Assembly: GCA_001972305.1 (NCBI GenBank)
Contig: BDDD01001498.1
Location: forward strand, 175,802 to 239,801
DNA from: Cephalotus follicularis
Taxonomy: Eukaryota > Streptophyta > Magnoliopsida > Oxalidales > Cephalotaceae
DNA: 64,000 bases
Direction of reading: 5' to 3'
Part shown: in pieces, positions 1 through 64,000 of the stretch
Layout of the letters: each line of letters starts with the position of its first letter
Numbering within the stretch: position 1 is the first letter of the stretch
Program-made: the position numbers and the translations under genes
The notes under the pieces: generated by a model
What the model was told of the DNA's origin: nothing
The model's input: only the letters and a program-made list of their open reading frames with translations
Database searches by the model: none

Positions 1-83
1 ATGCATTCTCTTTTTCTCTGTTACACAACATGGTATTAGAGACAATTTAAAATCCTAACTAAAAAAATTATATATATATATAT

Positions 84-121
<38 letters not shown>

Positions 122-337
122 TGAAATCCTTCCTGAAAAATTATATATATAACAATTGCCCACATAAACATATTCACTTTATTTTGTCCCCTTTTCTTGG
201 GGCAAATTTTCAGCAGCCGTTCGTGGAGGCAGTAATCAGTAAGATATTGTTGGTGTCACTTGTTATTTTGTGATGTGGTGAAGTAATATTATATGATTAC
301 TCCTCTAGTTATGATCCGATTGATTGCGTGGTATTTG
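1..337. other. AT-rich intergenic stretch with TA/GA microsatellite
   Basis: No reading frame or recognisable domain is visible. The only structure is a compound microsatellite: a TA run at about 70-84 followed by a GA run at about 86-118. The rest is AT-rich and probably old repeat sequence, but I cannot assign it to a family. Confidence 0.5.
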
Positions 338-948
338 TGTTAGAAATATGTGTTTACCCTACATACATTTGATATAGTTTAAACATTATTTCTTGTATGA
401 ACAATCTTATTTATTTATTCAATAATATATGGCATCATATTTATCGCAATATGGGTAACTTAGTTACTGATTATCTCACGTGATAATTATAAAACTCATA
501 GAATTGAAGCAAAAAATAAATAATTGTGATGAGAACATAATAGGGAGGTATATTATTCTTACATATACTATATTCTTAAATATCCATAATAGTACAATAA
601 CCTAATGGACATTAGTGAATCCAGATAAACTAGCACATATAATGTTTCACTCAATGGGGAATATGACTGATCTCATTGTTATTAATGTGGTAGACATGGG
701 AACATATATGTGGGTGCTTATCAGTGAATAAGTTCATTGAATTGACTCGACTAAGAACGCCTAAATGGAGTTATCAATTGTTGATGAGTGAAATTCGGTG
801 AATAATAAATTTGTAATTCCTCCTCCCAAGCTGCTTGTCTTTCAAGCTTTAAGTCGGGTAAGTCCGAGATCTGCAACACAATCAAAGGTGAAAAAGTAGT
901 CTGAGGTAGTCCCCGCGGCTACTCTCCGAAGATCAAGTTAGCACAAGT
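338..948. mobile_element. LTR fragment, family I, copy 1 (left part)
   Basis: The stretch begins TGTTAGAAATATG. It shares spaced blocks with the segments at 13343, 27371 and 43747: a CTTGTATGAACAATCTTATT block, then GAATTGAAGc, then a region of short declarative repeats. It is interrupted at 948 by insertion of element A, and its right part resumes after the A target-site duplication at about 10915. There is no coding capacity. TGTTAG starts and this block order look like a copia-type LTR, but no linked pol domain proves the class. Confidence 0.5.
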
Positions 949-1245
949 TGTGACACCCCGTGTCAGATTTAAGATGTGTGACGTGCATGACGTGAGCTTT
1001 TTAATATTATTAATGCTATTAGTTTTATTGTTATTATATATTTATATTTTTAAAAAAAGAAACACGTCGGGTGCGTCTAGAAGGCGCTAGACGCGCCAGG
1101 CAATTAAAAGAAGAAATGGACACGGGCGAAAGACGAGACAGAGAGAGGGTCGGAGAGAGATGGCAGGAGATAGAGAGAGAGATGACGACGACGGTGCAAG
1201 GCGCCGGACCTGGAAGGACAAGCCGCACAGGACCATGACTTTGAC

Positions 1246-1290
1246 GGTAACTCTTTCTCTCATCTTCTCTGTTTTCTCTCTTTTTCTCCC
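1246..1290 (+). promoter_or_regulatory. Splice-donor-like site with CT tract, A 5' LTR
   Basis: GACG|GTAAC, with GT at 1257, is followed by a CT-rich run. The same arrangement recurs at 7500 in the 3' LTR, at 27747 in an A relic, and on the minus strand in B (26314, 61229) and copia G (16035, 23592). Donor function is inferred from consensus only. Confidence 0.4.
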
Positions 1291-3249
1291 CATGCGTTTT
1301 GGCCTCTGCCACCATCGTCCGCCTCCTTTAGCGTCTCGATTGGGGCTGGTTTTCATCGTGGAGACTATCTCCGTCCATCGTGCTGACCGCTGAGGCGTCA
1401 TTTGGCCAGAATAGATAGGATTCTAGGCGCTCAGTCAACTCAGTCACCTTAGCTCACTACTGGCTGTGATGCAACATTTGGCACTGATTTTCGGTGAGTC
1501 TCGGTCACCAATGAGTAGCTTTAAGGTTGTGGAAACCAGTGGTGGCGAGACTGGAGCAATGGCTGCTCGGCCGGAGGTCCGGCCAGGCGACAGCCGTCGA
1601 TTCTCGGTGAGTTACGGGCGGAGACGCGTTGTACGGACCTCGTGGACACCTTTTTGTGAAGTGGCCATAATTTGTGGATGACCGGAAGTTGACTCAGTGA
1701 TTCAAACTCACTGTCGGCGGTGGCTGCCCATTCCAAGGGGAGTCACAGTGAGATTTGATCAATAATGTGTTGATCAGCAGTTTAAGGGGTTGGTTTTAGT
1801 GTCGACAGAACCACAGCAGGTTGACTGGAATCTGGCCGGAGTTCCGATGGTGACAGCGTTTTGCTTTCTATGCGTAGGTCGTAACGATACGTGTTATGTT
1901 TATGCAGCGTGAAGGATGGTAGAGTTTCGAAACAATGACGAGAACCGATGACCTCTTCAAAGTTTCAAGGGGTTAGTTCATGGTAGTAATTGGTATTGAC
2001 GCTGTGAGTAGAACATCTCCTTCCCTTATCTTATTATTCATGAAATTCTTTGATGATGGATATGTATACTTATTTGTTATTCTTATGTTTGTGATTCATT
2101 TGACTTGTTGATAGGCCTTGTTGTGTGATTCCTTCATGTGATATGACTTGTTATATGATGATTTCATTATTGTTTCGATTGAACCCTTTATTGGTATTCG
2201 ATCGAATCTTCATATTGATAGGACTATTTGATAGTTGATTTGAAATTGATTCCTTAATCGTTTGCTTTGAGCCCTCTATTGGTATTCCGATTGAACATTC
2301 ATGTTGATATGACACGTTGATTGATTGTCTACTCACCTTGTCTCCTTGCTATTATATCCGCATTGGCTCCTATGGACATATATGTTTTTGTTGTTGTTGT
2401 ATATCTGTTTGGCTCCTATGGAGATGTATTTTGTTTTGTTGCTATTGCTATTATATTCTTTCCATCTCTGTATCGTTATAGTTGAACCTTATTATGGGTA
2501 TCGTTGGAAAATCTTTATCCATTTTGAGAGATCGTTGTTGTGATAGCTATGTGTTTTTGAGTGGGAGATTCTCTTCCCTTACTCTCATTGTACTTGTTCT
2601 TTGATGATTTTTGTGCCCTTTTGTGGTTCTATTTTGAGATGGCTCTTGATAACCGGAATTGTTGATTTGTATTGATTTCCGTATTCGATACGTTGATTCA
2701 TTATGATATTCACTCCGTCATTGTTTGAGAGTCATATCATTCCATATGTGCCCTATTGCCTTGATATTGTGATATTGGTTAGGATTTGTATCCTGGTTGT
2801 CTTCTGTTAACGTATTCATTATTGTGATATGATTCCGAGCAGGTATATACTCGATGTTCTGGGTGACCTAGTCGCCTTCTCACATTTGTGATATCGTGAC
2901 TTGTCATATTGTTAAACTATGTTATACTCTGATGCTGGGTACCGGGTTTTCTACTTAGCAGTCCCATTGGTCTACGATGGGGTGTTATGTGGAAACTTCC
3001 CTCGGGTTCCATACCTGGATCTACGGCATACTATTGTCTATGATGGTATGCTGAGTGTGAGTGCAGCAGAGCTGCTCCATTACCTCCTATTGGACTGTGT
3101 TTGGTTACTGGATATATATATGATTTTCGGACGAGGGGTGGGTCCGTGCACTGATCATGCCGGCCCCTCGAACGAGGCAGAGGCATAGACACTCTATACC
3201 GGTATATGAAGGATGTGTACAGTCCTGTAGCATATGGCCTATTTATATA

Positions 3250-3352
3250 TTATTGCTGCAGTGGTTATGATATAACACCATGTGATTTGGCGGGGTTATG
3301 ATATGACGCCATGTGATTTGGTGGGGTTATGATACGAGTTAGTGACATGATT
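3250..3352 (+). repeat. Short tandem repeat in A LTR (about 31-bp unit)
   Basis: Two to three imperfect copies of a unit containing TTATGATATGACGCCATGTG lie head to tail. The paralogous 3' LTR carries the same array near 9550-9625. Confidence 0.7.
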
Positions 3353-4030
3353 TGGTACCAGCATCCTCTTATATTTTGTTGTTTATGATTCTTTGGGCAC
3401 ATATTACATTCTTGATGTTTGATATTTGATTTATGATCGTATCTTTGAGTTTGATATTCAGATACTTGGATTTATCGTGACTCTCATGTATTTGATTTCT
3501 ACTTGACTTTGATATTCGTTCAGTGGACTTTATTGTTGAGTTTGAGTGTTTCTTTTATGGAGCCCATTTGCTGAGTATCGAGTTTCCTTTCATAGATTCG
3601 ATTTCAATTGTGAATTCCGTTAATTGATCTTGATATCGTTTGTGAATCTTAATGTCCTTTGTAGATCTTTGTATAGCTTGTGGATCTTGATATCGTTTAT
3701 GAATCTTGAGGTTCAGTTTTCTAAATTTTGTATACCTTTGTGAATCCTGCTTACTTTGTGGTTCTCGTTTACTTTTGTGGATTTCATACTCATTGGCGAG
3801 TCTTGTTATATCCTAATTATGGAGCCACTTATTGAAATCGAGATTTAAGTCCTTGATGATCTTATTAAATCGTGGTATCATTTGCGTTGACTATCATTTT
3901 GGATCTTATTGAGCATTTCTTTTGTTTATGATTGACATTACCTCGTCGTTGCACATTTTCTTGATTATATGATCCTCTATTTTCTTCAGCACATCCAATT
4001 CTTTGATGGATGTACAGGAGATGTTTTGTT

Positions 4031-4081
4031 TCTACTCACTTAGTCATTTGGACTAACCCCCTCCCAGTGTTTCCATTTCAG
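4031..4081 (+). promoter_or_regulatory. Branch-point / splice-acceptor-like module, A 5' LTR
   Basis: ACTTAGTCATTTGGACTAAC is followed by CCCCTC, a pyrimidine-rich stretch and TTTCAG. CTAAC matches the plant branch-point consensus and the CAG lies about 25 bases downstream. A related module stands near the 3' end of every long gypsy LTR in the window. Splicing is inferred, not shown. Confidence 0.45.
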
Positions 4082-4625
4082 ATGATGGCAAGGAGTTGCT
4101 AGGTCAGCTGTAGTAGATGATTGACCACGGAGGCAGGGCATGTTACCAGGGTTAAACACATGCATAGCCGCATTACATCAACATTTTAATTATGCATTTA
4201 CTTATGTTTTATATAAATGATTTCATTTTATGGTTTTGCTTTTAAAGGGTCGAACCTTATAGATTTACTTTTCTTTCTTTGATAACATGGTTGAGGCAGA
4301 CCCCAACCCACGTTTACTGTTTTAAATTGTGGTTTGCTGAGGGCTGAGCCCAATTATAAACTGCTGATTCCTTCTCCGGGAGTGTGGTTATAAATTTCGA
4401 TTTTCTTTACCGGGGGCATAGTCCGATACACTGATACTACATGCCCGATTTTTGTAAAAATTTAAGAGTTAGAAAAATTTTCAAGTTTTTGGAAAGCTTA
4501 ACTTATCTTTTGATGAAATTGTTTTTAAAGAAATTTCAGGTTTCAAGATATCACGTGGTGGCTTCCGGAGGAGGCTTACCACGTGATTGTCACATCCGTC
4601 TCAGTAGGAAACGGGTGTGACATTT

Positions 4626-4637
4626 TGGTATCAGAGC
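4626..4637 (+). other. Primer binding site of element A (tRNA-iMet)
   Basis: TGGTATCAGAGC begins four bases after the 5' LTR. It is complementary to the 3' end of plant initiator tRNA-Met, the usual primer for reverse transcription of plant LTR retrotransposons. Confidence 0.92.
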
Positions 4638-5265
4638 TTTTGGTTTTAGATTCTCTAGACTTATATCGTAAATTGTTTTTCAAAAGTGTTTTTATGTTTT
4701 ACGAACTCTTGCATATCATGCATTGCATGTCATGCGCTCGGTAGCATGCCCCGTGGTCAGTAACATGGGTCCCACCGTGGACATAAATAGTAAGACCTTT
4801 TAAGGTCACCAGATGGATGGCTCATGTAGAGCCAAAGTAAGATGTAAGGCTAGAGATTTTAAGATCGGAGGTACTTTAAGATGTTATCTCTATTTTGGTA
4901 GCGGCCGAGTTAGCCGTGAGGACATTACCTTCCCTCTAACCCTTGATTAATTGATGTGTCTGAGTCAGAATTCTAGCGAGCCATAGCCCAGCTATTCTAG
5001 ACTTTATAAGCTGTTAGGGCACGATGTACGCGATAGAACACCTTAAATGCATTGGTGAAACTACTATATGGTTCTTGCATATGTTCTGGTACTGCTTCAC
5101 AGTGACAAATCGTTGAGAGTGACGAGTTTTCAGAAGAGGTTCAGGTAACCAGTATGATACTTTTCTGTTTGAGTACTAGGTGGAAACGTTATCAAAGTAC
5201 AATGAAGGATTAAGCTGATAAGGGCTATGTCTAGAAGACATCACCTCTTGTGGATGAATGTCGGT
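4638..5265 (+). other. Element A leader, no coding content recognised
   Basis: Between the primer site and the first pol scrap I find no gag or protease motif in any frame. It may be leader sequence plus deletion junctions. A CATGCATTGCATGTCATGCG stretch near 4715 is locally palindromic. Confidence 0.4.
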
Positions 5266-5425
5266 CTTACGCAGATCTTTATAGACAGAGATTCAAACCT
5301 CGAGCAGAGCTACGTGGAGAAGATTAAAGAGTACAATTACGCTGACGAATACCCAAGGCAAACACGATTACAGATGCTTTGAGTAAGAAGTTTTCTACTT
5401 CTCTTGCTTATCTTCAGAAGAGTTT
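5266..5425 (+). pseudogene. RNase H C-terminal relic of chromovirus pol (element A)
   Basis: One frame reads ANTITDALSKK near 5357-5390, which corresponds to the family signature at the end of gypsy RNase H (KANVVADALSRK). Upstream frames carry further weak similarity, but stops and frame changes interrupt it. The product would have been the RNase H part of the Ty3/gypsy polyprotein, which removes RNA from the RNA-DNA hybrid. It is non-functional: only about 50 codons are recognisable, and the RT catalytic core is absent upstream. Confidence 0.65.
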
Positions 5426-5639
5426 TCAAATCGTTGCACGTGATCCTGTTAGCCTTATGAATGGGAGCTCTATCGTTTACTCTTTGGGAGAGACCGATAT
5501 TGCAGGACCGGATCGGCGATGCTCGGTGATATAATGGTAACCGCACTGACTGCTCACTTTGAGACAGCCGAAAGTTGATGTATGGGACATGTTATCTTCG
5601 TCTCACGATGAAGCTGTCATACGTAAGTTTTTGTGAAAG

Positions 5640-5795
5640 TCATAACTCATTTCCGTGATGCAACCTAATAGTACCAAGTGTGTCATCACTTGAGGGAGCA
5701 CTTCTGGTAGAACAACATGAAGAGAAATATTGTAGTTTTGATAACGAGATGTTCAACATACCAGCAACCTAATGTGGAGCAATAGCAAAACTTCA
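5640..5795 (+). pseudogene. Integrase zinc-finger relic (element A)
   Basis: Successive frames read PNSTK, then HHLREHFW, then NNMKRNIVVLITRC. This matches the order of the gypsy integrase HHCC domain (HPGSTKMYHDLR, HYWW, MK..I..F...C). A stop replaces the second W of HYWW and at least one frameshift is needed. The catalytic core that should follow is missing. The position, downstream of the RNase H relic, fits the gypsy order RT-RH-INT. Confidence 0.6.
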
Positions 5796-6885
5796 AGCAA
5801 TTGCAGCTGCTTTATATTCTCAAGCGGAAGAGTATGCTATGATTGTTGTGCCCTTGTGCTAGCAATGCAATTGTGTGCGCTTGGCTGTTGCGTGTGCATC
5901 ATGATGTGCGCTCGTGTGCCTTTTATACAGACGATGCATTCGTTGTCCACGTGAAGAGTTTGTATGCATGCTATTGTGTGCACTTCTTGCTGCTTGCTTG
6001 GCGATGGTGAACGCATAATGTGGTGCTTGCATGAGGTTTGTGTGAGTATTTATGTGCATGTTCTTCTGTCTGTTGTGGCGTTTGTACGCATGATGACATG
6101 AGTATGTGCAACCTGCCTTCATGGTGCCTTGAGCTTGTGCATTTTGTACACGATGCTTCGATCGTTAGCCTTCATTATCCACATCAGGAGTTTTTACTCA
6201 TTCTTATTTCACGCCTACCGGTGAAAGCTTTGGTTCTGTCAATGTTTCCACATGTTTGACATTGACTATTCATCGTCTTGATTTGTGGTTAATTTAGACA
6301 ACCTCTTGCTTTGTGTACGTTTGGGCGTTTGAGTGGTATTTTGGTTGTGTGGCTTGGCTGGCTCCATGTTGATTTATCGATCGATCAATACGCATGCATC
6401 TTCAGTTTTGTCTTAGAACATCCTTGCCATTGGTGGATTGCGTTTGAGATCTTGTGCTGCATACCTCTGAGATGAAATTCCAATGTTCCTCGGAAGATTT
6501 TTGCCTGATGCCCTTTTCAGGTGTTGGCTGAGCACATAGTAGTTTGGGTGTTCCAAGCATACACGGTTTCATTCTACGTTGTTGTGGCTACTAGACTTTT
6601 CTTGCGCAGTTGGATATGGGATATGAAATGAGCATGGGACTTCGTTCCTTATTCGCTGTCCAAGCGTTTGTCACTCGACATGTATGATGTTTGTATGCCT
6701 CGTTGACCCCACAATAATGGGTGGCTCATGTGGTTGTTGACAACATGTGGGAGCATGTCACAATCGACTTCGTTATATGATCGACACAGACACAGCTAAG
6801 GTGCGATGCGATATAAGTCATACTGGGATGACCTAGCTAACGGCTCTCATATATCGATTCAGCTCATCTATGATCTAGACCACTT
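5796..6885 (+). other. Element A interior of unknown origin
   Basis: About 1.1 kb between integrase scraps. The 5860-6060 part is TG-rich with repeated GTGTGC/TGCATG words and low complexity. I recognise no integrase core in any frame, so this is either decayed beyond recognition or foreign filler acquired by the element. Confidence 0.4.
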
Positions 6886-6966
6886 GGGTATGCAATCATA
6901 TTAGTACGTATGCATTAGATCCCATCGGAACTCCGAAGTTAAGCGTTCTTGGGGAGAATGGTACTA
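6886..6966 (+). repeat. 5S rRNA-derived segment inside element A
   Basis: The segment resembles about the first 80 nt of plant 5S rRNA. It carries the conserved block GATCCCATCgGAACTCCGAA directly followed by GTTAAGCG, then a CTTGGG, GAGA and GTACTA order that also matches. It includes the box A part of the internal pol III promoter, but similarity stops at GTACTA before box C (GGATGGGTGACC). It is therefore not a functional 5S gene. It lies about 210 bp upstream of the 3' LTR and next to integrase remnants. The Cassandra TRIM elements are known to carry 5S sequence, but in their LTRs. Confidence 0.85.
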
Positions 6967-7029
6967 AAAACGAGCTTTATTGCAGGATTTCCATAGACAC
7001 AGGCAAGACATGGCTATAACCAACTCATG

Positions 7030-7159
7030 TACAGAGTTGGAATGCATCCATGATAGCTTCCACCTCTCAGTGTTGAGGGAGTAGCAGTACAGATCCATGA
7101 GCATTCGATACACAGTTTACTTTACCATGTGATGTGAGTAAATTTTGGGGACAAAATTT
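7030..7159 (+). pseudogene. Integrase C-terminal end of element A polyprotein
   Basis: One frame reads IHDSFHLSVLRE near 7048-7085, the equivalent of the gypsy signature VHNVFHVSMLRKY. Downstream, 7139-7168 reads SKFWGQNFLKG, the usual last residues before the purine tract in Tekay-like elements. The chromodomain that should lie between is deleted. This shows that the interior derives from a chromovirus and is not anonymous DNA. Confidence 0.65.
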
Positions 7160-7174
7160 CTTAAGGGGGGAGAT
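7160..7174 (+). other. Polypurine tract of element A
   Basis: The TTAAGGGGGGAGAT tract directly abuts the 3' LTR start. It is the expected primer for plus-strand synthesis. Confidence 0.85.
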
Positions 7175-10100
7175 TGTGACACCCTGTGTCAGATTTAAGA
7201 TGTGTGACGTGCATGACGTGAGCTTTTTAATATTATTAATGTTATTAGTATTATTGTTATTATATATTTATATTTAAAAAAAGAAAGAAACACGCCTGGC
7301 GAGTCTAGAAGGCGCTAGACTCGCCAGGCAATTAAAAGAAGAAATGGACCCGGGCGCTAAGCGCCCGTGTGAAGAAAGACGAGACAGAGAGAGGGTCGGA
7401 GAGAGATGGCGGGAGAGAGAGAGAGCGACAATGATGGCGCAAGGCGCCGGACCTGGAAGGACAAGCTTCACGGGACCATGACTTTGACGGTAACTCTTTC
7501 TCTCCTCTTCTCTGTTTTCTCTCTTTTTCTCCCCGTGTGTTTTGGCCTCTACCACTGCCATCCGCCTCCTTTAGCGTCACGATTAGGGCTGGGTTTCATC
7601 GTGGAGACTAGCTTCGTCCATCGTGATGACCGCTGACGCGTCATTTGGCCAGAATCGACCGAATTCTAGGCGCTGAGTCAACTCAGTGACCTTGGCTCGC
7701 TGCTGGCTATGATGCAACGTTTGGCGCCGATTTTCGGCGAGTCTCAGTCACCAATGAGTAGCTTGAAGGTTGTAGAAACCAATGGTGGGAAGACTGGAGC
7801 AATGGCTGCTCGGCCGGAGGTCCGGCCAGGCGACAGCCGCCGATTCTCAGTGAGTTACAGGCGGAGACGCATAGTACGGACCTTGTGGACACCTTTTTGT
7901 GAAGTGGCCATAATTGTTGGATGACCGGCAAGTTGACTCGGTGAGTCAAACTCACAGCCGGTGGTGGCTGCCCGTTCCGGGCGAGTCACAGTGAGATTCG
8001 ATCAATAATGTGTTGATTAGCAGTTTAGGGGGTTGGTTTTAGTGTCAACGGAACCCCAACAGGTTGACTGGAATCTGGCTGGAGTTCCGATGGTCACATC
8101 GTTTTGCTTTCTATGCGTAGGTTGTAACGATACGTGTTATGATTATACACCGTGAAGGATGGTAGAGTTTCGAAATGATGACGAGAACCGATGACCTACT
8201 CAAAGCTTCGAGGGGTAAGTTCGTGGTAGTAATTGGTATTGACACTGTGAGTAGAACATCTCCTTCCCTTATCTTCTTATTCATGAAATTCTTTGATGAT
8301 GGATATTATTTGTTATTTTTACGTTTGTGATTCATTTGACTTGTTGATAGCCCTTGTTGTGTGATTCCTTCATGTGATATGACTTGTTATACGATGATTT
8401 CATTATTGTTTTGATTGAACCCTTTATTGGTATTTGATTGAATGTTCATATTGATATGACTTGTTGATAGTTGATTTGAAATCGATTCCTTAATCGTTTG
8501 CTTTGAGCCCTCTATTGGTATTCCGATTGAACGTTCACGTTGATATGACACGTTGATTGACTATATACTCACCTTGTCTCCTTGCTGTTATATCCGCATT
8601 GGCTCCTGTGGACATATATAATTTTGTTGCTGTTGTATATCTGTTTGGCTCCTACGGAGATGTATTTTGTTTTGTTTCTATTGCTATTATATTATTTCCA
8701 TCTCCGTATCGTTATAGTTGAACCTTATTATGGGTATCGTTGAAAAATCTTTATCCATTTGAAGAGATCGTTGTTGTGAGAGCTATGTGTTTTTGAGTAG
8801 GAGATTCTCTTCCCTTACTCTCATTGTACTTGTTCTGTGATGATTTTTGTGCCCTTTTGTGGTTCTATTTTGAGATTGCTCTTGATAACCAGAATTATTG
8901 ATTTGTATTGATTTCCGTATTCGATATGTTGATTCATTGTGATATTCACTCCTTCATTGTTTGAGAGTCATATCATTCCATATGTGCCCTATTGCCTTGA
9001 GATTGTGATATTGGTTGGGATTTGTATCCTGGTTGTCTTCTGTTAACGTATTCATTATTATGATACGATTCCGAGCGGGTATATGCTCGATGTTCTGGGT
9101 GACCTAGTCGCCTTCTCACATTTGTGATATCGTGACTTGTCATATTGTTATACTATGTTATACTCTGATGCTGGGTACCGGGTTTTCTGATATGTATTAA
9201 CGGTCCAAGGAGAGGATATGTTCGACGCTCAATTCTACTTAGAAGGCCCATTGGTCTATGATGGGGTGTTATGTGGAAACTGCACCCGGGTTCCATACCT
9301 GGATCTGTGGCATACTATTGTCTATGATGGTATGCTGAGTGTGAGTGCAGCAGAGCTGCTCCATTACCTCCTGTGGGACTGTGTTTGGTTACTGGATATA
9401 TATATATGATTTTTGGACGAGGGCTGGGTCTGTCCACTAATCATGTCGGCCCCTCGGACGAGGCAGAGGCATAGGCACTCTATACCGGTATATGAAGGAT
9501 GTGTACAGTCCTATAGCCTATGGCCTATTTATATATTATTGCTGCAGCGGTTATGATATGACGCCATGTGATTTGACGTGGTTATGATATGATGCCATGT
9601 GATTTGGTGGGGTTATGATACAAGTTAGTGACATGATTTGGTACCAGCATCCTCTTATATTTTGTTGTTTATGATTCTTTGGGCACATATCACATTCTTG
9701 ACGTTTGATATTTGATTTATGATCGTATCTTTGAGTTTGATATTCAGATATTTGGATTTATTGTGACTCTCATGTATTTGATTTCTGTCTTGACTTTCAT
9801 ATTCGTTCAGTGGACTTTATTGTTGAGTTTGAGTGTTTCTTTTATCGAGCCCATTTGCTGAGTATCGAGTTTCCTTTCATAGATTCGATTTCATTTGTCA
9901 ATTCCGTTAAGTGATCTTGATATCGTTTGTGAATCTTAATGTCCTTTGTAGATCTTGGTATCGCTTGTGGATCTTGATATCGTTTATGAATCTTGAGGTT
10001 CACTTTTCTAAATTTTGTATTCCTTTGTGAATCCTGCTTACTTTGTGGTTCTCATTTACTTTTGTGGATTTCATACTCATTGGCAAGTCTTGTTATATCC

Positions 10101-10909
10101 TAATTATGGAGCCACTTGTTGAAATCGAGATTTAAGTCCTTGATGATCTTATTATATCATGGTATCATTTGCGTGGCTATCATTTTGGATCTTATTGAGC
10201 ATTTCTTTTGTTTATGATTTACATTACCTCGTTGTTGCACATTTTCTTCATTATATGATCCTCTATTTTCTTCAGCACATCCAATTCTTTGATGGATGTA
10301 CAGGAGATGTTTTGTTTCTACTCACTTGGTCATTTGGACTAACCCCCTCACAGTGTTTCCATTTCAGATGCTGGCAAGGACTTGCTAGGTCAGCTGCAGT
10401 AGATGATTGACCACGAAGGCAGGGCATGTTACTAGGGTTTAACCCATGCATAGCAGCATTACATCAACATTTTAATTATGCATTTACTTATGTTTTATAT
10501 AAATGATTTCATTTTATGGTTTTGCTTTTAAAGGGCCGAGCCCTACAGATTTACTTTTCTTGCTTTGATAATATGGTTGAGGCAGAGCCCAACCCATGTT
10601 TACTGTTTTAAATTATGGTTTGCTGAGGGCTGAGCCCAATTATAAACTGTTGATTCCTCCTTCGAGAGTGTGGTTATAAATTGCGTTTTTCTTTACAGGG
10701 GGCATAGTCCGATAAACGGATACTACATGCCCGATTTTCGTAAAAATTTAAGAGTTAGAAAAATTTTCAAGTTTTTAGAAAGCTTAACTTATCTTTTGAT
10801 GAAATTGTTTTTAAAGAAATTTCAGGTTTCAAGATATCACGTGGTGGTTTCCGGAAGGAGGCTTACCACATGATTTTCACATCCGTCTCAGTGGGAAACG
10901 GGTGTGACA
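7175..10909 (+). repeat. Element A 3' LTR (3735 bp)
   Basis: Collinear with 949-4622, with scattered substitutions (many C/T and G/A) and small indels. One indel is the extra GCGCTAAGCGCCCGTG segment near 7352 that is missing from the 5' LTR. Another is a 40-bp segment near 9190-9235 absent from the 5' copy. The divergence indicates an old insertion. Confidence 0.93.
10318..10367 (+). promoter_or_regulatory. Branch-point / splice-acceptor-like module, A 3' LTR
   Basis: CATTTGGACTAACCCCCTCA, then a pyrimidine-rich stretch and TTTCAG. It is the paralogue of the module at 4031-4081. Confidence 0.45.
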
Positions 10910-10914
10910 CAAGC

Positions 10915-11002
10915 TATCGGAGTAATGGGCCTAAGTAGATGTCTGAGGTAACGAACTCAGAATATGGTGTTTTAGAGAATGATAGGTGAGTACTGTGTAG
11001 GT
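10915..11002. mobile_element. Family I LTR fragment, copy 1 (right part)
   Basis: This is the continuation of 338-948 across the A insertion, joined through the caagt/caagc duplication. It is short and without coding content. Confidence 0.4.
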
Positions 11003-11239
11003 TGTTTGGTTTTCAACCCTTAATGAATTTGAACTATTGATTTTGATGATAATAGAATATTAAAAATAAATAGCTAAGTTAATTAAAGAACTCATGGTTA
11101 AACACTTAGTAAACAAAAAGAAGAAAAACTTCAAAATTTGCACTGTACTGATATGAATCAATATTATCGACGTTATTAACAATAAAGTGACATGCTAGGT
11201 TTTACTTGTGACTTGTACAAGAAGAAAAAAATGAACACG

Positions 11240-11552
11240 ACGACGTTTAGAGACATCCAATTGACGTTCAATCATAAAGTCAATGATCAACATTAAAGTT
11301 CGACGTGGTGAAATTACTTTTTGGCAGAGAATTTTTAAGAAAAACGGCGACGCTTTTGATCAATAAAGACGGCGTGCTGGGAATAATCAAGAACAATTCG
11401 ACGTGTGGAGCAATTAAGGTGACATTTTGGAAATTTGTAAGAACAAGGCGATGTCCAGACAAATAACAACGATGTTTTTGGTGGTCAAAGCAAGAATCAG
11501 AAGTCAATGGTTAGCATTAAGTCGACGTTTTACCCTATTAAGTCGACGTCCG
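11240..11552 (+). repeat. Degenerate GACGT/GTCGAC array in copia H LTR
   Basis: At least ten GACGT, GTCGAC or decayed variants are scattered over about 310 bp. Several neighbours are 18-21 bp apart (GACGT at 11242 and 11263; GTCGAC at 11521 and 11542). Confidence 0.6.
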
Positions 11553-12070
11553 TAAGCTTGTTTCTAGTTAATGGCCAGTTGATAAAGAGCAACAAATTTG
11601 AGATTTTCATACACCCTCCTAACGGTTACAAGATTTATTTTTCAACTATACAAAGGCATTCCCAGACATATTGTAGCATCAAACAACAAGGAAAAACATC
11701 TAATCAAAATATTCAAGATTTCTCTGAAGTCTTTCTCCCAAAATACCCTAGTCACTTAAAAGAGCGTCAAACTTTTATCTTGTAATATGAGAGACATAAG
11801 TGAGCTTTAGTTTACATACCTGACGCACTGTATGGTCTCTTACTTTGTGAAATGGTACTGAAATCTTCTAAGTTGTAATCAAGAGTGGTGTACTCTTGAA
11901 AGTATCTAGGTGTGAGGTTGCTTAGTGATAAGGCGAATCCCTGAAGTTTAAAGGTGTTTCGATTTTAACCCGGAACTCAAATTGAGATTTGTATTTGGGA
12001 GGAATACAAGTGAAATACTCAAGGGGGAGCCCTAGGGAGTGGACGTAAGCAAAGAGATTCATCGAGCCAC

Positions 12071-12078
12071 TATAAATA
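12071..12078 (+). promoter_or_regulatory. TATA box of copia H LTR
   Basis: TATAAATA lies about 200 bp upstream of the LTR end, a normal place for an LTR promoter. Confidence 0.6.
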
Positions 12079-12272
12079 GTGTTTGCATCTCTCAATCCTT
12101 AATCTCTTTTAATTTTTCTATTTGTGTGATTGATAGATGCTTGTTTAATCTTCTTTATACACTAGTTTAATTTCTTTGTACTTATTCATCATCTTGGTTT
12201 ATTTTGTTAAAATTGAAAAAGTAGAGATATCCATAGAATATACAATTCACCCCCTCTTGTATATTCTCTCAA

Positions 12273-12288
12273 TTGGTATCATAGCTGG
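12273..12288 (+). other. Primer binding site of copia H (tRNA-iMet, mutated)
   Basis: TTGGTATCATAGC differs by one base from TGGTATCAGAGC and sits directly after the LTR end. Confidence 0.75.
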
Positions 12289-12327
12289 TATCTCGTTATT
12301 CATAATTGTTAGAGATAAAAGATCTAT

Positions 12328-13214
12328 GGCATCCATCATTTGTCGTGAAAGTCAATCCCTCTATAGTCCCCTTACTTTGATGGTGAAAACTATAGTTATT
12401 GGAAAGTTAGAATGATTATTTTTATTCAAGCTTTGAACTATTGTGAGATAATTATGGATGTACCTAATATGCCTACTACTATAGTTGACGGCAAAGTTTT
12501 GCCAAAACTTAAAAATGAGTACAATGTTTTTTATTAGAAGAAATTGCAATTGAATGGTCGTGCGATGCATATTTTTTATTGTACTTTAGGCCATAATGAG
12601 TTTAATAGAATATATTCTTGTGTTTCGATTGAAGAAATATGGAATAGACTTGAGAGTACACATGAGGATACTAATCAAGTCAAAGATGCTAGAATTGATA
12701 TGCTTATTCATAAATATGAATTATTTGAAATGAAAAATTATGAATCTATTGATTATATGTTTGCTAGATTTATCAATAGTATAAATTTGCTAAATTCTCT
12801 TGGTAAATCATTTTCTAAAATGAGCTTGTGAGAAAAATCCTTAGGTCCTTGCCTAAATCTTGGCAAGACAAAGTGACCCCTATTGAAGAAGCAAAGGACC
12901 TCACCGAACTTGCATTGGAAGAACTTCTTGGGTCACTCCTCACATATGAGCTTGCAATGTGGATGATGGAACATGGAAATGAAGAGATGATTGTGTTCAA
13001 ATCATCAATAAAAGAAAAGAGTGATGAAGAAGAAGTTAGCAAAGAATGGAGAAATATGTATGAATTTAGCTCTGATAATGAAAAAGTTGCAAATTTTTGC
13101 ACGATGGCAATAGAAGAAGGACTAAATAATGAGGTACATAAATTTTCTCATGCTTATAATGAATCTTATAAATTAGTAATTGGTTATGGAGTTAAATGGT
13201 TAAATCCCAATTAA
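12328..13214 (+). pseudogene. gag: Copia gag (UBN2 type), broken
   Basis: The gag would form the virus-like particle that packages the element RNA. After an ATG at 12328 the reading crosses frames. ENYSYWKVRM near 12385-12415 is the N-terminal tryptophan motif. LNGRAMHIFY, EEIWNRLESTHEDTNQVKDA and KYELFEMKNYESIDYMFARF follow in the open frame 12544-12831. RKILRSLPKSW and LTELALEELLGSL follow in the frame 12828-13214. This is the domain order of copia UBN2 gag. Defects are a frameshift near 12375, an in-frame TAG near 12537 and a frameshift near 12828. Similarity ends near 13214 and no protease or pol follows, so the element is truncated. Confidence 0.85.
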
Positions 13215-13342
13215 TCAATTGTGTTTTACTTGGTTTTATTACATTATTTAGTTGCATTAAATTTTATATATCTATATATACATATGTTTATTAATCATTT
13301 GCATTCTGAATATATGTGGTTAAAAAGTTTCAATGTATGCTT
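13215..13342. other. Unassigned AT-rich spacer
   Basis: A short AT-rich stretch between the gag relic and the next LTR. I see nothing in it. Confidence 0.4.
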
Positions 13343-13737
13343 TGTTAGATAGGATGACCCAACAAGCCATTCGATGGCTCTTGTATTCGGACTTATCTAT
13401 GTATAAAACAGTCTTATTCCATTTATATGACATATGTTTTTTTTCTTATAATGTTTATGACATTATATCACATATGTTTTATCTTATAATTGAAGTAGAT
13501 TAATTTCGTATTACCTACTTACACATGTGATGCCCTGTCATATAAGGTCGAATGCCAAGCATGGGGGCAGTGAGATTGGCTACCTTATTCCTTATGACGA
13601 AATAGATCCAAGTCGTAGGTTCACTTACTGGGCATTGGTGAACCGGATAGACTTTCGTGCACTGTGCCTACTCCCGTGGATGGGAGGATAGAGAATCTCA
13701 CTACCATCTGTGGGGAACACTAAGGCAAGTGCGAGGT
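13343..13737. mobile_element. Family I LTR fragment, copy 2 (left part)
   Basis: Begins TGTTAGATAGGATGACCCAA and closely follows 43747-44010, including the AATTGAAGTAG block and the GTGATGCCCTG block. It is interrupted by solo LTR B1, and the right part resumes at 27079. Confidence 0.65.
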
Positions 13738-14149
13738 TGTCACACCCCGTTTCTATAACAACAATAGGTCATGGCAATCGACATATATCCAGCTTATTGC
13801 AATTTACGAATAAATTGAAACCTTTCAAAACATAATATCTTGCAGAAGCACATGAATCATAAGCTGAAACCACACGTATCATCACGTATCATGCATCACA
13901 TACTACATGATACTAGCATTTTCATCTTATAACCATTGTCAAAAGCCCTCAAACGGAGCGTGATCTGATATTCGATCAGTTACATTAAAACACCAATACA
14001 GTAATCTCAAAAGTAAACATTTCTCAAAGTAAATACAACATAAGGACAATTCATTATTACAACAACTAATTTAAACATTCCTCGGAGGAAAACACAATTT
14101 AAACTTCACTTCGCTACCCCAAGCCCAACGGTGACAATCCACTGCATCA

Positions 14150-14196
14150 ACCTGAAATGTAGGGGGTTAGCCTTTGTCCTCACTCGGCTAAGTAGA
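14150..14196 (-). promoter_or_regulatory. Branch-point / splice-acceptor-like module, B1
   Basis: On the minus strand, ACTTAGCCGAGTGAGGACAA, then AGGCTAACCCCCTA and ATTTCAG. It is nearly identical to the modules of E (31258) and B2 (58550). Confidence 0.5.
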
Positions 14197-14273
14197 GAAT
14201 ATATAATGCACTTCGGGACTTAATGATAATGAATGGCATGAAATGAATGCACCATGATGCAATACACAATGTG

Positions 14274-14307
<34 letters not shown>

Positions 14308-14489
14308 CGTATATATGTATATGTGCCAAAAGGTACGACCATGCCAAGCGGCTATAACCATACAAACTATCAATCAGGTCACTAAGGACTCATCAATCCA
14401 GTCAATCATGTCACAGAGGACAAATCAATGACTCAGTCAATCAATCATCAGTCGATCAGTCATGCCACAAAGGAAAACACTCCAAACGG

Positions 14490-15170
14490 GGATGCTTCCA
14501 CTCTGTGTTTAGCACCCGATCACTTCCACTCTGTGTTTAGCACCCGATCACTTCCACTCTGTGTTTAGCAACCCGGTTACTTCCGCTCTGCGTTTAGTAA
14601 CAGCCACAATAATCAATCAGTCACATCGGACAAACAATCCATTCATCATGTCACATCAGACAAACAATCCATTCAGGGATGCTTCCACTCTGTGTCCGAT
14701 TACTTTCGCCCTGTGTTTAGTAACCACCGAATGTGGGAGTCCCTAGCTACTTCCACTCTGTGTTTATTAGCCAGGTTACTTCCGTTCTGTGTTTAGTAAC
14801 TAATGCGGAATTCTCATCACAATCCATCAATCAATCAATCCAGTCAAACAATCCATTACAGTCGAACATGTCACAACGGACAAACAATCCAATAATCAGG
14901 TCACTAAGACCCATCAATCCAATTCAAGTTACTTACACAACAGTGCTTAGCAACCGGTTACTTACACAACAGTGCTTAGTAACCAACAGGGAGTCCTTGG
15001 ATACTTACTCAACAGAGCTTAGTAACCATTGTATGGGAAACCCTAGCTACTTACTCAATAGAGCTTAGTAGCTACCGTATATGGAATCTCCGGCTACTTC
15101 CTCAACAAAGCTTAGTAGTGGAATTCCTGACTACTTACTCAACAAAGCTTAGCAGCCAACCATAATCAAT
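14490..15170. repeat. Tandem hairpin array in B1 LTR
   Basis: About twelve units of 26-30 nt are visible. Each is able to fold: GGTTACT...AGTAACC at 14956-14984, AGCTACT...AGTAGCT at 15045-15073, GTTACT...AGTAAC near 14575 and 14774. The loop is either TCCACTCTGTGTTT or TACTCAACAGAGCTT in type, and each holds an inner three-base stem (CAC/GTG, CGC/GCG or CTC/GAG). Stem bases change in pairs between units. Related units occur in B2 and B3. I know of no named element with this structure. Confidence 0.75.
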
Positions 15171-15233
15171 CAATCCATTACAAGTAATTATTAACAAATA
15201 TAATACTTGTAAACCATACATTTCCAAATGTAC

Positions 15234-17643
15234 TGTTGGAACCCGAGAGGGGTCCCGATTGATTTTGGGTCTAGGATGCAAGTGTGTTTAATTTAATTTT
15301 TCAAAAACACCAAGACTGCTAGTCAAGGTTCACAATTACATCTTCCTACCAAAATCTATGCTCCTAGGATCTCCGTTTAATATTCAATCGAACAAACAAA
15401 ATAGTCAAGCATACATCCACTTAATCGAAACCCATTCGGTAAACATTATAAACATAAGATTAGGAACCATACCAACGTTGGCGGCTCCATCACTTTGTCG
15501 CTACACGCTTACCGAAGCAACTGCTGGTTACCGGCTCCACTGCCAGTTTTCGGCAGTTCCACGAAAACTTCAACCAAGACACAAACGGACTCCAAAAAAT
15601 CTGCTCACCTCGTTTCTGGAGGAGACGCGCTGGGAAGTACCCCGGAAGGCGGCGAACAGCGGCGGTGACTCACTGAGTTGGACTCAGTGCAACTCGGTCA
15701 ATGCGTCATTGACCGGTGGTGACATATTTGAACGGCAACACCCTAACAAACGCACTAGTGGCTGAGACTCACCGTGACTCGGGCTGAGACGCCAAGTCAC
15801 GGCACACAGTGAATAGACTCGGCAGAGTCGACTCAGAACAACAATCCGGCCACAAAACGAATGGAAAACGCCAGGAAAAGCCTAATCTAAGGTCAATGTG
15901 GGTAGAGCCAAAGCTTGGCTCCACCTACGGTGACTGTCGGCGGCGGAAGAGGCGCCGACAGTGGGAGACGCGTAAAGCGTCGGGCCAAACCAGAGAGAGA
16001 AGAAAAAAACGGGAGAGAAAAAGAGAGAGGCTTACCGTGGATGAAAGCCGACCTCTTTCCCTGGCCACCGACGTCGCTGCGTCATCTTCTACGGCTGGAT
16101 CGCACGCCTGGTGCGAAACGCACGAGACCCGTGCGTTTTCTCTCACCATTTTTTGTGCCCCACGTGAAAGTGGCGTGAGAAATTGGCAAAAACTAAACAT
16201 AATGCCAATTTTGACTTAGTCAAAATCCCAAAATCTCTTTCTGTATTATCTTAACATATAACATAAGTATCTCTCTGGTTTAAAGTATGTGCCCCACACA
16301 TCGTATATTAAACATACTCCCACTGTGGTTTCTCTTAATATATCAATTTGACAATACGGTGGTAAATTTAAATAAATAAATAAACCACTAATGTCAAATT
16401 AATATATACTAGTTTAAAAACTAGATTTCCTACCAAGTTAGCATGTGTGTAGCATGCATCACTTTTCCAATAATCAGGTGGGACCCGAAAGCCCGGTTTG
16501 AATCCGGTACGACTATCCCAATAGTCCCCGACTATTAAAACAGCCCCGGTGTGAATCCCATCACCCCCCGGATCTGTAGAATTAACTACGTCTATAAGTC
16601 GACATCCGGTTAAACCAGTACTTTATCCAGTCAACGGCATATGTGTCATGTATCCTACGTCATACTTGGCTTCGACCGTGACCTAGGGTTCGGAATAATG
16701 TCACCCCTAGGTAAAGTCGCAATAACTATAAATTTACGTATGCATTGAGACTTTCGGCAAACCTCCCCGGAAACCCCGTTTCCAGTCTGCGTATACCTGA
16801 TCAGGGTTTTATGAGTCTCAACGGACATAAATAATATAGAGCCGATCACCCTTCATACGGGTGTGACGATCCCTTATTGCGAACTCGCCCATACATCTCA
16901 ATGAAGCTCCCACAAGGCCCAAAGACAACCCTTTTGCCTACACATGGCTAGTGCTGTGCAAGGTGGAAATCAAAGCCAAGCAGTTACAACACAATGCATG
17001 CCAGCCGCTCAGGTCTAACGATACAACGTAGCTCCACGAATGGTCTACTAGTCACCATAGACTATACACTACCGAGACAATAGGAATCCTATTGACATAG
17101 GTATGACTTTCCAAATAGGTTTCCTATGGTGGGTATGTTCTGTCTCATGCTCCATAGCACGAACCCCGTATTATGCTTTAGGATAAATACAAATGGTAAT
17201 GAGATGGTCCATCCTCCACATACCCCGGGAGCAAGCATAATACGACAAGTCTTTACGTTTCAACAATTGCCCTAAGAAAGTGAACCTATGACTTGGAACA
17301 TTCTGTTAGAAGGGAGTAAGGATCTCATTCTCATAACCGCTCAGGCATGAGATCCAACCCCTCGTACGATAGGGCACTATATGTGTACTCGGATGACATG
17401 GTGATCACCCGATCCATTTAAGATTTTTTGGGATATACGTATAGGGGGTTGCCATTGTTGATTGAATATGCACTATAAAACACAAAAAGGAATTCAAATT
17501 GTATAAATAGAGAGTGTAATATACACACATGCAGCCGGCCCGCGGCTTAAAGAGATATCTCTAGTTAAGGAGTGCATCTCATACATACATATATATTTAT
17601 GCAGAGCCACTTTGTGGCATGCAGGGACACCCCTACTCTAACA
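15234..17643 (-). repeat. Copia G 3' LTR (2410 bp)
   Basis: TGTTGGAACCC...CTCTAACA. Compared with the 5' LTR it retains about 520 bp (roughly 16753-17271) and about 75 bp (near 17465-17545) that the other copy lacks. At 2.4 kb it is long for a copia LTR. The frames at 15358-16219 are not genes: they lie in the GC-richer LTR leader that is repeated, with changes, at 23030-23776. Confidence 0.93.
16028..16045 (-). promoter_or_regulatory. Splice-donor-like site, copia G 3' LTR
   Basis: On the minus strand CCACG|GTAAGCCTC is followed by a long CT run. The same site lies at 23588-23600 in the 5' LTR. GTAAG matches the plant donor consensus. Compare gypsy A (1257) and B (26314). Confidence 0.4.
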
Positions 17644-17656
17644 ATCTCCCCCTTGG
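17644..17656 (-). other. Polypurine tract of copia G
   Basis: On the minus strand GGCCAAGGGGGAGAT abuts the 3' LTR. Confidence 0.8.
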
Positions 17657-17689
17657 CCCTCAAGCCACGAAGACCTTTAGCCTAAGCCA

Positions 17690-17970
17690 ATCGCACTTCC
17701 GCTGTCACTTAAGTACTACTAATGCTCATGGCATTGGTCAGTGGGTTTGGCAAAATTTGCTCAGGTCAAAAATCTCTCTAGGATAATGTTTCCTCTGTAT
17801 ACGATATCAAGAATCATATAATATAATGATAGCGTTGCTTTATGTTTAGAAAGGTAATGAGACATGGGTTCCATAGCCTGTGCAAAGGCCCCCTATCGTC
17901 GTATCTCTACACAACCGGATGAACGATAGATGGAACTACATAAAGTTCCACAGTGAACTTCTGCTACCAA
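17690..17970 (-). pseudogene. Copia G RNase H C-terminal relic
   Basis: Minus-strand frames read AQAMEPMSHYLSKHKATL near 17870-17930 and LPNPLTNAMSI near 17730. These match copia RNase H tails (AI.QAKEP..H.RSKHI and NIADPLTKPL). Several stops and frame changes are present. The order, just before the purine tract, is correct for copia. Confidence 0.65.
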
Positions 17971-18669
17971 ACAGCAACTTTTCGGTATCATAGGCTATAA
18001 CATACTCTTATTCATGGTTGAGTCAACAGTATCCCACTGTTGTAGACTCCTCCAACTCACACAGCACCTTCGTTTAGGACAATCACTTATCTTGAACCGA
18101 TGTCATGATCATCTAGATCACAGATGAAATCAGAGTCAACAGAACTCTTATTCAATTCACTGTCTTCTCAAGAAGAAATTATGAGTCACTCTCAGATCTC
18201 TTTGACAATTCCCAGTGCCTCTCACAGGGATTGGACTGATAATCGACTAGCCAGACCCTTAGGCTTGTATGATGTCAGGCCTAGTACTAAGTATGATATT
18301 GCATGATGTAACTTTTAGCCGAAGCTTAAGGTAGCCCACTCATGCAACACTTTCCTCTGATGTCTCTTTCAACATCCTCTTGGAAAGATGAATTCCTTGG
18401 CTAATTGGCAGTAAGCCAAACGTGGAATTCAAAAGTCCATACTATATCAGCACCCTGCTGATGTACTGGCTTTGGGAAAGTCAAAACAACCTACTTGATC
18501 TACTCTTAAGATCTTCATTCTCAAAACGTAGGAAGTCTCTCCCAAATCCTTTTGGAGAAGTTCTTGGTTAATTATACTATAACATACCTACAGCATTACC
18601 AATGGGTAGAATTTTATCTATGTATATTACCAAGAAAGTGATATCTGGGATATACTATTTCCGGTAGAC
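17971..18669 (-). pseudogene. Copia G RT-RNase H connection, decayed
   Basis: By position this should encode the rest of RT and the start of RNase H. I find no continuous frame and no clear YVDD motif, so it is annotated by context only. Confidence 0.4.
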
Positions 18670-18927
18670 TTAAGGCATAGCATCGTTTTTGATAAAATCA
18701 AAAACAGATGTTTCAGCTACGGGATGCTTGATAAGGTCATACACAAACCTTAGGAGCTTGCACACACTCTGTGCTAATGTTCCTTGGATGTAAACCCCTC
18801 GGATTTGGGACATTAAGATGTCCCCTTCAAAATAGTCCTTTTTCAAGGTCATCTTGACATCCTTTGGCCATTTGTTATATCCATAACGAGTGGAAATTAC
18901 AAGCATTATCCGAATGGACTTAATCAT
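18670..18927 (-). pseudogene. pol: Copia G reverse transcriptase relic
   Basis: The frame contains KSIRIMLVISTRYGY, KWPKDVKMTLKK, ILMSQIRGVYIQG and SVCKLLRFVYDLIKHP. These line up with the copia RT core KSIR.LLAIAA.YDYEIWQMDVKTAFLNG...VYM.QPEGF...KVCKLKKSIYGLKQA. The catalytic aspartate region QMDVKTAF has changed to PKDVKMTL, with the aspartate kept. The frame is about 85 codons, a fragment of the roughly 250-residue domain, and the rest is out of frame. It would have copied element RNA into DNA. Confidence 0.8.
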
Positions 18928-19578
18928 TACGATTTAAAGGTTTTAACCTTTTCCATTAACTCCTATCTTCCTCTTGAAGATATATATGCAACCATTGGGC
19001 AACCTGCCTATGGGATCATTAACCAAGTTCCATACTCGGATGACATATATGGCGTCCATTTCAGATTTCATGACTCCCAGCCATGCCTAGAAAACAGTGC
19101 TCTTCACTATTTCCTTTGTAGCTGACAGGCTCGTCATCATCAATGACTTTAGGTTTATCAGTGCCTATTGCGAGAAAACCATATTTCTTAGACGCTGTTA
19201 AAGCCTTGCCTGATCTCCTCTCACGAGGAGTGCCTTAATGAGATCCCTTCTCAGGTTGGGATCCTTTCCCAAATCTTGTCTTTAGAGGGTTCCATCTCTA
19301 ATTCCTCATCGTCCTGTGGGCTTTCACAAGATAATAACTCACTTAGGTATACTTTACTCCTACTGATTCCTGTAAACAGGTATTCCCCTTTGGTATTTTA
19401 CAGTACACAAAACAAATATCATTTGTTTGCTAGGATGGTTGAAATGAAATCCTAAGCACTTATTAGGATATCCCACAAAATCGGCAACGATCCGCTCGCG
19501 CCTCCAGCTTAGAAGGTTTTCGCCTTCTTATATAAGCCGGACAGACATTAACCCTCTTGGTTTAGGCTGGGTTTCCTC

Positions 19579-19938
19579 CTATTTAATATCTTGAAAGATA
19601 TGGAGGGGATGGATTTCATAGGAATCCGGATTAGGATCTACGCTACCACTGCAACACATAATCCCAGAAGGAGATAAGAAGATGAATAAAAGACATAATG
19701 GATTTGACATATTCACGAATGTCAATTCCCTCCGTTTGGATACATCATCACAGTATGGTGTTCCAGAAGGGATCCATTGAGAGAGAATTCCGTTATCTCT
19801 CAAATAACCCAAGAATTTTGCAGACAGGTATTCGCTTCCCCGATCAGAGCGTAATGCTCTAATGGGTTTACCTGTTTGCATTTCTACTTCATGTCTAAAT
19901 GCCTTAACACTTTCAAGGGATTCAGATTTGTGTTTCAC
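19579..19938 (-). pseudogene. pol: Copia G integrase core relic
   Basis: The first 70 codons read FRHEVEMQTGKPIRALRSDR, then GSEYLSAKFLGYLRDNGIL, SQWIPSGTP and VSKRR. This is the second half of the copia integrase core (LRSDRGGEYLS.EF...L.E.GI.SQLTPPGTPQ.NGVSERRNRTL). The aspartate of SDRG is present. The glutamate of the D,D-35-E triad has become K in VSKRR. After that the frame runs into unrelated residues until a second match, SYEIHPLHIFQDIK, near its end. It lies upstream of RT in the sense direction, as in copia. Confidence 0.85.
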
Positions 19939-20589
19939 CCGAAACGCTTACCGAAACCATGACGAATCACTGGTGAAGGTAATGAAGTAGTGAAAACCTT
20001 CACGTGCATTGTCTGACATTATACTACAAATATCAATATGGATATATTACAATATGTCCATTACATTCTCTCCATACTTGGAGAAAAGAGATTTGGTCAT
20101 TACACCAATCAAACATGATGTACACGTTGGAAGGGACTCCTCGTCCTAGATGTTCAAAAGTCCATCATTAACCAAGCGTGTTTATCTAGCCTCGCTAGAA
20201 TGACCTAATAAACAATGCAAAAGGTTATGAAGGATTTATATCAAATTTCTCTTGTAGTCTTTTATTATTAATTCATTGCTCAATAGCTGGTGCTATTGTT
20301 TGATTAGTATTTAAGACTTAAAACCCATTATCTTGTTAATCAGTACCAACTGATACACAACCAGAAAATAATAGCCATAATCCTCATGTAATAAACAAAA
20401 AGCTCCTAGCTTTACAAAATATACATTAGAATTTGCTAATCAAAGTTTAGAACAAAAGTTCTTTACAATGTTTACAAGAGTTTAGTCTATATACAAAAGC
20501 CACATTGCTTTATATATACAAATCAAAATATCCTACAACATAAAAGTAGATCCCCGATCTTCATGTCATAGGTACATTGCATCCTCAGC

Positions 20590-20780
20590 TCCCAGCTGCC
20601 TAGCTCCTCTTAGCATCCTGCAAAGAGTTAAAAATATTAGTCTCACAACCTGAGTCCAAAAACCCAAATTGAACTTACATTGTAAGCTAAGTGGAATATG
20701 AAAAATATGACGGTACCTAACCCCGAGGCACCATATGCAATGGAAGCAAGAAATTGTGTGCAATTTCTCTTCCAATATCC
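20590..20780 (-). pseudogene. pol: Copia G zinc knuckle and aspartic protease relic
   Basis: On the minus strand CFHC near 20735-20750 begins a degenerate gag knuckle. About 90 bp downstream FLDSGCETNIFNSLQD spans the protease active site, the DSG motif. A stop follows in the same frame. The protease would have cut the gag-pol polyprotein. Confidence 0.65.
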
Positions 20781-20981
20781 TGACTTCCCACACAGAAGCA
20801 AGATATCTCCTTAATAAGCTTTTTAATCCTCTAATGGATGGTATCCTCAAACCACGTGAAGCGGTTCCTTTTCTTTCTTCCTTATGGGCTCATTGCCCTT
20901 CGAACTGGATCTTCTTGATCCACCACTCCTTGAGGTTGTTCCAGAAGAATGAATAGGTATCACAGATTGTTTTGATCCATA

Positions 20982-21248
20982 CTAGTCCAAAACTACCTTA
21001 TCAGTCCTCGACTGTGTGCCAAACAACTCCTCAAGTTGTATCAACAGGGCATATAAGGTCTGTGAAGAAATACATAGCGTTTTCCAGTTTGGTATCAAGG
21101 CAACACTCGCCATGTATTGAGGTCTATGATCGTCGTCCCACCACTTAGCCACCCCGGCCTTGTGATGGTCAGATGCATTGATCTCTAATGTGGGGGCTAT
21201 CTCAGTCATAACATGAACAACTCTCATGCTCGTGAGTATAATGCGCAA
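20982..21248 (-). pseudogene. gag: Copia G gag relic
   Basis: The frame carries WWDDDHRPQYMASVALI, then LCISSQTLYALLIQLEELFG and TQSRTDKV. These match copia gag (WW.DD..A..YMLAS.....TA.EI...L.ELFG.QSR). It is a short central piece of gag and upstream and downstream parts are frame-shifted. Confidence 0.75.
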
Positions 21249-21259
21249 CCATTCAAAAA

Positions 21260-22770
21260 ATGTGGATTATATCGCTTAAAGAAATATAAAACATGCCAAA
21301 TATCTGTGTTGTCTACCATTTGAGTGTATATAATATGTTATCTAACAACCTATTAGAAGAAACAAGAGAGTAATTTAGCAGATCATTCAATTTCATGTTA
21401 TTACCATCATTCTTGGTCTTTAGTAATTATGGCTCCTCCCACTATTCTAATAGTATCCCACACCTCCATGTGGAATTCGGGAAGTACCCGCCTCCTAGTG
21501 GGGATTGGAATCTATTTCGCATATTATGGTCTCCGCTGGGGGCAGGACAAACCATAATACCAAATAGGTAGGCTTTAAAGGCCAATTTACATTTGGGCCT
21601 CGCCCTTGTAATGCAAGATCCGATACATCATTCGGCCTCCCGATCCATACAATCCACCGCTATGGCGGCGCTAATAGCATGAACTCAGTATAAGTCTGTA
21701 CCCACAACCCTCAAAGAAATGAACCAGTTTTGATATCCACTAGGAGGCTAGTCAGAACACCAAAACTTAGTTATTTCCTTCCAGTCACAACACTAAAATT
21801 TAGTAGAAATGGTCATATGGGGGACCTCTGCTGAGGCAGTGCTATCCCCAATATATCCATACTAGTAAATGAAGGCGTGGAAGGCCAACGATGGAGCACC
21901 CTTGTGCCCCACTCCTTATGGACTTATTATTTCACAATTGGAGGAATTTGTGGTCTCATCAAATTTTAAATTACCAAAGCCGTTTATTAAATCAATTTTA
22001 ATCTTCCAATTCATTTGGAACGGCTTATTATGCTTGACGTGTTTGGATTGTTTGCAAAAAGTAAACATCCATCTCATGCATCCTATGATCCACATAGAAA
22101 TAAAAATGGCCTGGCTAGGGATTAAAACTAAGAGCGATCACATGAGCGTATGTGATCACTCGGTCTCCTAGGCGAACTATTTAAAACTACTTTATTACAA
22201 AATGCACCATGCATACATGGCCTTCACTTGGTCTTGCATTTTCCTTGATCTCCCTCTACATGCTCCTTTGCGATTCTTCTCTTCTTTTATTTACAAAAAT
22301 GAAATTTTAACAAATACATTTAAAAAAATAAAGAATAGAATACAAATGGAGGGAGAGAGAGAATTACACAAAAAAAGGAAAAATGGTGCTCGCAGGCAAC
22401 CATATTACAGACCAAATAAAGTACATGATAATAAAGCAATTTAAACCATCCACAAAAGAAACCAAAAGCTAGGTTCAATCCCATTACCTACCATCATGCA
22501 TAAGACATTTAAATCTATATCCACAATAGAAATAAATAAACACAAGCAATTTCAATTTCCGATGACCAGTCGAAATAATTCTAAGATTGCCGGTATTCCA
22601 ATAAAACTCCCACTAAATTATTTAAAATCTAGTTTCCCTCGGTTTAAGAAAAACTTAATTTTATAAAACAACAATGAGAAGGGAATTAAATTAGAATCTC
22701 AGCTGCTTTAATCATTCCAAAATAGTCACCAAAAAGCAAAATCGAAGTCCAATTGATATTAAAACGGATC
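21260..22770 (-). other. Copia G long untranslated leader
   Basis: About 1.5 kb between primer site and gag without a usable frame. It is repeated, with moderate divergence and on the plus strand, at 39341-40710. This confirms it belongs to the element and is not a separate insertion. Confidence 0.75.
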
Positions 22771-22783
22771 GCTCTGATACCAC
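22771..22783 (-). other. Primer binding site of copia G (tRNA-iMet)
   Basis: The minus strand reads TGGTATCAGAGC next to the 5' LTR boundary. Confidence 0.92.
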
Positions 22784-22784
22784 T

Positions 22785-24657
22785 TGTTGGAACCCGGGAG
22801 GGGTTCCGATTGATTTTGGGTCTAGGATGCAAGTGTGTATAATTTTAATTTTTCAAAAACACCAAGACTGTAAGTCAAGGTTCACAATTACATCTTACTA
22901 CCAAAATCTATGCGCCTAGGATCTCCGTTTAATATTCAATCGAACAAATAAAACAGTCAAGCATACATCCACTTAACCGAAACCAATTCGGTAAACATTA
23001 AAAACATAAGATTAGGAACCATACCAACGTTGGCGGCTCCATCACTTTGCCGATACACGCTTGCCGAAGCAACTGCCAATTACCGGCTCCACTGTCGGTT
23101 TCCGGCCAGTCCACGAAAACTTCAACCAAGACACCAACGGACTCCAAAAAATCTGCTCAGCTCGTTTATGGAGGAGACGCGCCGGAAGCGCCCCGGAAGG
23201 CGGCGAACAGCGGCGGTGACTCACTGAGTTCAGACTCAGTGCAACTCGATCAACACGTCATTGACTGACGGTGACATATGTGAATAGCAACACCCCAACA
23301 AACACACTGGTGGCTGAGACTCGCCGTGACTCGGGCTGAAACGCCAAGTCACGGCACATAGTGAGTCCACTTGGCAGAGTCGACTCAGAACAACGCATCC
23401 GGCCACAAAATGAACGGAAAATGCCGGGAAAAGCCTAATCTAAGGTCAAGGTGGGTAGAGCCAAAGCTTGGCTCCACCTACGGTGACTGTCGGCGGCGGA
23501 AGAGGCGCCGACAGTGGGAGTCGCGTAAAGCGTTGGGCCAAACCAGAGAGAGATAGAAGAGAAAAACAAGAGAGAAAGAGAGAGAGGCTTACCGTGGATG
23601 AAATCCGACCTCTTTCCCCGGCCACCGACGTCACCGTGTCATCTTCTCCAGCCGGATCGCATGCCTGGTGCGAAACGCACGAGACCCGTGCGTTTTCTCT
23701 CACCATTTTTTGCTCCCCGCGTGAAAGTGGCGTGAGAAATTGGCAAAAACTAAACATAATGCCAATTTTGACTTAGTCAAAATCCCAAAATCTCTTTCTC
23801 TATTATATTAACATATAACATAAGTATCTCTCTAGTTTAAAGTATGTGCCCCACATATCGTATGTTAAACATACTTCCACTGTGGTTTCTCTTAATATAT
23901 CAATTTGACAATATGGTGGTAAATTTAAATAAATAAATAAACCACTAATGTCAAATTAATATATACTAGTTTAAAAACTAGATTTCCCGCCAAGTTAGCA
24001 TGTGTGTATCATGCATCACTTTTCCAATAATCAGGTGGGACCCGAAAGCCCTGTTAGAATCCGGTACGACTATAAATTTCCCAGAACATCCCAGTAGTTC
24101 TAGTACAACTATCCCAATAGTCCCCGACTATTAAAACAGCCCCGGTGTGAATCCCATCACCCCCCGGATCCGTAGAATTAACTACGTCTATAAGTCGACA
24201 TTTGGTTAAACCAGTACTTTATCCAATCAAAGGCATATGTGTTATGTATCCTATGTCATACTTGGCTCGGACTACGACCTAGGGTTCAGAATAATGTCAC
24301 CCCTAGGTAAAGTCGCGATAACTATAAATTTACGTACGCATTGAGACTATTTTCTTTAAGAAAGTGAACCTATGACTTGGAACGTGCCGTCAGAAGGGAG
24401 TAAGGATCTCATTCTCATAACCTCTCAGGCATGAGATCCAAGCCCTCGTACGACAGGGCACTATATGTGTACTCGGATGACATGGTGATCACCCGATCCA
24501 TTTAAGATGGTTTGGGATATACATATAGGGGGTTGCCATTGTTGATTGAATCCCCGCGGCTTAAAGAGATATCTCCAGTTAAGGAGTGCATCTCATACAT
24601 ACATATATATTTATGCAGAGCCACTTCATGGAATGCAGGGACACCCCTACTCTAACA
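22785..24657 (-). repeat. Copia G 5' LTR (1873 bp, internally deleted)
   Basis: Begins TGTTGGAACCCGGGAGG and ends CTCTAACA. It lacks about 520 bp and about 75 bp present in the 3' LTR, and carries a short insertion near 24072-24110. These changes arose after insertion or by recombination. Confidence 0.93.
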
Positions 24658-25129
24658 TGTACATCAGTCCTTTTACAACGGTTCACAGCCTTGGCTACTT
24701 ACTCAACAGAGCTTAGTACTCATCAAAGTCTTTCAATCCATTTCAAGTAATTTATAAGTATAAACACTTGAAAATATATAAATATTTACTCAATATATAT
24801 AACATTCCTTTTTCAATCCTTTTCAAGTAAATTCAATGTATCATAAAATACTTGAAAGCAATACATTTCAAAATGTAAAACCAGCCATTCGAGCCACATT
24901 CAAATACACGAAATACTCATTTTCGCATAACAATTTCTCAATTCCTTGAAACTGTTTTCACAATCCTTTTGGAAAACATTACATTTCCACATAATAATGA
25001 TTTTATTAAACCATTTACATACTTCCCAAAAAAGAGGAAACAATTTAGAAATCAGGTGATAACTCAATCAGCAATCCAACTCACAATTGTATGCAATGCA
25101 AACATATGCTCAAAATGTAACCGGCCTCT

Positions 25130-25390
25130 ATTCGCGTCAACATCTCATCCCTTCGGCGTAGACGCTCAAGGCATGGACCATTAAGCGTCAGCATTTATTC
25201 CCTTGGCGTCGACGCTTTGAGGTAGGAACCTCAGGCGTCAGCGCTACACGCGTCCATTCACACACAACGAATCATGGCGTCGATGTTTTCTTTAATTGTT
25301 GATCTTTACCGCAAAAACAGAACTCATTCTCCGTATAACGGTCCATAGCATCGACGCTACTTTCCTAAGCGTCGACGGTTAAGCGAACCA
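25130..25390. repeat. GCGTCGACG array, B1 LTR
   Basis: About ten degenerate copies of GCGTCGACG. Starts include 25134, 25156, 25185, 25206, 25235, 25250 and 25277, with spacings mostly near 21 or 28-29 bp. Variants show CpG decay (GCGTCAACA, GCGTAGACG). B2 carries the same array at 60070-60300. Confidence 0.75.
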
Positions 25391-26304
25391 AAGCATGGCT
25401 CCTTCAACACGTCTCAAGACAAAAAGAATTCAAAGCAAACAACACATGCAATCCGATCCACAATCATTGTAAAATACAATATGCATGGCAGGTTAACTAT
25501 TCCTAGTAACCCTAACAGAGTCACACAATTCACAATCCATGCATTTCATCAAATGAACACTCATGACAATTGAACTCAAAGTTGCAACCATATAACCCCC
25601 ACAATTACCCAAACCTCTGATTCCAAGTTAGGAATCGCAGTAGCAACAGCACAGTCAAGCCACAGGTTCAATTGCCGAACCTTTCCCAATAACCGTTGAA
25701 CTGAATCTGGTTCTTGTCGATTGATCAGTTCCTCACTGCCAAATCCAATTGCCACTCACACACTGCACATACAACATATTTCATTACGCTTAACACATAG
25801 AAACCAACAGAGCCGTCAATGAAGCTCCGGCCAAAATCCGACCGACTTACCCAGCTTGTGCAACACCCATAAACAGATTCCACATTGAACGATCTACACA
25901 GAATCACTCAAGACCCACCGTGACTCAACGTCGAACGCCTTGTCACCGGTGGAAGTGAGTTACAACTCACTGAGTCAACTCGCCAGACCTCAACAGGTCC
26001 GATCGCCACCCAAAAATGGCATATTACCAACAGATCAACACATCCCTGCCATAGACTCACTGAGAATCGGTGCCAAACACGCAGTCTCAGGCTGCAGCGA
26101 GTCAAGCTTGCTGTGTCGACTTAGTTGACACATCCCGGCCGATTCTGGCCAAGAAACACCTCAACGATGGTCAAAATGGATAGAGCGGGCCTTCCAGATG
26201 AAAACCCCCTCCATCCGCGACCCTATCTGCGTCAAAAAAAGCACGAAGGAGGTGCGCACAGTGGCAGGGAAGAAGAGAAGAAAGGAGAAAAAAGAAGAAG
26301 GGGG

Positions 26305-26325
26305 AAGAGGTTACCGTCGGTAGGC
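26305..26325 (-). promoter_or_regulatory. Splice-donor-like site, B1
   Basis: The minus strand reads CCGACG|GTAACCTC, then a CT run. The homologue in B2 is at 61226-61229. Confidence 0.4.
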
Positions 26326-26359
26326 GTGCCTGGGATGCTCGACGTCCTCTCCCGGTCAT

Positions 26360-26560
26360 GTGGCTGGCTCCTGCGTCGTCTCCGGTGCCCTCTCTCCCTT
26401 TCTCTCCCTGGTTCTCTCTCGCTGTCTCTCTCTCTCTCACGCGTCTCCTGCCTCTTTCTTTTTTCACGGGTGCGTGCGCCCATGTCTCTCTTTCTTCCTC
26501 CCTTTCTTTTCCTTTGTTTGCCTTTTCTCCTTTCTTTATTGGTATATACCAATAAAATAT
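26360..26560 (+). repeat. CT-rich low-complexity tract, B1
   Basis: CT and TTTC runs produce long open frames on both strands (for example 26125-26670). Composition alone explains them. Present also in B2 (61300-61460). Confidence 0.7.
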
Positions 26561-26799
26561 TAAGGCCTGTGTCCCATTTTTTTCCACGAATTACGATATT
26601 AATTATCCAAACGACAACCAGAATAATCGTAATAATAATGCAGACACTGGGCTTTACTGTCGCGCATTAAATTAGGCTTTTTTAGCCGTTTTTGGGCAAC
26701 ATAGTTACGACTTCAATACGAAATGCCTTGAACATTTCCTTATCATTCCTCTTTGTAGTGGCAGGTCTGGCGCACACGTTATGCTAACAGACCGCATGG

Positions 26800-26920
26800 C
26801 AGTCGACTGCCTTTCCACAAAAATTGACTGCTTCTGCCGAAAGTCCCGTCGGCTATTTCTCTTAACAGTCAGGAGGTTCTATTAAGGATTCAGTCGACTA
26901 TTTCTCCCTATAGTCGACTG
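26800..26920. repeat. CAGTCGACTG palindrome array, B1 LTR
   Basis: Six sites start at 26800, 26821, 26846, 26866, 26891 and 26911, spacing 21, 25, 20, 25, 20. Three match the 10-bp palindrome at nine or ten positions. B2 repeats exactly the same spacing at 61716, 61737, 61762, 61782, 61807 and 61827. Confidence 0.8.
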
Positions 26921-27078
26921 CTCCCCTATTTCTTCACACCACAACTTTCCTTAAAACTCTTCATTCAAGCCTTAACATTACATTGTGGAAAAATCCATAA
27001 TTCTCATTAACTTTATGCATAATTTACATCAGGAATTACAATATTACATTTGACAAAAATCCAGGGTGTTACACAGGT

Positions 27079-27370
27079 GAACGCTTGGAGCGTGTACACT
27101 GAACAAGACCCAATTGGGAAACGCTATTTGGATAGTCTCTATTCTTGTGTCAATAGTGAATCTTATATGTGGTGGTTGTGTATAGGTGTTGGACACTTAG
27201 CAAGTTCGTTGAGGTCTCGTCTGATCCTTAGACCTGAGCGACTGCTCTATATTGTATAGAGACTGGCTTACTTTGATCTCAACCCTACTCAGTCCTTTCG
27301 CGGGGTTGACAAACTTTTGGCATGTGAGCTTGATAGAATCTGTATGAATATAAACGAGTGCGCAATAGGG
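27079..27370. mobile_element. Family I LTR fragment, copy 2 (right part)
   Basis: Continues 13343-13737 after removal of solo LTR B1. It matches 61995-62440, but lacks about 130 bp that the other copy retains between two CTGCTCTATATTG-like points. No coding content. Confidence 0.55.
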
Positions 27371-27590
27371 TGTTAGAGTGAGTGTGACCCATCAAACCAC
27401 TAGGTGGCAAGTTGTACTTGTATTATGCTCTTTATATATACAATCTTATTCCTTTTATGTTACTTTGTGAAAATTACTTCTTAATACTGGCATACTGTAT
27501 GTGTTTCATCTTCTAATTGAAGCAATGTATTTATTTACTATAAACTACTTACATATATGGTGCCCTGTCACATCAAGGGTTGGATGGCGG
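27371..27590. mobile_element. Family I LTR fragment, copy 3
   Basis: Starts TGTTAGAGTGAGTGTGACCC and parallels 43747-43960 with gaps. It stops abruptly at 27590, where A-like LTR sequence begins. Confidence 0.5.
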
Positions 27591-28860
27591 GCACATAAAG
27601 CGCCCGTATGAAAGAAAGAAAGGAGGAGGGAGGCCTGAGGCGAGAGAGAGAGAGAGACCAGGCAGCGGGAGAGAGAGATCGATGTCGGCGAGCAAGCGAC
27701 CATCACCGGAGGAGATGGATTGGCACGGGTCGTTTACCACCGACCGGTAATCTCCCTTCCCCCTTCTTCTCTTTACTCTTTCTTTTCTCCCCATTTTCTT
27801 CACTGGAGTTTGTCGCCTGTCACTGCGATTTCGCCATCGATAACACCACGGGTGGAGTTGGTTTTCACCATGATGACCAACTACGCCCGTTTTGGTGACT
27901 GTTGAGGCGTATCTCGGCCGAAAATAGCCGACTGAGTCAACTCAATCCTTCTAGCTTGATGCCGCCTGACACGGCGTTTGGCGCCGAGTCACAGCGAGTT
28001 ACGGTCACCAGTGGGTTGATCGCAAGTTTTGAAGGCTGGATATGGTGCGATTGGAGCTAGACCAACTGGTCGGAGCTCTGGCGAAGTGAACCCGCGCCGA
28101 GTCTTGGCGAGTTACGGGTGTAGACACCTTAAGCCGACTGTTTTTTGACACTTTTGTGAAGTGACCAGAATTATGGATGTCCGGCGAGTCAACTCAATGA
28201 GTTGACTCACTACCGGCTGTGACTGTGCGATCCACGATGAGTCATGGCTACCAGTGCATAGATTGGCCAATTTGGAGCTTGTTTATAGTGTGGTCGGAGT
28301 TTCAATGTGTTGGCCGGAATATGGCTGGAACTCCGGTGATGACAATGTGTAATTGCTACCTTTGTGCAGGTCGTAACGAATGTGTGATGGTTATTGCAGT
28401 GATGCTAAAAGAGAAATAGAGCTCTGCTGACACAAGATGGAGCTGTGCTCGCAATGACGAGTGGAGCTTAGAGGAGGTGGCAGTTTGTGGATTCCACTGC
28501 AAGTCCTCCCGACTCGCAAGCTCAACTATTAAGAGGTAGGTATACATATGCTCCAACGGTATATGCCCAGATGACTATGGGCTTGATCCCCTTCGTATAC
28601 ACCGGTAAGGGATGTTAGTATACGAATGGTAGAACACTAGAGTATGGTTATGCTACTTTACTTGCATTCATGCATTTTGAATGGATTGTACGGTTTGATA
28701 TGCTATTCATTGATGATTGTGTGCTAAATGGATTGTTGCGGTTATGCATGATTGATTATATTGTATGAGACTAAATGAGATAACCCATTCATAACCCTCA
28801 TCTCTATCATGAAGATCATGAATGTTGGACCACATCATATCATATGGATATGGTATGCGT
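27591..28860 (+). mobile_element. Diverged A-family LTR relic
   Basis: GCGCCCGTATGAAAG, a GA-rich run, a GTAA donor-like site at 27747, a CT run, and GTTTTCACCATGATGAC then GACTGTTGAGGCGT follow the same order as 1120-1400 and 7350-7640 in element A. GGTCGTAACGAATG at 28367 matches 1877 and 8119. Only the first third of the LTR is present. Confidence 0.7.
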
Positions 28861-28914
28861 GGACCTACGATATGCACGGTGTGGTCAGTGTTATCTCGAC
28901 CCTATTCGTCTATT

Positions 28915-29775
28915 ACACTGCGGTAATTTACCGACGTTACCGATTTTATTCCAGACTTTTGGGTCCCACCTTGCGGAGAGATGTAAGGACACATGTCACC
29001 TTGTGGTTATGTGTGGACACATGTCACCATGTGGTGTTTTGTGTGTTAGGTGGCATAATGGGTTATAGGTGTCAACATATAATGGCGCTACTAAGCACCA
29101 TTGTTGACATGTGTCAATTAACACATATTAAAAGAAATTGGTAAGGAAAATTTGGATCATTCTTTTCTTCTTCTCTAGCCGGCTCTCTCTCCCTCTGGTC
29201 TTCTTGCACTCTTGGGCTAGGCGCCATTTGATAGAAAGAAAAGAGTGAGGAAGAAATTGAAAGCTTCTACCAATTTCCTACACCACCCTTTGATCATTAT
29301 AGGTGGAGTTTTACTTTTCCTTGAAGCTTGTCTCTTCCTACTTTGATCCTAGCTTAGGGTTAGAGAACTCTCCATGTAACAAGCTATATTGGAGGTCAAG
29401 AAATGATCTTGGACGACTTAAATGGCATGTGATTGAAGTTCCTAGGAGGTTTGCACTTAGAGGTGCCAAAACCCTAATTTGGCGCTAAAGTTTCAGGTTC
29501 AATAAGGAGGCTTATTGCTAGTGGGTTGGAGCTATTTTTGGTGGACTTTTGAGCTTGAGGATTCAAGCTTGAAGTCTTAGATTGGAATATTGAAGGAAGG
29601 AGGTTGAAGACTAGGTAAATAACCCTAACTTCCTTGTTGTGCAAGTCACAGTTTTGCAAGGCAAAATCGTGCCTTGTTTTGTTATATCTTGGCATGCTTG
29701 ATTTAGTTTGTTCAATTGGGTATTGATTAGACATCCTTGATGGTTTATGGTTGTTTATGGATTTAGATTATAGGG
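28915..29775 (+). repeat. Duplicated repeat segment upstream of D LTR (copy 1)
   Basis: Nearly identical to 62825-63645, apart from a short extra GGTTATGTGTGGACACATGT piece near 29000. It contains GGTAATTTACCGACgTTACC and lies directly before a D-family LTR in both copies. It resembles leader or LTR sequence of another gypsy element, but I cannot name the family. The small frames inside it (such as the one at 29303-29488) are shared by both copies only because the DNA is duplicated. Confidence 0.75.
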
Positions 29776-31254
29776 TGTGATGACCCATGTCCATTTTGGG
29801 CATTAGACTTTTGTTTTGGGCCTTGGAAAATTTTTCTATTCTTTGGTGAGGGGTTGGGCCTCATGAGGTTTGGGCCTTAGGTGATTGGGTTTGGTTTGGT
29901 TTTCCTTTTCTTGGGCTGTTTGGATTGTTTGGTTTTGCTGATGCCTTATGCGTTTTGGCGGGATGGTTAGAGTGTACATGTCGTGTTGCAGGGTGTGTAA
30001 GGGATTTGCAGTGTGCTATCTCGTCAGGCACACAACCCTCACGTCAAAGCAAAATATCAGGTAAAGAGCCGTTGTATCAATTTCTTTGTGCCAGAAGTGA
30101 GTAGTTGAGAGAAGTGTGTAAGTTCTCTGTGCTTTTCTCCCTTCCTTCTAAAGTTTTCCCTAGCGAAGGCGAGTTTTGCTTGAAGATCTTGGACCTTGAG
30201 TTCATCGAGGTGAGCTATTCTTTCTTCATCTTCTTTCCTCTACTCGTTTAGCAATGTGTGTGCTAAACCTCCCGCGGTGGAGTAAAAGATGGTAACGATG
30301 ATGATCGTGGTATATCCATAGTGGATTCTTGAGCAATGTGGATGGTCAGGGTGGCTATCGGAGGAGACGATCATGCATGTAGGCTTCATGCATGTTTCCC
30401 TCAATTTTTGCTACAGACTGTGCTAAGTTTGTGTTTGTTTGTTCTTGTAGTTGAGCATTGATCCTGAGCTATAGGAAGCAGTGCGGAGGAGTGTGGTTAA
30501 GTGGTGAGTCGGACATTCCTTTATTTTACCTTGAACAATTTAGAGTTTTAAGCTTATTTTGTGTCCTCTGAATGTTTCCTTTCCTGGTGTCTTATTTCTG
30601 GGAGTTATTCCTTCCTCTGGTTTTGATATATTTCAGTTGATATAGATTTCCGAGCTGGTGAGCTTGATGTTCTGGGATTTGTTTTTCCCTTGGTTTATCC
30701 TGTTTATATATATATATGTCATAACTCTTGTGATACCATGTGTTGTTGGATTCTGGGTATTGGGTACTGGAAATTGGTGATGACCGAGAAGGACATGGTG
30801 AGGGTGAGTAAGCATGGATTCCCCTCTCATAACTGCAGTGGCATTGTCTATGATGCTCTGTAAGTGTGACTGTGTCACACCTCGTTTTAAAGAGAAACGA
30901 CATTCAAGCAGTAAAGGCAATTAACACATAAATACAGCTCATGTAAAAACCGTAAAATTTAAACTTTAAACCAGGAAACAGTTGTGGAAGCATAAAATAA
31001 GAAATCCATAAGCTGTAAAACCCGTAGCGTGCATCCCATACTACACGCTACCCAACAAGTCCAACATTGTTAATCGCCCGAAAACGGAGCGTGATCCACA
31101 GTACAAGTTTAAAACCATCACAAGTTACAAATCCATAAAAACGGTACATCACAATCCTTTAACAACTTAGCTTATTACATAACGGAGAATAGTAAAACTA
31201 AGAACAACATAATACTCGCTCTTCGTCCATGCCAATCCAACAGGTCCCCAGCAT

Positions 31255-31300
31255 CAATCTGTAAAGTAGGGGGTTAGCCTTTGTCCTCACTCGGCTAAGT
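31255..31300 (-). promoter_or_regulatory. Branch-point / splice-acceptor-like module, E
   Basis: The minus strand reads ACTTAGCCGAGTGAGGACAA, then AGGCTAACCCCCTA and TTTACAG. It is nearly identical to B1. Confidence 0.5.
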
Positions 31301-31730
31301 CATAAAAGTAACTCGGGATCAACATGATGCATGTCATGATATGAATGCATGAATGATGAAGTGCAGTGGAGACCCCAGTTTATACATATATGAAAATATA
31401 TACGTATAACAGTACAGTAAAATATCAGTGGGGCATATATACATTTGTGAGATATATGTATGCAACAACAGTACAGTAGTAGCCCGGCCAGGGCTACATC
31501 ATCAAGCACAGTAATGTCCGAAAAGGACCAACAGGCAGTACAGGATGTCCGCATAGGACTACAACAGGCAGGATGTCCACATAGGACCACAACAGGCAGT
31601 ATGTGTAACGCCGCTAACTCCTGGCCCCACGCTACACTCCCACTCCAGCCCCTACATCAGGCAACCGAGCGAGGCAACAGTACAGGACAGTGAGTTACCC
31701 AGCCATACTCCTGGCCCCTAGGTCAACCCT

Positions 31731-31771
31731 CCACTAGTCGGCGCTGGCAGTCTCCGCCATGCAACTAGTGG
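31731..31771. repeat. Hairpin in solo LTR E
   Basis: CCACTAGT (31731-31738) pairs with ACTAGTGG (31764-31771). Inside, GGCG (31740-31743) pairs with CGCC (31755-31758). It occupies the place where B LTRs have their hairpin array. Confidence 0.6.
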
Positions 31772-32194
31772 CTCAAGCACAAACACATAGCAATTCACAG
31801 AGCAAAAGTGAATTCAAGCAGTAACAGTGCAGTAAACAGTAATGATCGTTTAGATCGACAACAGGCAGGTTATTTCCAAAATGTTTCCAAAAGTGACAAC
31901 ATTTGAAATATTGCATTTTCAGTAGAAAATACTTTTAAACAGTTTCAGTAGTGGAAATCGCTTTCCAAAGATGCTTGAAAATACGATATCAATATTCGTT
32001 TTGTACTCAAAATAGCAGTTTTAATTCACATATGCATTTCTAAAGTAACAACACATTAGAAATCATAATTCGAGTACAAACAGTACAAACAGGCAGTAAA
32101 ATAATGTATGTGCAATGCATACAAATGCTCAAATGCACCCTAACAGGAATCGGGATCGTTTCGTATCGTTAGATAAAGAAATCCCCAAACAGTA

Positions 32195-32530
32195 CCAAAG
32201 ACGTCGATGTCCATTAAAAAGGCGTCGATGTCTTTTCCTATAGGCGTCGATGTCCAAGTCCTTAGAGTCAGCGTGTTATGCTGCAGAAGGCGTCGATGTC
32301 CATTTCATACGCGTCGATGCTCAAGGTCTGGAACCTTAGAACGACAGCGTATTGATCACGGCGTCGACGCGTTAAGGTGGGAACCTTAGGTGTCGACGTG
32401 TGATACGTCCAAATCCAAACAGATGGCCTGAGGCGTCGATGTCTTTATATAGACGTCGATCCGTTTCACGTCAGTAACCAGGCAAAACCCAAAAGACGTC
32501 GATGTTCACCAAAGGCGTCGACGTTTATCG
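32195..32530. repeat. GCGTCGATG array, LTR E
   Basis: At least eleven GCGTCGA(T/C)G-like sites. The first six (32201, 32222, 32244, 32265, 32290, 32311) are spaced 21, 22, 21, 25 and 21 bp. A second smaller group lies at 33300-33450 (for example 33419 and 33439). Confidence 0.8.
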
Positions 32531-34350
32531 AGTAACATTCGTCTTCTTCCTTATGACTTAACAAACAGTAGGCATTCCAAACCATGTTCATGCATAATAA
32601 CAAGTAATCAAGGCAGGAAACCAACATGCAAATACTCACTACATATCTAGCATATCATGGCATCAATCCAGTGACAAAATCAATTCAATAAACATGCATT
32701 TCATACACCAAACCATAGACCATGCATGAATATCCATCTCAAGATTTCAGTTATGGCTTCCCCTACCTTTTGTTCCATGTTAGGAACTGGAAAGTCCACC
32801 TCTTTACGTTTCCAACCGGTCACAGCAGCCTCTAGGTCCTTCCCGTTGCTGCAAGTCACCAGCTCCAAGCTCCAAGCTCCAAGCTCCAACCAAGCTCAAC
32901 AATGGTGGAAATGTTTTCTCTCCTTAACTCACTGTTTTCTTACACAGGTGTCTCAGCTGAACCAGGGATGAAGGGAGAAGGCGTTTTATGCAGGTCGAAC
33001 ATCTCTCTTCCCTCTCTGGCCCATTGCATGCATCTCACAGTTCCACTTTCCCATTTTCTCTCTTTCCCAGTTCTGTCCCGTTTCTTTTGCAGGAGCAGAC
33101 GTTGAAGGTGGCACCACAGCCTGCATGCACACCCAAGTGTCATGCCCTTCCTCCCATTCTGACACCTGCATGCCTGGTACCAAACCAGCATGCGCAACAC
33201 ATATCGATCATGCACCCAAGGCGCCTGAGAAGGCCCTAAAAAGATTCCTCTTTGCACGTTGTTTGTCAGTAGAGTAACATGCCTGGCATTCGAAGTTAAC
33301 ACGCCGACATCTTTCCAAAGACGTCAATGTATTTCACCATTTTACACGAGGACGTTGATGACTTCGTATGCATCGATGTGCATGTGCATGCAGCTACGTG
33401 CGCCCTTTTGCCTCATGGACGTCGACGTGATTCCAAAGGCGTCGACGCATTTTTCCCCAGAACAGCGTTGTTTTAGTCTTTTAGCATTCCTTTAGCATAT
33501 AACTCTAAAATTCAACATTATAGGAATTTTGGGAAAACATCACCAAATTCGGAAACTCCATCATTTTATTAATTTCACAAGTGAAGTACAAGTACATTGT
33601 GAAATTACATTACATGAAAATCTCGGGCGTTACAGACTGCCCCCAGGTTCCTCTACCTGGATCTGCACATTTCTGTTATCTATGATGGAGTGTGAGTATG
33701 AGTGCAGTAAAGGATCTGCTCCTCTTCCCAACAGGCCTTGTCGGATGCTCCACTATGAGATTCCCGACGAATGATGGTTCGTGTTGTGATTCATCGACCT
33801 CTCAGTCGATGTTCTTATACCCGATTGTCGACGAGGGTGGTGCCTTTGCTGTGACTTGCTAGCCCCTCAGTCGATGTTCGTGATCTGCTTGTCTCTCAAG
33901 GGCTAGGTTTAACAGGTAGGGCACCTCCTGTAAGCTTATGATCTTCATCTCCAGTTCCGTTTGGTGGGCTGTGTGAGATTGTTGCCATGAAATCCGGCGA
34001 CAGCAGATGTATTAGATATGGCCGAGGAAATTTGGCCGAGGTGACTTGGGTAAGGTGACAGGTACCAGTATTCTTCTGATCAATTTTATCCCTGGAGTCC
34101 TTGATCCTCCTTATTGGGTCCTCGGGATATTTATTTTGGACACTTGGTTAATTTCTATCTCTCCTTTTTTTGTTCTTCATACTATTGATTTTATATACAT
34201 ATCTCACTATGTTTTATGCTCCAAGCAGCCTGTTGATTTTCTTGTTGAGTATCCTCGGGCGTTTGAGCCATGGTTATTGATGGCCCAGTTGGGTCATAGC
34301 CTTTGTTCTCGACATCTGGTGTTGTCTGGTGCCTAAGGAATGCTTTCTTT

Positions 34351-34399
34351 TCCCCTTTCACTAGTCTTTGGACTAACCCCCTCCTCGGTTGTTTTGCAG
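34351..34399 (+). promoter_or_regulatory. Branch-point / splice-acceptor-like module, D1
   Basis: CACTAGTCTTTGGACTAACC, then CCCTCC, a T-rich stretch and TTTTGCAG. It has the same layout as element A. Confidence 0.5.
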
Positions 34400-35436
34400 T
34401 TGAGGAAACATGTGAAGTTTCCTTCTCGTCGGACCACATTTAAGGACTTTTGCGAGGTAGACCGTGGAGCAGGCACCTCCCCTGGCCTTCTGCACTAGTT
34501 CCTCCTTCATGCATTGAGGACATTCTTTTGGGTAGTTTTGTATGTTTTTGTAAACATTTTATGTATAAACTCCTAATGGATTTTAATGTATGATCATTTT
34601 TATGATTTATGAAATGATATGTTTCTTCTTGGCTTTTGTATCCTTGGTGGTTTTGTTGAAGGTTATGGTCGGGCGTTGGATCGACCTTAGGATAGATCTT
34701 GGTGCACGGCAGGCTTCCTCGGTAGGAAGTTAGACCATCTCGGTCATCGTCCGAGCATGTTCTTGGTCCTAGGGAAGTAAACGCCAGACCACTAAGCTAG
34801 TGACAGTCCTTGGATGTGAGGGGTGCATGGAACCCTGTTGCCATGTGTGTCCTTGGATGTTGGTGAGTCCTCGGACATTCGTGTGTCCTCGGACCTTAGG
34901 CGTGTCCCCGGGCTCTGGCGAGTCCTCAGACATCTTGGAGTACTTGGGTTCCGCGGATGCCTAGTTCATGTTGAACCCAAGCGCTTTAGTGTTTGGTTTG
35001 CCGAGGTGAAAATCGTAGCTTTTTGGTTCCTCGGTCTTCTGGTAGATCTTGGTGTTTTAGGTGGGTACGTGTGGAACACGTGTGGGTTTCCTCGAACTTA
35101 AGTGAAATGGGGCGTTTGGGTTCCTCGGTAGTTTCTTTTAAGTCCTTTGTTCTTTTATCCCCAGTGGTATTACATGTCCACAATGCTGACTTCCTCTTTG
35201 GGCATTACCGTATTTAACCCTAGAGTGTTCTTGGTTGGTCTGGTCGGATAGTTGCGGTTTGAAGGGTTGTTGGCAGGTGTGCCTTCCCCGATAGGGCTCC
35301 TCTCCCCAGTTGTTTTGGGAACGAGTCCTATTATAGGGTGTACCTTAACTTGGAGCTTACTTTGTTTAAAATCAAAGTTCAACACCTAGTGAACCTAGGG
35401 CCTAAAATGGCCCTAAACCCTAACTATTCTTTACAG

Positions 35437-35448
35437 TGGTATCAGAGC
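35437..35448 (+). other. Primer binding site of element D1 (tRNA-iMet)
   Basis: TGGTATCAGAGC follows the LTR end after one spacer base. This makes 29776-35435 a 5' LTR and not a solo LTR. Confidence 0.9.
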
Positions 35449-36653
35449 CTCCTAATTAATCCCAGTTAAACATTAATTTTGGTTTTTGGTGCCTTTTTTG
35501 AATTGATTTTGTAATACCCTGCTCGTTCGTAAATGTATTTTACGAACTTTTATGTGTTTGTGTTCGGGCTTTTTAATTGTGTTTAATTTTAAAGTCCGGT
35601 TGCCCTTTGTTTTGGGCTTATGTGGTTTTGGCTGACTGATACCAGTCCAATTTTGTATACGTAATGCTATGTTGGGTTTGGGTTTATTTTATCAAAATTT
35701 TATTTCACTAAAACAATTCATTTTTACTTTATAAATCCTTTTGTTTTATTTATTTTAATTATTTCTTTATTTCCTTTTATTTTTCTTTTCCTTTTTCCTT
35801 TTCTTTCCTATTTTTCTTCTTCTTCCTATTCTTCTTCCTTCCTCACCCGAAGTCACTCCTTTCCCTAATCAATTCACACGTTTTCAATCCTTTCTTCCTT
35901 ATTCAACCAATTCTGGTCCCCCCTTCTTCCATATGTGGGCTGATTGTGTCTCCCTTTTTCCTTTTGTGAGTGCCATTGCCATTCTATAATTGCCTTCTTC
36001 TTTTGCTGCCTTGTGCCATAGCCGAATTCTGCATGTGAGTGTGCGTTAATCTGCTGCGGATTCATTGCATCAGATTGTCAAGGTAATCTCGAATTCTGTT
36101 TGTCCTTTGGTTGGATTTCTAATTGATTTTAAAGCTTTATGCTTTTCTTTGGTTTTGTTCTCTTTGGTCCCCTGTGTACAGCTGATTAAACAGTAAGATT
36201 GTGGTGTTATTGCTGTGTTTTCGTGTCCTTGCTACTCACTGCAGGTTAGTTAAATTCGTTTCCTCCATTGATGGTTTTGTTCCAATGTCATAAATTCAGT
36301 TTTTGTGCTTTTAGTGTCCCTTGGGTTCAATTCCTATGTTAATATGTTCTGCCATTGTGTTGTTCAGTCTGTTAACATGTGTAATACACCTTAGACATGC
36401 CATAATCTAGTTTTAAAGTCTGCAAATTGATAAAGGACAGAATCTGGATATATAAGAGTACATGTCTTCTTGCTTCTTTTTGAAAGTTAAGTCACTGTCC
36501 AATTGTTTCTATGTCGATTATGTGTTTTTATGTCACCTAAAAGTCATACATGATCATATGGTTATGTCCTTGTGCCACTGGATTAATGTTGTAATCGTTT
36601 AAACCATTTTCTGCATCAAATTGTCAAAGTTCCTACTGTTCTATCGTCCAGAA

Positions 36654-36816
36654 CAGTCGGCTGTTCCTGTGGACAGTCGGCTGGATTGGATGAGCAGCCG
36701 ACTGGATGTATGAACCAGTCGACTGCCTGCATTCTAGTTTGAGTAGTCGACTGGACCTTATGAATAGTCGACTGCCAAGCTTCCCCAGTCAGCTGGTGCC
36801 CTGTTATAGTCGACTG
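36654..36816. repeat. Phased CAGTCGACTG array, LTR F1
   Basis: Eight 10-bp sites start at 36654, 36674, 36695, 36716, 36744, 36765, 36786 and 36807. Spacings are 20, 21, 21, 28, 21, 21 and 21 bp. The sequence between sites is not conserved, so this is spacing of a short palindrome and not an ordinary tandem repeat. Confidence 0.88.
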
Positions 36817-37499
36817 TTTTGCCCAGAAATGTACTGTTTTCAACTGTTTTGATCCGTTTGTTTCTCGAATCGATCCGAGTCTTTTCCAAACACTGTTAAG
36901 AGTCTGTTTAATGCTTCTGTTGTGTCTTAGACTCTTATACGTATGATTTTGAATGCCTTTTAGATTATTGTGCTTCAAGAGGGATTCGTTTGAATCGTCT
37001 ATCCGTAAGTAATTTGTGAACGCATAAGGTACGGATTTTCTGTTTCTTGGCTATCTGATATTTCGAACTGAAACAGTTTTGATATGCTTCTTTGTTTATG
37101 AAATCGATAATGTTTTATGGTTTTGATATGTTTCAAAATTAAAGTTGGTTTGACATTTTTAAATGATTCCGACTTACTACATATGATATGAAATGATACG
37201 ATATGTTATGAAACGTATGATATGATACTGTTGTGAGCGGTTTTCTGATATGTTTTGTGAAAGCATATTTTTATGTGATTTTAAATTGATTTTGATAAAT
37301 CAATATTTTTGAAATGAATACTGAGTATTGTACCCACCTATGGGGCATTCCATAGGCACGTCGTGGGCCTGGCACGGGGACGTGACACTTTCGTAGCGGT
37401 GTGATTAGACTACGGCGTCTCTGAGTGTATGAATAAATCTCATGAGGTGGATTTATGGATCTGCTATGTATGATAGAGGCGTATGAATCGATTCTAGTT

Positions 37500-37986
37500 T
37501 GTTGACGATTAAGTCTCAATCCTTGTTTTGATGATAACATATTTGCATCTAACTAAGTTACTTGATGTGCAAGGAATTACAAGTTGAATATCAAAGTCTA
37601 AAACCATTCTGCAGAAAAAGAAGTCGACTCCTTTCCAATAGCATCGACTCCTTTTGTAACAGAATTAACTGCAAGGAAAACATCTACCTCCCAGTTATAG
37701 CATCGACGTCCGTACCAAACGAAGTCGACCACTTCTAGAAGACGTCGACTACATTCAAGAAGACGTCGACTACTTCAGTGAAAACATCGACGGGATTAGT
37801 CATTTTTGGAACAGAAGCTACTGTCTCAAAAATGCACTCAAAGACATCGATCCTCAGAGAAAGACATCGACGTCCAAAAAGTTTTTCTTTCCTTATCTCT
37901 TTACATTTAAAGTTTTTAAATTTCCGCATATTCCTCAATATTCAATTCACCCCCCCTCTTGTATATTGCAAGAGTGTTTTATTTCA
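37500..37986 (+). mobile_element. Copia solo LTR K, nested in F1
   Basis: TGTTGACGATT at 37500 to TTTATTTCA at 37986, 487 bp, with a perfect duplication tagtt (37495-37499 and 37987-37991). It shares TTTTGATGATAA and CACCCCCCCTCTTGTATATT with copia LTR H. Its middle holds a phased GTCGAC array. Confidence 0.9.
37622..37880. repeat. Phased GTCGAC array in copia LTR K
   Basis: The TCGA centres lie near 37624, 37644, 37703, 37725, 37745, 37766 and 37787, with decayed sites near 37666 and 37683. Steps between recognisable neighbours are 20-22 bp. Confidence 0.8.
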
Positions 37987-38345
37987 TAGTTTATGATATG
38001 TGATCTAGTGAATGATCAAATATGTGATCAGATGGTTGACCTGATATATGATATGTGAGAATTGACTTGTGTAGTGCCGTACACTTCAATTCCAGTGGGC
38101 ATGTGGAATTAGCGCCTCCCTTGCCAAATTTATGTTATGTGATATGTATGTGGCTCAGTATAAAGTATGATTTGTGTTTTATGACTTATGATCCTTAAAT
38201 GATTTTATGAAATGCATCGTAAATGTTTCGAAAGTTATACGGATTTCATGAAAGTACAAATATGATTTTACGATTATTTATTTGTTTAAGATTTATGTTA
38301 TGAATCATACTGCTTTCAAAATTATCGTTTACTGTTTTATCTCCC

Positions 38346-38400
38346 TTATCCGTACTGAGGTTTGCTCAGCCGCGTTTTTGTTTCCATGCGGCAGGTTTTC
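38346..38400 (+). promoter_or_regulatory. Splice-acceptor-like region, F1
   Basis: ACTGAGGTTTGCTCAGCCGC, then T-rich sequence and GCGGCAG, followed by TTTTCAG. It stands in the same LTR position as the CTAAC modules but has no CTAAC itself. Confidence 0.35.
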
Positions 38401-38717
38401 AGGAGCAGTGGGGGAAAGTGTGAAAAAGTGATGACTACCCTATGTCTTTGGATCCCTAGGAGTGTGATCCTTATGTTATGTCTAGTAGTCATAAACATTG
38501 ATAATTATGTTATTATGTTTTGATTGGAACTGGATTATGTTTTGAGCTTTCCGCAAATGTTTAAAATGATTAATTGTTAAGATTTAATGTTTCAGTTATG
38601 ATTAGACTACCACGTTTTCGGCTAATAAACTAATGATTTGATTTAGTATATGATCAGATAAGTAATGTTATGTATGATATGACCCTGTGACGACTCCCGC
38701 CGTCCGGGGGTGTTACA

Positions 38718-39340
38718 GATTTAGTGGCTGAATTTTTGGTGTAATTCAATCCCATTTTAGTTTAAATTTATGCAATTGGGTTGTGTGAATTGGTTGGACC
38801 AATTGGTGAACCAGTGTAATTGATTAACTAATGGACTGTTTTTGGATCGAAAGGCATGTACTGAATCTATTTTGAATGCATGGGGTATGAAAACAGAATT
38901 ATGTAAAGTTTAGTATAAGAAACAGGGCCTTAGGAGGTCAATGGACTAGGTTTGCGGTGCTGGAATTTTCTGCAGGAAAAACTAAGTGTGTGCAGAATTT
39001 TCTATGCAAAATTTCTGCATAGTTTTGTGTAGAATTTCTGGACAGATTTTATGCAAAAACTTTGGGCAGTTGCCTGCAGTTTTCGTGTAGGAATTTGTGC
39101 ACAGTTTGTGCAGAATTTTCTGCACAGTTTCACACAATTTTCTGCACAAATTTTTGCAGTCTTATTCAGTTTTTCTGCACAGTTTTTATGCAGATTTTCT
39201 GCACAGTATGTGCAGTTTTCTTCCACAGTTGGGATAGCCATACACTTTGTGTTTTGGACAGAAATTTTTAACACCTATACAGGCAGTTGACTTGTATAAT
39301 ACAGTCAAATACTTAGAGTATAAAATAAAGTTATGGTAAC
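38718..39340 (+). other. D1 element leader (right part)
   Basis: Continues 35449-35509 after solo LTR F1 is removed. No gag frame is reached: the element is cut near 39340, where copia sequence begins. It contains a TGCA-rich repeat at 38965-39220. Confidence 0.6.
38965..39220. repeat. TTTTCTGCACAG short-period repeat in D1 leader
   Basis: About fifteen TGCAG/TGCAC/TGCAA words separated by T-rich runs. Distances between TGCA words are often 11-13 or 20-23 bp (for example 39098, 39109, 39121, 39143, 39155, 39176, 39189, 39200). Both TTCTGCAC and its complement GTGCAGAA occur, so local foldback is possible. Confidence 0.7.
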
Positions 39341-40710
39341 TGTTACTTTAGACAACATTAATACTTTGAATTTAATTATTGGTTAGAGAAAATAATTAAA
39401 AGTTTGGAACGAAAAATTTGTTAAACCAAGGGAATGCTATGTTTCAAATAATCTAGTGGGAGTTATACCAAGTTTTCGGCACACTTATTATAATTGATTC
39501 GATTAGCAATCGAAGATTAAAATTGTTTGTGTTTATTTAAAGTTTATATTGAATATATACTTTGAATGTCTTATGCATGATGGTATGCTATGGGACTTAA
39601 CCTAGTTTTTGGTTTCTTTTGTGGATGTTTAATTTACTTAATTATTTTTGTTTGGTTTGTAATAAGGTTGCCTACACGTACCATAATTTTTTATCTTTTA
39701 AAATCCTCCATAGGATATGATTCTCTTCTGCCTGTTATTTGTATTCTCTTCTTTAATTCAAATGTATTTTATTTAAATTTAAAGTATGTAATCAAATCAG
39801 GAGAATCAAAAGAGGTTGAAGAGGAAGATCAAGGAAGTTTTAAGACCAAATGAAGGCCATGAATGCATGGTGCATTATGTAATAAAGTAGAATTAAATTG
39901 TTCACCTAGGAGACCTAGTGATCACATTGGTTCGTATGGATGACTTATAGTTTTAGTCCCTAGCCTAGCCATTTTACATTATGATATATAAGATGGATGG
40001 TCCAAACACATCAAGCGTGCAAAGCCATAATTAATTTGAATTGGCTAATGAAACCAATGAATTAATTAATGGCTTGGCTAAGTTAAAAATGTGAGACCCA
40101 AATTCCTCCAAAATCTCAAATAATAAGTCATAACGCCAGGGACACGAGTTAGTGACCCGACGTGGCCTTCCACGGTTCCCGTTGAGTGGCATGGGCAGAT
40201 TGTGGGAGGTCATGCTATAGTTGAGGATTAGGTTTGTCAAATGCCATGTCGAAGTCAGTGCTGGGCACTGCAAGGAGATCGCGATGTTTTGGCACATGGA
40301 CATGTACACGCGTGGGTGTCAAAACATGCGGATTTCTTTGAGGATTGTGGGTATGGACTTATGCTAGCACAAATGGTATGTCAAGCAACAACCGAGACCA
40401 TACTGAGCAGGTAGGACAAATCTATGATTGGATCTTACACAGTGAGGGTGGGACCTTGCGAAGTATAAATTGGAGAGCGAGCCTACCAATCTTAGGTATT
40501 ATGGTTTGTCATGCTATAGCTGAGACCATAATATATTAAGATAGATTCCGATCCCAACTAGGAGGTTGAATCTCCCCAATTCCACATAGATGTGTAAAAT
40601 ACGATTAGAATAGTGTGAGTAACCATAAGCACTAAAGACCAAGTGTTATGATAGTAACATAAAAATTGGAATAGTTGCTAAATTCCTTATATTGTTTCCT
40701 TTAGGTTGCA
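39341..40710 (+). mobile_element. Copia G-type leader relic, plus strand
   Basis: Matches the reverse complement of about 21350-22690 in copia G. Shared blocks are TTTAGTGGGAGTT(A/T)TA, TCTTATGCATGATGGTA, CTAGTTTTTGGTTTCTTTTG and CACCTAGGAGACC(T/G)AGTGATC. No LTR, primer site or pol adjoins it. Confidence 0.75.
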
Positions 40711-41019
40711 TATATTTTTATCACACCCCGAATTTTAATTAACATATGGTTAAGTATTTAATCCAATATATACCAATAATTGAAAATTTAAAACTTTGCG
40801 GAAGCATAAACATTACACTGGATTATTCAAAGTAGCATACACATATAGCACATACTACATACTTAAACTTTATACAGTACATAGTTATATAATACATATT
40901 GAAAATGTAAATATAACAAAAGGAGTAAGACTTAAAAATTTTACAAACAACAACCTTAAAATAAACCTCCGCCGGGAAACTTCAGCAGCAAGTCTCCACT
41001 TTCCTTCGTTAATCTGCAA

Positions 41020-41060
41020 TTGTAGGTATTAGTCTTTGTCGTCACTCGACTAAGTAGGAA
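41020..41060 (-). promoter_or_regulatory. Branch-point / splice-acceptor-like module, C-A
   Basis: The minus strand reads ACTTAGTCGAGTGACGACAA, then AGACTAATACCTACAATTGCAG. The C-B right LTR has the equivalent at 51528-51572. Confidence 0.45.
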
Positions 41061-41225
41061 TTTGCATGAATATGAATATATAAATGTAATAATGCATGAC
41101 AGTTTATATTTTAAAACAGTATATATATATATATATATATAAGCAACCATGCCAAGTGGCTACAAACAGTCAGGCATCAAGAATACCACAAAGGGTACAA
41201 TCAATCAGTCCAGTTGTCCGAAGAC

Positions 41226-41286
41226 TAGTAGTGGGTGTCATCTGTCGCTACCTCGTAGCCCCAACGATGCACCACCTAACTACTAC
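41226..41286. repeat. Imperfect hairpin in C LTR
   Basis: TAGTAGTGGGTG and CATC on the left pair with GATG, CACCACC and CTACTA on the right, with small bulges. It sits between the arrays and the acceptor module, as the hairpins of B and E do. Also in C-B at 44637-44697. Confidence 0.5.
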
Positions 41287-41974
41287 CATGCACTCCGATG
41301 ATAATAGAAAAGGTAAACAGTATTGCCGGCACTAAGCGGGCAATTAATAGCCACAGTTTGCATTACAGATAAAATTTGGTGTATAAGCTCTAACCAACTC
41401 TTGGCATCTCGGCTCACCTATGTAGTCCGTGATACTCTCCGATCACAAGACCATCAGAAATTATCAATCACAGTCAATACAGTATAGTACAGTACAGTAA
41501 TTACATATATAATGTAATATAAAGTAGTTCTCTTTTGAGAAAACAGTAAAATAGTTCAGTAGCTTTCCATTTTTTGGAAACAGTAACAGTACAGTAAGTT
41601 TCTATTTAAGAAAACAGTAACCAGTTCAGTAGTTCTCACATGGAGAAAACAGTACAGTGGAAAAACAATTAATTGTGCATACAACACTCATTTCTGGAAA
41701 TCCTTGAAAACAGTAGTATTTGTGTAAAATAATTGATAGATTTAACTATCTATAACAATAAGCAATAAGTAATTGCATCATAGTGCAACATTAACAGTTC
41801 AAGAAATAACAGTGGATAACAGTACACTCAATCAATCAATTTATATGAATCAAATAGTAGATGCATAAGTCGTTCGATTCCTATATTTTGACTACACATA
41901 GCAAGGACTGGTTGTGGAAATCATCTCGTTTGGAACCCAGTGTAATCATGAGAATAAAATTCGAAACAGGCCCT

Positions 41975-42172
41975 TAAGCGTCGATAGTTTCGACTAAAGC
42001 GACGATAGTTTTGTCGAAAGCGCTGTCGGTTGTCTTAAAGTGTCGACAATGTTCTTCACTTAAGCGTCGATGAATTTCTACCTTAAGCGTCCACCATTTT
42101 GCCTTAAGCATCGACCATTTCGCCTTAAGCGTCGACAGTTTAATTCTAAGCGTCGACGGTTTATGGCGTCCA
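41975..42172. repeat. Phased GCGTCGAC array, C-A LTR (array 1)
   Basis: Nine sites of the form AAGCGTCGAC start at 41978, 41999, 42020, 42040, 42064, 42087, 42108, 42129 and 42150. Steps are 21, 21, 20, 24, 23, 21, 21 and 21 bp. The copy in C-B lies at 45382-45575. Confidence 0.88.
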
Positions 42173-42921
42173 GGAAATTTACAGTAGCAAAAAGAAAACA
42201 GAGCATGTACTCTTCATACTTCAATATGTCCATTTCAACATGAAAACATATATATAACCATCTCAACACGAAATACATGTTATATGTTCAAAATCATGTC
42301 ATAAACCCTACCTCAGTAACATTCTTAGAATCAATTTGATTTGATTCTTCGCTCTATAGCTCAAACTCCTTCAATTCCAATCACTCTTCCAAATTTCCAG
42401 AATTTAATCTATACGTGCATGTTAACAGTAGATATATAACAAAATCAGTAGGTATATCTAACTGATTAACTATGATAGCAATAACTGGATTCGAATCAGT
42501 AGCTTACCAGTACAGTTCAAAGCTCCCAAACTCAACTTTGAACTAACTCCTTCAACATGCAACTCCAGTAAATTCTAGAATGATTTCCCCTCCTTTGAAG
42601 ACGTTTTTAACACTTCACCCAGCTCACAAACATAGCTGATATAGAACTCTAATTTCAGTGACTCATCAAGTTCATTAACTCAATTGTTTAACCTTTCCTT
42701 CCTCTCTTTCTCTCACTGTTTTTGTTTTCTCTTCACTTTTCTTTTCTTTCTTTCTGTTTTGCAGATGGTAGGTGACTCATGCAGTTCAAATCCCCTTCAG
42801 GCAGTAGCTGGCAGTTGATTTCTTATGGCTTGACACTTTCCATAACACATGTCCATGTTAAATCGCCATTTCATGCCACCACTCTGTATTAATCACTTGA
42901 AATAAACACCTATCCTCGTGC

Positions 42922-43000
42922 AAAGCGTCGATGGTATGCTCCTTGGTGTCAACTGTTAGGCACAAAGTGTCAATGCTTGTCTGATTGGCGTCGACGGTTT
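42922..43000. repeat. Phased GCGTCGA array, C-A LTR (array 2)
   Basis: Four sites start at 42925, 42946, 42967 and 42988, exactly 21 bp apart. C-B repeats the spacing at 46333, 46354, 46375 and 46396. Confidence 0.88.
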
Positions 43001-43294
43001 GGTGCCAATTTCCCGTTTTTGAGTTTTATTTAAACAATTTCCAATTTATTTCAATTTAGCCCTTCTAGCCATTAAATTAAGCCCTTAATTGGTCCAATAA
43101 CAACAATTAACTTAATCAATGGACAATTAAACATTAATGTTTCAAATCAATGTATATTTTATTCATCGATTATACAATATTCATTAAATTTGAAATTGCG
43201 GTTAGTACATTTCCCCATATTTACAGAAAATTCATCCTCGAATTTAAATCTTTACATACCAAATAAAAGAGGGAATGTCTCCATCATTTCAATC

Positions 43295-43746
43295 TCATGT
43301 TCCCATGTAGCTTCTTCTGCTCCGTGAAACTGCTATAGAACCTTCACTGTAGGAATGGTCTGTGTTCTCAAAACTTTCTCCTTCACTGATAAATCCCATA
43401 TCATAGCTCAACACGTGAGAAGGATAGTGTACATATTTTAGTAGGATGGAAACATGAAATACATTATGTACATTAGATAAGTTTGGTGGTAATGGTATTT
43501 GATGCGCTACTTCCCCAACTCTCTCTAATATCTCGTATGGTCCGATGTATCGTGGAGATAACTTTCCCTTTTGGTCAAATCTGGATATCCCTTTCGAATG
43601 CGAGATTCCCAGAAAAACATGATCTCCCTTCTCAAATTCCAATTTCCTTCTCCTTCTATCGACATAGCTCTTCTGTCGACTCTGTGCGGTAAGTAACCTT
43701 TTCTTTACAATCATGACCTTATCAGTAGTTTCTTGGACAAGGTCCG
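43295..43746 (-). pseudogene. pol: C-A integrase C-terminus, truncated
   Basis: The frame contains LVQETTDKVMIVKKRLLTA, RQKSYVDRRRRKLEFEKGDH, SPRYIGPYEILERVGEVAHQ and NVHNVFHVSILLKYV. This is the C-terminal DNA-binding part of a gypsy integrase with the GPY/F module. It is cut at 43747 by a family I LTR; the first residues of the open frame beyond that point are LTR-derived and not integrase. A frameshift before the chromodomain is shared with C-B (near 46790). Confidence 0.88.
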
Positions 43747-44521
43747 TGTTAGATATAGTGACCCGACAAGCCATTAGATGGGTTGTCACATTAGATCATA
43801 TCTTGTATGAAACAATCTTATTCATTATATATATATATATATATATAATGCGTGCTAATTTTGTTATGCTATATCACTTGTGTTTTCTCACTGAATTGAA
43901 GTAGTTTTTTATTTACCTGCTTACACTTGTGATGCCCTGACATAAGGTTGGATGCCTAGCATGGAGGCTGTGAGATTGGTTACCTTATTCCTTATAAAGG
44001 TCAGATGGAGTTGGAACCGGTTCCTAAAGTATTCAGGTTTCATATTAGTCTAGTATTATCTCGGCTAGTGGAAGAGAGTCCACACTGTTAGGGTATAACG
44101 CGTGAGTGAATATAAGCATATCTAAGCTAGTATGGGTTTCTAGTGGGCTAACGGTCGGGACGCATTCCTGACCCATTCCACCTCTAGTTTCGTATTGGCA
44201 GAGGTATGTTATATCTCGTCAGCGAGTCCAGATTCCTAGTCTGCTCAAGCTCTTGAGCGATTCACTACTAGTGAATATGTGTTGGCGTTGTTCATCCTCA
44301 GTGATGACTGTACTCTTATCGCTGATAGGTTTATCACAGAGGATGCGCCCAGGACAAGTCACATGTGTGAGGGTCGCGCGTGGGGCATAAACGGGATCAC
44401 AGGTTGTGTCTACCATCACTCTCTTAGGTAGGAGGTTAAGGTACTCGTCCGTTGTAAGCGCGTTCAGATAGGCCAAGTGACTACGGGTGTTTCACTTGGA
44501 TACTGAACCTTGATTAAGCTG
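43747..44521. mobile_element. Family I LTR, copy 4, inserted in C-A integrase
   Basis: TGTTAGATATAGTGACCCGA begins exactly where C-A stops matching C-B (GGTCCG, compare 47153). It has an AT microsatellite at 43826-43848. It runs into the N gap, so its right end and TSD cannot be seen. No coding content is recognised; the frame at 44219-44476 has no family match I know. Confidence 0.65.
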
Positions 44522-44546
44522 NNNNNNNNNNNNNNNNNNNNNNNNN
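44522..44546. other. Assembly gap (25 N)
   Basis: Twenty-five Ns join the family I LTR to an ATATATAAGCAACC point inside the C-B LTR. The equivalent place in C-A is a TA microsatellite, so the gap falls in a simple repeat within a duplicated LTR. Confidence 0.98.
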
Positions 44547-46616
44547 ATATATAAGCAACCATGCCAAGTGGCTACAAACAGTCAGGCATCAAGAATACCA
44601 AAAAGGGTACAATCAATCAGTCCAGTTGTCCGAAGACTAGTAGTGGGTGTCATCTGTCGCTACCTCATAGCCCCAACGATGCACCACCTAACTACTACCA
44701 TGCACTCCGATGATAATAGAAAAGGTAAACAGTATTGCTGGCACTAAGCGGGTAATTAATAGTCACAGTCTGCATTACAGATAAAATTTGGTGTATAAGC
44801 TCTAGCCAACTCTTGGCACCTCGGCTCACCTCTGTAGTCTGTGATACTCTCCGATCACAAGGCCATCAGAAATTATCAATCACAGTCAATACAGTACAGT
44901 ACAGTAATTACATATATAATGTAACATAAAGTAGTTCTCTTTTGAGAAAACAGTAAAATAGTTCAGTAGGTTTCCATTTTTGGGAAACAGTAACAGTACA
45001 ATAAGTTTCCATTTAAGAAAACAGTAACCAGTTCAGTAGTTCTCACATGGAGAAAGCAGTACAGTGGAAAAATAGTTAATCGTGCATATAGCACTCATTT
45101 CTGGAAATCCTTGAAAAACAGTAGTATTTGTGTAAAATACTTGATAGATTTAACTATCTATAACAATAAGCAATAAGCAATTGCATCATAGTGCAACATT
45201 AACAGTTCAAGAAATGACAGTGGATAACAGTACACTCAATCAATCAATTTATATGAATCAAACAGTAGATGCATAAGTCGTTCGATTCCTATATTTTGAC
45301 TACACATAGCAAGGACTGATTCTGGAAATCATCCCATTTGGAACCCAGTGTAATCATGAGAATTAAATTCGAAACAGGCCCTTAAGCGTCGACAGTTACG
45401 ACTAAAGCGTCGATAGTTCTGTCCAAAGCGCCGTCGGTTGTCTTAAAGTGTCGACAATGTTCTTCATTGAAGCGTCGATGAATTTCTACCTTAAGCGTCG
45501 ACCATTTTTCCTTAAACATAGACCATTTTGCCTTAAGCGTCGACAGTTTAATTCTAAGCGTCGACGGTTTATGGCGTCTAGGAAATTTACAGTAGCAGAA
45601 AGAAAACAGAGCATGTACTCTTCATACTTCAATATGTCCAATTCAACATGAAAACATATATATAACCATCTCAACACGACATACATGCTATATGTTAAAA
45701 ATCATGTCATAAACCCTACCTCAGTAGCGTTCCTAGAATCAATTTGAATTGATTCTTCGCTTTATAACTAAAACTCCTTCAATTCCAATCACTCTTCCAA
45801 ATTTCCAGAATTTAATCTATACGTGCATTTTAACAGTAGATATATAACAAAATCAGTAGGTATATCTAACTGATTAACTATGATAACCATAACTGGATTC
45901 GAATCAGTAGCTTACCAGCACAGTTCCAAGCTCCCAAACTCAACTTTGAACCAACTCCTTCAACATGCAACTCCATTAAATTCCAGAATGATTTCCCCTC
46001 CTTTCAAGATGTTTTTAACACTTCACCCAACTCACAAACGTAGCTGAAATAGAACTCTCATTTCAGTCACTCATCAAGTTCATTAACTCAATTGTTTAAC
46101 CTTTCCTTCCTCTCTTTCTCTCACTGTTTTTGTTTTCTCTTCACTTTTCTTTTCTTTCTTTCTGTTTTGCAGGTGGCAGGTGACTCATGCAGTTCAAATC
46201 TCCTTCAAGCAGTAGCTGGCAGTTGATTTCTTATGGCTTGACACGTTCCATAACACCTGTCCATGTTAAAACGCCATTTCATGCCACCACTCTGTATTAA
46301 TCACTTGAAATAAACACCTATCCTCGTGCAAAGCGTCGATGGTATGCTCCTTGGTGTTGATGGTTAGGCACAAAGTGTCGATGTTTGTCTGTTTGGCGTC
46401 GACGGTTTGGTGCCAATTTCCGGTTTTTAAGTTTTATTTAAACAATTTCATATTTATTTCAATTTAGCCCTTCTACCCATTCAATTAAGCCCTCAATTGT
46501 CCAATAACAACAATTAACTTAATCAATGGACAATTAAACATTAATTTTTCAAATCAATGTATATTTTATTCATCGATTATACAATATTCATTAAATTTGA
46601 AATTGCGGTTAGTACA
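44547..46616 (-). repeat. C-B 3' LTR (partial)
   Basis: Collinear with 41143-43209 of C-A at an offset of about 3.4 kb. It carries phased arrays at 45382-45575 and 46333-46402. The purine-rich boundary with the interior is at 46617-46626. Confidence 0.9.
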
Positions 46617-46639
46617 TTTCCCCATATTTACAGAGAATT

Positions 46640-46800
46640 CGTCCTCGAATTTAAATCTTTACATACCAAATAAATGAGGGAATGTCTCCATCATTACAAT
46701 CTCATGTTCCCATGTAGCTTCTTCTGCTCCGCGAAACTGCTATAGAACCTTCACTGTAGGAATGGTCTTGGTTCTCAAAACTTCCTCCTTCACTGATAAA
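46640..46800 (-). pseudogene. C-B chromodomain relic
   Basis: In a frame different from the integrase frame the minus strand reads RTKTIPTVKVL, stop, QFRGAEEATWEHE. This is the last part of a Tekay-type chromodomain (compare [20 protein letters not shown] at 54874). The key tryptophan is replaced by a stop (TAG). A frameshift near 46790 separates it from the integrase. Confidence 0.8.
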
Positions 46801-48087
46801 TCCCAGATCATAGCTCAACACGTGAGAAGGATCGTATACATATTTCCGTAGGATGGAAACATGAAATACATTATGTACATTAGATAAGTTTGGTGGTAAT
46901 GCTATTTGATACGCGACTTCCCCAACTCTCTCTAATATCTCGTATGGTCCGATGTATCGTGGAGCTAACTTTCCCTTTTGGCCAAATCTGGATATCCCTT
47001 TCGAAGGCGAGATTCTCAGAAAAACATGATCTCCCTTCTCAAATTCCAATTTCCTTCTCCTTCTATCAGCATAGCTCTTCTGCCGACTATGTACAGCAAG
47101 TAACCTTTTCTTGACAATCATGACCTTATCAGTAGTTTCTTGGACAAGGTCCGGTCCCAATACCTGTCTTTCACCCACTTCATCCCAGCATATAGGAGAT
47201 CTACACTTCCTTCTGTATAAAGCTTCATAAAGATCCATTCCAATCCTCGAATGATAATTGTTATTGTAGGAGAATTCAATAAGTGGAATATGATCCTCCC
47301 AACTCCCAGCAAAATCAATTACACAAGCCTGGAGCATATCTTCTAGAGTTTGAATGGTACGCTCAGACTGTCCATCACTCTGTGGATGAAATGCAGTACT
47401 AAAACTCAAGTTTGTTCCCATAGCTACTTGGAACTTCATCCAGAATCTCGAGGTAAACCTTGCATCACGGTCACAGACAATACTGACCGGCACTCCATCT
47501 AACTTCACAATCTCACGAATATAAAATCGAGCTAACTTCTCAATAGAATATGTCATATTCACTGGAAGAAAGTGAGCAGACTTGGTGAGTCTATCTATGA
47601 CAACCCAAACTACTTCATGACGATTTTGTGATCTCGGCAATCCAGACACAAAATCCATGGTTACATGTTCCCACTTCCATTCTACCACTGGTAAGGATTG
47701 CAACAATCCGACAGGTTTCTGATGTTCTGCCTTGACTATCTGACAAGTTAAACACCTTTCCACAAATTCGGCAATATCTCTTTTCATGCCAATCCACCAG
47801 TAGTTTCTTTTCATATCATGCCACATCTTAGAGCTACCTGAATGTACACTGTACTGTGATTTATGAGCTTGTTGCAGTAGCTCATCTCGTAAACCTTCCA
47901 CATCCGGAACACATACTCTCCCTCGGAACCTCAATATACCATCAGAATGTATGGAGAAATCAGAGTAAGGATCTAAATTCTCACGAATGTTCCACAATTT
48001 CGTGTCACTGAATTGAGCATTCATGATGCAATCAAGAAGCTCTGGTTGTGCTATAAGACTTGCAACAATAACACCTCTGGAAACCAT
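46702..48087 (-). pseudogene. pol: C-B integrase, 461-codon open frame
   Basis: Integrase inserts the element cDNA into host DNA. The HHCC zinc finger is at residues 75-115 (H75, H82, C112, C115), with HSGSSKMWHDMKRNYWW between. The catalytic core follows, with MDFVSGLP (D145), VCDRDARFTSRFW (D206) and HPQSDGQSERTIQTLE (E242), a complete D,D-35-E triad. The C-terminal domain has GPYEIL at 380-385 and NVHNVFHVSILRKYV. The start Met is not a true start: polyprotein sequence continues upstream past a stop near 48128. The last 30 residues follow a frameshift and do not encode the chromodomain. The length and completeness make this the best-preserved domain here, but it lacks any path to translation except by readthrough. 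Confidence 0.95.
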
Positions 48088-48429
48088 GAATGGATTCCAT
48101 CTCTGAAAATCCTCCAGTAGTTTCCACTATGAAACCATCGCAACAACATTCATTGCTCTGTGACTCAAGGCATCCGCAAAAACATTCGCCTTCCCTGGAT
48201 GGTATTGAATATTATAGTTATAATCACTAAAGAATTCAACCCACCTTCTCAGTCTCATATTCAACACCTTCTAAGAAAATAAGTACTTCAGGCTTTTGTG
48301 GTCGGTGAATATCTCAAATTGAGCACCATAGAGGTAATGTCTCCATTTCTGTAAACAAAACACTATGGCAGCTAATTCAAGATCATGTACAGGATAGTTC
48401 TCCTCATACGGTTTCAATTTCCTTGAAGC
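48088..48429 (-). pseudogene. pol: C-B RNase H
   Basis: Successive pieces read [69 protein letters not shown] and [17 protein letters not shown], in the RNase H order of gypsy pol. Stops fall near 48427, 48272 and 48128; the middle one replaces a glutamine codon. Confidence 0.9.
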
Positions 48430-49295
48430 TTAAGCAATTACTCGACCACGTTGCATGAGAACACATCCCAAGCCTTTCCCATAAGCATCGTTGTAAACTG
48501 TAAGGTCTTCATTACCTTCAGGTAATGCTAAAACAGGAGCCAAAATCAACCGACTCTTCAGTTCCTGAAAACTCGCTTCACAATTGTCATCCAAATCAAA
48601 ATTTGACTTCTTCTGAGTCAATCGAGTCAACGGAATAGCAATCTTGGAAAATCCTTCAATAAATCTCTGGAAATAGCCATCCAATCTCAAGAAGCTACGA
48701 ACCTCAATAACATTCTTCGGTTGTGGCCAATTGACAATACTCTCAATCTTTGAAGGATCAACAGATAACCCTTTACTAGATACAATATGACCAAGGAAAC
48801 TCACATGATCTAACCAAAATTCACACTTACTGAATTTAGTAAATAACCGTTCCTTACGTAGAGTTTGCAACACAATCCTCAGATGCTGCATATGCTCCTC
48901 AATACTCTTCGAATATATCAGTATGTCATCTAAGAAGATCACAACAAACCGATCCAGATAGGGTTGGAATACCCGGTTCATTAAACACATGAATGCTACA
49001 GGGGCATTCGTCAAACCAAATGGTAATATCAGGAACTCATAGTATCCATATCTGGTTCAAAAAGTAGTATTCTCAACATCACCCTTGCGAATCCTCAACT
49101 GATGGTAATATGTCCTCAAGTCAAGTTTAGAGAACACGGTTGAGCCTTGAAGTTGATTGAACAACTCTTCAATGTGTGGAAGAGATATTTGTTCTTTACA
49201 GTCACTTGATTCAACAACCGATAGTCAATGCATAACCTCATCGACCCATCCTTCTTCTTTGCAAACAGTACCGGTGCTCCCCACGGTGATACACT
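48430..49295 (-). pseudogene. pol: C-B reverse transcriptase
   Basis: Reads [29 protein letters not shown], then after a frameshift near 49180 [20 protein letters not shown] and YHQLRIRKGDVENTTF. After an in-frame TGA near 49050 follow [20 protein letters not shown], then [14 protein letters not shown]. The catalytic FLDD (equivalent of YxDD) is intact at residues 27-30 of the open frame 48430-49014. Downstream are [20 protein letters not shown] and [22 protein letters not shown] copies the RNA genome. Confidence 0.93.
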
Positions 49296-50018
49296 TTATC
49301 TGATAAATCCCTTATCAAGATAGTCTTGCAGTTGAACCTTTAACTCCTTCAGTTCAACAGGAGCCATTCTGTTTGGAGCTTTAGAAATAGGAGCAGTTCC
49401 TGGTATCAAGTCAATATTGAACTCTATATCTCTCTCCGGAGGCAATGAAACAAGATCTGCATGAAACACATCAGGAAATTCACATACAACACGAATCTGT
49501 TCCAGACTAGGCATACCTTTCATTTCATCCAGAACATATGCCAAGTAACCTTCACACCCTTTCTCGATATATTTATTCGCTCGAGCAAAAGAAACAACCG
49601 GAGTAGAAGTATTCATCTCTCTGACGAATTGGAATACAGTTCCATCTAACAGATGAAAAGTCAACACCTTATTGTAAGAATCAACACAAGCTCGATGAAC
49701 ATAGAGCCAGTCCATCCCCAAGATAATATCAAAATCTCGGATCGACAGTACAATCAGATCAACAAATAGCTGAACCCCAGCTATCATGATCTCACAGTTA
49801 TCCACTATTGTATCAGTCAGTAAGGAATCACCAGTTGGAGTATTCACCTCCAGCACATATGGTAAGCAAGAAGTCACACAATGCAAGTTACACAGAAAAT
49901 ATGATGCAATGAATGAGTGTGTAGCTCCCGGATCAATCAATACGTGAGCTAATATACAAGATATGAAAATGTTACCTCCCACAATAGAAGTAGACTCTGG
50001 TATGTCATCCTTAGACAA
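49296..50018 (-). pseudogene. pol: C-B aspartic protease and start of RT
   Basis: The frame has HVLIDPGATHSFIA at residues 25-38, the retropepsin active site, and IILGMDWL at 98-105, a second family motif. The canonical D-S/T-G is D-P-G here, which should weaken or abolish activity. The end, PVELKELKVQLQDYLDKGFI, is the usual approach to RT, then a stop (TAA near 49293). The frame is continuous with gag apart from one TGA near 50024, so gag and pol were one polyprotein. Confidence 0.92.
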
Positions 50019-50027
50019 AGTATAGAC

Positions 50028-51121
50028 TCAACCTTTCACAATTTCCTTTCCAGTATCTCTTCGTAGTTGAGCAGCCGCACCACTTCCACTAGCTCCAGCA
50101 CTTCCTTGTTGATTGCGAATTTTCTCTCTAACGGTTGGACAATCTTTTAACTGATGCTCATGCAAGCCACATATCAAACACTTCCCCATCTTCTTCTGGC
50201 AAACACTGTCATTATGGTTTGAAAGACCGCATAAATTACACCCTCCAGAACTCTGTCGGCTACTTCGGTTAGGAGTCCTTGAACGAGAAGTATTTAGTCG
50301 AGAACCTCCTTGTCCCTTATTATCAGACTTCGATGATCCAGCGGGATTATTACTTCCCTGCCCTTGTGAATAAGTAGGTCTCAATTGAGAACCACGAGAT
50401 CTCTCCATCCTCCGTTCATTTGCATCAACCTCCAAAATGCTTGCCTTCTGAGTAGCATCCATAAAAGAAGTCAATTGCAGTACAACCAGTTTAGATATGA
50501 TTCCAGGCAAGAACCTCCTTATGTTCCTTGACTCTCCCTCCACTAGATATGGCGTGTGCCTTGCCAGCTCAATGAATATGGTCTGATATTGAGCTACTGT
50601 CATATCTCATTGACATAACTCCAGCAGTTCAGTCTCCCTCGTGTCACGTTCCATGTATGGTACATAAGTCTCAAAGAACTCGGACTGGAATCTGTCCTAA
50701 GGCCTATCAAGATCTAGAGATACCCACTTCGCTTCAATCATCTCCCACCAATGGGTAGCTTCTCTCCATAAGCAGTCCACTACAAAATTCAGCTTTTGTT
50801 AGCAAATATTTTCTCCATATCCTTCATCCATTGTTCAGCTACGGTAGCATCAAGTTCACCCTTGAACATCGGAGGATTCTGCCTCATGAATCTCTCCAAA
50901 TCTCTCCCAAATCCACCAGCATGATAAACTTCAAGAGCATGCTGATAGGCTTGGTTAGCTTCATACATGTGCTACAACTCAGCCATATTTGCCGCATTGG
51001 CATGCATAGGTTGTTCAAAAAGATCCGCCATGTGATCTAATGCACTTCTTTCTTCTTTCACTGGTGGGGAATTTCTTTCTTCGGCCCTAGGCCTTCCCTG
51101 TTGACCTCTTCGGCGATGCAT
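50028..51121 (-). pseudogene. gag: C-B gag with two zinc knuckles
   Basis: The likely original start is the Met at 51121 (MHRRRGQQGRPRAEERN); an in-frame Met lies upstream at 51169. The retrotransposon gag core, NPPMFKGELDATVAEQWMKD MEKIF in two parts, lies near 50820-50890. The continuous 3' frame 50028-50603 starts in the core and ends with two CX2CX4HX4C knuckles at residues 122-135 and 142-155, which bind RNA. Stops (TAG near 50972 and others between 50600 and 50810) and frame changes break the N-terminal half. Two knuckles in tandem are more than the usual single one of chromovirus gag. Confidence 0.92.
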
Positions 51122-51215
51122 TCTGTTTCCTATAAGGAGAATGAATTTAATCATCAGGAAACAATTCATTTAGTTGTCGAGGATAATATCCCAGCGATAG
51201 CTTATAATTTAATAT

Positions 51216-51233
51216 AAGCTCTGCTAGCATGCT
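51216..51233 (-). other. Primer binding site of C-B, degenerate
   Basis: The minus strand reads GCTAGCAGAGC next to the 5' LTR. It keeps CAGAGC of the tRNA-iMet site and the rest is mutated. Confidence 0.5.
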
Positions 51234-51827
51234 TGTCACACACCATCTTTGAATTAACATATGGTTAAGTATTTAATCCAGTATTTACCAATAATTGAAA
51301 ATTTAAAACTTTGTGAAAGCATAAACATTATACTGGATTATTCAAAGTAGCATACACATGTAGCCTATACTACATGCTTACGCTTTATACAGTACAGAGT
51401 AATATAATACATATTGGAAATGTAAATATAACAAAAGGTGTACGACTTAAACATTTTACAAACAACAACCTTAAAATAAACCTTCGCCGCGAAACTTCAG
51501 CAGCAAGTCTCCACTTTCCTTCATTAATCTGCAATTGTAGGTATTAGCTTTTTCCTCACTCGGCTAAGTAGGAATTATGCATGAATATGAATATATAAAT
51601 GTAATCATGCATGACAATTTATATTTTAAAACAGTATTGTGTATATATATAAAGTGGGTGTCATCTGTCGCTACCTCCTAGCCCCAACAATGCACCACCT
51701 AACTACCATCATGCACTCCAATGATGATAAAAAAAGGTAAACATTATTGCCGGCACTTGGCGGGCAATTAACAGTCACAGTCTGCATTGCAAAGAAAATT
51801 TGGTGTATAAGCTCTAGCCAACTCATG
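51234..51827 (-). repeat. C-B 5' LTR, truncated by B3
   Basis: TGTCACACACC at 51234, then matches 40740-41400 of C-A with the hairpin region partly deleted (near 51650). It stops inside CTCTAGCCAACTC where B3 begins. Acceptor-like module at 51528-51572. Confidence 0.85.
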
Positions 51828-52456
51828 TGTCACACCCCGTTTCCACAACATAGACCCTTAGATCGTGGCAATCAACATATATTCGGCTTATTGCAATTTA
51901 CGACTAATTTAAAACTTTTCAACATATAATATCATTGAGAAAGCATATAATTTAAACCAAATTAACACATAACATGCATCCCATACTACATGTTACAACA
52001 ATATAACATTACCATTGTTAACTGCCCTCAAACAGAGCATCAACGATATTCATTCAATACAATAATCCATCAATACATAAATCCATTATTACAACAATAC
52101 ATTTCTTAAAAGAAATACAGCTTTATCTTCGCTTCACTTTCCCATGCCTGAACGATGTCAAGTCCACTGCATCAATCTGAAATGGATAGGGTTAGCCTAA
52201 TCCACTGGCTAAGTAGATAAAATATAAAAGTACTTTGGGGACAGCGATAACAGATGTCATGAGATGAATGCATTCATGATACAATACAAAATATGTATAT
52301 ACATATATATGTGTATGTATATATACATATATGGTAATAGGTACTACCCATCCATTAGGTCTCAAAGGACCAGTCAATCCAATCAATCATGTCACAGCGG
52401 ACAAATCAATCCAATCCAGTCAAGCATGTCACAGCGGACAAATCAATCCAATCCAA

Positions 52457-52681
52457 GGTTGCTTCCACTCTGTGTTTAGCACCCAGTTACTTCCACGATG
52501 TGTTTAGTAACCCAGTCACTTCCACTCTGTGTTTAGTGACCAACGAATATGGGAGTCCCTAGCTACTTCCACTCTGTGTTTAGTAGCCAATATATGGGAA
52601 ACCCTAGCTACTTCCACTCTATGTTTAGTAGCCAACACATGAGAAATTCCTAGTTACTTCCTCTCCGTGTTTAGTAACTAA
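52457..52681. repeat. Hairpin array, B3
   Basis: Six units. Perfect stems include GTCACT...AGTGAC (52515-52540) and AGTTACT...AGTAACT (52652-52679), plus two GCTACT...AGTAGC units. The GTCACT/AGTGAC pair is not seen intact in B1 or B2. Confidence 0.78.
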
Positions 52682-53049
52682 TGTGGAATTCCCATCACAA
52701 TCCATCAATCAATTCAATCAATCCATTTCCACGTAATTTATAGATTATAAATGCTTGAAATACTATATTTATTCAAAATGTCTAATCAATCAATTATGCT
52801 TCAAGTAGTTATACATTTGTAAACGCTTGAAACCATAAACACATTTGGATATATATAATCCAAATTCATTACCAAATAATTTATGTATTATAAAATACAT
52901 GCCCAAAACATATTTATTCAAAATATGTATCAATCCCTGAAATCACGTTTCAAATATGTTGAAATATAATATTTCATATCAAATAATGATTTATGGTAAA
53001 ATCATTGTATACACTTTTCCAAAATGATAAAAACATTTTAGAAACCATT

Positions 53050-53800
53050 TATATATTTCAATCCATACATGTATCGACGCTAACTGGCACAAGGTGAGGT
53101 AGCTCGATCAATCCACAGTAATATGCAATCAAACATATGCTCAAAATGTGACAGACCCTTTTGGCGTTAACACCTAGCTCTAGGCATCAACGTGTATGGC
53201 ACCTTGTGCTCCAAAACGTAATTAGTCTCTTTTGGCGTCAATGTATACCCTATACGTGTCAACGTTTATAGCATTTCTCTTAGGCGCCAACATCCACCCA
53301 AGGCATTAACATGCATGGCAACCACCTCAGGCGTCAACATTCGCTCTAGGAATCAATACAAACCCTAGGTGTCAACGTACATGTCTCCCACACATTAACG
53401 TTAAGTCAGGAGCCCTAGGCGTTAACGTCTATCCCTTTCGTGTCGACGCGTTAAGGTAGGAACCTTAAGCATCAGAGCCTTTCTCCTTGGCGTCAACGTT
53501 ACCTTATGGTGTTGACGTTCATAATAGCCCTCCTGGGCGGAAACGTATATTCTAGGAGTCAACATGCATGGCAACCCCCTCAGGCGCCAACATTCGCTCT
53601 AGGTCAACACAAGTTCTAGGTGTCAACTTCGATAGCACACTAGGTCTACGACAGACACTGGGGCGTCAACGTGTTGCCTCTTGGCATCGATGCACTAAGG
53701 TAAGGAACCTTAGGCACCAACGCATCATGCATCTTTTTATCATATAAAAGACCAAGGCGTTGACGTGCACTTTAGGCGTCAATGTTTGTGAGGCCATAAC
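53050..53800. repeat. Decayed GTCGACG array, B3
   Basis: Roughly 25 sites such as GCGTTAACA, GCATCAACG, GTGTCAACG and GCGTCAACG. Many steps are 19-21 or about 28 bp. Most central CG pairs have become CA or TA/TG. Confidence 0.7.
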
Positions 53801-54262
53801 ATCGTCTCTTCCATTCCAACACGCAACCATGTCACAAAACAGTGGATCTAAGAAAAATAATACATGGAATACTTAGTCCACATTCATCTAAACAGGATAT
53901 CTATGACAGTTTAACATTCAAAGACAACCACAACATTCACTCAATCCATAAATCCACCATTCATGCGTTTCATCAAACGGCTCTTATTGTAACTGAACTA
54001 AAAAATACAGATATATAATCCCTACCTTTGGTTCCAAGTTAGGAACTGAAATTCCACATCTTTAAGTCCCACCAACCAGTAGCTTTTGAGCTCCAAGGTT
54101 CGGCGCAATAGCTCCAAGTTCGAGCTTCCAACTCCCAAGATTCAAGCTTCCCAAGTTTCCAGGTCCAACAATGGATGTTACCTCCCTCTTTTCTCACTGT
54201 TTCCTTTCTCTTTTGGTGGAGGTAGAAGAAGATGAAGCTGGGAGATGTGCTTTATGGAGGAG

Positions 54263-54301
<39 letters not shown>
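54263..54301 (+). repeat. CT microsatellite
   Basis: About 19 CT units at the B3 breakpoint. The equivalent CT tract in B1 is at 26400-26440. Confidence 0.9.
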
Positions 54302-54303
<2 letters not shown>

Positions 54304-54315
54304 ACTTCCCCTCAC

Positions 54316-54990
54316 ATGCAATAACTATTAATTGAGCATTGGAATGGCTCCATATGAGGCTTGTATGGAAAACATTGTCGAACACCCTTATGTTGGAATG
54401 AAGTGGGAGAACACCAGTTGTTGGGGCCAGAGTTGGTCTGAGATGCAACAGAGAAGGTGAAGGTGATCCGAGATCGTCTGCGCGCGGCTCGGAGTAGGCA
54501 GAAGAGCTATGTAGACAAATGCCATAAGGACTTGGAGTTCTCGGTAGGTGATAAGGTGTTCCTCAAAGTATCACCATACACGAAAATTGTTCATTTTGGC
54601 AAGCGCGGAAAGCTTAGCCCGAGGTACATAGGTCCCTTTGAGATCATGCAGAGAATCGGGCCAGTGGCTTATCGTCTGGCGTTGCCTTCAGAGTTAGCCA
54701 AATTGCATGATGTGTTCCATGTATCCGTGCTAAGGAAGTACGTCGCTGATCCTTCCCATGTGTTGGTTGAGCCAATTATATTTTCCGAGGAGGATCTACC
54801 AGTCTTGGCTTATGAGGAAGCCCCAGAACAAATTTTGGACAGTCGAGAACAAGTACTGAGGAACAAGACCATTCCGTTGGTGAAGGTCTTGTGGAGGAAC
54901 CATGTAGCAGAGGAAGCTACATGGGAGCGCGAGGACCAGATGAGGGAACGGTACCCTGACTTGTTCTTCGAATCAGAGCAAGAATTTTAA
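54316..54990 (+). pseudogene. pol: D2 integrase C-terminus with chromodomain
   Basis: Reading starts with SIGMAPYEA near 54330, crosses a one-base frameshift near 54362 and an in-frame TGA near 54439 (after GPELV), then an intact frame 54457-54990. That frame has [20 protein letters not shown], the GPF module at residues 59-61, [20 protein letters not shown] and a chromodomain at about 125-170. It ends EQEF, stop, followed by a purine tract. The integrase core is missing upstream, replaced by B3. Chromodomains are thought to steer integration to heterochromatin. Confidence 0.93.
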
Positions 54991-55004
54991 GGACAAAATT
55001 CCTT

Positions 55005-55018
55005 AAAGGGGGAAAGGT
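55005..55018 (+). other. Polypurine tract of D2
   Basis: AAAGGGGGAAAGGT directly before the LTR start at 55019. Confidence 0.85.
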
Positions 55019-55941
55019 TGTAATGACCTGCATTAATTTTTGGATAAATTAATGTTTGGGCCCTGGGGAAAATTTTTCTTTTTCTCCTTTCTTGGATTCG
55101 GTTTTGGGCTTGTGGTATACGGCCCTTTGGACATGTGTTAAGTAGAGAGTTGGACAAGTGTTGAAAGAAGAATGAAGGGATGGAAGATATTTTGTGTGGT
55201 GCTTTGGGAGGTGTGTAAAGCTTCTTGAGGAAGTTTGATTAGTTGACTTGGCTAATGTGAAGGGACAGTGATCTTTTCCATCAGTTACGTTGGATGGAGA
55301 AGCTACTGAAGGTTTCTTTCTTTTCTTCTTCTCCTTGAAGCTTCGATCGTCATATGAGCTTGGAACTGCCATACCAGTCTACGCGTTTAGTAGGTGAGTG
55401 TTCTCCTATGCTTGGTTATGGTGTGGAGCTTCGACAGTAGAGTAATGGTTTGTGAGACCGAGGAAGAGCTTGGCTCTAGTTCTTGTAAATGGGTATGGTT
55501 CATGCATGATCCTCGGACGGTTGTTGGTTAGTTATGGCTAAGATGTGTGTGTTGATCTTGTAGAGGAGGATCCAGGCGCAGAGTCTACACAGCAAGGAAC
55601 CTAGCAGAGGACTGCAATTACTAGTGAGTGAGAAGTTTTTCCTTTCTTATCATTTGATACTGAGAGTCAATTTCTAAATATGCCTTTCCATGGTATTATC
55701 TTTAACCAGGATTCTTCTTCTGTTATCTTGTTGGTTATTGCATGTTAATACTGTTTTCAAGCATAGTTGCTTGATATCTTGGGTTGATGTGTGTCCCCTA
55801 TTATTGCGTATTCATGCTTTTCTTGATATCCTGTGTTGTTGTTTCCTTGGATACTGGTTACTGGTACTTGGATGTGAATGAGACTCATTATGGCTGGTAG
55901 AGGAGTAGGCGTTTGAACCCAATTCCATTCAGCAGTGCCAT

Positions 55942-56902
55942 TGTAACACCCCCGATCTGTGGGAGTCGCCACAGTCCATAATACCAAAACTAAACAGATC
56001 ACATCATGTTAAAAAGGTTCATCTTTATTAAAAACGTGATGGTTTAAAGCACATCCATAACATACAAAAACTGATCATAACTGAAATTTATGCAAAATCC
56101 AAAAGTCATAAACTGAAATAACACATTATTTAATTATCGGGTCCACTATGACCANAGAACACAGTACAACACACAATTCAGCTGTGAACAGAAACAAAGA
56201 AGGAAGAATACAAAACCATGGTATTTTTAGACATACATAACAAATTAAGAGAATTCAATCCAAGGAAATAATTAAAGGATTGAGATTACCTCCTGGAATT
56301 GGATGAATGCTTCACACGGCAGATTTGTTCATACAAACAAAGAAATTTCGGATTTGTTTGCAATAGGGATGGTGGCATCATATAAAAATGACAATGGCAC
56401 TCAAATATGAAGAAATGGGGGACAAGATTTGACAAAGGGAAATGGAATGAGACTTTTATGGATTATGAAATGAAAAAGAGAGATTCTAACATGACTTTTG
56501 CAGATGGTGGGAGGAGAAATCTGCTGGAAAGAAGAATGGTGGTGGAAGGAAGTAGGTGAAAGTGGTAGAAAATGATAAAATATGAAAAAGAAAAGAAAAA
56601 GAAATAATAACAAAATGAATTAATAATGAAAAGGAAAAATAAGGAATATTAAAATAAAAGAATAATAATTTGTTTTTAATAAAATAATTTTGGATTAAAA
56701 TAAGAATTTATAAAACCCAATATAGCATAACATACCCAAATATCGGACCGGTATCATACCGCACAATTCACATAAACCCGAATCGTCGGGTAACCGGACT
56801 TTTAAAATTAAACAAAATTAAAAGCCCGAAAACACAAATATAATATCCGTAAAATATTTACGATTCCGTAAAAATATATTTATGAACGAACCGGGTATTA
56901 CA
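55942..56902 (-). mobile_element. Solo LTR F2 (gypsy), inserted in D2
   Basis: TGTAACACCCCCGATC at 55942 to CGGGTATTACA at 56902, 961 bp, with a perfect duplication gccat (55937-55941 and 56903-56907). On the minus strand it starts like F1 (CGTTCGTAAATG / CGTTCATAAATA). It is about one third of F1 length and lacks the phased array. Confidence 0.92.
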
Positions 56903-57845
56903 GCCATTGTCTATGATGAACTGTTAGGTGTGACTGTGCCTAGGTTCCATACCCGGATATGCTCATTTCGTTGGTCTATGAAGGAATGATGTATGGGAAC
57001 AGCCAAGGATCTGCTACTTTCTTTAGTCAGACCATGATGGAATCCTCGAACATGAGATTGCCGGCCGATATGGTCTAAGTGGTTATACACTTACCTCTGA
57101 GCCAAAGTTCTCCTCTGTCATTTCAACAAGGGTGGAGCTGAGCGGTGATTCGCGATCCCCTTGGACGATATTAACGCTATGTGATTGCCAATGAGGTAGC
57201 TGCTCGATTGATGTTCATATGGTGTAGTACTGAACTCGTGATTACCGACGAGGGTGTGCTTGCATAGCCCCTTGATCGATGTTTATGCAGTAAGGTGCGC
57301 CAACGTGTGATTGCCGAAGAAGGAGTGCTTGCATAGCCCTTCCATCGATGTTCATACGGTGCTCTGGAAGTGGGTATCTATATCTGTGTATGAGGAATGT
57401 GTACAGTCCGGTAGCCCATGACCACGTTGTTGGAATTCAATGGAGCTGTTACTTGTGCTTGTCGAGGAGGTTCCGACTATGGAAATGTGTGAGTATGATG
57501 TGTACATGTATGTGTGGGATTGTGCTTGTGATTGAGGCACTACCGGTAGTCCTCTTTGTGATTTTTGATCCTTGGAGTCTTGATCATTTTTTGTTGATCC
57601 TCGGATCCTTAGCATATTTATTATAACTTGTTGTTATTATCTTTCCTTGAAGTCAGTCATTGAGTTGGGTAGCTCTGACGTCTCCTCGGACTCTCCTTTA
57701 TTGTTGATATTTATGAACATGTTCGCCTCTGCCTATTTCTTGTTGAACCGTAAATATGTGGTGTCCTCGGCCCAGTTTGGGCATGGCACGTGACCTTGTT
57801 CCTAGCACCCAGAGGTGGTGGGTTTCTCGGGAAGTTCCTTGATCT

Positions 57846-57892
57846 TACTCACTAGTCAGTTTGACTAATCCCCTCTCAGTTTTGTGTACAGA
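57846..57892 (+). promoter_or_regulatory. Branch-point / splice-acceptor-like module, D2
   Basis: ACTCACTAGTCAGTTTGACT, then AATCCCCTCTCAG, a T-rich stretch and GTACAG. Confidence 0.45.
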
Positions 57893-58549
57893 GGAAGCAG
57901 GGTTACAGAGTTCTTGAGATCCACTAAGAGAAAGCGTGTTGACAGAGGTAGACGTCTGACGCAAGCACCTTAGGATGGCTCCTCGGCCATGCCCGACCTT
58001 CATGCATTTGGGGCATTCTTGGGGTTTTTGAATAGATTTTATGATGTTAAGATCTGTAACATCTTTTATCATATCTGTATATATATGAATCTTAGAGGAT
58101 GTGCGTCCTTGGTATATATTTTTTTGAGGTATTTTTCTAGAAGATCATGTATGGTTTACTTGATGATTTTATATGCTTATATATGTTATGTGATCTTCCT
58201 CTGATGAATGTGGATGTTTTTCTCTAAGTGTATAGATGCCGAGATTACCAGAGTGTGTGCTTGGGAGTCCTCTGAAACCACACGTATCATGCATCCCATA
58301 CTACATGATACTAGCATTTATCATCTTATAACCAATGTCAAAAGCCCTCAAACGGAGCGTGATCTGATATTCGATCAGTTACATTAAAACACCATTACAC
58401 TAATCTCAAAAGTAAACATTTCTCAAAGTAAATACAACATAAGGACAATTCATTATTACAACAACTAATTTAAACATTCATCGGAGGAAAACACAATTTA
58501 AACTTCACTTCGCTACCCCAAGCCCAACGGTGACAATCCACTGCATCAA

Positions 58550-58594
58550 CCTGAAATGTTGGGGGTTAGCCTTTGTCCTCAATCGGCTAAGTAG
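58550..58594 (-). promoter_or_regulatory. Branch-point / splice-acceptor-like module, B2
   Basis: Same as B1: ACTTAGCCGATTGAGGACAA, then AGGCTAACCCCCAA and ATTTCAG on the minus strand. Confidence 0.5.
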
Positions 58595-58844
58595 AGAAAA
58601 TATAATGCACTTCGAGACTCAATGATAATGAATGACATGAAATGAATGCACCATGATGCAATACACAATGTGTATATACATATATATATGTACGTATATA
58701 TGTATATGTGCCAAAAGGTACGACCATGCCAAGCGGCTATAACCATACAAACTATCAATCAGGCCACTAAAGACCCATCAATCCAGACAATCATGTCACA
58801 GAGGACAAATCAATGACTCAGCCAATCAATAATCAGCCGATCAG

Positions 58845-59660
58845 TCATTTCCACTCTGTGTTTAGCAACCTGGTTACTTCCGCTCTGCGTTTAGTAACCG
58901 CCACAATAATCAATCAGTCACATCAGACAAACAATCTATCAATCATGTCACATCGGACAAACAATCCATTCATCATAACACATCAGACAAACAATCCATT
59001 CAGGGATGCTTCCACTCTATGTTTAGCACCCGGTCACTTCCACTATGTGTTTAGTAACCCAGTTACTTTCGCTCTGCGTTTAGTAACCGCCGAATGTGGG
59101 AGTTCCTAGCTACTTCCACTCTGTGTTTAGTAGCCCGGTTACTTCCGCTCTGTGTTTAGTAACAAATGCGGAATTCCCATCACAATCCATCAATCAACCA
59201 ATCTAGTCAAACAATCCATTACAGTCGAACATGTCACAACGGACAAACAATCCGATAATTAGATCACTAAGACCTATCAATCCAATTCAAGTTGCTTACA
59301 CAACAGTTCTTAGCAACCGGTTACTTACACAACAGTGATTAGTAACCAACAGGGAGTCCTTGGATACTAACTCAACAGAGCTTAGTAACCATCGTATGGG
59401 AAACCCTAGCTACTTACTCAACAGAGCTTAGTAGCTATCGTATATCGAATCTTCAGCTACTTACTCAACAGAGCTTAGTAGTGGAATTCCTGACTACTTA
59501 CTCAACAGAGCTTAGCAGCCAACCACAATCAATCAATCCATTACAAGTAATTATTAACAAATATAATACTTGTAAACCATACATTTCCAAATGTACATCA
59601 GTCCTTTTAAAACAGTTCAAAGTCTTGGCTACTTACTCAACAGAGCTTAGTAGTCATCAA
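58845..59660. repeat. Hairpin array, B2
   Basis: About twelve units. GGTTACT...AGTAACC (58872-58899) carries an inner CGC/GCG stem. GTTGCT...AGCAAC is at 59291-59317. GGTTACT...AGTAACC units and AGCTACT...AGTAGCT follow. Confidence 0.78.
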
Positions 59661-60069
59661 AGTCTTTCAATCCATTTCAAGTATTTTATAAGTATAAACA
59701 CTTGAAAACATATAAATATTTACTCAATATATATAACATTCCTTTTTCAATCCTTTTCAAGTAAATTCAATGTATCATAAAATACTTGAAAGCAATACAT
59801 TTCAAAATGTAAAACCAGCCATTCGAACCACATTCAAATACACGAAAATACTCATTTTCGCATAATAGTTTCTCAATCCCTTGAAACCATTTTCACAATC
59901 CTTTTGGAAACCATGACATTTCCACATAACAATGATTTTATTAAACCATTTACATACTTCCCAAAAAAGAGGAAACAATTTAGAAATTAGGTGATAACTC
60001 AATCAGCAATCCAACTCACAATTGTATGCAATTCACACATATGCTCAAAGTGCAACCAGGCTCTATTAG

Positions 60070-60300
60070 TGTCAACATCTCATCCCTTCGGCGTCGACGC
60101 TCAAGGCATGGACCATTAAGCGATAGCGCTTATTCCCTTGGCGTCGGCACTTTGAGGTAGGAACCTCAGGCGTCAACGCTACAAGTGTCCATTCACACAC
60201 AACGAATCATAGCGTCGACGTTTATCGCAAAAACATAGCTCATTCTCCGTATAACAGTCCATAGCATCGACGCTTCTTTCCTAAGAGTCGACGGTTAAGC
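60070..60300. repeat. GCGTCGACG array, B2
   Basis: Orthologous to the array at 25130-25390. Some sites are better preserved here (GCGTCGACGCT near 60089) and others worse. Confidence 0.75.
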
Positions 60301-61715
60301 GAACCAAAACATGGCTCCTTCAACACTTCTCAAGACCAAGAGAATTCAAAGCATACAACACATGGAATCCGATCCCCAATCATTGTAAAATACAATATGC
60401 ATGGCAGGTAACTATTCCTAGTAACCCTAACAGAGTCACACAATTCACAATCCATGCATTTCATCAAATGAACACTCATGACAATTGAACTCAAAGTTGC
60501 AACCATATAACCCCTACAAATACCCCAACCTCTGATTCCAAGTTAGGAATCGCAGTAGCAACAGCACAGTCAAGCCGCAGGTTCAATTGTCGAACCTTTC
60601 CCAATAACCGTTGAACCGAATCTGGTTCTTGTCGATTGATCAGTTCCTCACTGCCAAATCCAATTGCCACTCACACACTGTACATACAACACATTTCATT
60701 ACGCTTAACACATAGAAACCAACACAGCCATCAACGGAGCTCCGGCCAAAATCCGACCAACTCACCCAGCTTGTGCAACACTCATAAACATGTTCCACAT
60801 TGGACAATCTGCACAGAACCACTCAAGACCCACCGTGACTCAGCGCTGAACGTCGTGTCACCGGCGACAGTGAGTTGCGACTCACTGAGTCAACTCGCCG
60901 GACCTCAACAGGTCCGATCGCCACCCAAAAATGCCACATTACCAAAAGATCAACACATCCCTACCCTAGACTCACCAAGAATCGGTGCCAAACGGGCGGT
61001 CTCAGGCGGCAACGATTCGAGCTCGCTGTGTCGACTTAGTCGACACATCCCGGCCAATTCCGGTCGAGAAACGCCTCAACAGTGGTAGAAATGGATAGAG
61101 CGGGCCTTCTAGATGAAAACCCCCTCCATCCCTGACCCTAACGGCATCGGAAAAAGCACGGTGGAGGTGCAAACAATGGCAGGGAAGAAGAGAAGAAAAG
61201 TGAAAAGAGAAGACAGGGGAAGAGGTTACCGTTGGTAGGCGTGCCTGGGTTGCTCGCCGTCCTCTCCCGGTCAGGTGGCTAGTTCCGGCGTCGTCTCCGG
61301 CGCCCTCTCTCCCTTTCTGTCCCTGGTTCTCTCTCGCTGTCTCTCTCTATCTCACGCGTCTCCTGCCTCTTTCTTTTGCACGGGTGCGTGTGCCTGTGTC
61401 TCTCTTTCTTCCTCCCTTTCTTTTCCTTTGTTTGTCTTTTCTCCTTTCTTGATTGGTATATACCAATAAAATATTAAGGCCTGGGTCCCGTTTTTTTTCC
61501 CGCGAATTACGATATTCATTATCATAACAGCAACCAAAATAATCGTAATAATAATGCAGACACTGGGCTTTACTGTCACGCATTAAATTAGGCTTTATTA
61601 GCCATTTTTGGGCAACATAATTGCGGCTTCAATATGAAATGCCTTGAACATTTCCTTATCATTCCTATTTGTAGTGCCAGGTCTGGCACGCATATTATGC
61701 TAATAGACCGCATGG

Positions 61716-61836
61716 CAGTCGACTGCCTTCCCCCAACAGTCGACTGCTTCTGCCGATAGTTCTCTCAGCTATTTCTCTTAACAATCGGCTGGTTCTGTTA
61801 AGGCTCCAGTCGACTGTTTCTCCCTACAATCGACTG
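61716..61836. repeat. CAGTCGACTG palindrome array, B2
   Basis: Six sites at 61716, 61737, 61762, 61782, 61807 and 61827, with the same 21, 25, 20, 25, 20 spacing as B1. Confidence 0.8.
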
Positions 61837-61989
61837 CTCCCCTATTTCTTTACACCACAACTTTCCTTAAAACTCTTCATTCAAGCCTTAACATTACACG
61901 GTGGAAAAATCCATAATTCTCATTAACTTAATGCATAATTGACATCGTGAATCATAATATTACACTTGACGAAAATCTCGGGTGTTACA

Positions 61990-62440
61990 GAGGTGCACGG
62001 TTGGAGCGTGTACACTGAACAAGACCCAATTGGGAAATGCTATTTGGATAGTCTCTATTCTTGTGTCAATAGTGAATCTTATATGTGGCGGTTGTGCATA
62101 GGTGTTGGACACTTAGCGAGTTCGTTGAGGTCTCGTATGATCCTTAGACTTGAGAGACTGCTCTATATTGACCCACGATGGGAATTCTATTTGGATGGTT
62201 ATATATCCCGTGTCAGTAGAGTTTCCCGTCTGAGACAGTAGTGTATAGGTACTACGGGTTTAGCAGGTCCTTGGAGGACTTGTCTGTCCCTAGACTTGAG
62301 CAGTTGTTTCACATTATATAAAGAATGTCTGGCTTTGATTTCTGCCCTACCAAGTTCTTTCGAGGGGTTGGAAAATAGGCGGCTTTTGGGTCTTATAGGA
62401 TTTATATGAATGTTAGCGAGTGCGTGACAAGGAATTGCCA
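61990..62440. mobile_element. Family I tail next to B2
   Basis: Copy of 27074-27370 with the extra segment that B1's side has lost. It confirms that B1 and B2 share one insertion event. Confidence 0.7.
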
Positions 62441-62824
62441 CACCTGATGTGAGGGTGATTTGCTCTATAGTATTTGTATTCATTGTGGACTTTGAAATAC
62501 CTAGCCAGGTTCCAAAAAGCTAGAAATAGGGTTTTTGGAAGGGTTTACCAATAGTCATAATTGAATTACAGATTTATAAGTATCTGCAAAACTAGGGTTG
62601 ACACATATTCTTATCCTAGGCTGTAATCGGAGCTCAAGATGACGAGGGATAAAGTACACGGTAACTACCATCAAGACCAGGTACCGGGTGTGTCAGAAAT
62701 TGACGTACAATGTGGGAAATTAGTATGGGATTAATTTTCACACCTGAAATATGTTGGACATGATTTCAGGGTTGTTAAAATAGTCGGGGACTATTTACGG
62801 TAGTTTTACCTGCCCGTAGGAGCA
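62441..62824 (+). other. Unassigned repeat sequence
   Basis: Contains CTATTTACGGTAGTTTTACC and GGTACCGGGTGTGTCAG, wording typical of gypsy LTR leaders. In copy 1 this place is occupied by 27371-28914 instead. No gene seen. Confidence 0.4.
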
Positions 62825-63645
62825 CTGCGGTAATTTACCGACATTACCGATTTTATTCTAGACTTTCGGGTCCCACCTTGAGGAGAGATGTAAGGACACA
62901 TGTCACCATGTGGTGTTTTGTGTGTTAGGTGGCACAATGGGTTATAGGTGTCAACATATAATGGCGCTACTAAGCACCATTGTTGACATGTGTCAATTAA
63001 CACATATTAAAGGAAATTGGCGAGGAAAATTTGGATCATTCTTTTCTTCTTCTCTAGCCGGCTCTCTCTCTCCCTCTTGTCTTCTTGCACTCTTGGGTTA
63101 GGCACCATTTGATAGAAAGAAAAGAGTGAGGAAGAAATTGAAAGCTTCTACAAATTTCCTACACCACCCTTTGATCATTACAGGTGGAGTTCTGCTTTTC
63201 CTTGAAGCTTGTCTCTTCCTACTTTGATCCTAGCTTAGGGTTAGAGAACTCTCCATTTAACAAGCTATATTGGAGGTCAAGAAATGATCTTGGACGGCTT
63301 AAATGGCATGTGATTGAAGTTCCTAGGAGGTTTGCACTTAGAGGTGCCAAAACCCTAATTTGGCGCTAAAGTTTCGGGTTCAACAAGGAGGCTTATTGCT
63401 TGCGGCTTGGAGCTATTTTTGTGGACTTTTGAGCTTGAGGATTCAAGTTTGAAGTCTTAGATTGGAATATTGAAGGAAGGAGGTTGAAGGCTAGGTAAAT
63501 AACCCTAACTTCCTTGTTGTGGAAGTCACAGTTTTGCTAGGCAAAACCGTGCCTTGTTTTGTTATATCTTGGCATGCTTGATTTAGTTTGTTCAATTGGG
63601 TATTGATTAGACATCCTTGATGGTTTATGGATTTAGATTATAGGG
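62825..63645 (+). repeat. Duplicated repeat segment upstream of D LTR (copy 2)
   Basis: Near-identical to 28915-29775. Confidence 0.8.
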
Positions 63646-64000
63646 TGTGACGACCCATGTCCATTTTGGGCATTGGACTTTTGTTTTGGGCCTTGGAAAA
63701 TTTTTCTTTTCTTTGGTGAGGAGTTGGGCCTCATGAGGTTCGGGCCTTAGGTGATTGGGTTTGGTTTGGTTTTCCTTTTCTTGGGCTGTTTGGATTGTTT
63801 GGTTTTGTTGATGCCTTATGCGTTTTGGCGGGATGGTTGGAGTGTGCATGTGCGTGTTGTAGGGTGTGTAAGGGATTTGCAGTGTTCTGTCTTGTTAGGC
63901 ACACAACCCTCACGTCAAAGCAATATAGCAGGTAGAGAGCCGTTGTATCAGTTTCTTTGTGCCAAAAGTGAGTAGTTGAGAGAAGTGTGTAAGTTGTCTG
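63646..64000 (+). repeat. D-family LTR start (D3), cut by window end
   Basis: TGTGACGACCCATGTCC, closely matching 29776-30130. It continues beyond the window. Confidence 0.85.

Follow-up and report, generated by a model that had tools for sequence, protein, structure and literature searches.

The window, that is, the whole stretch of 64,000 bases analysed here, contains 47 exact copies of the palindrome GTCGAC, 46 of which lie inside segments mapped as LTRs or putative LTRs (36,454 of the 64,000 bases), including one in the putative LTR c33, and 251 sites with at most one mismatch to this word. The elements and their arrays are given below, with the strand where one is assigned.

11239..11547, + strand: LTR array of copia1, a Sirevirus-like element; exact sites at 11521 and 11542, 21 bp apart, and degenerate in-phase sites from 11239
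12249 and 12274: polyC signal and PBS-like site of copia1, respectively
12538-12828: gag_2 ORF of copia1, downstream of its array
13738..27073, - strand (from G1 homology): X1 LTR, apparently solo, with ends TGTCACACCC...GGGTGTTACA
15234-24656: copia2, interrupting the X1 LTR
25136..25376: X1 distal array, GCGTCGACGC type
26802..26918: X1 proximal array, CAGTCGACTG type, lying some 155-270 bp inside the LTR end at 27073
30873..33634, - strand (by homology): L30, a solo LTR flanked by the target-site duplication GACTG
32203..32522: distal array of L30, in which GTCGAT/GTCGAC forms prevail
33303..33446: L30 proximal array, two exact sites with a spacing of 20 bp
33793..33875: c33 sites in a putative copia LTR; weak, four sites with at most one mismatch
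35510..38717: L35 solo LTR, target-site duplication GATTT
36656..36814: L35a array, AGTCGACT type; steps 20, 21, 21, 28, 21, 21, 21, one two-mismatch site included
37623..37871: L35b array, flanks mixed
40719..43208, - strand: 3' LTR of G1, a chromovirus; right end set provisionally by a PPT-like stretch
41980..42157: distal array of G1, built of ccttaagCGTCGAC units with similar spacers; duplicate at 45388-45565 adjoining an N gap
42927..42995: G1 proximal array, four sites in 21-bp steps, one with two mismatches
46705..50606, - strand: G1 coding ORFs, with integrase, RT, and protease by Pfam, plus an unassigned ORF at 50031-50606
53237..53764: L51 array, mostly GTCAAC forms
60071..60292: distal array of X2, a segmental duplicate of X1
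61718..61834: X2 proximal array

X1 and X2 are a single insertion that was duplicated, and the G1 distal array and its counterpart at 45388-45565 are likewise one array, copied next to a gap of 25 Ns. The LTR families had been taken as unrelated in a sequence-only reading of this DNA, but several are related LTRs: X, L30, and L51 share about 60-76% matches, and G1 is tied to them by short weak matches, so that the independent gypsy lineages with arrays in the window number two or three, not four or more. Arrays occupy two positions, a proximal one at about 155-330 bp from the LTR start and a distal one at about 1.05-1.9 kb, measured in part from putative LTR ends; the proximal one is filled in X, L30, G1, and L017, the last two with putative starts. 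The CpG observed/expected ratio is 0.67-0.84 in LTRs with phased sites versus 0.45-0.74 in other segments, but it reaches 0.81-0.96 in array-free LTRs. An alignment of three LTRs contains no conserved TATA box.

Phase and genome-wide abundance of GTCGAC sites

Pairs of sites with at most one mismatch peak in the window at distances of 21 bp (19 pairs), 42 bp (12), and 63 bp (8), against about 2.4 per distance, and pairs at 20-22 bp, compared with 300 dinucleotide shuffles per segment (p floor 0.003), exceed the shuffles in five distinct LTRs. The pairs observed and expected at p = 0.003 are 3 and 0.09 in X1, 4 and 0.11 in X2, 5 and 0.09 in L30, 9 and 0.05 in L35, 4 and 0.02 in the G1 3' LTR, 3 and 0.03 in the G1 duplicate, and 2 and 0.03 in L51; copia1 has 1 pair versus 0.02 expected (p = 0.02). 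Element A and copia2, each with its two LTRs, and L55 carry no array and show no excess of such pairs over shuffles, and seven of the nine remaining window segments have no 20-22 bp pair at all, intCop2 and rest33 having one each (p = 0.03 and 0.04, respectively). A jitter control, in which clustering is retained and phase is blurred, was passed by X1, X2, L30, L35, G1, and the G1 duplicate (p from 0.0005 to 0.0165) and failed by L51 (p = 0.09) and copia1 (p = 0.10).

A chain score built with a leave-one-out motif, for which the coordinates of the G1 proximal array were 1-2 bases off (as they were in the motif tables, the window flank test, and the pooled spacer figures), was compared with shuffles and scrambled motifs. 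No shuffle reached the observed value in any array segment, and scrambled motifs reached it in 6 of 300 cases for X, 3 of 300 for L51, 1 of 300 each for L35 and c33, and none for L30, G1, and copia1; the chains of copia1 and c33 are one close pair each, and the best period is off 21 for X (45-46) and G1 (22). The per-array site lists, which underlie the steps, the spacers, and the window flank test, include hand-chosen in-phase sites with two mismatches and bias the step counts; the window distance histogram, the segment shuffle test, and the pair counts and hexamer ranking of the genome sample are free of such sites.

This sample comprises 20 stretches of 10 kb from the same 1.58-Gb genome, namely bases 20001-30000 of every 200th contig from 3 to 3803, mostly larger contigs. 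GTCGAC is the commonest CpG palindromic hexamer in it (92 copies, with the runner-up at 51) and forms 25 pairs at 20-22 bp; together with three overlapping words, it occupies the top four ranks for such pairs among 4056 hexamers with at least 8 copies. Array calling used no shuffled control and gave nine groups, with the X2 distal and proximal arrays entered separately. Across the genome, CAGTCGACTG occurs 197,377 times versus 939 for its reversed control, and GCGTCGACGC 73,186 times versus 121. The earlier proposal of a step of about 21 bp is borne out by the distance peaks and the excess in five LTRs; phased GTCGAC arrays are confirmed as real and genome-wide. The accompanying argument that the step places all sites on one face of the helix is not supported, because three- and five-turn distances are at background (6.5 per distance at 31-32 bp and 6.0 at 52-53 bp versus 5.8, in sample and window with duplicates masked) and distances of 28-30 bp recur in the same data.

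Symmetry, spacers, and conservation of the core

Dyad symmetry extends four bases past the core on each side at 92 sites, which are related within families: the flanks are complementary at offsets 1-4 in 56, 50, 38, and 45 of the 92, versus 40.6, 25.4, 27.4, and 33.7 expected. Inside the window, the flanks are no more complementary than in within-array shuffles, one far offset excepted, and the dyad evidence there is therefore one of differences between arrays. The outer half-sites are CAG, GCG, AAG, or ACG depending on the family, and the use of GTCAAC in L51 and GTCGAT in L30 indicates that strict palindromy is not required. The spacers, described earlier as not conserved within arrays, are indeed at chance in L35a and the G1 proximal array (adjacent-unit identity 0.27, with about 0.28 for shuffled letters), but not in the G1 distal array (0.77); those of L30 distal (0.44), L30 proximal (0.50), and L35b (0.48) are alike to a lesser degree, as plain tandem duplication would make them. 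Core identity, at sites chosen by their core, is 0.81 in L35a and 0.72 in G1 proximal.

Between families, the core is better conserved than other sequence. In alignments of up to 90% identity, counted in both directions, 535 of 575 core bases are kept versus 20,327 of 25,162 elsewhere, and 84 of 95 core CpGs versus 268 of 468 others. In 12 LTR-family pairs, which were hand-picked from a larger alignment set (pairs without exact sites and second LTR copies omitted) and which share sequences and hence are not independent, exact cores are kept in 44 of 68 cases, other CpG hexamers in 68 of 199, and hexamers of any kind in 4823 of 13,336; exact cores are ahead of CpG hexamers in 11 of the 12 (odds ratio 5.1, chi-square 24.3, both directions counted), pair (6,9) being opposite (2 of 4 versus 20 of 37). 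After insertion, the core fares like the rest in seven copy pairs (181 of 192 core bases versus 25,516 of 26,918 elsewhere), yet among CpGs the core remains ahead (28 of 32 versus 526 of 718), so that the contrast before and after insertion is not clean.

Gypsy and copia hosts and the Sirevirus comparison

Arrays are present in LTRs of gypsy chromoviruses and also, with weak evidence inside the window and stronger evidence outside it, in copia elements that bear hallmarks of Sireviruses. G1 carries the Pfam domains RVT_1, RVP_2, Integrase_H2C2, and SH3_Tf2-1, a chromodomain below cut-off is found in a neighbouring element, and matches to G1 pol adjoin arrays in L014, L017, L021, and L024; by these domains and pol matches, the host of the gypsy arrays is not a Ty1/copia Sirevirus. 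On the copia side, copia1 has gag_2, a polyC signal, and an ATTGG junction at the PBS, and L025 has an LTR array at 5061-5351. In two Sirevirus-like copies of the sample, arrays also lie between pol and the next ORF (L027, 4844-5115; L023, 1415-1686), upstream of both copies of this accessory ORF in the sample; the ORF, just 3' of the arrays, is Pfam Transposase_32. L027 has the C-terminus of a copia RNase H (identified by eye), the array, the ORF, the PPT octamer AGGGGGAG, and a polyC signal, although a purine word similar to this octamer stands before the 3' LTR of element A too and alone proves no class. RVT_2 precedes the row in L023, whose steps (41, 20, 82, 82, 41) do not pass the array rule. 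The claim of arrays in both gypsy and copia LTRs thus stands for the superfamilies and fails for the copia2 LTRs, which have no array.

It had also been stated that no named element has such a design, which is in part incorrect, since the repeated-motif (RM) boxes of Sireviruses, palindromic boxes in LTRs described by Bousios et al. 2010, are one (PMC2829016). The Vitis box CGGTCGACCG includes GTCGAC, and RM boxes occur in the LTR and before the ORF at the ENV position, as do the copia arrays here (PMC2829016). By the criteria given for them, a cluster begins 200-400 bp into the LTR and the boxes define CpG islands (PMC2829016). In contrast, the RM core is CGG-CCG in 12 of 13 boxes, Tnd-1 lacking it, whereas the core here is GTCGAC; the step here is 21 bp, whereas the passages searched give no fixed step; and RM boxes are called Sirevirus-specific, missing from the classic copia elements compared, whereas the arrays that can be placed beside pol here are mostly in gypsy chromovirus LTRs (PMC2829016). 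None of the literature matches listed, judged by titles and abstract openings, reports such arrays in gypsy LTRs. Tnt1 box I and other short tandem LTR cis-elements consist of two or three tandem repeats, unlike the present arrays. They are comparable as repeated or dyad cis-elements in an LTR (PMC2829016). The palindromes of maize Sireviruses (Bousios et al. 2016) likewise cluster in the cis-regulatory region of the LTR, but with the word CACCGGACNNNGTCCGGTG, reported in copia elements and also in Helitrons (PMC10760457).

Possible roles and origins of the arrays

We give an even chance to the reading that these are cis-regulatory binding-site arrays in U3, probably of enhancer type, for one or more dimeric host proteins. 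One or a few such proteins, presumably host-encoded, would recognise the dyad around TCGA with GTCGAC as its core, and their binding may activate transcription. The 21-bp step would reflect contacts between neighbouring dimers, or the duplication unit, rather than helical phase alone; sites would multiply partly through duplication of 21-bp units, after which spacers would drift and cores would be kept in active lineages. More tentatively, and somewhat against the balance, a single host factor may be the regulatory currency of gypsy chromoviruses and copia Sireviruses alike, with the same 21-bp GTCGAC dimer arrays, units partly exchanged, and more than a quarter million exact 10-bp sites shaping its binding genome-wide.

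Compatible with a cis-regulatory role is an account of origin, possible but rather doubtful, in which a single repeat block passed between LTRs of the copia and gypsy classes through recombination or template switching, and the sharing reflects descent and not convergence. L025 (copia) and L30 (gypsy) match over 48 columns including spacers (score 29, whereas 100 spacer shuffles reach 19 at most), and each of the ten top-scoring pairs among 52 array pairs exceeds all 100 of its shuffles, a best-of-52 choice left uncorrected, with the copia/gypsy class of two partners, L010 and L013, uncertain; however, an extended palindrome AAAGAC..GTCTTT would make units alike without copying, and flank types differ by family. 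That the arrays are a neutral minisatellite, functionless 21-bp tandem duplications with the phase as a relic, seems improbable. The alike spacers of G1 distal, the pooled adjacent-spacer identity (0.42 versus 0.28 shuffled, with G1 proximal coordinates 1-2 bases off), and the preference of distances for multiples of 21 rather than 10.5 fit it, but L35a and G1 proximal keep cores with spacers at chance, CpG cores outlive other CpGs between families, and the same core stands in LTRs of two superfamilies.

A role at the RNA level is unlikely, if a shade less so: self-complementary units would form hairpins in the LTR transcript that feed or evade small-RNA silencing. The same has been argued for the palindromes of maize Sireviruses, whose clusters are linked to small RNAs (PMC10760457). 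Six folded arrays gave z scores of -6.2, -3.7, -3.6, -3.4, -3.1, and -1.0 against dinucleotide shuffles; however, any run of palindromes folds well, so that low scores would come about with no role for the RNA, the G1 distal array is the one at -1.0 (26 of 200 shuffles equally good), and RNA pairing would need no fixed 21-bp step. Least probable is that the arrays are targets of an element-encoded anti-silencing protein of VANDAL/VANC type, shared in trans. The Transposase_32 ORF lies directly 3' of the array in L027 and L023, and the motifs of VANC21, too, stand in arrays whose evolution proceeds through tandem repeats, a short motif being multiplied in non-coding element DNA (PMC5735166). 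Yet the VANDAL21 motif is YAGTATTAY in one orientation, in one DNA-transposon family with an element-encoded binder (PMC5735166), and VANC targets are family-specific, whereas the arrays here span gypsy and copia.

In the literature, rows of palindromic boxes in LTRs are a Sirevirus trait, and no protein that binds them is known (PMC2829016). Since arrays of this kind, sharing a single core and step, also occur in LTRs of gypsy chromoviruses, and exact 10-bp copies of the two forms number about 270,000 in the genome, the question of the box binder becomes a direct experiment. The distribution points to two superfamilies that converge on a single host control module or exchange it; a host factor faced with that many potential decoys would be of consequence for gene regulation as well. 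WRKY, as-1, DRE, and ARF sites appear to be only half-matches to the array motif, and none of them is claimed as its identity. A protein-coding reading (21 bp being seven codons) is rejected because steps of 20, 22, 25, 28, and 29 break the frame. As a separate observation, stop-free frames overlap several arrays.

Phased sites in the LTRs of the window

The window contains a nest of LTR retrotransposons of plant type. Their map, given below, was drawn from a comparison of the sequence with itself together with target-site duplications, PBS words, and terminal motifs:

949-4622 and 7175-10909, LTRs of element A
12538-12828, copia gag ORF of the copia element copia1
13738-27073, LTR X1, apparently solo, with copia2 inserted within it
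15234-24656, minus strand, copia element copia2, interrupting X1
30873-33634, solo LTR L30
35510-38717, solo LTR L35
40719-43208 (LTR, right end inferred) and 46705-50606 (ORFs), minus strand, gypsy chromovirus G1
from 51828, LTR L51
55942-56902, short solo LTR L55, of the L35 family
58281-61989, LTR X2

X1 and X2 have their flanks in common and are a single insertion that was duplicated. The segments 41135-43746 and 44547-47153 form a direct duplication of 95% identity beside a gap of 25 N (44522-44546), so that one G1 array is present twice there; the two copies may be haplotypes set in tandem. The X, L30, and L51 LTRs are mutually similar (about 60-76% matches), and the G1 LTR is linked to them through short weak matches, while L35 gave no match to any of these at the same comparison threshold. 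The ratio of observed to expected CpG in the LTRs, array-free ones included (0.67-0.96), mostly lies above that of the remaining segments, internal ones among them (0.45-0.74). Element A has a 5S rRNA-like match in its internal region at 6888-6988, with 43.9 bits and above the gathering score.

In the window, the spacing of GTCGAC sites carrying no more than one mismatch has maxima at 21, 42, and 63 bp. Against 300 dinucleotide shuffles for each segment, pairs at 20-22 bp are in excess in X1, X2, L30, L35, L51, and G1 with its duplicate; copia1 has a weak excess, and element A, copia2, and L55 have none. X1, X2, L30, L35, G1, and its duplicate also pass a jitter control. In a leave-one-out chain score, copia1 and the putative copia LTR c33 stand above shuffles with one close pair apiece; scrambled motifs equal the observed chain score in 6 of 300 cases for X, 3 for L51, and 1 each for L35 and c33. 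Thus, the phasing at about 21 bp proposed in the sequence-only reading goes beyond shuffled controls. Its placing of the arrays in both gypsy and copia LTRs holds for gypsy and weakly for copia1; copia2 has no array, and the array is therefore not universal. Matches of L55 to L35 skip approximately 36185-38500 of the latter, the section that holds both L35 arrays.

Recurrence in the genome and host elements

In the genome of 1,577,397,061 bases, CAGTCGACTG has 197,377 copies against 939 for the backwards-read word, and GCGTCGACGC has 73,186 against 121. On contig 1, the first 100 copies of CAGTCGACTG give 63 steps of no more than 130 bp, and 37 of these measure 19-22 bp. In a sample of 20 stretches of 10 kb, picked by contig number only (5,615 N), GTCGAC is the most frequent CpG palindromic hexamer (92 copies; the next has 51). 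Of its 25 pairs at 20-22 bp, 15 have a step of exactly 21; GTCGAC pairs are present in 9 of the 20 stretches. A screen of 4056 hexamers, each with at least 8 copies, put AGTCGA, TCGACT, CGACTG, and GTCGAC at the top for 20-22 bp pairs over background. A simple calling rule, applied with no shuffled control, gave 22 arrays in 13 of the 20 stretches. Similarity of their flanking sequence divides these and nine window arrays (the two of X2 counted separately) into nine groups. Head-to-tail duplications of 99.5-100% in L014 (3750-5740/5742-7732) and L015 (2098-3250/3250-4401) are possibly assembly artefacts.

Matches to G1 pol adjoin arrays in four sampled stretches (L014, L017, L021, and L024); the L017 arrays are located some 175-225 and 1290-1395 bp into the LTR, counted from an inferred start. 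The G1-type elements have chromovirus-type domains, the sole chromodomain being below the curated cut-off, and presumably belong to the Tekay lineage. In L013 (7959-8335) and L010 (2674-2844), related arrays (68.6%) have RT-side gypsy matches to one side and integrase matches to the other, which may mean nested elements at a similar place.

The case for arrays in copia elements is firmer outside the window than inside. The L025 array sits in an LTR that adjoins a truncated copia gag and is related to copia1 (65% over 214 bp), which itself has a polyC signal and an ATTGG junction at the PBS. L027 carries, one after another, the C-terminal end of a copia RNase H, recognised by eye, an array, a 468-aa ORF matching Pfam Transposase_32, the PPT octamer AGGGGGAG, and then a polyC signal; L023 has the same ORF, preceded by a copia RT match and by sites spaced at 20, 41, and 82. 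In a Sirevirus-like copia element, these two ORFs (L027 5247-6650, L023 3-1271), 71% alike, take the envelope position. Since AGGGGGAGATTG occurs in array-free copia2 and a similar word stands before element A's 3' LTR, it is not diagnostic.

In PMC2829016, the Sirevirus layout includes repeated-motif (RM) boxes upstream of the envelope-position gene, and the order of parts in L027 and L023 agrees with it, boxes included. The same paper terms these boxes Sirevirus-specific among the copia elements compared and gives a Vitis RM box, CGGTCGACCG, containing the GTCGAC core. The claim that no named element has this design thus fails for the copia part, already covered by the RM boxes; for gypsy LTRs, no report of such arrays was found in the open-licence literature, judged by titles and abstract openings (one elsewhere is possible).

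Anatomy and origin of the array unit

The unit is GTCGAC inside a dyad whose outer bases differ by family (CAG..CTG, GCG..CGC, AAG..CGT); L30 prefers GTCGAT and L51 GTCAAC. In 92 exact sites from the sample, those of the same family being non-independent, the flanks are more complementary than in pooled shuffles at offsets 1 to 4. Within the window, flank pairing is not above within-array shuffles except at offset 10 from the centre (p 0.04), and is a between-array property. Distances of 28-30 bp recur, notably as 21-28-21, and those of 31-32 and 52-53 bp do not rise above background. The step therefore reflects unit length rather than a general helical preference, which does not support the earlier idea that 21 bp sets all sites on one helix face. 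Two 29-bp steps, in X (25208-25242) and L30 (32363-32397), and the matching L51 site (53442 onward) hold an inverted repeat, TGAGGT..ACCTCA in X and TAAGGT..ACCTTA in L30 and L51, a paired change.

Spacers, described earlier as not conserved, are so in L35a (identity among units 0.27) and not in the distal G1 array (0.77). Copia L025 and gypsy L30 have a common 48-column block, spacers included, that exceeds 100 of 100 spacer shuffles and is the best of 52 pairs. It is therefore possible that units were copied between the superfamilies, although an extended palindrome could imitate such likeness.

Candidate function and core retention

The favoured reading is that the arrays would be U3 binding sites for a putative dimeric host factor. 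Alternatively, the units could act by RNA folding: of six arrays, five outdo nearly all shuffles in folding and one does not, and good folding might arise from any row of palindromes.

Retention of the core was compared across LTR families, in alignments spanning 150 columns or more with identity no higher than 90%. Core bases are retained at 535 of 575 positions versus 20,327 of 25,162 elsewhere, and core CpG at 84 of 95 versus 268 of 468 others. Exact cores are retained in 44 of 68 cases versus 68 of 199 for other CpG hexamers (odds ratio 5.1) over 12 chosen family pairs, counted in both directions and with sequences recurring across pairs; the core is ahead in 11 of the 12. After insertion, core bases have no advantage in seven copy pairs (181/192 versus 25,516/26,918). 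Stronger retention in the active phase than afterwards would fit a cis-acting function in replication; the contrast is suggestive but not clean, and core CpG still lean upward in the same seven pairs (28/32 versus 526/718).
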